Source: Nocardioides sp. (lineage in GTDB: Bacteria; Actinomycetota; Actinomycetes; Propionibacteriales; Nocardioidaceae). From it: a stretch of 34,938 nt of DNA. Under the pieces are notes generated by a model, which saw nothing but the letters and a program-made list of their open reading frames with translations, was not told where the DNA came from and made no database searches. Position numbers and translations under genes: made by a program. Where the stretch lies: NCBI GenBank assembly GCA_025965125.1, contig JAOPXM010000105.1:1-34938 (forward strand). Reading direction: 5' to 3'. Below are positions 1-34,938 of this stretch, piece after piece; the first letter of the stretch is position 1; every line of letters begins with the position of its first letter.

Positions 1-1588
<1,588 letters not shown>

Positions 1589-1621
1589 CTTCGTGGCCGG
1601 AGGTTTCGATGCAAGCCGTCA

Positions 1622-1643
1622 CATGTTGCGGACATGCAACATG
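1622..1643. promoter_or_regulatory. 22-bp inverted repeat in amtB leader
   Basis: A perfect dyad, CATGTTGC-GGACAT-GCAACATG, with 8-bp arms and a 6-nt spacer, lies 34-55 nt upstream of the amtB GTG. It could be a protein operator or a leader-RNA hairpin. The regulator is unknown. Confidence 0.45.
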
Positions 1644-1655
1644 AACCCGAAATTT

Positions 1656-1671
1656 GTTACTTCCCTGTTAC
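1656..1671 (-). promoter_or_regulatory. Putative GlnR box upstream of amtB
   Basis: On the minus strand the sequence reads GTAAC-AGGGAA-GTAAC. Two half-sites with exact 6-nt spacing fit the actinobacterial GlnR pattern GTnAC-n6-GnAAC, except for T in place of A at one position of the second half-site. The location, 68-83 nt upstream of amtB-PII, is where GlnR activates in Streptomyces and mycobacteria. A third or fourth half-site is not recognisable. Confidence 0.5.
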
Positions 1672-1689
1672 GTCCACGCTCGGCTGCGC

Positions 1690-2820
1690 CTAACCGAGGA
1701 GGGCATCGACGAACGCGCCGGCGTCGAACGGTGCGAGATCATCGGCTCCCTCGCCGAGCCCCACGAGCTTCACCGGGACCCCGAGCTCGCGCTGGACGGC
1801 CACCACGATGCCGCCCTTGGCCGAGCCGTCCAGCTTGGTCAGCACGATGCCGGTCACGTCGACGACCTCGCTGAAGACACGGGCCTGGACCAGGCCGTTC
1901 TGCCCGGTCGTGGCGTCGAGGACGAGCAGCACCTCGGTGACCGGTGCCTGCTTCTCGATGACGCGCTTGACCTTGCCGAGCTCGTCCATCAGGCCGGCCT
2001 TGTTCTGAAGGCGACCGGCGGTGTCGACGATGACCGTGTCGGCGCCGCGCTGGGCGCCCTCCTTGACCGCCTCGAACGCGACGCTGGCCGGGTCGGTGCC
2101 CTCCGGGCCGCGGACGACCTCGACACCCACGCGCTCGCCCCAGGTGGCCAGCTGCTCCACGGCCGCGGCTCGGAACGTGTCAGCGGCCCCCAGGACCACC
2201 TTCAGGTCCTCCGCCACCAGGATCCGGGCGATCTTGCCCACCGTGGTGGTCTTGCCGGAGCCGTTCACGCCCACGACGAGCACGATGCCCGGGTTGCCGT
2301 CGGCGCCGGTCACCTGCAGGCGTCGGTCCATGTCGGGGTCGACGAGCGCCAGCAGCTCCTCACGCAGGACGGTGCGCGGATCCGCGGTGCCGCCGCCCTC
2401 GACACGCAGCCGCGTCCGCAGCCTGTCGACCAGCTCCTGAGTGGGGACGACGCCGACGTCGGCGGTGATCAGGGTGTCCTCGATGGCTTCCCAGGTGTCC
2501 TCGTCCAGGCGATCGCGGGAGAGCAGCGCCAGCAGGCCACGGCCGAGGCCACCCTGCGAGCCGGCAAGCCTCTCGCGCAGGCGGACCAGCCGGGAGGCCC
2601 TGCCCTCGGGGCGCTCCAGGGTGGGCGTCGTGACAGCGGGTGGCGCCTCGACCGGCGAGTCGACGTCCGCTTCGGTGGGCGGGGCTGCGATGACGTCGGT
2701 GCCGGCCCCGGGCGTCCTCGACGGCTCGATCCGGGTGCGCCGTCCGCGCGTCGTGACGAGACCGACGACGGCACCCACGCCGATGACGGCGATGCCGATG
2801 ACGAGGTAGATCAAGTCCAT
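1690..2820 (-). CDS. ftsY: Signal recognition particle receptor FtsY
   Basis: A 376-aa SRP GTPase that docks ribosome-SRP complexes at the membrane for co-translational insertion. It begins with one transmembrane helix (residues 2-23, LIYLVIGIAVIGVGAVVGLV), as is usual for actinobacterial FtsY, followed by a low-complexity linker and the NG domain. Visible GTPase motifs are G1 (GVNGSGKTT), the insertion-box element DTFRAAAVEQL, G3 (DTAGR), G4 (TKLDGSAKGG) and the C-terminal VGLGEGADDLAPF. The length is normal. It lies downstream of smc and two small genes on the same strand, an arrangement common in actinobacteria. Its start is preceded by about 130 nt containing two copies of a short repeat. 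The ffh partner is not in this window. Confidence 0.97.
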   Translation of the reverse strand: MDLIYLVIGIAVIGVGAVVGLVTTRGRRTRIEPSRTPGAGTDVIAAPPTEADVDSPVEAPPAVTTPTLERPEGRASRLVRLRERLAGSQGGLGRGLLALLSRDRLDEDTWEAIEDTLITADVGVVPTQELVDRLRTRLRVEGGGTADPRTVLREELLALVDPDMDRRLQVTGADGNPGIVLVVGVNGSGKTTTVGKIARILVAEDLKVVLGAADTFRAAAVEQLATWGERVGVEVVRGPEGTDPASVAFEAVKEGAQRGADTVIVDTAGRLQNKAGLMDELGKVKRVIEKQAPVTEVLLVLDATTGQNGLVQARVFSEVVDVTGIVLTKLDGSAKGGIVVAVQRELGVPVKLVGLGEGADDLAPFDAGAFVDALLG

Positions 2821-2858
2821 GCGTCAATCCAACCAGAGGTCCGGCGCAGGCCCAGGGC

Positions 2859-2965
2859 TGGTGGCTCAGTGCTTGCGGGCGGGTGCTCGTGTCGCTGTGC
2901 GTGCTGGCCGATGTTCGTGACTCAGTGCTTGCGGACCAGGAGGTGGTGGCTCAGTGCTTGCGGGC
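2859..2965. repeat. Short direct repeats duplicating the 3' end of a small gene
   Basis: An exact 22-bp sequence occurs at 2859-2880 and 2944-2965. An 18-bp core (GTGGCTCAGTGCTTGCGG) is also present at 2917-2934 with one mismatch (GTGACTCAG...). Read on the minus strand, each copy spells the final codons and stop (R-K-H-stop) of the 63-aa membrane protein, so the end of that gene appears three times before ftsY. The spacings are irregular (29 and 56 bp), unlike a CRISPR or minisatellite. Confidence 0.8.
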
Positions 2966-3142
2966 CACCGGATCCGCCGCTTCCTCGTCGAGGGTTGGGG
3001 CCGCGTCGACCGCCCTCGCCATCGCTTCGCCGAGCCAGGGTGCGGCCGGGAGCTCCTCCCCGCGGTTGGGGAAGGCCACGAACGCCAGGACCAGTCCCGA
3101 CAGGACCAAGATCACGAGCATGGCGATGATGACTGTGAGCAC
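2951..3142 (-). CDS. Small single-pass membrane protein, function unknown
   Basis: A 63-aa protein starting at GTG 3142 with a strong ribosome-binding site (GGGAGG, 7 nt before the start), which argues that it is real. Residues 2-27 form one hydrophobic helix (LTVIIAMLVILVLSGLVLAFVAFP). The rest is a short, mostly acidic and Ala/Pro-rich tail ending in ARKH. No enzymatic motif is visible. It sits between the smc-thioesterase pair and ftsY on the same strand. Its final codons and stop are duplicated twice just downstream. It may help anchor something at the membrane, but nothing in the sequence shows this. Confidence 0.75.
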   Translation of the reverse strand: MLTVIIAMLVILVLSGLVLAFVAFPNRGEELPAAPWLGEAMARAVDAAPTLDEEAADPVARKH

Positions 3143-3216
3143 GAAGATTCCTCCCGGACGTTGGTGTCACCTCCTCCTACCCTGATCGGGGCCGGCGTAC
3201 ACCGGGCGCACGTTTT

Positions 3217-3281
3217 CGTTCAATTGCTGGGAAATGGACCTGGATGCGGCCGAACCGCGCACCAAACCCAGCAATTGAACG
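3217..3281. terminator. Long inverted repeat 3' of thioesterase gene, probable terminator or operator
   Basis: Perfect 15-bp arms, CGTTCAATTGCTGGG at 3217-3231 and its complement at 3267-3281, enclose 35 nt that can form a second internal hairpin (around GATGCGG/CCGCGCA). The right arm begins one base past the thioesterase stop codon. There is no U-tract on either side. The AT-rich CAATTG core is unusual for this genome. It could end transcription of smc-thioesterase or be a protein-binding site. Confidence 0.55.
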
Positions 3282-3282
3282 G

Positions 3283-3756
3283 TTAGGTGCGCAGCAGGGG
3301 CGTGACAGCCGCGCGAATCACGTCGGGCATGGGGGTGGTTGGCCGGGCGGGGTCGGTGTTGTCGACGTACACGTGCACGAACCGTCCCTCGGCCGCGGCT
3401 TGGGGCGAGTCGCCCTGGAAGAGGCCAATCCGGTAGACCACCGAGGAGGTCCCGACCTTGTCGACGACCATGCCCATCTCGATCGGGGCCGGAAAGCCCA
3501 GCTCGCGGAAGTAGCGGCAGGACGTCTCGGCCACCACGCCGATCTGGGGCATCCCCCGGATGTCCTGGCCGGTCGCTTCGTACAGGTGGGCGTTGACCGC
3601 GGTGTCGAAGAGCTCGTAGTACGTCGCGTTGTTCAGGTGGCCGTAGGCGTCGTCGTCTCGCCAACGGGTCGTGACCGTGCGCCACGCCACGTAGTCGTCT
3701 CGCGTGGGCCGCTCCGCTGGGTGAGGAGGCAGTTCGGCGCCGGTCTCGAGACCCAT
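3283..3756 (-). CDS. Acyl-CoA thioesterase, 4-hydroxybenzoyl-CoA thioesterase-like hotdog fold
   Basis: A 157-aa single hotdog-fold protein. The signature WRDDDAYGHLNNATYYELFDTA (residues about 32-53) matches the D-x-x-GH-x-NN-x-x-Y motif of the YbgC/4HBT family, whose aspartate acts in thioester hydrolysis. A second conserved block, VVAETSCRYFRELGFPAPIEMG, lies in the middle. The expected activity is hydrolysis of a short- or medium-chain, or aromatic, acyl-CoA in the cytoplasm; the substrate cannot be read from the sequence. Its ATG shares one base with the smc stop (TGATG), so it is translationally coupled to smc and probably co-transcribed. Any functional link with chromosome condensation is unlikely. 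Confidence 0.88.
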   Translation of the reverse strand: MGLETGAELPPHPAERPTRDDYVAWRTVTTRWRDDDAYGHLNNATYYELFDTAVNAHLYEATGQDIRGMPQIGVVAETSCRYFRELGFPAPIEMGMVVDKVGTSSVVYRIGLFQGDSPQAAAEGRFVHVYVDNTDPARPTTPMPDVIRAAVTPLLRT

Positions 3757-6700
3757 CAGGCCGGCTCCACCTCACGCAGTCGCTGGCTGATCACCGCGGA
3801 GACGCCGTCGCCGCGCATGGTGACGCCGTACAGGGCGTCACCGACCTCCATGGTGCGCTTCTGGTGGGTGATCACGAGGAGCTGGGAGTTCTCCCGAAGC
3901 TCCTCGTAGATCTCCAGGAGGCGCCCGAGGTTGGTGTCGTCGAGAGCGGCCTCGACCTCGTCGAGGATGTAGAACGGCGAGGGCCGGGCCTTGAACAGCG
4001 CAACGAGGAAGCAAACGGCGACCAGCGAGCGTTCGCCGCCCGAGAGCAGGGAGAGCCGCTTCACCTTCTTGCCGGCCGGGCGGGCCTCGACCTCGATTCC
4101 GGTCGACAGCATGTCGTCCGGGGTGGTCAGCACCAGGCGTCCCTCGCCGCCGGGGAAGAGTCGGGAGAACGTCGCGTCGAACGCCCTCTCCACGTCCGCG
4201 AAGGCCTCGGTGAAGACCTGTTCCACGCGCTGGTCCACCTCCCGGACGATGTCGAGGAGGTCCTTGCGGGTCCGGCGGAGGTCCTCGAGCTGCTCGGAGA
4301 GGAACTGGTGGCGCTCCTCCATCGCGGAGTACTCCTCGAGGGCCAACGGGTTGACCTTGCCCAGCATCGTCAGCGCACGTTCCGCGGTGCGCAACCGCTT
4401 CTGCTGCTCCTCGCGCACGTACGGCACCGGTGCCGGCAGGTTGCCGTCCTCGTCGGGCAGGGTCGGTGGAACCAGCAGGTCGGGACCGTAGTCGCCGACG
4501 AGCCCGTCGGCGTCCAGGCCGAGCTCCTCCAGGGCGCGTTCCTCGATCTGCTCCATGCGCATCCGCTGCTGAGTGCGGGCCATCTCGTCGCGGTGCACCG
4601 AGTTGACCAGCTCGTCGTGCTCGCGGCTCAGGTCGCGAAGCCGACCGCGGACGTCGAGCAGCTCCTGCTCGCGCCCGCCGCGGGCCTGTTCGACCGCAGC
4701 GCGTGCCTGCGCCGCCCGGTGGATCGAGCCCTCGAGACGAACCAGTACCTGGGCCACGCCGATGCCCACGGCCTGCGCGGCACGCCCCTCCCGGATCAGG
4801 CGCTCGCGTCGCTCGGCGGCTCGAGCTCTTGCTTCGCGTTCGGCCGCTGCGGACCGCATCAGGGTGTCCGCGCGACCGTGGAGAGCGCGGGCTCGTTCCT
4901 CCGACGTTCGCAGGGAGAGCCGGGCATCCATCTCCGCCTGGCGGCCCGCTCGAGCCCCCTCGAGGAGCTGCTCGCGGGGCTGGGTGTCGGGCTCCTCGTC
5001 GGGGGCATCCTCGGCGGAGGCAAGTCGGGCCTCGAGCTCGGCCAGTCCGGCCAGGTCCTGGTCGCGGGCCTCCTCGGCCGTCGTGATGGCCTGGGTCAGC
5101 CGTTCTGCCTCGCCCTTGGCGGCCCGGGCCAGGGAGCCGTACTGGCCCAGCTCCTCGGCGACGGCCGCGAGCGTGGCGTCGGACTCGTGCAGCTTCGCGA
5201 GCGCCACGTCGACGCGCTTGCGGGCCTCGAGCCGCTCGGCCTCGAGCCGCGACATGTCGAAGCCGAGGCGCTCGGACGACGCGATGGCCTCGGTCAGCAT
5301 CGCTTCGGCCTCGTCGACCGCGGCCTGGATCTCGATCAGGCTGGGTTGTCTCGAGGAGCCGCCGGCGGCGAAGTGGGTGCCGAGCAGGTCGCCGTCGCGG
5401 GTCACCGCGGTCACGTCCGGGAGGTCGGCGACGAGCGTGGTGGCGGCAGCGAGGTCGTCGACCACCGCGATCTTGAACAGGAGCCGGTTGAGCGCCGGGC
5501 GCAGAGCCTCGGGGCACTCCACGACCTCCACGGCGTACGCCGCGTGGCTGGGCAGCCCGGGCCAGCTCGTGTCGTCGGACACGTGCTCGGCGGCCCCGCC
5601 GAGCAGGAGTCCCGCACGGCCCAGGTCGTCACCCTTGAGGTGGCCGATCGCAGCCACGGCGGCGTCGGCATCGACCACGGCGACGGCATCCGCGGCCGAG
5701 CCCAGGGCGCTGGCCACGGCGGTTTCGTAGCCGCTGCGGACCGACAGCAGGGCTGCGACGGAGCCCAGCAGGCCGGAGACCGCATCGGAGGCGGCCAGTA
5801 GGGCACCGGCGCCGTCCTTGCGGTTGAGCCCCATCTGCAGGGCGTCCTTGCGGGCGGCCAGGGTGGAGCGGTCACGGTCGGCCTGCAGCGCTTCGTCTCT
5901 CGCCTTGGCCAGTCGCTCCTCGATGTCGTCGAGGGCGGCGACCGCTGCTTCGTGCTCGGCGTCGAGGCCTTCTTCGCCGGCGTCGAGTCCGGCGACCTTG
6001 GTCTCGAGCGAGGTGAAGTCACGCTGGGCCCGGTCGACGCGGGCGGCGGCCTCCTCGCGGGCGAACCGGAGCCGGCCCACCTCGTCGTCGGCGGCCGCGG
6101 CGCGCGACTTGAGCGCGTTGACCTGGCCGTGCAGGCGGGCCAGTCCTTCACGCCGATCTGCGGCGGCCCGTTGGAGCCCCGCGATGCGACGCTCCTCGGC
6201 CGCGGCGGCCTCCTCGGCGGCCTTGCGGGCGTTGACCGCCTGCTCGAGGGTCGTGCGGTGCGCGTCGACCTCCGCGGCGATCTGCTGCTCCTGCTCACGC
6301 ACCCGCTCGGCCTCGACCTCCAGCTGCTCGGGGTCCCGGCCCGACTGGACCTCGTCGGACTCGGCCGTGCCCGCGGCGTTGCGGACCCGCTCGGCCGCCA
6401 GCGACTGGGTTCCGCGCAGGCGTTCGCGGAGCCCCGACAGCGCGGCCCAGGCGTCCTGAGCTCGTGAGAGGGCGGGCAGGTCCTCGCGGAGAGCAGCCTC
6501 GAGCGCCGTCTCGGCGGCCCGGGCGGCCGCCGTGGCGGACTCCACCTGTTCACGCCGCTCGACGAGGATCGACTCGTCGGCCAGTTCCTGCTCGAGCGCG
6601 GTGCGCGCGGTGACCAGGTCGTCGGCCATCAGCCGGGCCCGTGCGTCGCGCGCGTCGGCCTGGACGCTCGCTGCCCTGCGGGCCACCTCTGCCTGGCGGC

Positions 6701-7316
6701 CGAGCGGCTTCAGCTGGCGCCGGATCTCGGTGAGCAGGTCGTTCAGTCGCATGAGGTTGCCCTCGGTGGAATCGAGCTTGCGGAGCGCCTTCTCCTTGCG
6801 CTTGCGGTGCTTGAGGACTCCCGCGGCCTCCTCGATGAACCCGCGCCGGTCCTCCGGTGTCGCGTGCAGGATCGTGTCGAGCTGCCCCTGGCCGACGATG
6901 ACGTGCATCTCGCGGCCGATGCCGGAGTCGGACAACAGGTCCTGGACGTCAAGCAGGCGGCACGGGTTGCCGTTGATGGCGTACTCCGAGCCACCGCTGC
7001 GGAACATCGTCCGGCTGATCGTGACCTCGGCGTACTCGATGGGCAGTGCCCCATCGGAGTTGTCGATGGTGAGCAGCACCTCGGCGCGACCCAACGGGGG
7101 ACGGCCGGACGTGCCGGCGAAGATGACGTCCTCCATCTTGCCGCCACGCAACGACTTGGCGCCCTGCTCGCCCATCACCCATGCGAGGGCGTCGACGACG
7201 TTGGACTTGCCGGAGCCATTGGGCCCGACGACGCACGTGATGCCGGGCTCGAGCTGCAGCGTCGTCGAGGAGGCGAAGGACTTGAACCCTTTGAGGGTCA
7301 GGCTCTTCAGGTACAA
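3756..7316 (-). CDS. smc: Chromosome segregation ATPase SMC
   Basis: An SMC-family ATPase that forms a V-shaped dimer and, with ScpA/ScpB, loads at ParB-parS to individualise sister chromosomes. Features in order: Walker A (GPNGSGKSN) near the N-terminus, the Q-loop region with MEDVIFAGT, a long coiled coil, a globular hinge around residues 490-640, a second coiled coil, the ABC signature LSGGERSL and Walker B/D-loop (YILDEVEAALDDTN). I place the start at TTG 7316 (reads LYLKSLTLKGFKSFA), because family members begin MYLKSL and GGGAG lies 7 nt upstream, giving 1186 aa. An upstream ATG at 7394 would add 26 atypical residues and falls inside a small hairpin. The gene is intact and of normal length. 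Confidence 0.95.
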   Translation of the reverse strand: MYLKSLTLKGFKSFASSTTLQLEPGITCVVGPNGSGKSNVVDALAWVMGEQGAKSLRGGKMEDVIFAGTSGRPPLGRAEVLLTIDNSDGALPIEYAEVTISRTMFRSGGSEYAINGNPCRLLDVQDLLSDSGIGREMHVIVGQGQLDTILHATPEDRRGFIEEAAGVLKHRKRKEKALRKLDSTEGNLMRLNDLLTEIRRQLKPLGRQAEVARRAASVQADARDARARLMADDLVTARTALEQELADESILVERREQVESATAAARAAETALEAALREDLPALSRAQDAWAALSGLRERLRGTQSLAAERVRNAAGTAESDEVQSGRDPEQLEVEAERVREQEQQIAAEVDAHRTTLEQAVNARKAAEEAAAAEERRIAGLQRAAADRREGLARLHGQVNALKSRAAAADDEVGRLRFAREEAAARVDRAQRDFTSLETKVAGLDAGEEGLDAEHEAAVAALDDIEERLAKARDEALQADRDRSTLAARKDALQMGLNRKDGAGALLAASDAVSGLLGSVAALLSVRSGYETAVASALGSAADAVAVVDADAAVAAIGHLKGDDLGRAGLLLGGAAEHVSDDTSWPGLPSHAAYAVEVVECPEALRPALNRLLFKIAVVDDLAAATTLVADLPDVTAVTRDGDLLGTHFAAGGSSRQPSLIEIQAAVDEAEAMLTEAIASSERLGFDMSRLEAERLEARKRVDVALAKLHESDATLAAVAEELGQYGSLARAAKGEAERLTQAITTAEEARDQDLAGLAELEARLASAEDAPDEEPDTQPREQLLEGARAGRQAEMDARLSLRTSEERARALHGRADTLMRSAAAEREARARAAERRERLIREGRAAQAVGIGVAQVLVRLEGSIHRAAQARAAVEQARGGREQELLDVRGRLRDLSREHDELVNSVHRDEMARTQQRMRMEQIEERALEELGLDADGLVGDYGPDLLVPPTLPDEDGNLPAPVPYVREEQQKRLRTAERALTMLGKVNPLALEEYSAMEERHQFLSEQLEDLRRTRKDLLDIVREVDQRVEQVFTEAFADVERAFDATFSRLFPGGEGRLVLTTPDDMLSTGIEVEARPAGKKVKRLSLLSGGERSLVAVCFLVALFKARPSPFYILDEVEAALDDTNLGRLLEIYEELRENSQLLVITHQKRTMEVGDALYGVTMRGDGVSAVISQRLREVEPA

Positions 7317-7387
7317 CGTGGGGCTCCCAACCATCTCGACGATCCAGCCGCCGCCCGTCGCCGGTCGACGTGAGGACTGAAGCGAAG

Positions 7388-7402
7388 GCTGCATTCTGCA
7401 GC
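7388..7402. other. Small hairpin in smc upstream region
   Basis: GCTGCA-TTC-TGCAGC, a perfect 6-bp stem with a 3-nt loop. It encloses the upstream ATG (7394) that could otherwise be taken as the smc start, which favours initiation at 7316. A function as a leader structure is possible but unproven. Confidence 0.35.
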
Positions 7403-7478
7403 ACTGCGCTGGGGAAGCTCAGCGCGGCTCACCTTACCGTCGCGCGACCGCGTCCCGGGACGTGTGCCTGAGAACGCC

Positions 7479-7495
7479 CCCGGCGCGTCGCCGGG
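7479..7495 (-). terminator. Hairpin 3' of FAH-family gene
   Basis: CCCGGCG-CGT-CGCCGGG, a perfect 7-bp GC-rich stem, sits one base beyond the stop of the FAH-family gene, in the position of a terminator. It separates the island from smc, which is transcribed in the same direction. No U-tract follows, as is common for terminators in high-GC actinobacteria. Confidence 0.5.
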
Positions 7496-7496
7496 C

Positions 7497-8348
7497 TCAT
7501 CCGTGCCGGAGCCGCACCGTTGATCTCAGGGTGCCGATGCGGTCGATCGTGACTTCCACCTGGTCGCCGTCACGCAGAAAGCTCGGCGGGTTCATGGCAA
7601 CCCCGACGCCCGGGGGCGTACCCGTGAGCAAGACATCGCCAGGCTCCAGCGTGATGAACCTGGAGACGTGGACCAGGAGCTCTGGGACCGAGAAGATCAG
7701 GTCGGAGGTGCTTCCCTCCTGACGCTGCTCACTGTTGACCGTCGTGATGAGCGTCAGTCCCGAAGCATCGCCCAGCTCGTCGGAGGTGACGATGACCGGT
7801 CCGAGGGGGGCGAAACCGTCACTGCCCTTGGCTCGCCACCACTGACCGTCGTTGCGCTGCTGCGTTCGAGCAGACACGTCATTGGCGATCGTGTATCCCA
7901 GCACGTGAGAGAGCGCCGCCTCGTGGGTGACCCTTCGACATTGCTTGCCGATGACGACGGCGAGCTCGCCCTCGTAGTCAAGCTCGCCCAGGCCGGAGTC
8001 CGCCACCTCGATGTATCCGTCCGGATCCACGAGCGAGCCGCTGAACTTTGCGAACAGCATCGGCTCGGCCGGCGCTGCCCGCCCGGTCTCCGCCGCGTGC
8101 GCGCCATAGTTCAATGCGGCGCACAGGATCCGTCCGGGACGCCGCACTGGGGTGAGGAACCGGAGCTGCTGGGCCGTCAGGCTGCCCAAGCCCGAACCGT
8201 TCAGGTCCACCCCGGCGTGCAGTGCTTCCTGGAGCACGTCCGCGGCGACGTGATCGGACTCATGGGCCAGCACGACGGCCGTCTCGCCCTCGAGCCGGAC
8301 CAGCGCCGGCCGGTCCGCGTCAGGCGGCTGAACTCGCGCGATCCGCAC
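7497..8348 (-). CDS. Fumarylacetoacetate hydrolase (FAH) family protein
   Basis: A 283-aa protein with the FAH/2-hydroxyhepta-2,4-diene-1,7-dioate isomerase fold. Visible motifs are ALNYGAH (about 78-84), the metal-binding ELDYEGELAVVIG with E126 and E128, NDVSARTQQRNDGQWWRAKG with D157, and the C-terminal GDVLLTGTPPGVG. Members hydrolyse or decarboxylate 2,4-dioxo acids or 2-keto sugar-acid derivatives using Mg2+ or Mn2+. In sugar and aromatic catabolism they usually perform the last C-C cleavage. The GTG start lies one base after the stop of the upstream Dabb gene, so the two form one transcript divergent from lysR. The exact substrate is unknown; the island context suggests a ketoacid made by the dehydrogenases encoded further along. 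Confidence 0.9.
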   Translation of the reverse strand: MRIARVQPPDADRPALVRLEGETAVVLAHESDHVAADVLQEALHAGVDLNGSGLGSLTAQQLRFLTPVRRPGRILCAALNYGAHAAETGRAAPAEPMLFAKFSGSLVDPDGYIEVADSGLGELDYEGELAVVIGKQCRRVTHEAALSHVLGYTIANDVSARTQQRNDGQWWRAKGSDGFAPLGPVIVTSDELGDASGLTLITTVNSEQRQEGSTSDLIFSVPELLVHVSRFITLEPGDVLLTGTPPGVGVAMNPPSFLRDGDQVEVTIDRIGTLRSTVRLRHG

Positions 8349-8349
8349 C

Positions 8350-8664
8350 TCAGCGCTCCGCCGTCAACGCGCCGGCCGGCTCCCAGATGAAGTCGACGCA
8401 GATGTGCTCGGAGGTGACCGAACGGTTGTAGGCCACGACCTCCAGATGCAGCGGGTGGTCCTGGTAGGCGTCGAGCGACGCCTTGTCGGCGAAGGTGATT
8501 CGGACGCAGTAGTCGAAGCCGCGAGAGCGGTCGCCGAAGTTCTTGCCCAGCGCGAAGTCGAGGGCCCCGGGGACGTCCTTGAGGCGACCCAGCTGCCGCA
8601 TGAGCTCCGCCTCGGTCTCCGCAGACAGGTCTTCGGCCTTGAACATGATGACGTGATCGAGCAT
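8350..8664 (-). CDS. Dabb family (stress-responsive alpha/beta barrel) protein
   Basis: A 104-aa protein with the Dabb ferredoxin-like fold. It starts MLDHVIMFKAEDLSAE, resembling the usual M-x-x-HVVLFK opening, and continues with the central GRSRGFDYCVRITFADKASLDAYQDHPLHLE block that contains the conserved Y-Q-x-H-P-x-H. Such proteins form dimers; some are cyclases or degradative accessory enzymes and many are uncharacterised. I chose ATG 8664 because the motif begins there and the LysR box at 8723-8737 then lies upstream of the gene. A longer frame beginning at 8724 would place the start inside that box. It is followed one base later by the FAH gene. Confidence 0.85.
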   Translation of the reverse strand: MLDHVIMFKAEDLSAETEAELMRQLGRLKDVPGALDFALGKNFGDRSRGFDYCVRITFADKASLDAYQDHPLHLEVVAYNRSVTSEHICVDFIWEPAGALTAER

Positions 8665-8722
8665 GTGACCATCGTCGGTGCGGTCGTGGGCATGCGTCCA
8701 ATACCAGTGTTGACCTGCGCCC

Positions 8723-8737
8723 ATAGAGAACGCCTAT
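8723..8737. promoter_or_regulatory. Putative LysR operator (T-N11-A box), copy 1
   Basis: ATAG-AGAACGC-CTAT is a 15-bp interrupted dyad with the T-N11-A arrangement recognised by LysR-family regulators. It lies in the intergenic space between the Dabb-FAH operon and lysR. The same ATAG-N7-YTAT form recurs twice upstream of the island's other divergent operons (12117-12131 and 12141-12155). Confidence 0.6.
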
Positions 8738-8745
8738 CTTCACCG

Positions 8746-8760
8746 GCCGACCCGGTCGGC
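8746..8760. promoter_or_regulatory. 15-bp dyad next to LysR box
   Basis: GCCGACC-C-GGTCGGC is a perfect inverted repeat with 7-bp arms. Its centre is 23 bp from the centre of the LysR box, close to the 24-bp spacing of the paired boxes at the adh-sdr promoter. It may be a second regulator contact or a hairpin in the lysR leader. Confidence 0.35.
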
Positions 8761-8819
8761 TCGGACCACCCGAGGGCGACCGGCGCCCAACCGAGATCTG
8801 CGCTGAGTATTCTGGTGTT

Positions 8820-9722
8820 GTGCGGTTACGCCAGCTCGAGTATCTGGTTTCCATCTGCGAGCACGGCTCCTTCAGTGCAGCCGCGCAGCGATTGCTGGTT
8901 GCCCAGCCCTCCCTCTCCCAGCAGATCCGCGCTCTGGAGCGCGAGTTGGGGGCAGAGCTCCTGGAGCGGGGCCGCCACGGGGTATCGCTCACCCCTGCCG
9001 GTCGCGTCTTCCTGCCCCTTGCCCAGGCGGTGCTGGACGCAGCGGACGCCGCACGGGCCTCGGTCGCAGACGTTGTCAGCGGCACGGGTGGCGAACTGCA
9101 CGTCCTCACCATCCGCTCGGTGGCCTCAGGCATCCTCCCGGGCAGCATCGCACGCTGGCACGAGACGCATCCGTCCACCGTCCTGCGCCTCCACGACTAC
9201 TCCCATCGCCGGGACCTGGAGGAGGCGGTGCGCCAAGGGCGTGGCGACCTCGCCATCGGACCCCGGCCCCCTGATTGGGACGGCGACGTGGTCTCGCTCG
9301 GCTTCGAGGACTTGGTCGTGGCCGGTCGTGGCCCGTTCGACGGAAGCGCGGTCGCGGTCGAGGAGCTCGAGGCTGCCAAGTGGGTCCTCTTCGAGCCTGA
9401 ACAGGGGATGTCAGAGGTGCTCGAATGGGTGGCGCGGACCTTCGAGTTCACCCCCACCGTCGCGGCTCGCGTCGGTCAGGTCGCGGCAGCATTGAACCTC
9501 GCCGTGGAGGGTGTGGGTCTCGCAGTCATACCGGCCAATGCCGTGCCGCACGGCTGGCGACATCACGTGCGAACCCTGAAGCCGCCCGTGTACCGCGAGA
9601 TAGTCGCCTACAGCCGCGGCACCATGGCGCAGCTGACACGTCTGTATGTGGACCTGTTGACCTCGGTCGAGCTGCCGTTGACTCCAGCGGAACAGATGCC
9701 CGACGATGCCTTCACCTGTTGA
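8820..9722 (+). CDS. LysR-family transcriptional regulator
   Basis: A 300-aa regulator. Residues 1-60 form the winged helix-turn-helix with the classic pattern LRQLEYLVSICEHGSFSAAAQRLLVAQPSLSQQIRALE. The rest is the periplasmic-binding-like co-inducer domain. The GTG start gives the exact family N-terminus. It is divergent from the Dabb-FAH operon and converges on the DUF3500-adh operon with only 14 bp between. This position and the repeated T-N11-A boxes make it the obvious regulator of the island, probably activating in response to a pathway intermediate and regulating itself. The effector cannot be predicted from the sequence. Confidence 0.93.
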   Translation: MRLRQLEYLVSICEHGSFSAAAQRLLVAQPSLSQQIRALERELGAELLERGRHGVSLTPAGRVFLPLAQAVLDAADAARASVADVVSGTGGELHVLTIRSVASGILPGSIARWHETHPSTVLRLHDYSHRRDLEEAVRQGRGDLAIGPRPPDWDGDVVSLGFEDLVVAGRGPFDGSAVAVEELEAAKWVLFEPEQGMSEVLEWVARTFEFTPTVAARVGQVAAALNLAVEGVGLAVIPANAVPHGWRHHVRTLKPPVYREIVAYSRGTMAQLTRLYVDLLTSVELPLTPAEQMPDDAFTC

Positions 9723-9736
9723 GTGAAGCGGGGTCC

Positions 9737-10921
9737 TCAGCCATGCTGTGAAGTCGCCTGGTGAGAACCCAGCGGATCGAGACCGAAGTCCCCCATCGGG
9801 TCACGCCAGACCGAGTGAGCGTGATTCGCGTCGCGTTGGGTGTTGTCGTACTCGACCAGGAGCCGGGGAGAGCAGAGCCGGTAGTAGTGGGGTGCGCCCG
9901 GCGCGATGTCACCGGCCCAGCCGAAGACAACGCCGTCGAGCACGTCATCGGCCAGGTACAACCGGCGATGCGCCTCGGCGATCGGTTCGGGTGAGCGATC
10001 CGTATAGGTCGCCAGGAGGCTCCTCAGCAGCTCACGCTGGTCCAGGTCCAGCTCGCTCGCAGCAAGGCCCGCAGGTGCTGTTCCGAGCGCCATGCGCTCG
10101 TGATCGGCTCCTGTGTATTCGGACCCTCCTTCCGCGACCTCGTCGATCCGGTCCACCAGCGCCGCGAGCCGCGGGGTTGGCAGCGACCGAAAGAGCTGCT
10201 GCATGTGCATCATCTGGTCACCGGGCTGAACGCGGGCGCGATTCCCGGAAACGATGTCGGAGATCGCTCGAGGATGAAGGAGTGCGAGCTTTCGCTCCGC
10301 GGGCGTGAGGGACTCCATCAGAGTTCGCGCGGCGTCCTCCGTGCCTCCCAGCGGCCTCAGCGTGTCGCCCAGCAGGGGCGACGACGCCGGATCGGCCCCG
10401 AGGAAGCAGGGGGTGACGGCGGCGATGCGCCCCTCACGGACGAGCAGGTTGACCGACACGTGGTGCCCGCCGAACCGCCATCCCCACGTGGACTCACCCG
10501 GGTCGCCGAACACCCGAAGCCAGTACAGGCCCGGATCGCGGCCCCGCTCCCGTCCCCAGTCCGTGTGCCAGCCTTCGAGCTCGTCCAGGACGTTCTCGAG
10601 GCCGAGGACGGTGCACAGAGTCACGTAAGCGGACCGGGTGAGCGCGGTCGAGACCAGCTGCATCACCAGGCTCTGCTGTTGGGGCAAGAGATCACGCAGC
10701 GCAAGGCCACCGTGATCGGTGGGTGTGTAGAACCAGCGCACCCTCTCGGCCTCGACATCTGGATCCGTCAGCGGGGCCCACTGGGACAGGGCACGCTGCT
10801 CGGCTGCCAATGAGTGCAGGAGCTCGACGACGATGCCTGTCATCTTGCCCACGAGAGCCCGCTCGGTGTCGGCCAGGACGTCCGTCGAGGCGTCCCGGAT
10901 CGTCACGTCGTGAGCACTCAT
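9737..10921 (-). CDS. DUF3500 domain protein
   Basis: A 394-aa protein that I recognise as DUF3500 from the blocks WGWRFGGHHVSVNLLV, TPCFLGADPA, LRPLGG near the centre, and the C-terminal LLVEYDNTQRDANHAHSVWRDPMGDFG. DUF3500 proteins have no established biochemical role known to me. The conserved His pairs (GGHH, NHAH) and Asp residues are compatible with a metal site, but that is inference. Start ATG 10921 overlaps the alcohol dehydrogenase stop by 4 nt (ATGA), so it is translationally coupled to it. An in-frame extension to 11266 would overlap that gene and has no family resemblance. No signal peptide is visible, so it is probably cytoplasmic. Confidence 0.85.
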   Translation of the reverse strand: MSAHDVTIRDASTDVLADTERALVGKMTGIVVELLHSLAAEQRALSQWAPLTDPDVEAERVRWFYTPTDHGGLALRDLLPQQQSLVMQLVSTALTRSAYVTLCTVLGLENVLDELEGWHTDWGRERGRDPGLYWLRVFGDPGESTWGWRFGGHHVSVNLLVREGRIAAVTPCFLGADPASSPLLGDTLRPLGGTEDAARTLMESLTPAERKLALLHPRAISDIVSGNRARVQPGDQMMHMQQLFRSLPTPRLAALVDRIDEVAEGGSEYTGADHERMALGTAPAGLAASELDLDQRELLRSLLATYTDRSPEPIAEAHRRLYLADDVLDGVVFGWAGDIAPGAPHYYRLCSPRLLVEYDNTQRDANHAHSVWRDPMGDFGLDPLGSHQATSQHG

Positions 10922-12027
10922 GAGCCCGAAGGGTGACCAGGTGTGTCCTCGGAGATGTCGAGCATCACCTTGATCGCGTCTCCGCGGCGCTCCGCGTAGG
11001 TGTCGAAGGCCTCGGACACCTCCTCCAGGGGGAAATGATGGGTGACGAGGGTCTCGGTCTCCAGTCGTCCCTGACTGGCGAGCGACACTGCCCTGGCGAG
11101 GGAGCCGCTCCCCTCGCCTCGAACCGAGTACAGATTGATGCCGTTCATGACAGCCTCGTTCAAGTTTGCGGTCACGGGGTGCTCGAAGAACCCGACGAGG
11201 ACAACCCGTCCGGCACGCTTGCACATGAGCAGCGCGTCGTCGACAGCAGACGGGGCACCCGAGCACTCCATGACGATGTCCACTCCGTGCCCGTCGCCCA
11301 TCTCCCTGACGCGGCTCACAACGTCGCCGTCACGAGCGTTGAGCACCAGGTCGGCACCGAATGTGTGCCCGAGCTTGAGTCGCGATTCCCTGGTACCGAT
11401 CAGAGCCACCGACTCTGCGCCCAGCTGCTTGGCGACCTGCACTGCGAGAAGGCCGATGGGGCCTGGACCGATCACGGCAACCCGCGCGCCGACGACGAGG
11501 TCGTTCAGCACATCGAAGGCGTGCATCACCGTTCCGACGGTGGTCAGGATCACCCCGGCATCGAAGCCCAGCGAGTCCGGCAGACGATGGAGCGTGGACA
11601 CGTGGTTTCGCGCGTACTCCGCAAAGCCCCCGTTGACTGTCATGCCCTGGGTGCGGTGGCCCTTGTGCTGCTTGCCGTAGTTGAGGCAGTCCGTGTACTT
11701 GCCGTGCAAGCAGTTGGAGCAGCGCATGCATCCCCGATGGGCTTCCGTCACCACCCGGTCCCCGACTGCAAACTCGTCCACGGCGGAGCCGATGGCCGCA
11801 ACGACGCCGGCGTACTCATGGCCAGGCACGAACGTGTCGACCGGTGGCCCGTCTCCCTTGAAGAACTTGCGGGCGCGGATCTTCAGGTCCGTGCCGCACA
11901 GAGACGCGCGGCGTACCTGGACCAGGACGTCCTCGGACCCCAGCTCGGGTACGGGCAGCTCGCGGGCGTGGATCACGCCTGCCGGGCCCAGCACCGCGGC
12001 CGTCATCACGTCCGGAAGCGTTGTCAT
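10918..12027 (-). CDS. Zinc-dependent alcohol dehydrogenase (MDR family, polyol/threonine dehydrogenase-like)
   Basis: A 369-aa medium-chain dehydrogenase. Catalytic-zinc residues C44 (ASLCGTDLK) and H70-E71 (PGHEYAG) and four structural-zinc cysteines (C100, C103, C106, C114) are present. The nucleotide fold has GPGPIG at 187-192. It should oxidise a secondary alcohol or polyol to a ketone with NAD(P)+. ATG 12027 is chosen over an in-frame start at 12051 because GAGGA lies 8 nt before it. It is the first gene of the minus-strand adh-DUF3500 pair, opposite the ten-gene operon, with two LysR boxes in between. The substrate is probably the imported compound or its first breakdown product. Confidence 0.93.
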   Translation of the reverse strand: MTTLPDVMTAAVLGPAGVIHARELPVPELGSEDVLVQVRRASLCGTDLKIRARKFFKGDGPPVDTFVPGHEYAGVVAAIGSAVDEFAVGDRVVTEAHRGCMRCSNCLHGKYTDCLNYGKQHKGHRTQGMTVNGGFAEYARNHVSTLHRLPDSLGFDAGVILTTVGTVMHAFDVLNDLVVGARVAVIGPGPIGLLAVQVAKQLGAESVALIGTRESRLKLGHTFGADLVLNARDGDVVSRVREMGDGHGVDIVMECSGAPSAVDDALLMCKRAGRVVLVGFFEHPVTANLNEAVMNGINLYSVRGEGSGSLARAVSLASQGRLETETLVTHHFPLEEVSEAFDTYAERRGDAIKVMLDISEDTPGHPSGS

Positions 12028-12116
12028 CGTGCAGTTCCTCACTGTCAGCACACGGATGGCTTCTCAGAATGGGGTGCCGTCGAGGCGCTGTCCAAGACCT
12101 CTCTCCCCTCGGTGCC

Positions 12117-12131
12117 ATAGCCGCTGCTTAT
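12117..12131. promoter_or_regulatory. Putative LysR operator (T-N11-A box), copy 2
   Basis: ATAG-CCGCTGC-TTAT, 15 bp with the T-N11-A arrangement, lies in the divergent adh/sdr promoter region. The preceding GCC makes it part of a GCCATAG direct repeat with copy 3, exactly 24 bp away, as expected for a regulator binding two adjacent sites on one DNA face. Confidence 0.6.
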
Positions 12132-12140
12132 GCAACGGCC

Positions 12141-12155
12141 ATAGGCATTTGCTAT
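12141..12155. promoter_or_regulatory. Putative LysR operator (T-N11-A box), copy 3
   Basis: ATAG-GCATTTG-CTAT has perfectly symmetrical 4-bp arms, like copy 1 beside lysR. Together with copy 2 it is bracketed by a further inverted repeat, GTGCCA (12112-12117) and TGGCAC (12159-12164). Confidence 0.65.
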
Positions 12156-12277
12156 CGCTGGCACAGCCGATTGGTCTTTGCGTGACGGGCGCCACAGGGA
12201 CGAAAGTTTCGGTTCACGACACGACGGTCCGCGCCATCGCATCAAGGCCCGAACCGTCTTACCTGGGAGGACAACCC

Positions 12278-13063
12278 ATGGATCTAGGCATCGCCGGCCG
12301 CACCGCGCTGGTCCACGGCGCCGGTGGCGGACTTGGGGGCGCGATCGCCGCCGCCCTGGCCAATGAGGGAGCTGCTGTCGCAGTCGCCGATCTTCGTGGC
12401 GACGCCGCCGAGGCGACGGCGCAGCGGATCCGCGATGCCGGCGGTCGGGCGTTTCCATTGGCTTGGGACCTCGGCGACCTGAGGGTGACCGATGCAAACA
12501 TCAGCCAGATCGAGCAAGAGCTCGGTTCCGTCGACATCTTGGTGAACAACACGGGAGGCCCGCCGCCCACAGCCGTCCTGGGGGTCGACCCAGCACAGTG
12601 GGAGAGCCAGTTCCGGTCGATGGTGATGTCGGTCGTGGCGATCGCCGATCGTGTGGTGCCCGGGATGCGGGAACGTGGCTGGGGGCGTGTGGTGACCAGC
12701 GCGAGCTCCGGTGTGGTTGCGCCCATCCCGAACCTGGGACTGTCCAACTCTCTCCGTGCCGCGCTCGTGGGCTGGTCGAAGACACTCGCTCGCGAGGTCG
12801 GTCCGGATGGCGTGACGTGCAACATCGTGGTGCCGGGCCGCATCGGCACCGCGCGGATTCGTTCCCTCGACGAGAGCAAGGCCGCCCGGGAAGGGCGTTC
12901 GGTCGACGAGGTGAGCGGTGAGAGCGTCGCGTCCATCCCGATCGGCCGGTACGGCGATCCCGCGGAGTACGCCGCTGCCGTGGCCTTCCTGGCGAGCGAA
13001 CCTGCTTCCTACATCACCGGTTCGGTCCTTCGGGTCGACGGTGGCCTGATCCCCAGCATCTGA
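12278..13063 (+). CDS. SDR-family oxidoreductase lacking the canonical YxxxK motif
   Basis: A 261-aa short-chain dehydrogenase-like protein. ATG 12278 is preceded by GGGAGG at a good distance. The cofactor motif is LVHGAGGGLGG (11-21) and the NNAG position reads NNTGGPPP (90-97). The active-site region is SASSGVVAPIPNLGLSNSLR. Aligning on S143 at the usual 13-residue spacing puts S156 where the catalytic Tyr should be and R160 where the Lys should be. The C-terminal ITGSVLRVDGG is typical of the family. It belongs to the SDR subset with S-N-x-x-R in place of Y-x-x-x-K. Whether it reduces or oxidises anything is uncertain. It is the first gene of the ten-gene plus-strand operon. Confidence 0.88.
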   Translation: MDLGIAGRTALVHGAGGGLGGAIAAALANEGAAVAVADLRGDAAEATAQRIRDAGGRAFPLAWDLGDLRVTDANISQIEQELGSVDILVNNTGGPPPTAVLGVDPAQWESQFRSMVMSVVAIADRVVPGMRERGWGRVVTSASSGVVAPIPNLGLSNSLRAALVGWSKTLAREVGPDGVTCNIVVPGRIGTARIRSLDESKAAREGRSVDEVSGESVASIPIGRYGDPAEYAAAVAFLASEPASYITGSVLRVDGGLIPSI

Positions 13064-13081
13064 CCACGAGAGGACGCCGAG

Positions 13082-14014
13082 ATGACCTTGATCGACGCAA
13101 ACACCCGCGGTGTCTACGCCATCGCGCCGACGCCGTTCCACGAGGACGGCGCGCTCGACCTGGCCTCCCTGGACCGGTTGCTCGACTTCTACGGGGAGGC
13201 GGGCGTCAATGGCCTGACCCTGCTCGGTCAGCTGGGCGAGGCGCCGAAACTGACTCACGGCGAGTCTGTCGAAGTGGTGAGGACCGCGATCACCCGGACT
13301 CAGCTCCCCATCGTGGTAGGCGTTTCGGCCCCGGGCTTCGGCTCGATGAAGGCCCTGACCGAGGACGTCATGGCGCTCGGAGCAGCCGGCGTGATGGTCG
13401 CACCCCCCAACACCCTGCGCACCGATGAGCAGATCGTTGGCTACTACGCCGGCGTCGGTCGAGCACTGGGGCCCGACGTGCCGGTGGTCCTCCAGGACTA
13501 TCCACTGACGTTCTCCGTGGTCATGTCGCCGAAGGTCATCGCGCGGATCGCGAACGAGGTGCCCTCGGTCGTCATGCTGAAGCACGAGGACTGGCCCGGA
13601 CTGGAGAAGATCAGCGCCCTGCGAGCCGCCGAGGACACCGGCGACATGCGTCGTCTCTCCATCCTCTGCGGCAACGGTGGCCTCTTCCTCGACTTCGAGA
13701 TGAAGCGCGGAGCCGACGGAGCCATGACCGGCTACTGCTTCCCGGAGCTGCTGGTCGACGTGGTTCGCCTGAACCGCGAGGGCAACGCCGACGAGGCCCA
13801 TGACCTTTTCGACGCGCACCTGCCGCTCATCCGATACGAGCAGCAGGCGGGGACGGGTCTGGCCGTGCGCAAGCACGTCATGGCTCGCCGTGGCCTGCTC
13901 GCGTCCGATGCCCAGAGAGCTCCTGGCCGGGCACTGTCCCCTACCGAGCGAGCGGAGGTCGACTACCTCCTCGAAAGGCTGGGCCGACGCGATCCTCGCG
14001 CCAAGCTCGACTGA
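13082..14014 (+). CDS. Dihydrodipicolinate synthase (DapA/NAL) family aldolase or dehydratase
   Basis: A 310-aa class I aldolase-type TIM barrel. The Schiff-base lysine is K167 (VVMLKHED) and the supporting tyrosine is Y140 (VVLQDYP), both at family spacing. The phosphate or carboxylate loop that reads G-T-T-G-E in true DapA reads GQLGE here (49-53), so lysine biosynthesis is unlikely. A catabolic role such as retro-aldol cleavage or dehydration of a 2-keto-3-deoxy sugar acid is more plausible. It lies 18 bp after the SDR gene in an operon of oxidoreductases and a sugar-type importer, which fits a catabolic keto-acid step. The substrate is not identifiable. Confidence 0.9.
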   Translation: MTLIDANTRGVYAIAPTPFHEDGALDLASLDRLLDFYGEAGVNGLTLLGQLGEAPKLTHGESVEVVRTAITRTQLPIVVGVSAPGFGSMKALTEDVMALGAAGVMVAPPNTLRTDEQIVGYYAGVGRALGPDVPVVLQDYPLTFSVVMSPKVIARIANEVPSVVMLKHEDWPGLEKISALRAAEDTGDMRRLSILCGNGGLFLDFEMKRGADGAMTGYCFPELLVDVVRLNREGNADEAHDLFDAHLPLIRYEQQAGTGLAVRKHVMARRGLLASDAQRAPGRALSPTERAEVDYLLERLGRRDPRAKLD

Positions 14015-14095
14015 CCGGAAATGCCCAACCCCCTGCGGCGAACCGGGTCGCTGTCATCCGAGACACCACGTCTCACCTAAGAAAGGTAGACCCTC

Positions 14096-15190
14096 ATGTT
14101 TCACCGACCGGCATCCGCGAGGACCCTCGTGGCCGTCGCGAGCGCCTTGACGCTCTCGCTGTCACTGGCCGCATGTGGCCGGGGCGCGGGCCAGGCGACC
14201 GACACCCCGTTCAAGTCGCGCATCGACGTACCGACAACCGACACCATGGTCGACGCGTCGCAGTACAAGACGGACGCTCCCTGGACCATCGGCTACAGCG
14301 ATGCTTCCCTGTCCAACTCCGCCCGCGTGACGATCTGGCAGTTCACCCAGTGGGCGGCTTCTGAGTACCCGCAGATCGACAAGGTCGTCCGCACCAACGC
14401 CGATGACAACCCGAACCAGCAGACCTCGGACATCCAGGACCTGGTGTCTCGTGGGGTCGACTGCCTCATCGTCTCAGCGACCTCCACCGACGCCGTGGTT
14501 CCCGCCATCGAAGCGGCGAACGCCAGCGGGATCCCGGTCGTGATCCAGGAGCGCGATGTCGAGACCGACAAGTACACCGTCTTCGTCAACTCCGTCACCC
14601 GCGACATCGGCCGTCTGCAGGCAGAGGCCGTGGCGAAGACGTTGAACGGCAAGGGCAAGGTCGTGCTCCTCGAGGGCCTCGCAGGCTCCGGTCCGGCTGA
14701 GGAGGCACGCAAGGGCCATGAGGAGGTCCTGGCGAAGTACCCAGGCATCGAGGTCCTCGACACCGTCTACTCCGGCTGGGACCGAGCTGTCGGCAAGAGC
14801 ACCATGGAAGACTGGCTCCAGACCTACCCCGAGATCGATGCCGTGATCTCGGACTCGGGAATCCAGAACATGGGTGCCTACGAAGCCGTTGAGGCCGCGG
14901 GACGGACCGACGAGATCAAGGCCTGGACTGGCGACAGCCTGCAGGCCTGGATCCGCCTGGTCAACGAGAAGAAGATCCCGGGCGTCATCGTCAACCGTCC
15001 GCTGCGGTTCGGCGCCATCGCTGTGGATGCCTGCGCCAACCTCCTGGCCGGCAACGACGTCCCCCGCGAGTGGCTCGACCCTGTGGAGGCGCTCGACATG
15101 AACAAGCTTGCGGACTACATCGCGCCCAACACGCCTGGGTCCGACGAGTACTGGGACTGGTGGGACCTGCCGAAGGCGTGGCGGCAGTAG
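14096..15190 (+). CDS. Ribose-type ABC transporter substrate-binding lipoprotein
   Basis: A 364-aa secreted protein with a lipoprotein signal peptide: positively charged start, hydrophobic core (LVAVASALTLSLSL) and lipobox LAAC with C27 as the lipidated residue. The mature part is a type I periplasmic-binding fold of the Peripla_BP_4 family (WTIGYSDASLSNSARVTIW, DDNPNQQTSDIQDLVSRGVD, ASGIPVVIQERDV). It is anchored outside the membrane and delivers ligand to the permeases encoded downstream. Many family ligands are monosaccharides, but the group also binds nucleosides, polyols and autoinducer-2. The gene follows an 81-bp gap with an AAAGGTAG ribosome-binding site. The aromatic C-terminus (YWDWWDLPKAW) is notable. 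Confidence 0.94.
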   Translation: MFHRPASARTLVAVASALTLSLSLAACGRGAGQATDTPFKSRIDVPTTDTMVDASQYKTDAPWTIGYSDASLSNSARVTIWQFTQWAASEYPQIDKVVRTNADDNPNQQTSDIQDLVSRGVDCLIVSATSTDAVVPAIEAANASGIPVVIQERDVETDKYTVFVNSVTRDIGRLQAEAVAKTLNGKGKVVLLEGLAGSGPAEEARKGHEEVLAKYPGIEVLDTVYSGWDRAVGKSTMEDWLQTYPEIDAVISDSGIQNMGAYEAVEAAGRTDEIKAWTGDSLQAWIRLVNEKKIPGVIVNRPLRFGAIAVDACANLLAGNDVPREWLDPVEALDMNKLADYIAPNTPGSDEYWDWWDLPKAWRQ

Positions 15191-15253
15191 TGACCGGCTC
15201 ACCGACCCGCCGAGACCGGCCCAGCAAGGACGCTTGAAGGAGATGACCCAACC

Positions 15254-16849
15254 ATGACCACGACGGCAGATGCTCCGTCTCGTGAGCCTCGACTCCACGA
15301 GCCCGTGACCCTGGAGATACGAAATGTCTCGAAGCGGTTCGGCGTGGTCCAGGCACTGGATGACGTGTCCGTGGCCTTTCACGCTGGCGAGGTGCACGCG
15401 CTGCTCGGTGAGAACGGGGCCGGAAAGTCGACCCTGATCAAGGTCATCGCGGGCGCCCACAGCGCTGACAGCGGTGAGCTGTGGCGAGACGGCGCAGTCC
15501 TCCACCTCAACGGTCCTCGTGGCTCACGGGACGCTGGCATCGCCGTCGTCTATCAGGAGCTGACACTGCTGCCTGCGATGACCGTCGAGGAGAACCTGAT
15601 GCTCGGCCACGAGCCGCGGGGAAGACTCCGCCTCGTCGACGCTCATGAGGTGCGTCGGCGTGCCCAGCAATGCCTTGAGCTGGTGGGGGGCGACATCGAC
15701 CCGGCCGTTCCGGTCGAGCGCCTGTCGATCGCCCAGCGGCAGCTCGTCGAGGTGGCTCATGCGCTCACCCTGGACGCCCGCGTCGTCCTGCTGGACGAGC
15801 CCACGTCCTCGCTGTCCGTCCAGGAGGTGCAGCATCTCCGCGGGGTCATCAGCATGCTCACCGCCAGCGGCGTCGCGGTCGTCCTCGTGACCCATGACCT
15901 CAAGGAGGCTCTGGATCTCGCCGACCGGGTCACTGTGCTCAAGGACGGGAAGGTCACGTTCTCGGGGCTCGTCAGCGAGACCGACGTCAACGACGTCGTG
16001 CGCCGCATGGTGGGCCGGGACCTGGGACACATGTTCCCCACCCGCACCCCTCCCGCTTCCGACGCGGCTGTGGTCCTCGAGGCGCGCGGACTCGTCGTCC
16101 CCGGCTTTGTCGAGGGTGTCGACTTCACGCTGCGAGCGGGCACGGTCACCGGCTTCATCGGCCTCGTGGGCGCCGGACGCAGCGAGGCCGCCCGGGCCCT
16201 GCTGGGAATCGGTGCCGGCCGTCGAGGTGAGGTGTTGCTCGACGGACGCGCCGTGACCATCCGCCATCCCAGCGACGCAGCCCGGCTCGGCATCGGCATG
16301 GTTCCGGAGGACCGCAAGCAAGAGGGGCTGCTGCTCGACGAGAGCATCTACCGCAACATCTCACTGGCGCAGCTGGACCGCCTCACCCGATGGGGGCTGG
16401 TCCGCCGGGGGGCAGAGCGGGCCCTCGCGACGGCGCAGATGGCCTCCCTGCGGATCAAGGCGCCTGACTCGACCACGAAGGTGGGCAACCTGAGTGGTGG
16501 CAACCAGCAGAAAGTCGTCCTGGCAAAGTGGCTGGCCCGCGGTTGCCGGGTGCTCATCCTGGATGAGCCCACGCGAGGGATCGACGTGGGTGCCAAGGCA
16601 GAGATCTACCGGCTGATCCGGGAGCTCGCGGCAGGGGGGACCGCCGTGATGCTGATCTCGTCGGAGATGCCCGAGGTTCTGCACCTCGCTGACGAGGTGA
16701 ACGTGATGGCCCGAGGACGGGTCACCGCGACGTTCGACAACAACGACCCCGCCAGAGACCAGGCAGCGACCGAGGAGGAAGTGGTTCGCCACGCCCTCGC
16801 CCTCGAATCGACGCCGCAGGCAGGCCAACAGGATGAGACGGACTCGTGA
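15254..16849 (+). CDS. Ribose-type ABC transporter, duplicated ATP-binding protein
   Basis: A 531-aa protein with two fused ABC domains, as in RbsA/MglA/XylG. Domain 1 has Walker A GENGAGKS (52-59), the signature-region LSIAQRQLVEV and Walker B VVLLDEPTSSL. Domain 2 has the degenerate Walker A GLVGAGRS typical of this subfamily, then LSGGNQQKVVLAKWLA and ILDEPTRGID. It energises import through the two permeases encoded next. The stop overlaps the next start by 4 nt (GTGA). A GAAGGAG ribosome-binding site precedes the ATG. The gene is complete and of normal length. Confidence 0.96.
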   Translation: MTTTADAPSREPRLHEPVTLEIRNVSKRFGVVQALDDVSVAFHAGEVHALLGENGAGKSTLIKVIAGAHSADSGELWRDGAVLHLNGPRGSRDAGIAVVYQELTLLPAMTVEENLMLGHEPRGRLRLVDAHEVRRRAQQCLELVGGDIDPAVPVERLSIAQRQLVEVAHALTLDARVVLLDEPTSSLSVQEVQHLRGVISMLTASGVAVVLVTHDLKEALDLADRVTVLKDGKVTFSGLVSETDVNDVVRRMVGRDLGHMFPTRTPPASDAAVVLEARGLVVPGFVEGVDFTLRAGTVTGFIGLVGAGRSEAARALLGIGAGRRGEVLLDGRAVTIRHPSDAARLGIGMVPEDRKQEGLLLDESIYRNISLAQLDRLTRWGLVRRGAERALATAQMASLRIKAPDSTTKVGNLSGGNQQKVVLAKWLARGCRVLILDEPTRGIDVGAKAEIYRLIRELAAGGTAVMLISSEMPEVLHLADEVNVMARGRVTATFDNNDPARDQAATEEEVVRHALALESTPQAGQQDETDS

Positions 16850-17919
16850 CTGACACGATCGCACGCCCGAGGGCGCCAATGGCTGAAAGCGGCGCCGCCC
16901 CACGCCCCGCAGTGCGCTGGGACCGGTGGCTCGGCCCACTCTGGCTCTGGAGCCTGCTCGTGGTGACCGTCATCATCGGCTTCATCGCCTCACCGCACTT
17001 CCTGACCACGCTGAACCTGTCCAACGTGCTGCAGCAGGCGGCTCCACTTGTCATCCTCGTCGCTGGTCAGACCTTTGCCCTGATCGTGGCAGGCATCGAC
17101 ATCTCGGTGGCCGCGACGATCAGCATGGGAACGACCTTGATGATGATGGTCGTCAACGGGGATCCGTCCCGGATCCCACTGGGCCTGGCCGCAGTTCTGC
17201 TCGCCGCCGTCGCAGTCGGGGTGCTGAACGGGGCGGCGATCACGCTCCTCGAGGTGCCGGCCTTCATCGTGACGTTCGGGGTGGCCAGCATTGTCCAAGG
17301 GGTCGTGTTCCTCTACACCGACCAGGTGAACGTGGGATCGCCGGCCCCCCAGATGACCGAGTGGGGCTATCGCACCTGGGGTCCGGTTCCGTTCCTCGCC
17401 GTGGTCGCCCTGGCATTCGTCATCCTCGCGCTCGTCATCCAGAATCGAACCCGGTTCGGACGCTGGATGTACGCGGTCGGTGGCGGCGAGGAAGTGGCCA
17501 GGCTCGCCGGCATTCCGGTCAAGCGGGTTCGCGTGGCGGCCTACGTGTTCTGCGCCGTCTCGGCGGCGGTTGCGTCCCTGGCCATCTCGCTGCGGACTGG
17601 TAGCGGCGACCCGTTGGGCGGGTCTGGGTTCGACTGGGACTCGATCGCGGCCGTCGTCATCGGCGGCACAGCGCTGAGCGGCGGGCGCGGCGGCGTGGCA
17701 GGGAGCGTGCTGGGGGCCCTGTTGCTGATCACGATGGGCAACATCATGAACCTGGTGGGCGTCTCCGGCTTCTGGCAGATCGTCGTCCAGGGAGCGGTGG
17801 TCATCCTGGCCGTCACCGTCTCGACGGTGCAGACCCGCCGTGCCCAGCGACTCGCCCGCACGAACATTGCCGTCCAGAAGGACAAGCGACGTCTCAAGCT
17901 GAGGAGACAAGATCGATGA
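16846..17919 (+). CDS. Ribose-type ABC transporter permease 1
   Basis: A 357-aa multi-spanning membrane protein of the RbsC/BPD_transp_2 family. A 30-residue polar N-terminus is followed by about nine or ten hydrophobic segments. Family blocks are clear: VAGQTFALIVAGIDISVAA, the EAA-like RTRFGRWMYAVGGGEEVARLAGIPVKR stretch, and AVVIGGTALSGGRGGVAGSVLGALLL. It forms the channel with permease 2. The GTG start overlaps the ATPase stop and its own stop overlaps permease 2 (ATGA), so the transporter genes are translationally coupled. Its basic C-terminal tail (KDKRRLKLRRQDR) is probably cytoplasmic. Confidence 0.95.
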   Translation: MTDTIARPRAPMAESGAAPRPAVRWDRWLGPLWLWSLLVVTVIIGFIASPHFLTTLNLSNVLQQAAPLVILVAGQTFALIVAGIDISVAATISMGTTLMMMVVNGDPSRIPLGLAAVLLAAVAVGVLNGAAITLLEVPAFIVTFGVASIVQGVVFLYTDQVNVGSPAPQMTEWGYRTWGPVPFLAVVALAFVILALVIQNRTRFGRWMYAVGGGEEVARLAGIPVKRVRVAAYVFCAVSAAVASLAISLRTGSGDPLGGSGFDWDSIAAVVIGGTALSGGRGGVAGSVLGALLLITMGNIMNLVGVSGFWQIVVQGAVVILAVTVSTVQTRRAQRLARTNIAVQKDKRRLKLRRQDR

Positions 17920-18905
17920 GCAGCATGACGACACCCGAAGTTTCGGCCGGCCCCACGTCCGCACGCGGTCCACGTGTGAACCGTGAGCACCTGGCACAGG
18001 CCGGGCCGTATCTCCTCCTGATGGCGCTCTGCATCATCGCGACCCTCCTGTCCAGCGCGTTCCTCACCGGCGAGAACATCACCAACGTCCTGCGGCAGTC
18101 CTCTCCGCTCCTCGTGGTCGCTGCCGGCCAGACGCTGGTGATCCTCGTGGGCGGGATCGACGTGTCGGTCGGCGCCGTGGTCTCCTTCACGACCGTCATC
18201 GGCGGCAGCGTGATGGCCTCGAGCAACACGAAGATCCTGCCGACGGTCGCGCTCGTGCTGGGATTCGGAGTGCTGGTCGGGCTCGTCCACGCGCTGCTCA
18301 TCGTCAAGCTGGGCACGGACCCCTTCGTGACCACACTGGGCACGATGCTGTGCCTCAACGGGCTCGACCTCGTGTACTCGGGCGGGTCCCCTCGCAGCGG
18401 TGTGACGCCGGAGTTTCGAGGACTGACGCAGAACTCCGTGCTGGGGATACCGATCGTGGTCTACGTCGTCGCGGTCCTCACAGCCCTGCTGATCGTGGCG
18501 CTCACAGGCTCCACATGGGGCAGGCGAGTGCACGCCGCCGGCGGCAACGCCGCCGCTGCCCGATTGTCGGGAATCCGGGTCGAGCGCGCACAGGCGTCGA
18601 CCTACGTGCTCTGCAGCGTGCTGGCAGTCGTCGGCGGGCTGATCCTGCTGGCCCGAATCGGCACCGGTGACACCGGGGTAGGAGACGCCTACACCCTGAA
18701 CTCGATCGCGGCCGTGCTCATCGGGGGCACGGTCTTCGGCGGCGGCCGCGGTGGAGTCGGCGGCAGCATTGCCGGGGTTCTGATCCTGGCGGTCCTGTTC
18801 AACGTGTTCAACCTGCTGGGTGTGTCGAACTACGCCCGGCCGGTGGTGCTCGGCGTCGTCGTGATCCTCGGCATCGCTCTCTACACCCGGCGCAGAACTT
18901 CCTGA
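17916..18905 (+). CDS. Ribose-type ABC transporter permease 2
   Basis: A 329-aa RbsC-family permease, paralogous to its upstream neighbour (AAGQTLVILVGGIDVSVGAVVS, RRVHAAGGNAAAARLSGIRVERAQ, AAVLIGGTVFGGGRGGVGGSIAGVLILA). Two different permeases imply a heterodimeric channel, whereas the Escherichia coli ribose system uses one permease twice. The ATG overlaps the previous stop by 4 nt. A 62-nt gap containing two hairpins follows before the amidohydrolase gene. Confidence 0.95.
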   Translation: MSSMTTPEVSAGPTSARGPRVNREHLAQAGPYLLLMALCIIATLLSSAFLTGENITNVLRQSSPLLVVAAGQTLVILVGGIDVSVGAVVSFTTVIGGSVMASSNTKILPTVALVLGFGVLVGLVHALLIVKLGTDPFVTTLGTMLCLNGLDLVYSGGSPRSGVTPEFRGLTQNSVLGIPIVVYVVAVLTALLIVALTGSTWGRRVHAAGGNAAAARLSGIRVERAQASTYVLCSVLAVVGGLILLARIGTGDTGVGDAYTLNSIAAVLIGGTVFGGGRGGVGGSIAGVLILAVLFNVFNLLGVSNYARPVVLGVVVILGIALYTRRRTS

Positions 18906-18910
18906 CTCCC

Positions 18911-18944
18911 GGACCGGACGGTCCCCTGAGCCGCGGCCCGCGGC
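18911..18944 (+). other. Two tandem hairpins between transporter and enzyme genes
   Basis: GGACC-GGAC-GGTCC (18911-18924) and GCCGCG-GCC-CGCGGC (18930-18944) are perfect GC-rich stems placed back to back just after the permease 2 stop. They may act as a partial terminator or as an mRNA 3'-end stabiliser that sets a different expression level for importer and downstream enzymes. Confidence 0.45.
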
Positions 18945-18967
18945 CGACACCGCAAAGAAGGAATCGA

Positions 18968-20389
18968 ATGAAGAAGGCTCTGATCACGAACGCCTACCTG
19001 ATCACCATGGACGCCAACCGGCGCACGCTCTCAGGTGGAGAGGTCCTCATCGGCGACGACAAGATCCTCGAAGTGGGACACGACCTCCCACGCGATGACG
19101 CCGAGGTACTGGACGCCCGGGGCGGCATCGTGATGCCCGGACTGGTGGACAACCACCGTCACATGTGGCAGACGAACCTGCGTGCCATGCTGGCGGACTG
19201 GTCCCTGCACGAGTACATGCGGGGCATCCGGTTCAGCATCTCGCCTGTCCTCACCGCCGAGGACATCGGAGACGCCGACTACATCGGGGCACTGGAAGCG
19301 TTGAATGCCGGTGTCACCACGGTGTTCGACTATTCGCACAGCGTCAACAGCCCTGACCACGCAACCGCGGCTGCAGAGGCGCTCATCGAGAGCGGTATCC
19401 GCGCGGTGTACGGATACGGACTCGTGCAGGCTCCGGTCTCGCATCCTGCCTTCACCTCCGTGGAAGATCGGATCAAGGACGCACATCGTCTGTACGACGA
19501 GGTTCTCCCCAGCGGGGAGACGCTCGTGACCATGGGCATGGCGCTCAGCGAGGTGGGACTGATTCCCTGGACCGACTCGATGAAGGAGCTGCGGGCGTCC
19601 CAGGAGATGGGGGTGCCGGTCTCCATCCACAACAACATCTTCTTCGGAAGCACGGTCTCCCAGGGCGTGCGCCCGATGCACGAGGCGGGGCTCCTCCACG
19701 AGGCACAGACGCATGTCCACTGCACGACATGCACCGCGGACGAGTTCAAGATGCTCGCGGACGCGGGATGCTCGGTCGTGTCGACTCCCGACACGGAGAT
19801 CGGGATGGGCATGGGTCATCCGGTGTTCGCCGAAGCGAAGGCGGCGGGCGTCCGGTCCGTGGTCGGTTGCGACATCATCACGCTCAACGGTGGCGACATC
19901 GTGAGTCAGCTGCGCGTCGGCCTCCAGGACGCGCGGGTGCGAATCAACGATCAGTACAACGCACGCAACGAGATGCCCCTCACCCTGGAACCGCGATCCA
20001 TGGACGCCCTGGCGTGGGGCACCATCAACGGTGCCGAGGCCCTGGGCATGGGATCGAAGATCGGCAGCCTGGAGCCAGGCAAGCAGGCCGACGTGCTCGT
20101 GATGAGCGTGGACGGTCCCAACATGTGGCCGCTGATGGAGGAGCCCGGCACGGTCATCTTCCACACTCACCCGCAGGACATCGAGACAGTGTTCATCGCC
20201 GGCAAGAAGGTCAAGGAGAACGGGCGCCTCGTCGGCATCGACTACGCGGCCGCACGACGGCGGGCCGAGGCCTCGCGCGACCGAATCCTCGCTGCGGCGC
20301 ATGACAGGACCGGTGTGGTGCTGCCGCCACCCGAAAGCATGTCGCTCCTCTCGCTCGAGAAGACCGCCGTCGAGAACATGGCGCGGTGA
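18968..20389 (+). CDS. Amidohydrolase of the ATZ/TRZ (chlorohydrolase/deaminase) family
   Basis: A 473-aa metal-dependent hydrolase with a beta-sandwich plus TIM-barrel layout. The HxH motif is at H63/H65 (GLVDNHRHMWQT). Further probable metal or catalytic residues are H221 (VSIHNN), H251 (THVHCTT) and D302 (VGCDIITLNGGD). The C-terminal IGSLEPGKQADVLVM is the family hallmark. Relatives deaminate or dechlorinate s-triazines, guanine, cytosine or thioadenosine. Here the residue three after H221 is Ile, not the Glu of the deaminase HxxE motif, so the reaction is uncertain. The gene opens the enzyme half of the operon after two hairpins. It suggests an N-containing substrate, unlike ordinary sugar catabolism. 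Confidence 0.92.
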   Translation: MKKALITNAYLITMDANRRTLSGGEVLIGDDKILEVGHDLPRDDAEVLDARGGIVMPGLVDNHRHMWQTNLRAMLADWSLHEYMRGIRFSISPVLTAEDIGDADYIGALEALNAGVTTVFDYSHSVNSPDHATAAAEALIESGIRAVYGYGLVQAPVSHPAFTSVEDRIKDAHRLYDEVLPSGETLVTMGMALSEVGLIPWTDSMKELRASQEMGVPVSIHNNIFFGSTVSQGVRPMHEAGLLHEAQTHVHCTTCTADEFKMLADAGCSVVSTPDTEIGMGMGHPVFAEAKAAGVRSVVGCDIITLNGGDIVSQLRVGLQDARVRINDQYNARNEMPLTLEPRSMDALAWGTINGAEALGMGSKIGSLEPGKQADVLVMSVDGPNMWPLMEEPGTVIFHTHPQDIETVFIAGKKVKENGRLVGIDYAAARRRAEASRDRILAAAHDRTGVVLPPPESMSLLSLEKTAVENMAR

Positions 20390-21426
20390 GCGCGGCCATG
20401 TCGAAGTCTGATGCCGGACCCCTGTCGGCTGCCCTTGTCGGGCTGGGTTGGTGGGGCTCGAGGATCGCCCGCACGCTGCAGGACTCGCCCGTCCTTCGCC
20501 CCGTCATCGGGGTGGATCCATCGCCGGAAGCCCGGGCGGTCGCCTCGGAGCGGCACGGGATCCCAACGGCAGCCACCCTCGAAGAAGCGCTGACCATGGC
20601 CGACGTGGACGTGGTGATCATCTGCTCGCCCCACCAGCAGCACGCTGCGCAGATCATCACTGCCGCCGAGGCCGGCTGCCACGTGTTCGTCGAGAAGCCG
20701 TTCACGCTCAACCTGGACGACTGTCGGCGCGCCCTCCAGGCGGTGGAGGCCGCCGGCGTCCAGGTCGGCATCGGCTATGAACGACGCTTCGAGCCCGCCG
20801 TGGAGGCGTTGTCCGCACGGTGCGCCGCGGGCGACCTGGGCCAGCTGATGCTGGTCGAGGCCAACTTCAGTCATGACCGGTTCCTGGCGCTGCCGTCGGA
20901 CAGCTGGCGGCTGTCCTCACAGCACGCTCCGGTCGGACCGCTCTCGGCGACCGGTATCCACCTCGTGGACCTCGCCATCAACCTGCTCGGACGGCCGGTC
21001 GAGGTCTGGGCGTCCTGCTCGACGCTTGCGACCTCCTTCGAGAACGGCGACGCGCTCTCGGTCATGATGACGTTCGAGTCCGGGGCCACTGCACATCTGA
21101 ACGCCGTGCTGGCCACCCCGTTCCAGGGCCGGCTTCGTGTCTTCGGCGCGAATGAGTGGGTCGAGATCGCTGACCGCACGCATCCCGACGCCGCGTCGGG
21201 GTGGGACGTCACGCGGGCGACTCCCGCGGGCGCCCCAGAGACCACCTTCGAGGCTCCGTTCGACTCGGTTCGGGAGAACCTCGAACGATTCGGGTCGTGG
21301 CTCCTGGGTGGGGCGCCCTATCCGATCACTCCTGAGCAGATCCAGCTCAGCGTGGCGACGTCGGACGCCATCATGCGCTCGGCTCTCCACGGCGGCGTGC
21401 AGCCCGTGGCAGAGGTGCTCGCATGA
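20386..21426 (+). CDS. Gfo/Idh/MocA family oxidoreductase
   Basis: A 346-aa NAD(P)-dependent dehydrogenase. The Rossmann motif AALVGLGWWGSRIA (15-28) and the catalytic-lysine motif EKP (103-105, VFVEKPFTLNL) are both present. The C-terminal alpha/beta domain includes SATGIHLVDLAINLLGRPVEVWA with the family's G-x-H-x-x-D. The family oxidises or reduces sugars, inositols and their acids. The GTG start overlaps the amidohydrolase stop (GTGA) and its stop overlaps the next gene (ATGA). An ATG at 20398 is an alternative start. It probably acts on the ring hydroxyl of a sugar- or cyclitol-like intermediate. Confidence 0.92.
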   Translation: MSAAMSKSDAGPLSAALVGLGWWGSRIARTLQDSPVLRPVIGVDPSPEARAVASERHGIPTAATLEEALTMADVDVVIICSPHQQHAAQIITAAEAGCHVFVEKPFTLNLDDCRRALQAVEAAGVQVGIGYERRFEPAVEALSARCAAGDLGQLMLVEANFSHDRFLALPSDSWRLSSQHAPVGPLSATGIHLVDLAINLLGRPVEVWASCSTLATSFENGDALSVMMTFESGATAHLNAVLATPFQGRLRVFGANEWVEIADRTHPDAASGWDVTRATPAGAPETTFEAPFDSVRENLERFGSWLLGGAPYPITPEQIQLSVATSDAIMRSALHGGVQPVAEVLA

Positions 21427-22313
21427 GCGGCCAGAGGACAGTCGGGTTCGTGGGCCTGGGGGCGATGGGCAGTCCGATGTCTCGTCACCTCCTGGAGGCG
21501 GGGTGGCGGGTGGTGGGCTACGACAGCGCCGCCTCCGCTCTCGAACGCCACCGAGCGAACGGCGGCGAGACGGTGGATGATCCCGCCGACCTACGGGGGC
21601 AGACAGACGTCGTCGTCACGTCGTTGCCCACCGCGGGGGCACTCCGTGCCACGCTCGATCGGCTCGCGAGCTCGGCGACCGAGGCTCCCCTTCGCGTCGT
21701 CGAGGTCAGCACCCTGTCCCTCGGAGAGAAGGAGGCTGCCCGGGACCAGGCTGAGCGGGCCGGCATGCGGCTCCTGGACTGCCCCGTGAGCGGGACCAGC
21801 GCGCAGGCTGAGCGTGGGGACCTGATCATCTACGCCAGCGGCGGCGACCGCGACGACGAACCCTACGTCCGGCCCGTGCTGACGGACATGTCCCGCCAGA
21901 TCTACGACGTCGGACCCTTCGGCGACGGCACGAAGCTGAAGCTGGTCGCGAACCTCCTGGTGGCGATCCACAACCTCTCGTCCGCCGAGGCCCTGCTCCT
22001 GGCGGACCGCGCGGATCTGGACCTGGAGGCAGTACTTCCGGCGCTCGTCGACGGTGCGGGGTCGTCCCGGATGCTCGAAGTCCGCGGGCCGCTCATGGTC
22101 GCCGGGGACTACGAGCATGCCACCGCCCGGGTCGAGGTGTTCCGCAAGGATCTTCGGGCCATTCGCGACCTGGCCGACTGGCTCGGAGTGCCCACCCCGC
22201 TTCTCTCGGTCACCTCCATGATGTACGACGCAGCAGCGGGCCAGGGTCGCGCGCACCAGGACACGGCGTCTGTCTACGCCGTCGTCAGGCGACTGGCCGG
22301 AGCCCCTGAGTGA
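21423..22313 (+). CDS. NAD(P)-dependent beta-hydroxyacid dehydrogenase (3-hydroxyisobutyrate dehydrogenase-like)
   Basis: A 296-aa protein with the family N-terminal signature VGFVGLGAMGSPMSRHLLEAG (7-27), the substrate-binding DCPVSGTSAQAERGDL (119-134) and the catalytic lysine K173 in GDGTKLKLVANLL. The usual K-x-x-N-N reads K-L-V-A-N. Relatives oxidise 3-hydroxyisobutyrate, tartronate semialdehyde or related 3-hydroxyacids. It is translationally coupled on both sides by 4-nt overlaps. In this island it could process a 3-hydroxyacid fragment released by the lyase. The precise substrate is unknown. Confidence 0.92.
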   Translation: MSGQRTVGFVGLGAMGSPMSRHLLEAGWRVVGYDSAASALERHRANGGETVDDPADLRGQTDVVVTSLPTAGALRATLDRLASSATEAPLRVVEVSTLSLGEKEAARDQAERAGMRLLDCPVSGTSAQAERGDLIIYASGGDRDDEPYVRPVLTDMSRQIYDVGPFGDGTKLKLVANLLVAIHNLSSAEALLLADRADLDLEAVLPALVDGAGSSRMLEVRGPLMVAGDYEHATARVEVFRKDLRAIRDLADWLGVPTPLLSVTSMMYDAAAGQGRAHQDTASVYAVVRRLAGAPE

Positions 22314-23092
22314 GCGCGCGAGACGCAGCCTTCGAGTTCCAGGGTTCGGTCGTTCTGGTCACCGGAGGCGGCAGCGGCATCGGTCGTGCCGTTGCTCGCG
22401 CCTTCGACGAGGCGGGCGCGACTGTCGTCATCACCGGGCGGCGCAGCCAACCGCTCCAGGACGTGGTGGACGCCTCTGCGTCCGGCCGGGTCCACGCCCT
22501 CGAGGCAGACGTCGGGCGACTCGAGGAGGTTCACCGGCTCGTCGCCGAGGTCGTCGCGACGTACGGGAAGATCGATGTCGTCGTGAGCAACGCGGGAAAG
22601 TACGTGGGGGGCTCCATCCACGAGATCGAGGAGTCGGACTGGCGCGCGATGCTCGGGTCGAACGTCGAGGGGCTCTTCAACCTGGCCAAGGTGACCTTCC
22701 CGGAGCTTGAGCGAACCCAGGGTTCGCTGGTTGCTGTTTCGAGTGTCTCGGGGCTTCGAGGGGACTGGGGCCAGGCGCCGTACAACGCGACCAAGGGGGC
22801 GGTGAGCCAGCTCGTGAGGTGCCTGGCTCTGGACTGGGGCGCTTCCGGCGTTCGCGTCAACGCGATCGCACCTTCGTTGACGGACACGGAGGCCACCCAC
22901 GACCTGGTCATGGACCGGGAGATGGCCACCCAGTTCGCGGCGCGCACCGCCTTGGGACGCCTGGCTGAACCAGAGGACATGGCCCCGGCCGTGCTCTTCC
23001 TCGCGAGTCGGGCGGCGGCCTACATCACCGGTGTCATTCTCCCCGTGGACGGTGGCACGAGTGCCTCGAGCGGCCAGGCACACGTCACGTGA
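22310..23092 (+). CDS. Classical SDR-family oxidoreductase (FabG-like)
   Basis: A 260-aa short-chain dehydrogenase with all canonical elements: TGGGSGIG (18-25), SNAG (93-96), catalytic S145, Y158 and K162 (APYNATKGAVSQLV), and the C-terminal ITGVILPVDGG. Unlike the first SDR of this operon it should be catalytically competent. The GTG start overlaps the previous stop (GTGA). It is the last gene of the island operon and a hairpin follows just after its stop. It probably oxidises a hydroxyl of the pathway substrate; fatty acid synthesis is unlikely in this setting. Confidence 0.93.
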   Translation: MSARDAAFEFQGSVVLVTGGGSGIGRAVARAFDEAGATVVITGRRSQPLQDVVDASASGRVHALEADVGRLEEVHRLVAEVVATYGKIDVVVSNAGKYVGGSIHEIEESDWRAMLGSNVEGLFNLAKVTFPELERTQGSLVAVSSVSGLRGDWGQAPYNATKGAVSQLVRCLALDWGASGVRVNAIAPSLTDTEATHDLVMDREMATQFAARTALGRLAEPEDMAPAVLFLASRAAAYITGVILPVDGGTSASSGQAHVT

Positions 23093-23094
23093 GG

Positions 23095-23114
23095 CGCAGG
23101 ACGGGTCCCCTGCG
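23095..23114 (+). terminator. Possible terminator of island operon
   Basis: CGCAGG-ACGGGTCC-CCTGCG, a 6-bp stem with an 8-nt loop that can itself pair partly, starts 2 nt after the last SDR stop. No U-tract follows. Its position at the end of the long operon and before the next gene supports a terminator role. Confidence 0.4.
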
Positions 23115-23131
23115 GGCCTAGGTTTGCGCCT

Positions 23132-23815
23132 GTGGTGACTCCCGCGAAGCCGCTCGCCTCTGGCCGAGACTCCGACGTCTACGGGTACGCCGAAGGCCTG
23201 GTGCTCCGTCGCTATCGAGACGGTCGTTCGGCAGCGGACGAGGCGACAGTGATCCGGCAGCTCGGCGAGCTCGGCTACCCGGTCCCCTTCGTGCACTCCA
23301 GCTCCGGTCCGGACATCGTCATGGAGCGGGTGGACGGGCCCACGATGGCCGGGGCCCTGCGGGCCGGCAGCCTCGGGATCGTCGACGGCGCCCGGCAGTT
23401 CGCGAGGCTCCACGACGACCTCCATGACATCCCCTGGCCGGGGGCAGCCCCGGGCGACTGCCTGCTGCACCTCGACCTGCACCCGCTCAACGTGCTGATG
23501 GCTGGGTCCGGCGCGGTGGTCATCGACTGGTCCAACGCACGGCCCGGGCCGGCCGGCCTCGACGTCGCGATGAGCGCGTTGATCCTCGCCCAGGTCGTCG
23601 TCCTCCCGGACACGCTCGAGGGTCCCCCCGAGCTCGAGGAGCTGGTGCGAGACGTGCTCACGGAGTTCCTGACCGAGTTCGCCGGCACCGTCTCGACGCC
23701 GTACGCCGGTCACCTCGCCGAGGCGGAGGAGTTGCGCCGCCAAGACCCGAACATGAGCGCCGAAGAGCTCCGACTCATGTCCAGCGCGGTCGACCTGGCG
23801 CGGTCAGCGGCCTAG
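23132..23815 (+). CDS. Aminoglycoside phosphotransferase (APH)-fold kinase-like protein
   Basis: A 227-aa protein of the APH/choline kinase fold. The catalytic loop reads LHLDLHPLNVLM (the usual HGDLHPGNVL) and the metal-binding motif VIDWSNA. An N-terminal SGRDSDVYGY resembles the nucleotide loop. It is shorter than true aminoglycoside kinases (about 260-300 aa) and is more likely a housekeeping small-molecule kinase than a resistance gene. It starts at GTG 23132 or the adjacent GTG. It converges on the MFS gene across a 52-bp gap containing a hairpin. It probably belongs to the core neighbourhood and not to the catabolic operon. Confidence 0.85.
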   Translation: MVTPAKPLASGRDSDVYGYAEGLVLRRYRDGRSAADEATVIRQLGELGYPVPFVHSSSGPDIVMERVDGPTMAGALRAGSLGIVDGARQFARLHDDLHDIPWPGAAPGDCLLHLDLHPLNVLMAGSGAVVIDWSNARPGPAGLDVAMSALILAQVVVLPDTLEGPPELEELVRDVLTEFLTEFAGTVSTPYAGHLAEAEELRRQDPNMSAEELRLMSSAVDLARSAA

Positions 23816-23824
23816 CCTCACCGG

Positions 23825-23850
23825 GTCTCGAGACGGTTGCGTGCGCAACC
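23825..23850. terminator. Palindrome plus hairpin between convergent genes
   Basis: A 10-bp palindrome GTCTCGAGAC (23825-23834) is followed directly by GGTTGC-GTGC-GCAACC (23835-23850), a perfect 6-bp stem with a tetraloop. It lies between the converging APH and MFS genes, so a bidirectional terminator is likely, although no U-tract is present. Confidence 0.5.
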
Positions 23851-23867
23851 CCCGCGGAGACGCAGCG

Positions 23868-25115
23868 TCAAGACAGCGGAGCCGGCTCCTGCTCGTCGGC
23901 GTGGGCGATGTGGGTCAGCTGGCCCCAGATCAACACCACGAAGATCGCGGAGCCGACGAACGCGAACCAGAACGGCGCAGTGAGCCCCCACCGCTGTGCG
24001 ATGGCGCCACCTATGGCCGAGCCGATGACGAGGCCGCCGTAGACCCCGACCCCGTTGACGCTCCCGACCCGTCCCTGGAGCTCGGTGGGGACCGCCCGCT
24101 GGCGCACCGTGATGGACGTCGTCCCCCAGATGAACGCGTGCGCTCCGAAGACGAAGAAGATCGCCATCGCGACCCACGGCACGGTTGTCAGGGCGAGGAA
24201 GAGGTGTGTGAACGTCTCGATGACCAGGCCGATCCGCATGATGTTGCCCAGGCTGACCCGTCGGGTGATCCAGCCGTACGCCAGGGTGCCGGTCAGCCCG
24301 CCGGCAGCAGACACGGTGGTCAGCAGGCCGAAGCCGATGGCGCCCATCTGGAGCCGGTCGGTGGCGTAGAGGACCAGGACCGACCAGGCCGCGCCGTAGG
24401 TGATGTTGAACGTGAAGATCGTGAGCACCAGGGTCCGGACCGCGGCATGGTGCAGCACCCAACGGAAGCCCTCGGCGATGTCCTGGCGGATGTGCGTGGC
24501 CTCGGCGGGGTCCCGGCCGTGCGGCGGAAGGGCGATCCGGGTGACGAGCAGAGCGCCCAGCACCACGAGAACCCCCTGGGCGAGGAACGGCCAGGCCATG
24601 CCGACCGCAAACAGGCTGGCACCGATCGGTGGCCCCGCAAGCTGGTTCACCGTGATGAACCCCACCTGCAGGCGGGAGTTGGCGATGGCGAGATCGTCGC
24701 GATTGACCAGCATCGGCAGCAGCGTCTGCGACGAGTTGTCAGCGAACACCTCGGCGGTGCCGAGCAGGAACAGGGCGCCGAGCACGATCGCGATCGACAC
24801 GGTGTCGGTCACGATCGATGCCACGATCACGGCCAGTACGACGGCCCGGGCCAGGTCCACGGTGACCACGATGAGCTTGCGGTCCAGGCGGTCGGCCAGC
24901 GCGCCCGCCCACAACCCGAACACCAGCGGAGGCAGCCACTGCAGGAGCGCCGCGAGCGCCACCAGGAAAGGGTCCCGGGTCTGGGATGCGATGAGCAACG
25001 GGCCCGCGGCGATCGCAATGCCATCACCGACGTTGCTGATCCACGACGACGCGAGGAGCCAGCGAAAGCCGTGGCCCAGGCGGGCCGGCAGCACGGTTTC
25101 AACGAGACGGCTCAC
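23868..25115 (-). CDS. Major facilitator superfamily transporter (MFS_3, enterobactin-exporter-like)
   Basis: A 415-aa protein with about twelve hydrophobic segments. The first block (FRWLLASSWISNVGDGIAIAAGPLLIASQT) and the loop between segments 2 and 3 (GLWAGALADRLDRKLIVV) match the MFS_3/EntS-like exporter group. A cytoplasmic central loop (PPHGRDPAEATHIRQDIAEGFRW) separates the halves, and the second half carries RAVPTELQGRVGSVNGVGVYGG. It would export a small molecule by proton antiport; the substrate is unknown. It is transcribed towards the APH gene and has its own upstream region containing a hairpin. Confidence 0.92.
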   Translation of the reverse strand: MSRLVETVLPARLGHGFRWLLASSWISNVGDGIAIAAGPLLIASQTRDPFLVALAALLQWLPPLVFGLWAGALADRLDRKLIVVTVDLARAVVLAVIVASIVTDTVSIAIVLGALFLLGTAEVFADNSSQTLLPMLVNRDDLAIANSRLQVGFITVNQLAGPPIGASLFAVGMAWPFLAQGVLVVLGALLVTRIALPPHGRDPAEATHIRQDIAEGFRWVLHHAAVRTLVLTIFTFNITYGAAWSVLVLYATDRLQMGAIGFGLLTTVSAAGGLTGTLAYGWITRRVSLGNIMRIGLVIETFTHLFLALTTVPWVAMAIFFVFGAHAFIWGTTSITVRQRAVPTELQGRVGSVNGVGVYGGLVIGSAIGGAIAQRWGLTAPFWFAFVGSAIFVVLIWGQLTHIAHADEQEPAPLS

Positions 25116-25147
25116 AAGCCAGAGACGTTAGTGCTACCCGCCCCAGC

Positions 25148-25172
25148 GATCACCCCATTTAGACGGGGTCGC
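25148..25172 (-). other. Hairpin between coiled-coil gene and MFS gene
   Basis: ACCCC-ATTTAGAC-GGGGT inside GCGA...CGC, a stem of about 5-8 bp with two bulged bases, lies 50-74 nt past the 69-aa gene stop and 33 nt upstream of the MFS start. It could terminate the small gene or be an MFS leader structure. Confidence 0.35.
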
Positions 25173-25221
25173 CGACCTGACCGGACGGCGACGAAGCCGG
25201 CCGGGTCTCGAGCCACACCTG

Positions 25222-25431
25222 TCAGGCGGGCTGCATCTCCTGCATCGCGACGGTCTCGAGGTCGAGCATGCTCACAGCCTGGGCGGCGGTGAGCTTGTCG
25301 TTCTCCTCGGAGAGTCGCAGGATGAGCCCCTCGAGCTCACGCACCCGGGCCCGGAGACGGGCGTTCTCGGATGCCAGGTGAGCCGGGGTGCGGAGGTCGC
25401 TGTTCATGTAGCCGATCAGCGCCTTGGCCAT
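25222..25431 (-). CDS. Small coiled-coil protein, function unknown
   Basis: A 69-aa protein starting MAKALIGYMNSDLRTPAHLA. ATG 25431 is preceded by GGAAGG at 7 nt. Residues about 20-50 (SENARLRARVRELEGLILRLSEENDKL) form a strong leucine-zipper-like coiled coil with heptad Leu/Val spacing. The opening MAKALIG is one I associate with small conserved hypothetical proteins in actinobacteria. There are no catalytic motifs, no membrane segment and no DNA-binding basic region before the zipper. It follows mutM by 77 nt on the same strand. A scaffolding or dimerisation role is possible but not demonstrated. Confidence 0.78.
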   Translation of the reverse strand: MAKALIGYMNSDLRTPAHLASENARLRARVRELEGLILRLSEENDKLTAAQAVSMLDLETVAMQEMQPA

Positions 25432-25508
25432 GGACAAGCCTTCCGGTTCGTGGGGACGGTCCTCAGCGGGGGGACCGTCTTCAAGCGTCCCACCAGACAC
25501 GCGTCCGG

Positions 25509-26405
25509 TCAATCCGGCACAGACAGGCGACGAGCCGTCCCGGCGGGAGTCCGTCGGCGCCGCGGGGCCGGTTGGCAGGTCGGGCAGAAGTACGACGACC
25601 GGTTCATGAAGGCCACCCGGCGCACCGGGGTCCCACAGCGGTCGCAGGGTTCGCCCTCGCGGCCGTAGGCGTGCAGCGAGCGTTCGAAGTACCCGGACTC
25701 CCCGTTGACGTTGACATAGAGCGCGTCGAAGGAGGTCCCGCCCTGTCCGAGGGCCTCGACCATCACCGCGCGGGCCTGGGCGAGCACCTCGCGGACCTGG
25801 CCGACGCTCAGCCGGTCGCCGGGACGCTCGCCGTGAATCTGCGCGCGCCACAGTGCCTCGTCGGCGTAGATGTTGCCGACGCCCGAGATGAGGTTCTGGT
25901 CGAGCAGCTGACGCTTCACCCCCGACGCACGGCGGCGGACGCGACGTACGAAATCGTCGTCGTCGAAAGACGGGTCCAGCGGGTCCCTGGCGATGTGGGA
26001 GATCTCCGCGGGAAGGTCCGCTCCCCCGGCCGAGACCGAGAGACCCCCGAACATCCGCTGGTCGACGAAACGGATCTCCCGGCCCTCCGAGGCCCCCTCC
26101 AGCCGAAGGCGGACCCGCAGGTGCCGCTCGTCCGGTGAGTCGGGTGGCTGCACGAGGATCTGGCCGCTCATCCCGAGGTGGCCGAGCAGCGCGTCACCGT
26201 TGTCGAGCGGGAGCCACAGGTACTTTCCGCGACGCCGCGCCGCCTCGATCCGGCGACCGGTCAGCGCAGCGGCGAAGCCGGCCGGGCCGCGGAGGTCCCG
26301 GCGCACGGGTCGTGGGTGGAGGACGTCGACGGACGTGATCGTCGAGCCGAGGACATGGCGCTCGAGGCCGGCGCGCACGACCTCGACCTCTGGAAGCTCG
26401 GGCAC
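25509..26405 (-). CDS. mutM: Formamidopyrimidine-DNA glycosylase Fpg/MutM
   Basis: A 298-aa bifunctional glycosylase/AP lyase that removes 8-oxoguanine and other oxidised purines from DNA. The N-terminus [15 protein letters not shown] carries the catalytic proline P2 and glutamate E3. K61 ([11 protein letters not shown]) lies in the conserved position. The helix-two-turn-helix region has [18 protein letters not shown], and the C-terminal zinc finger has C254, C257, C274 and C277. A Pro/Arg-rich extension of about 20 residues follows the finger. It lies 12 bp downstream of rnc on the same strand, the conserved rpmF-rnc-mutM order of actinobacteria. Confidence 0.97.
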
Positions 26406-26417
26406 GGCGCGCGCCGG

Positions 26418-27266
26418 TCAGCTGCGGGTGGCGGCGCGGACCGCCACCTCGTCGACCGGGTCGGTCACGCCGAGATCGGCTGCGATGTCGCCGTACGCCG
26501 TCTCCGCGGCGGCCTGCTCGGCCTCCTTCTTGGAGCGACCCGTCCCGTTGCCGTAGAGCTGGTCACCGACACGGACCTGCGCGGTGAACGTCTTCATGTG
26601 GTCGGGGCCGTCGTCCTCGATGACGTACTCGGGGACGCCGAGACCGTGCTCGGCCGACAGCTCCTGCAGCGAGGTCTTCCAGTCGAGGCCGGCGCCCAGC
26701 GCGGAGGCCGCCTCGATGAGGGGGTCGAAGAGGAGGTGCACGACTTCGGAGGACACCTTGATGCCGCCACTGCTGAGGTGGACCGCACCGATGACAGCTT
26801 CGACGGTGTCGGAGAGGATCGAGGCCTTGTTGCGACCACCGGTGGACTCCTCGCCGCGGCCGAGCTTCACGTGGTCGCCCAGGCCGATCGCGCGGCCGAC
26901 CTCGGCGAGGGCCCGGGCGTTGACGACGGCGGCGCGCAGCTTGGCCAGGCGGCCCTCGGACAGGTCCGGGTGGGTGAGGTAGAGGGTCTCGGTGACGACC
27001 ACGCCCAGCACCGAGTCACCCAGGAACTCCAGGCGCTCGTTGGTGGGCAACCCGCCGTTCTCGTAGGCGAACGAGCGGTGCGTCAGGGCGCGTTCCAGCA
27101 GCTCGGGGTCCAGCTCAGGATTCCCGAGCGCCTCGCGCAGCTCGATGTAGTTGGTCAGCGGACCGGCCGGTCTCCGAGAAGCCTCAGAGAACCTGACGCC
27201 GGTCGGCGCGGGCGCCGTACTGACCGCAGGTGCCGCACGCGCGGTGCGGGAGGTGCTTGGCACCAC
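26418..27266 (-). CDS. rnc: Ribonuclease III (start uncertain)
   Basis: A double-strand-specific endoribonuclease for rRNA maturation and mRNA turnover. The catalytic signature [16 protein letters not shown] and the second acidic site DTVEAVIGA are intact. A C-terminal dsRNA-binding domain follows ([21 protein letters not shown] to [17 protein letters not shown]). The start is a problem. The conserved region begins at about [11 protein letters not shown], but the first in-frame ATG, GTG or TTG upstream is GTG 27266, inside rpmF, giving an 82-bp overlap and 282 aa. A CTG at 27158, just before TNYIEL, lies beyond the rpmF stop and would give a typical-length enzyme. I report the longest GTG form. 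Function is certain; the N-terminus is not. Confidence 0.93.
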
Positions 27267-27369
27267 AGGCGGGGTTCGCGCAGGTCACCAGGGTCGGCGC
27301 CACGGCCTTCCAGGCCGAGCGACGGTGGCGCGTGTTGCTGCGCGACATCTTCCGCTTCGGGACAGCCAC
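27184..27369 (-). CDS. rpmF: 50S ribosomal protein L32
   Basis: A 61-aa L32 beginning [20 protein letters not shown], which is diagnostic. It is the zinc-binding form with C30, C35, C45 and C48 ([20 protein letters not shown]). The GTG start at 27369 has a near-perfect GAGGAG ribosome-binding site 6 nt upstream. It sits in the conserved yceD-rpmF-rnc order. Its 3' part overlaps the nominal rnc reading frame. Confidence 0.97.
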
Positions 27370-27450
27370 TGTTATCTCCTCTTACCAGGACCGGAACCTC
27401 CGGCCATGCATGTCCAACCGGTCAGTGCTCTGTCCAGTCAGTCGAACGTT

Positions 27451-28065
27451 TCAGTCGTCTTCGTTCGTGAGCTCGGCCAGTCCGGCCCACCTCGGGTCGA
27501 TCGCAGCTTCGTGTGCATGATCCGGGTCGTCGGCCAGTCGTGCTCCACATTCGGGGCACAGGCCGGGACAGTCGTCCATACACAGTGGCTGGAACGGCAG
27601 TGCAAGCACCACCGCGTCCCGCAGCAGGGGTTCGAGATCGAGCAGGTCTTTCTCGAGCGTACTGACCTCGTCGTCCTCGTCGTGGGGGGTCTGGTGCTCC
27701 TCGTACACGAACAGCTCCTGGAACCGGACTTCGAACTCGTCGGAGATCGGCTCCAGGCACCGCGCGCACTCGCCCTGGAGAACGGCTTGCGCCGACCCCG
27801 TGACCAGAACCCCCTCCATGACCGCCTCCAGCCGCAGGTCGAGTGCAACCGGCGAGCCTTCGGGGACACGGAGAACTTCGATGCCCAGATCTGCCGGTGC
27901 CGGAACCGTCAGCGTCACCTCGCGTTGGGACCCCGGGCGGCGGCCGAGCTCGCGGGTATCGAGCACGAGCGGCGCTCTCGGGTCCAGGCTGCTCAGGGGA
28001 TCACTTCCGGGTCGGGCACAAACAGATCGTCGACAAGCGTAACCGGCGGGTCCGTGGCAGAGCAA
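27451..28065 (-). CDS. yceD: YceD/DUF177 family protein
   Basis: A DUF177 protein. The family is encoded next to rpmF almost throughout bacteria and is linked to 23S rRNA accumulation and plastid/bacterial ribosome biogenesis. Visible features are LVLDTRELGRRPGS near the N-terminus, the central CARCLEPISDEFEVRFQELFVY, the acidic HDEDDEVSTLEKDLLDLEPLLRDAVVLALP, and the cysteine cluster CMDDCPGLCPECG. TTG 28065 gives 204 aa but an unconvincing, Cys-rich N-terminus. A CTG at 27996, with GGAAG 7 nt before it, would give about 181 aa and begin just before the conserved region. Confidence 0.88.
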   Translation of the reverse strand: MLCHGPAGYACRRSVCARPGSDPLSSLDPRAPLVLDTRELGRRPGSQREVTLTVPAPADLGIEVLRVPEGSPVALDLRLEAVMEGVLVTGSAQAVLQGECARCLEPISDEFEVRFQELFVYEEHQTPHDEDDEVSTLEKDLLDLEPLLRDAVVLALPFQPLCMDDCPGLCPECGARLADDPDHAHEAAIDPRWAGLAELTNEDD

Positions 28066-28080
28066 AACGTGCCCGGAGGA

Positions 28081-28578
28081 TCAACCCTGACCACCGGCCA
28101 CGCGCTCGGCGACCCGGGCCTTCAGCCGCTCGTTGACGAAGCCGGGAATCAGGCCGGAGACGTCGCCGCCGAACGTCGCGACCTCCTTGACCAGGCTGGA
28201 GGCCAGGAAGGAGTACTCGGGGCTCGTCGGCACGAAGACGGTCTCGATGTCGGTGAGCGACGCGTTCATCTGCGCCATCTGGAGCTCGTAGTCGAAGTCG
28301 GACACGGCCCGGAGCCCCTTGACGATGGCATGGATCGAGTTCTCGGCACAGAACGTGGTGAGCAGCCCCGAGAAGCCCGCGACCCGCACGTTGGCGAACG
28401 GCTGGCAGGCCTCGACGAGCATGGCGATGCGTTCCTCGGCGGTGAACAACCGGCTCTTGGACTTGTTCACGCCGACGGCAACGACCACCTCGTCGAAGAG
28501 TCGGGAGGCGCGCTCGACGATGTCGATGTGCCCGTTGGTGACGGGGTCGAAGGACCCGGGGCAGACGGCTTTGCGCAC
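28081..28578 (-). CDS. coaD: Phosphopantetheine adenylyltransferase
   Basis: A 165-aa enzyme for the penultimate step of coenzyme A synthesis: 4'-phosphopantetheine plus ATP gives dephospho-CoA. The nucleotidyltransferase motif CPGSFDPVTNGHIDIVERA is at the N-terminus, and the C-terminal PEYSFLASSLVKEVATFGGDVS corresponds to the ISSSxVKE loop. GTG 28578 is chosen because the protein then begins VRKAVCPGSFDP as in homologues and has GGAG upstream; an in-frame start at 28641 would overlap rsmD. Only 2 nt separate it from the rsmD stop. Confidence 0.96.
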   Translation of the reverse strand: MRKAVCPGSFDPVTNGHIDIVERASRLFDEVVVAVGVNKSKSRLFTAEERIAMLVEACQPFANVRVAGFSGLLTTFCAENSIHAIVKGLRAVSDFDYELQMAQMNASLTDIETVFVPTSPEYSFLASSLVKEVATFGGDVSGLIPGFVNERLKARVAERVAGGQG

Positions 28579-28580
28579 GG

Positions 28581-29180
28581 CTACTTCTCCATCGCTGGGG
28601 CCGGCGAACCGGTCGTGGGGTGGGCCGCGTGACCGTACCAAAGCACCGTCTCGCCGTACCTGCGCTCCCGGACGTCGCTGAACCCGTCGGGCCAGGTCGG
28701 CTCAGGACTTCGCGAGGAGCGCTCGACCACCACCATGGCTCCGGGGACCAGCCAACCGTTGCGGTCGAGCTGGACCAGATCGGTGCCGACACTCGGGTCG
28801 TCGAGGGTGTACGGCGGGTCGAGGAACACCACGTCGTACGGCGCGCTCGGCTGTCGGCTCAAGGTGCTCGAGACCGAGGCGGTGACCACGTGGGCCTTCG
28901 AGAACCCCAGGTGCCGGGCGTTCTGCCCGATCAGCCCAGCCGTGTGCCGGTCCTGCTCCACGAGCATGACGACGCCGGCCCCACGGGACCACGCCTCGAG
29001 CCCGACCGCACCAGATCCGGCGTACAGGTCGAGGAACCTCAGCCCGTGCAGCGATCCGCACCACGACTCGATCGCCGAGAACAGTGCCTCGCGCACCCGA
29101 TCGCTCGTGGGGCGCGTGTTCACGCCACGTGGGGTGTTGAGGCGGCGCCCCCCGGCCGTCCCGCCGATGATGCGCGTCAT
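28581..29180 (-). CDS. rsmD: 16S rRNA (guanine966-N2)-methyltransferase RsmD
   Basis: A 199-aa SAM-dependent methyltransferase that modifies G966 of 16S rRNA in the small subunit. It begins MTRIIGGTAGGRRL, then RPTSDRVREALFSAIE, the SAM motif LDLYAGSGAVGLEAWSRGA and the catalytic DPPY (FLDPPYTL). ATG 29180 matches homologues; a longer frame to 29330 runs into recG. It is placed between recG and coaD, the usual actinobacterial order, 22 nt after the recG stop. Confidence 0.96.
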   Translation of the reverse strand: MTRIIGGTAGGRRLNTPRGVNTRPTSDRVREALFSAIESWCGSLHGLRFLDLYAGSGAVGLEAWSRGAGVVMLVEQDRHTAGLIGQNARHLGFSKAHVVTASVSSTLSRQPSAPYDVVFLDPPYTLDDPSVGTDLVQLDRNGWLVPGAMVVVERSSRSPEPTWPDGFSDVRERRYGETVLWYGHAAHPTTGSPAPAMEK

Positions 29181-29202
29181 GGCTGGTGGAGGGTCAGGCT
29201 GC

Positions 29203-31434
29203 TCACGACTTCTCCATGAAGTCAGACTGCACGGATTGCTCCATCCGCACCACCTCCGCGGCGAGACCGGGTGCCGACGCGAGCTCGTAGTCGGCGTCGA
29301 GCAGGCCCTGGGCCGCAGCCCGGGCCGCAACGATAGTCGCCTCGTCGCGCAGCACCCGGAGGTTCTGCAGACTCGAGCGGAAGCCCGACTGGGATGCGCC
29401 GAGCACGTCGCCCTCGCGGCGCTGCTCGAGGTCGACGCGGCTCAGCTCGAAGCCGTCCGTGGTGGCGGCCACGGCCTCGAGCCGCTCGCGTGCCGGCGTG
29501 CCCGGCTCGGCCCGGGAGACGAGCAGGCACAGTCCGGGATGACCGCCTCGTCCGACGCGGCCGCGCAGCTGGTGCAGCTGGGAGACCCCGAACCGTTCTG
29601 CGTCGAGCAGGACCATGGCGGTCGCGTTGGCCACGTCGACGCCGACCTCGATCACCGTCGTCGCGACGAGCACGTCGATCTCCCCGGCGGCGAACGCGCG
29701 CATGGTGCGGTCCTTGTCGTCGGCCGGCATCTTGCCGTGCAGCATCTGCACGTTGAGCCCGGCGAGCGGACCCTCGGCGAGGTCCGCGGCGACGTCCACG
29801 ACCGCACTGAGGCCCTCTCCGACCCGGTCGACGAGCAGGTTGCCGTCCTCGTCGAGGTCGAGCTGGTCGTGCTCACCCTGCTCCTGCTCGTCGCGGACGA
29901 TCCGTGGACACACGACGTACGCCTGGTGACCCTTCTCGACCTCCTCGCGCACCCTGCTCCACACGCGGCTCATCCATTGCGGCTGCTCGGCGAGGGGCAC
30001 GACGTTGGTCTGGATCGGTGCCCGACCGGCGGGCAGCTCGGTGAGCGTCGACATCTCCAGATCACCGAAGACGGTCATCGCGACCGTGCGAGGAATCGGG
30101 GTGGCTGTCATGACCAGCACGTGCGGTGGGCTCCCGGCCTTGTCGGTGAGGGCCGCCCGCTGCTCCACGCCGAACCGGTGCTGCTCGTCGACGACGACGA
30201 GGCCGAGGTCCGCGAACACGACCCGGTCCTCGAGCAGGGCGTGCGTGCCGATCACGATCCCCGCCTCGCCCGTAGCGATCCTGGACATCGGGACGGTCCG
30301 CTGCGTCTTGGTCATCGAGCCCGTGAGCAGCTCCACGCCGGTGGCCTCCGCGGCGCCACCGAGCATGCCGGCCGAGGCAAGATCACCCAGGATCGCGGTG
30401 ATCGAGCGGTGGTGCTGCTGGGCGAGGACCTCGGTGGGTGCGAGCAGCGCCGCCTGCCCCCCGGAGTCGACGGTGCGCAGCATCGCCCTCAGGGCCACGA
30501 TCGTCTTGCCGGAACCGACCTCCCCCTGAAGCAGGCGGTTCATCGGGTGCGGGAGGGCCAGCTCCTGCTCGATCTCGGCGCCGACAGCCCGCTGACCATC
30601 GGTCAGCTCGAACGGCAGCCGCTTGTCGAACGTCGCGAGCAGGTTGCCATCGTCACCGGTGCGGGCCTGGGCGCCGAGCGCCATCAGCTCTCGGCGCCGG
30701 CGGCCCAGCACGAGCTGGGTCACCAGGGCCTCCTGGAATCGGAACCTGCGCTGTGCCCGCGCCACCTGGGAGAGGTCGTCGGGGGCGTGGATCCACTCAT
30801 AGGCGGTGCGGGCGTCCAGCACGCCGTGCTCGGCGCGGACGGAGTCGGGGACGATGTCTGGGACCTCGTCGAGCACGGTGAGCGCGAACGTCACGGCCCG
30901 CTGCAGGTCCCACGAGTCGACGCCCTTGGTGAGGGGGTAGATCGGGTAGTAGTCCCGCATCGCGTCCAGCGACATCTGGGCTGCGTCCTCCTCGCCGGAG
31001 CCGAACAGTGCCATCTCCGGGTTCGTCAGCTGCCACTCCCCGCGAAACGTGCCGGCCTTGCCGAGGAAGACGCCGCGGCGGCCGGTGCGCAGCCGCTGGG
31101 CGTTCCAGTCGGCGACGTGCTTGGACTTGGCGAAGAACGACATCCGCAACGAAGGGCCATCGGTCTTGAGCGTGGCGTCGAGGCGGAAGGCCATCCGGCC
31201 CGTGCGCCGGTCCTGGTAGGTGTGCACGTTGCTCTGCACGATCTCGCCGACCAGCGTGAGCAGCTGACCCTCCTCGAGCTCCTCGATCCGGGTGAGCTCA
31301 CCGGTCTTGAGGTAGCGCCGGGGGAAGTGACCCAGCAGGTCACCCACGGTCCGCAGACCGAGGCCCTTGACGATCTTGTCGCGCTTGGCGCTGCCGCCCA
31401 GGACGGTCTCGATCGGGGAGTCCAGCGTGATCAC
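29203..31434 (-). CDS. recG: ATP-dependent DNA helicase RecG
   Basis: A 743-aa superfamily 2 helicase that regresses stalled replication forks and processes branched DNA. The N-terminal wedge/OB-fold domain includes DLLGHFPRRYLKTGEL. The motor has Walker A (GEVGSGKTIVALRA), motif II (DEQHRFG), motif III (TATPIPRT) and motif VI (HQLRGRVGRGG). GTG 31434 is chosen over an in-frame start at 31488 because GGGAGG lies 5 nt upstream and the longer form would overlap the DAK2 gene end. The gene is full length and intact. Confidence 0.97.
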   Translation of the reverse strand: MITLDSPIETVLGGSAKRDKIVKGLGLRTVGDLLGHFPRRYLKTGELTRIEELEEGQLLTLVGEIVQSNVHTYQDRRTGRMAFRLDATLKTDGPSLRMSFFAKSKHVADWNAQRLRTGRRGVFLGKAGTFRGEWQLTNPEMALFGSGEEDAAQMSLDAMRDYYPIYPLTKGVDSWDLQRAVTFALTVLDEVPDIVPDSVRAEHGVLDARTAYEWIHAPDDLSQVARAQRRFRFQEALVTQLVLGRRRRELMALGAQARTGDDGNLLATFDKRLPFELTDGQRAVGAEIEQELALPHPMNRLLQGEVGSGKTIVALRAMLRTVDSGGQAALLAPTEVLAQQHHRSITAILGDLASAGMLGGAAEATGVELLTGSMTKTQRTVPMSRIATGEAGIVIGTHALLEDRVVFADLGLVVVDEQHRFGVEQRAALTDKAGSPPHVLVMTATPIPRTVAMTVFGDLEMSTLTELPAGRAPIQTNVVPLAEQPQWMSRVWSRVREEVEKGHQAYVVCPRIVRDEQEQGEHDQLDLDEDGNLLVDRVGEGLSAVVDVAADLAEGPLAGLNVQMLHGKMPADDKDRTMRAFAAGEIDVLVATTVIEVGVDVANATAMVLLDAERFGVSQLHQLRGRVGRGGHPGLCLLVSRAEPGTPARERLEAVAATTDGFELSRVDLEQRREGDVLGASQSGFRSSLQNLRVLRDEATIVAARAAAQGLLDADYELASAPGLAAEVVRMEQSVQSDFMEKS

Positions 31435-31447
31435 GTGTTCCTCCCGG

Positions 31448-33121
31448 TCACTCGACGGACATGAGGAGCGGATAGCGCTCCTGGCCACCGTCGTACACGA
31501 CGACGTCGACAGCGGGGTGGTTCTCCTCCACCCAGGCAGAGCATCGGGCGGCCAGCGCCCCCTGGCTGTCCCCTACTCCGGACACGATCGTGACGAGCTC
31601 GCCACCGCCCCCGAGGAGCTTGTCGAGGACCGAGGTGGCGACGTCGTAGGTGTCCTGCCCCACGACGGCGAAGTCGCCCGCGATCACCCCGAGCACGTCA
31701 CCCGGCTCACAGGGTCCGGCCATCGTCATGGCCTGTCGGGCGGCAATCGTCACCGCGCCCTGCCGGGCGTGCCGGGCCGTTGCCGTCATCTCGAGGACGT
31801 CCTGGTCGAAGCTGCGCCCCGGCTCGTGGACCGCCATGGCCGCCAGGCCGGCGACCTGTGCCTGGGTGGGGATCACCGCAACCTGGATGGCTGCGTCGGT
31901 CTCGGCAGTGCTGGCCGCGACCTGGGCGACCCGCACGGAGTCGGGGTCGTTGGGGAGCACGACGACCTCGCTGGCGCCGCACCGGGTGATGGCCTCCAGC
32001 AGCTGACCGGTGCTCGGCCGCCGACCGGGACCGCCTTCGACGACGACGGCGCCCGCCGCCGCGAAGAGGGCAGCCAGGCCGGGGCCGGCCGCCACCGCGA
32101 CGACCCTGCGACCGACGGGCTCACGGACCTGCTGCGGCTGCCTGGACCGCTGACGAGCCTCGGACACCTGCTCGGCGAAGTGGGTGACGCGGACCCGGTG
32201 CGGTCGGCCAGCGTCGATGCCGGCCTCAATGGCGGCCCCGACGTCGTCGACGTGGACATGCACGTTCCACAGCTGGTCCCCACCCACCACGACGAGCGAG
32301 TCGCCGAGCTCTCCGAGCGTCTTGCGCAGGGTTGCTATCTGGTCGTCCTCGGCGTCGAGGAGATACATGACCTCGTACGACGGGCCGTCCGGCGTCAGGT
32401 CGTGCTCGGGCACCGCGGGGTGCGGGATCGGGATGGTGTGCTGCCCGATCGGCGAGGTGACCGGCGTCGGGCGGCGACCCGTGAGCACGGTCTCCGCTGC
32501 GTCGAGGATCACGCTCAGACCCCGGCCACCGGCATCCACGACGCCGGCATCGCGAAGCGCCTGGAGCTGGTCAGGGGTGCGGGCCAGCGCCTCGCGGGCC
32601 GCCGCGGCGGCGCTGGTGAACACGTCTCGCGCCCGCACGGACGGGTCGGTGGCCACCGCCATCGCGGCGTCGGAGGCGGCCCGGGAGACCGTCAGCATCG
32701 TGCCCTCGACCGGCGTGCCCACGGCTGCGTAGCTGGCGTCGGACGCCTGGTGAAGCGCGTCGGCCATGATCCTGGCGTTGCGCTCCTCACCCGTGGATGC
32801 GGCGATCCGCCGGGCGATCGCCCCGAGCATCTCGCTGAGGATCACGCCGGAGTTGCCGCGTGCACCCAGCAGGGCCCCCCGGGAGAACGCGGCGAGCGCG
32901 GTCTGCAGGTCGGCGTCGGGGTCGCCGCCCGTGGCCTCGCGGATGGCGTCACGCGCGGCCGAGACGGTGAGGTACATGTTCGTGCCGGTGTCGCCGTCGG
33001 GCACGGGGTACACGTTGAGGGCGTCGATCTCCTCGCGGGCGCCGGCCAGCGCGTCCGTGGCGATGTCGACGAAGCGCAGCACGACCGCGAGCTGGATGGT
33101 GCCGCCGCGGGGTACTTCCAT
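31448..33121 (-). CDS. DAK2 domain fatty-acid kinase-like protein (FakA/YloV family)
   Basis: A 557-aa protein. The N-terminal DAK2 nucleotide-binding domain has NVYPVPDGDTGTNMYLT and GALLGARGNSGVILSEML; a middle domain and the DegV-partner C-terminal domain follow (VVVVGGDQLWNVHVHVDD, ITRCGASEVVVLPND). In Firmicutes FakA phosphorylates fatty acids delivered by the DegV-family protein FakB for incorporation into phospholipid. A fakB partner is not in this window. The gene lies immediately upstream of recG, as in many actinobacteria, and is divergent from rpmB. ATG 33121 is the likely start. Length and motifs are normal. Confidence 0.92.
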   Translation of the reverse strand: MEVPRGGTIQLAVVLRFVDIATDALAGAREEIDALNVYPVPDGDTGTNMYLTVSAARDAIREATGGDPDADLQTALAAFSRGALLGARGNSGVILSEMLGAIARRIAASTGEERNARIMADALHQASDASYAAVGTPVEGTMLTVSRAASDAAMAVATDPSVRARDVFTSAAAAAREALARTPDQLQALRDAGVVDAGGRGLSVILDAAETVLTGRRPTPVTSPIGQHTIPIPHPAVPEHDLTPDGPSYEVMYLLDAEDDQIATLRKTLGELGDSLVVVGGDQLWNVHVHVDDVGAAIEAGIDAGRPHRVRVTHFAEQVSEARQRSRQPQQVREPVGRRVVAVAAGPGLAALFAAAGAVVVEGGPGRRPSTGQLLEAITRCGASEVVVLPNDPDSVRVAQVAASTAETDAAIQVAVIPTQAQVAGLAAMAVHEPGRSFDQDVLEMTATARHARQGAVTIAARQAMTMAGPCEPGDVLGVIAGDFAVVGQDTYDVATSVLDKLLGGGGELVTIVSGVGDSQGALAARCSAWVEENHPAVDVVVYDGGQERYPLLMSVE

Positions 33122-33291
33122 CGCCGTCCTCGACTGCTGGGGGGAGACTGAGGTGTCAGGCTAGTGGTTGCCCGCCGGCCAACCGGGTCCCCGCCGCCGA
33201 TTTTCGTCCGGCCCCCGCAATCGGATACTCTTCTTCGGTTGCCCGCTTGCTCGGGCCCCTCGTTCCGTAAATCGATATTCAGGAGTACACG

Positions 33292-33477
33292 GTGGCTGCC
33301 GTCTGCGACATCTGCGCCAAGAAGCCAGGCTTCGGCAACAACCGGCCCTGGTCGCGCAAGATCACGAAGCGTCGCTTCGACCCCAACATCCAGCGCGTCC
33401 GGGCGACCGTCAACGGCACGCCCAAGCGCCTCAACGTCTGCACCGGCTGCCTCAAGGCCGGCAAGGTCACGCGCTGA
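33292..33477 (+). CDS. rpmB: 50S ribosomal protein L28
   Basis: A 61-aa L28 reading MAAVCDICAKKPGFGNN, then RWxxNIQRVRA-like and VCTGCLKAGKVTR. It is the zinc-binding form with C5, C8, C50 and C53. The GTG start at 33292 has AGGAG 7 nt upstream. It is divergent from the DAK2-recG operon and followed by a clear intrinsic terminator. The 170-bp upstream region probably holds its promoter (a possible TTTCGT/GATACT pair at 33202 and 33224), but this is weak. Confidence 0.97.
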   Translation: MAAVCDICAKKPGFGNNRPWSRKITKRRFDPNIQRVRATVNGTPKRLNVCTGCLKAGKVTR

Positions 33478-33492
33478 ACTGATCCTCCAGAG

Positions 33493-33522
33493 AGACCGTC
33501 GCCCTCGGGTGGCGGTCTTTTC
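33493..33522 (+). terminator. Intrinsic terminator of rpmB
   Basis: AGACCGTCGCC pairs fully, with G-U wobbles, with GGTGGCGGTCT across a CTCG loop and is followed by TTTTCT. This is a textbook rho-independent terminator 15 nt after the rpmB stop and before the convergent thiL end. Confidence 0.85.
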
Positions 33523-33534
33523 TGTTGCCCGAGG

Positions 33535-34497
33535 TCAGAAGTGGACCCAGCCGGTCGGCCCGTCGTACGGCGCACCGTCCACGGTGACGCGTGGCCCGTC
33601 CGCGCCGGCCTCGGCGACCACGCCGACGACGACCCAGCCTTCGGGCACCGATCCGGCATCCGGGAACGTGGCGAGCAGGGCGTGGTCGTCACCACCGCCC
33701 AGGACGAACGAGAGCGGGTCCGCGCCGGTCGCCGCCGCGACAGCGTGGAGGGGCTCGGGCACCTCGAACGCGGCCGAGTGGATGTCGATCGCCACCTTCG
33801 ATCCCTCGGCGAGGTGCCCGGCTTCGGCCACCAGGCCGTCGGAGATGTCGATCATCGCGGTCGCGCCCGCCTGTGCGGCGGCCAACCCGGCGTCGTACGG
33901 CGGTTCGGGGCGCCGGTAGGCCTCGACCAGCACCCGCGGCGAGCGGAAGCCCCTGCCGAGGACGGCCAGGCCGCCGGCGGCCCACCCCTGCCGACCACAC
34001 ATCGCGAGCACGTTTCCGGCCCCCGCCCCCGAGCGGACCACCGGTGCTTCGGTGCAGGCCCCGATCACGGTCACGGCGATCACGATCTCGCCGGCGCGCG
34101 TCAGGTCTCCCCCGACCACGCTCGCCCCGACCTTGGCGCACTCGTCGGCGAAGCCGCGGGCGAAGTCCAGCGCCCACTGGGCAGGCAGCTCGGCCGGCGC
34201 GGCGAGGCCCACGGTCAGCGAGGTGGCGGTGCCGCCCATGGCGTTGATGTCGGAGAGGTTCTGTGCGGCCGCGCGATGCCCCACGTCCGAGGCTGACGCC
34301 CAGTCCCGCCGGAAGTGCCGACCCTCGACCATCAGGTCGGTGGACACCACGACGTGACCCGTCTTGACGCGAAGCACGGCCGCGTCGTCGCCGGGACCGA
34401 CCAGCACGTGCTCGCCCTGCACGAAGAGCTTCGTGATCTCGGCGATCAGTCCGAACTCACCGACATCGGCAAGCGTCGCGTCGGGTGGTAGGGCCAT
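33535..34497 (-). CDS. thiL: Thiamine-monophosphate kinase
   Basis: A 320-aa ATP-dependent kinase that makes the cofactor thiamine diphosphate from thiamine monophosphate. It belongs to the PurM/HypE fold. Visible motifs are VGEFGLIAEITKLF, GPGDDAAVL, the metal-binding STDLMVEGRHFRRDW, NLSDINAMGG, VVGGDLTRAG and ISDGLVAEAGHLAEGS. ATG 34497 with GGTGGA upstream gives the usual N-terminus; an in-frame extension to 34578 overlaps the divergent promoter of the next gene. It converges on rpmB, the two being separated by the rpmB terminator. Confidence 0.95.
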   Translation of the reverse strand: MALPPDATLADVGEFGLIAEITKLFVQGEHVLVGPGDDAAVLRVKTGHVVVSTDLMVEGRHFRRDWASASDVGHRAAAQNLSDINAMGGTATSLTVGLAAPAELPAQWALDFARGFADECAKVGASVVGGDLTRAGEIVIAVTVIGACTEAPVVRSGAGAGNVLAMCGRQGWAAGGLAVLGRGFRSPRVLVEAYRRPEPPYDAGLAAAQAGATAMIDISDGLVAEAGHLAEGSKVAIDIHSAAFEVPEPLHAVAAATGADPLSFVLGGGDDHALLATFPDAGSVPEGWVVVGVVAEAGADGPRVTVDGAPYDGPTGWVHF

Positions 34498-34534
34498 GGG
34501 GTCAGTCCACCAGATGGCCGGACCCCGGCGCCTA

Positions 34535-34562
34535 TGGACACCCGCGACCAGCGCGATAGGTT
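34535..34562 (+). promoter_or_regulatory. Probable sigma-70-type promoter for small Lrp-like gene
   Basis: TGGACA (34535-34540, five of six bases of TTGACA) and TAGGTT (34557-34562, fits TAnnnT) are separated by 16 nt. Transcription would start near 34569, about 40 nt before the ATG of the AsnC-like gene and upstream of thiL on the opposite strand. Confidence 0.5.
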
Positions 34563-34610
34563 GGCAGGCGTTCATCAAGGTGACAACCGCGACAACCCAG
34601 GGAGAGCACG

Positions 34611-34847
34611 ATGGTCGTCCAGGCGTACATCCTGATCCAGACCGACGTCGGCAAGGCCGCGGAGGTGGCCACCGCGATCGCGCAGGTCAAGGGCGTCACC
34701 CTCGCCGAGGACGTCACCGGCCCGTGCGACGTGATCGTGCGCGCGGAGGCACGCAACGTCGACGAGCTCGGCAAGCTCGTCGTGGCCAAGGTCCAGACAC
34801 TCGACGGCATCACCCGCACGCTGACCTGCCCGGTCGTGCACATCTAG
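34611..34847 (+). CDS. Stand-alone Lrp/AsnC ligand-binding (RAM) domain protein
   Basis: A 78-aa protein, MVVQAYILIQTDVGKAAEVA continuing to DVTGPCDVIVRAEARNVDELGKLVV. It is the AsnC/Lrp effector-binding domain without any DNA-binding helix-turn-helix. Such proteins oligomerise and bind amino acids; some may tune full-length Lrp regulators. ATG 34611 has an AGGGAGAG ribosome-binding site. It is monocistronic, with its own promoter and a 15-bp perfect hairpin after the stop. The family assignment is firm; the ligand is unknown. Confidence 0.92.
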   Translation: MVVQAYILIQTDVGKAAEVATAIAQVKGVTLAEDVTGPCDVIVRAEARNVDELGKLVVAKVQTLDGITRTLTCPVVHI

Positions 34848-34880
34848 GGCGTGATCGTCGCCTCACTACTTCGACCCGTC

Positions 34881-34914
34881 CGGCGCCCCGTGTCCTCCAG
34901 GACACGGGGCGCCG
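34881..34914 (+). terminator. Strong GC-rich hairpin downstream of Lrp-like gene
   Basis: CGGCGCCCCGTGTCC-TCCA-GGACACGGGGCGCCG is 15 perfect pairs with a 4-nt loop, 34 nt past the stop. No U-tract follows. The stability and position favour a (possibly bidirectional) terminator. Confidence 0.7.
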
Positions 34915-34938
34915 TCCTGCTGGTGCTCGCCTCGGGCC

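Follow-up and report, generated by a model that had tools for sequence, protein, structure and literature searches.

A DUF3500-centred gene island of Nocardioides sp. that probably imports and degrades a ring-shaped compound

The window (the whole stretch of Nocardioides sp. DNA that was analysed, 34,938 nucleotides) carries an island of about 16 genes that probably imports and degrades a ring-shaped compound. The island consists of two modules. The core comprises an FAH-family hydrolase (with an adjacent Dabb-domain protein), a LysR-family regulator, a DUF3500 protein, a Zn-dependent alcohol dehydrogenase (ADH), a short-chain dehydrogenase (SDRa) and a DapA-family lyase. The feeder comprises a ribose-type importer, a TRZ/ATZ amidohydrolase, a Gfo/Idh oxidoreductase, a 3-hydroxyisobutyrate dehydrogenase-like protein (HIBADH-like) and a second short-chain dehydrogenase (SDRb). 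Roughly half of these genes form a set with DUF3500 at its centre that recurs in other genomes and is, on sequence evidence, under common control. We tentatively propose, at somewhat less than an even chance, that the core acts as a lower pathway of ring opening, supplied through import, a hydrolase and dehydrogenases.

Location and gene content of the island

Family searches and ORF checks placed 15 genes at positions 7497-23092 (Table 1), one more than the 14 announced in the title of a preliminary description, whose gene content, order and 4-nt overlaps were otherwise confirmed. These overlaps join the ADH and DUF3500 genes, the ATPase and the two permeases, and the series from the amidohydrolase through Gfo/Idh and HIBADH-like to SDRb. 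The location given earlier also held: smc (TIGR02168, 926 bits) flanks the island on the left, and an MFS gene followed by mutM (NF002211, 326 bits) flanks it on the right. In G004, the closest relative found, the matches to window positions 7490 and 23875 are only 85 bases apart, with 89% identity on both sides, which identifies the 16.4-kb segment between smc and the MFS gene as an insertion relative to G004, or as a loss elsewhere. Besides the 15 genes, the segment holds an APH-like ORF whose GC3 (0.90) is closer to the flanks than that of most island genes. This insertion, the partial recurrence of the gene order in four other genomes and the palindrome common to the core promoters argue that the island is more than a chance neighbourhood, and the catabolic character proposed for it earlier is supported.

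Of 29 smc loci from relatives, 14 had neither MFS nor mutM within ~1.5 kb; one of the 14 is G024, in which a longer stretch of DNA shows smc and the MFS gene to be 3.2 kb apart. The sole repeat found at 7300-25300 was that of one permease against the other, and promoter and terminator scans gave nothing exceeding shuffles. A megablast search of the island against plasmids returned short fragments in 5 records, a viral-contig scan of 18 candidate stretches found no relative, and the ORFs of an Embleya record provided no lead.

Table 1. Features of the inserted segment, in order of position (scores in bits)
Feature	Positions	Strand	Evidence
Whole inserted segment, smc to MFS gene	7491..23874	.	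G004 comparison
FAH-family hydrolase (core)	7497..8348	-	PF01557, 247; 70% orthologue in G426
Dabb-domain protein	8350..8724	-	PF07876, 60.9
Palindrome ATAG-N7-CTAT, proposed LysR site	8723..8737	+	Exact match
LysR-family regulator (core)	8820..9722	+	PF00126, PF03466; orthologues in four genomes at 60-72%
DUF3500 protein (core), candidate enzyme for ring opening	9737..10921	-	PF12006, 237.8 vs 27.2
Zn-dependent alcohol dehydrogenase (core)	10918..12051	-	PF08240, PF00107; overlaps DUF3500 by 4 nt
Two palindromes, proposed LysR sites	12117..12155	+	12117-12131, one mismatch; 12141-12155, exact
SDRa short-chain dehydrogenase (core)	12278..13063	+	PF13561, 158
DapA/DHDPS-family lyase (core)	13082..14014	+	PF00701
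Ribose-type substrate-binding protein (feeder)	14096..15190	+	PF13407; RbsB 105 vs cut-off 337
Importer ATPase (feeder)	15254..16849	+	PF00005, two stretches
Importer permease 1 (feeder)	16846..17919	+	PF02653
Importer permease 2 (feeder)	17916..18905	+	PF02653
TRZ/ATZ-type amidohydrolase, PRK08204 subfamily (feeder)	18968..20389	+	428.5 vs cut-off 391
Gfo/Idh/MocA oxidoreductase (feeder)	20386..21426	+	PF01408; inositol 2-dehydrogenase 124 vs cut-off 355
3-Hydroxyisobutyrate dehydrogenase-like protein (feeder)	21423..22313	+	PF03446, PF14833; L-threonate dehydrogenase 173.9 vs 350
SDRb short-chain dehydrogenase (feeder)	22310..23092	+	NF052558 (meso-2,3-butanediol dehydrogenase), 297.2 vs cut-off 270
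APH-family phosphotransferase-like ORF	23132..23815	+	PF01636, 51.9

In agreement with the earlier statement that no described pathway is recognisable, no match to a characterised substrate was seen: only 2 of the 15 genes, those of the amidohydrolase and SDRb, passed a curated NCBIfam cut-off among the best 25 families listed per protein. The amidohydrolase clears that of PRK08204, a "hypothetical protein" subfamily without an assigned substrate, and SDRb also passes PRK07231 (215.8 vs 215). Within the same best 25, the top match of the Zn-ADH was L-threonine 3-dehydrogenase (227.5 vs 458.35), and SDRa passed no cut-off. The solved chain nearest to the lyase was 3dz1 (405 bits). A phylum search with Gfo/Idh at E 1e-70 recovered the own genome only (1 of 296). 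In DUF3500, residues H153, H154, E357, H367, H369, R373, D378 and H387 were invariant among 52 sequences, some of them near-duplicates; a structure prediction from two sequences (window and L035) reached a pLDDT of 42 and was discarded.

Core and feeder occur apart and together

The genes of LysR, DUF3500, ADH, SDRa and the lyase are kept together in four other genomes (G426, G166, G085 and G376; 58-79% identity). FAH adjoins the core in only two of the five tight-core loci, the window and G426. Within the available DNA, none of the four genomes has the importer/amidohydrolase block next to the core, and a flavin aromatic hydroxylase lies close to the core in three of them. Related importer/amidohydrolase blocks were found in L032-L034 and L036, with no core gene in the available DNA; feeder-related blocks occur in actinobacterial MAGs, which, judged by their isolate names, are presumably of freshwater origin. 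Parts of the core also occur separately: SDRa and the lyase are found without DUF3500 on proteobacterial plasmids, and G542 has the lyase alone.

The preliminary description had read all these genes as one pathway. The separate occurrence of the modules does not fit a single invariant pathway, but in L035 one contig encodes relatives of the amidohydrolase (66%), FAH (38%) and DUF3500 (46%), where feeder and core meet again. The amidohydrolase and DUF3500 are also both present in G485 (the genome of L033), on different contigs. That the window merely juxtaposes two unrelated catabolic modules, which degrade different compounds, is an explanation that we regard as improbable. It is consistent with the occurrence of each module without the other, with the confinement of the palindrome to core promoters and with G455 (the genome of L034), which is not among the 13 DUF3500 matches of a 394-genome sample to which it presumably belongs. 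Against it, the genes from SDRa to SDRb are all on the + strand, with gaps of 18, 81, 63, -4, -4, 62, -4, -4 and -4 bases, the two modules rejoin in L035 and, as presence in one genome, in G485, and G166 has another PRK08204 amidohydrolase gene that is divergent from LysR, with the palindrome in between. Core and feeder may be expressed jointly.

A palindrome common to the core promoters

The palindrome ATAG-N7-CTAT is present in both the FAH/LysR and the ADH/SDRa promoters. With at most one mismatch it occurs 4 times in the window, against a mean of 0.56 in shuffles, and 4 occurrences were reached in 0 of 100 shuffles; the match at 15539 (one mismatch) falls within the ATPase gene and is probably due to chance. 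Since the copy at 8723-8737 overlaps the start of the longest Dabb ORF, the true start of this gene may be further in. The LysR-proximal palindrome is also present in G426 and G166 and absent in G085 and G376, and paired palindromes with a 24-28 bp spacing occur in the window, G426, G166 and G085. An exact copy is carried by 13 out of 145 loci, many of which overlap and represent the same places; two of the palindrome loci, L073 and L077, are not near a core. A palindromic site of the T-N11-A type at the promoters of the regulator and of its targets is the arrangement of LysR-type regulators, and its presence in the core promoters supports predicted LysR control of the core. LysR may also control the importer and amidohydrolase genes, which are on the same strand with small gaps; the window scan found no palindrome upstream of the feeder genes.

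DUF3500 and its proposed role in ring opening

The link between DUF3500 and ring opening, which the preliminary description overlooked together with the insertion, comes from a fungal protein and from bacterial neighbourhoods. A review (PMC12388069) reports AN10530, a fungal DUF3500 protein, as a proposed dioxygenase opening 1,2,3,5-tetrahydroxybenzene, and another study (PMC8416521) lists a DUF3500 gene (D6M20_RS19315) along with an aromatic hydroxylase whose locus tag (D6M20_RS19290) is close to it. A DUF3500 chain, Amc20, is present in PDB entry 9x86. Our literature search found no function for a bacterial DUF3500 protein. We compared 41 DUF3500 loci. These were the window, L035, three records of plasmids and, with wider flanks, 36 loci of genomes, 20 of them chosen by hand among the 65 genomes (of 195) that had matches; several spans are short, at 5.9 to 11 kb. 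A flavin aromatic hydroxylase was found within 10 kb of DUF3500 in 10 of these loci and an FAH in 7, including the window itself; 13 loci had a hydroxylase or an FAH nearby and 28 had neither. The FAH background was 42 matches per ~55 Mb in nine genomes. The hydroxylase and DUF3500 ORFs overlap by 4 nt in L101 and L103, and in L139 the companions of DUF3500 are an FAD hydroxylase, an FAA-hydrolase-family protein, RraA and an aldolase of the HpcH/HpaI type.

The fungal pathway with AN10530 was proposed by Martins et al. 2024. Its gene cluster reportedly encodes, besides DUF3500, a protein resembling FAH and another, short protein, and a flavin monooxygenase supplying the ring compound is said to be part of it. 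The island shares with this pathway the DUF3500 protein (PF12006) and an FAH-like hydrolase (PF01557), but adds LysR, ADH, SDRa, the DapA-family lyase and a sugar-type importer. Family searches found no flavin monooxygenase in the island, unlike several bacterial relatives, and for this reason we do not file it as a member of the tetrahydroxybenzene-type pathway. In the own genome (assembly 92% complete), neither hydroxylase type was found at E 1e-8, one 54-residue hydroxylase-like stretch appeared at 2.9e-7, and a 2vou-like query, run without a positive control, gave no match.

Alternative pathways

The gene content could also point to the catabolism of a sugar acid or cyclitol with no aromatic step and with DUF3500 in some other role, which we consider unlikely. 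A derivative of a sugar, or a polyol, would enter through the importer and be oxidised by Gfo/Idh, ADH and the SDRs, the lyase would dehydrate or cleave a 2-keto-3-deoxy acid, and FAH would hydrolyse a 2,4-diketo-3-deoxy acid. The ribose-type importer fits this scheme, as do an SDRa relative (62%) beside a ribose-type importer in Bosea (L124), where no DUF3500 is annotated, and several top matches: inositol 2-dehydrogenase for Gfo/Idh, 2,4-didehydro-3-deoxy-L-rhamnonate hydrolase for FAH (first of the best 25 NCBIfam families listed) and, among solved chains, L-2-keto-3-deoxyarabonate dehydratase for the lyase. However, the family scores are far under the cut-offs. The non-phosphorylated L-rhamnonate and L-arabonate pathways share with the island the superfamilies of FAH, SDR and DapA-family lyase, but FAH scores 221.7 under the NF053535 cut-off of 500, the dehydratase is second to 3dz1 at just 116 bits, and family searches recognised no aldonate dehydratase. 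Likewise, inositol and cyclitol catabolism resembles the island in importer type and Gfo/Idh superfamily, with scyllo-inosose 3-dehydrogenase among the ADH matches, but IolG (124 vs 355) and IolM (187 vs 450) fall short and the same searches recognised no other iol gene. The plain inositol, rhamnonate and arabonate pathways were set aside on these scores. A sugar-acid route also sits poorly with DUF3500, whose gene shares 4 nt with that of ADH and is kept beside ADH, SDRa and the lyase in four other genomes, three of which have flavin aromatic hydroxylases near the core.

Catabolism of an N-heterocycle is about as improbable as the chance pairing of two modules. Here a pyridine-, pyrimidine- or ureide-type ring would be imported and deaminated or opened by the amidohydrolase, and DUF3500 would act on, e.g., a trihydroxypyridine. 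The TRZ/ATZ type of the amidohydrolase agrees with this scheme, and in L119, L121 and L122 the neighbours of SDRa relatives (65-66%) include dihydropyrimidinase, allantoinase and dihydroorotase-family genes. Moreover, relatives of two enzymes of pyrrolidine-type nicotine catabolism are found near DUF3500 in other genomes: the L101 hydroxylase is nearest to 2,6-dihydroxypyridine hydroxylase (2vou, E 1.2e-65), and an alpha/beta hydrolase resembles 2,6-dihydroxypseudooxynicotine hydrolase (2jbw, E 8.4e-17). Neither enzyme was recognised in the island, and nicotine-type catabolism was set aside for the window itself. The substrate proposed for the fungal DUF3500 protein is carbocyclic (PMC12388069), and nitrogen release by island enzymes is putative: the amidohydrolase may remove an N-group, as suggested earlier.

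Proposed pathway

The two-module pathway that we tentatively favour, with its substrate, its chemical steps and the cooperation of core and feeder all inferred, would run as follows. The sugar-type importer would take up the growth substrate, and the amidohydrolase, Gfo/Idh, HIBADH-like and SDRb enzymes would convert it to a ring intermediate. DUF3500, probably metal-dependent, would then open a polyhydroxylated or enolic six-membered ring, our best guess being 1,2,3,5-tetrahydroxybenzene or a trihydroxypyridine isosteric with it. FAH would hydrolyse the resulting 2,4-diketo acid (by family chemistry, 2,4-dioxoadipate to pyruvate and malonate in the tetrahydroxybenzene case), and the core dehydrogenases and lyase would finish the ring fragments.

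A more speculative variant, to which we give a slim chance, is a tetrahydroxybenzene-type pathway fed by aromatising an imported oxygenated six-membered ring and not by oxygenating an aromatic. The imported ring would be a cyclitol, an aminocyclitol or a cyclohexenone (a mycosporine core, for instance). It would lose an amino substituent to the amidohydrolase and be oxidised by Gfo/Idh and SDR enzymes, and loss of water would give a polyhydroxybenzene for opening by DUF3500. By formula balance, inositol yields C6H6O4 through one oxidation and two dehydrations.

If the proposed pathway is correct, DUF3500 would no longer be a family without function but a class of bacterial ring-opening enzymes whose regulon, operator and partner genes are defined and which could be tested directly. 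The fungal polyphenol route that was recently proposed would then extend to bacteria, which would suggest a way for some actinobacteria to exploit polyhydroxylated rings even if they lack a classical ring-cleaving dioxygenase.

Gene content and genomic setting of the island

Family searches and ORF checks recovered the gene content and order of the island (7497-23092) as given in the preliminary description, between smc on the left and, on the right, an MFS gene followed by mutM, although we counted 15 genes rather than 14. Its four-base overlaps were also found, between ADH and DUF3500, along ATPase-P1-P2 of the importer, and along amidohydrolase-Gfo/Idh-HIBADH-SDRb. The GC content of the island is 0.674, compared with 0.700 in the remainder of the window.

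The comparison genome G004 has the smc N terminus most similar to that of the window among the relatives found (98%). In this genome, the sequences that align with the window through 7490 and beyond 23874 lie 85 bases apart, with 89% identity on each side. The MFS gene and smc are likewise contiguous in G010. Of the smc loci of 29 relatives, each viewed with flanks of about 1.5 kb, 8 have the MFS gene as the neighbor of smc, 7 have mutM, and 14 have neither gene; FAH is present in none. Since the matching flanks are contiguous and these loci lack FAH, the island coincides with a 16,384-base segment that is most simply an insertion here, loss from the relatives being the less simple alternative. 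No integrase was recognized among the proteins put through family scans, and no terminal repeat was found. An APH-like ORF within this segment (see the table) has a GC3 of 0.90, a value more like that of the flanking genes than that of most genes in the island. In G024, another relative, a different stretch of 3.2 kb lies between the MFS gene and smc (L182, between 1358 and 4558), so insertions may have occurred repeatedly at this junction.

Coordinates of palindromes and selected genes in the window
Feature	Position	Strand	Remark
Palindrome ATAG-N7-CTAT	8723-8737		Exact; between Dabb-FAH and LysR
Palindrome ATAG-N7-CTAT	12117-12131		One mismatch; ADH/SDRa promoter
Palindrome ATAG-N7-CTAT	12141-12155		Exact; ADH/SDRa promoter
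SDRa	12278-13063	+	
APH-like phosphotransferase-family ORF	23132-23815		39 bases past SDRb, within the inserted segment

Two modules and their regulation

The preliminary description read the island as one pathway, an interpretation that is partly supported: the genes form two modules, each with its own relatives elsewhere. The core is arranged as FAH / LysR / DUF3500-ADH, then SDRa-lyase. All six core genes are kept in G426, from a different family (70 to 79% identity). Five are found in G166 and G085 (62 to 74%), with FAH not nearby, and five in G376 (58 to 72%), where LysR adjoins the lyase. A FAD aromatic hydroxylase (PRK06184 type in G085 and G166, the ones scanned) and an alpha/beta hydrolase accompany the core in G426, G085, and G166, together with an Amidohydro_2 protein in the first two and a PRK08204 amidohydrolase in G166. 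The closest match of the G426 alpha/beta hydrolase is 2,6-dihydroxypseudooxynicotine hydrolase (2jbw; E = 8.4e-17). Among 394 genomes of the class, 13 carry DUF3500 (E of 1e-40 or better) and 5, own genome counted, the lyase (E of 1e-60 or better). Both occur in one cluster in four of these five; in the fifth, G542, which has the lyase, neither SDRa nor DUF3500 was present within the 20 kb examined.

The feeder module comprises the importer, the amidohydrolase, Gfo/Idh, the HIBADH-like gene, and SDRb, and relatives of it were found in five actinobacterial metagenome-assembled genomes (MAGs). The amidohydrolase (66 to 74%) and an SDRb-like gene (32 to 35%) occur in all five, Gfo/Idh (48 to 55%) in four, one being cut by a contig end, and the HIBADH-like gene (46 to 48%) in two. 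A more distant ABC importer is present in all four MAGs whose sequence covers that side. Given these weak identities, the SDRb-like and importer genes may not be orthologous to those of the window. One locus, L035, joins the amidohydrolase block to FAH (38%) and DUF3500 (46%). Ahead of the block in L034 are a FAD hydroxylase, a PPOX-class protein, and a GntR-like gene; similar genes adjoin DUF3500 in L101, L103, and L074. A luciferase-type monooxygenase, a flavin reductase domain protein, and an enol-lactonase-like hydrolase lie beside the block in another MAG (L033:8149-13019).

The palindrome has four matches in the window with at most one mismatch (the fourth inside the ATPase gene); shuffled sequences average 0.56, and none of 100 shuffles gave four. 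G426, G166, and G085 likewise have paired palindromes, spaced 24 to 28 bp, in the ADH/SDRa region, and G376 has a single one with one mismatch. Near LysR, the palindrome is also found in G426 and G166 and is absent in G085 and G376. Being shared by the core promoters and recurring in relatives, these sites support a predicted LysR control of the core. In the window, neither the importer nor the amidohydrolase has such a site upstream, so that LysR could act on the feeder only by read-through from SDRa.

SDRa and the lyase also occur apart from DUF3500. Four proteobacterial plasmids (L109, L110, L112, and L115) carry relatives of each (63 to 65%), adjacent or flanking an RraA gene, with no DUF3500 match, and these probably form a separate catabolic module. 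SDRa relatives alone were met in further gene contexts. On Rhizobium, Neorhizobium, and Paracoccus plasmids (L119, L121, and L122), one ends a cluster with dihydropyrimidinase, allantoinase PuuE, a TPP enzyme, and a dihydroorotase-family gene, which looks like an uncharacterized cyclic ureide or pyrimidine pathway.

DUF3500 and a possible ring-opening pathway

Eight residues are invariant among 52 DUF3500 sequences (H153, H154, E357, H367, H369, R373, D378, and H387), a pattern suggestive of a metal site. The structure of one relative has been solved (9x86, "Amc20"); we found no published description of it. According to a review, AN10530, a DUF3500 protein of Aspergillus nidulans, was proposed to convert 1,2,3,5-tetrahydroxybenzene to 5-hydroxydienelactone (PMC12388069), and another article lists DUF3500 and an aromatic hydroxylase with nearby locus tags in Rhodococcus qingshengii RL1 (PMC8416521).

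We counted neighbors within 10 kb at 41 DUF3500 loci for which wider flanks were available, one of them in the window: FAH was found at 7, a flavin aromatic hydroxylase at 10, and at least one of them at 13. The background rate of FAH is 42 matches per about 55 Mb (nine genomes). In L101 and L103, the ORF of the hydroxylase shares a 4-nt overlap with that of DUF3500, and among solved structures the L101 hydroxylase best matches 2,6-dihydroxypyridine hydroxylase (2vou). The six neighbors scanned in L139 are a cupin, RraA, a RidA-type protein, a FAA-hydrolase-family protein, an HpcH/HpaI aldolase, and a FAD hydroxylase; no classical ring-cleaving dioxygenase is among them, although the cupin could be one. 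Elsewhere, a DUF3500 locus of G027 (33% identity; L077:9931-19901) also has FAH, a FAD monooxygenase, and importer genes that are remote relatives of the window's ribose-type importer, and G049 has a tandem pair of DUF3500 genes (L134:7283-9147).

Opening of a tetrahydroxybenzene between adjacent hydroxyls would give 2,4-dihydroxymuconate, that is, 2,4-dioxoadipate, an acylpyruvate. Acylpyruvates are hydrolyzed by FAH-family enzymes, and by this family chemistry the products would be pyruvate and malonate. In the genome that carries the island (92% complete), neither flavin aromatic hydroxylase type was found at an E value of 1e-8, nor did a 2vou-like hydroxylase query match, in a search run without a positive control. 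Since no hydroxylase was found, supply of the ring compound through the importer module is more likely here. In keeping with the preliminary description, no assignment of this gene set was found in the open-licence literature searched. The original observation is confirmed and extended. Because 28 of the 41 DUF3500 loci have neither FAH nor a flavin aromatic hydroxylase within 10 kb, we put forward our best explanation tentatively, at somewhat less than even confidence: the core may be a LysR-regulated ring-opening catabolic pathway, fed by the importer/amidohydrolase module.
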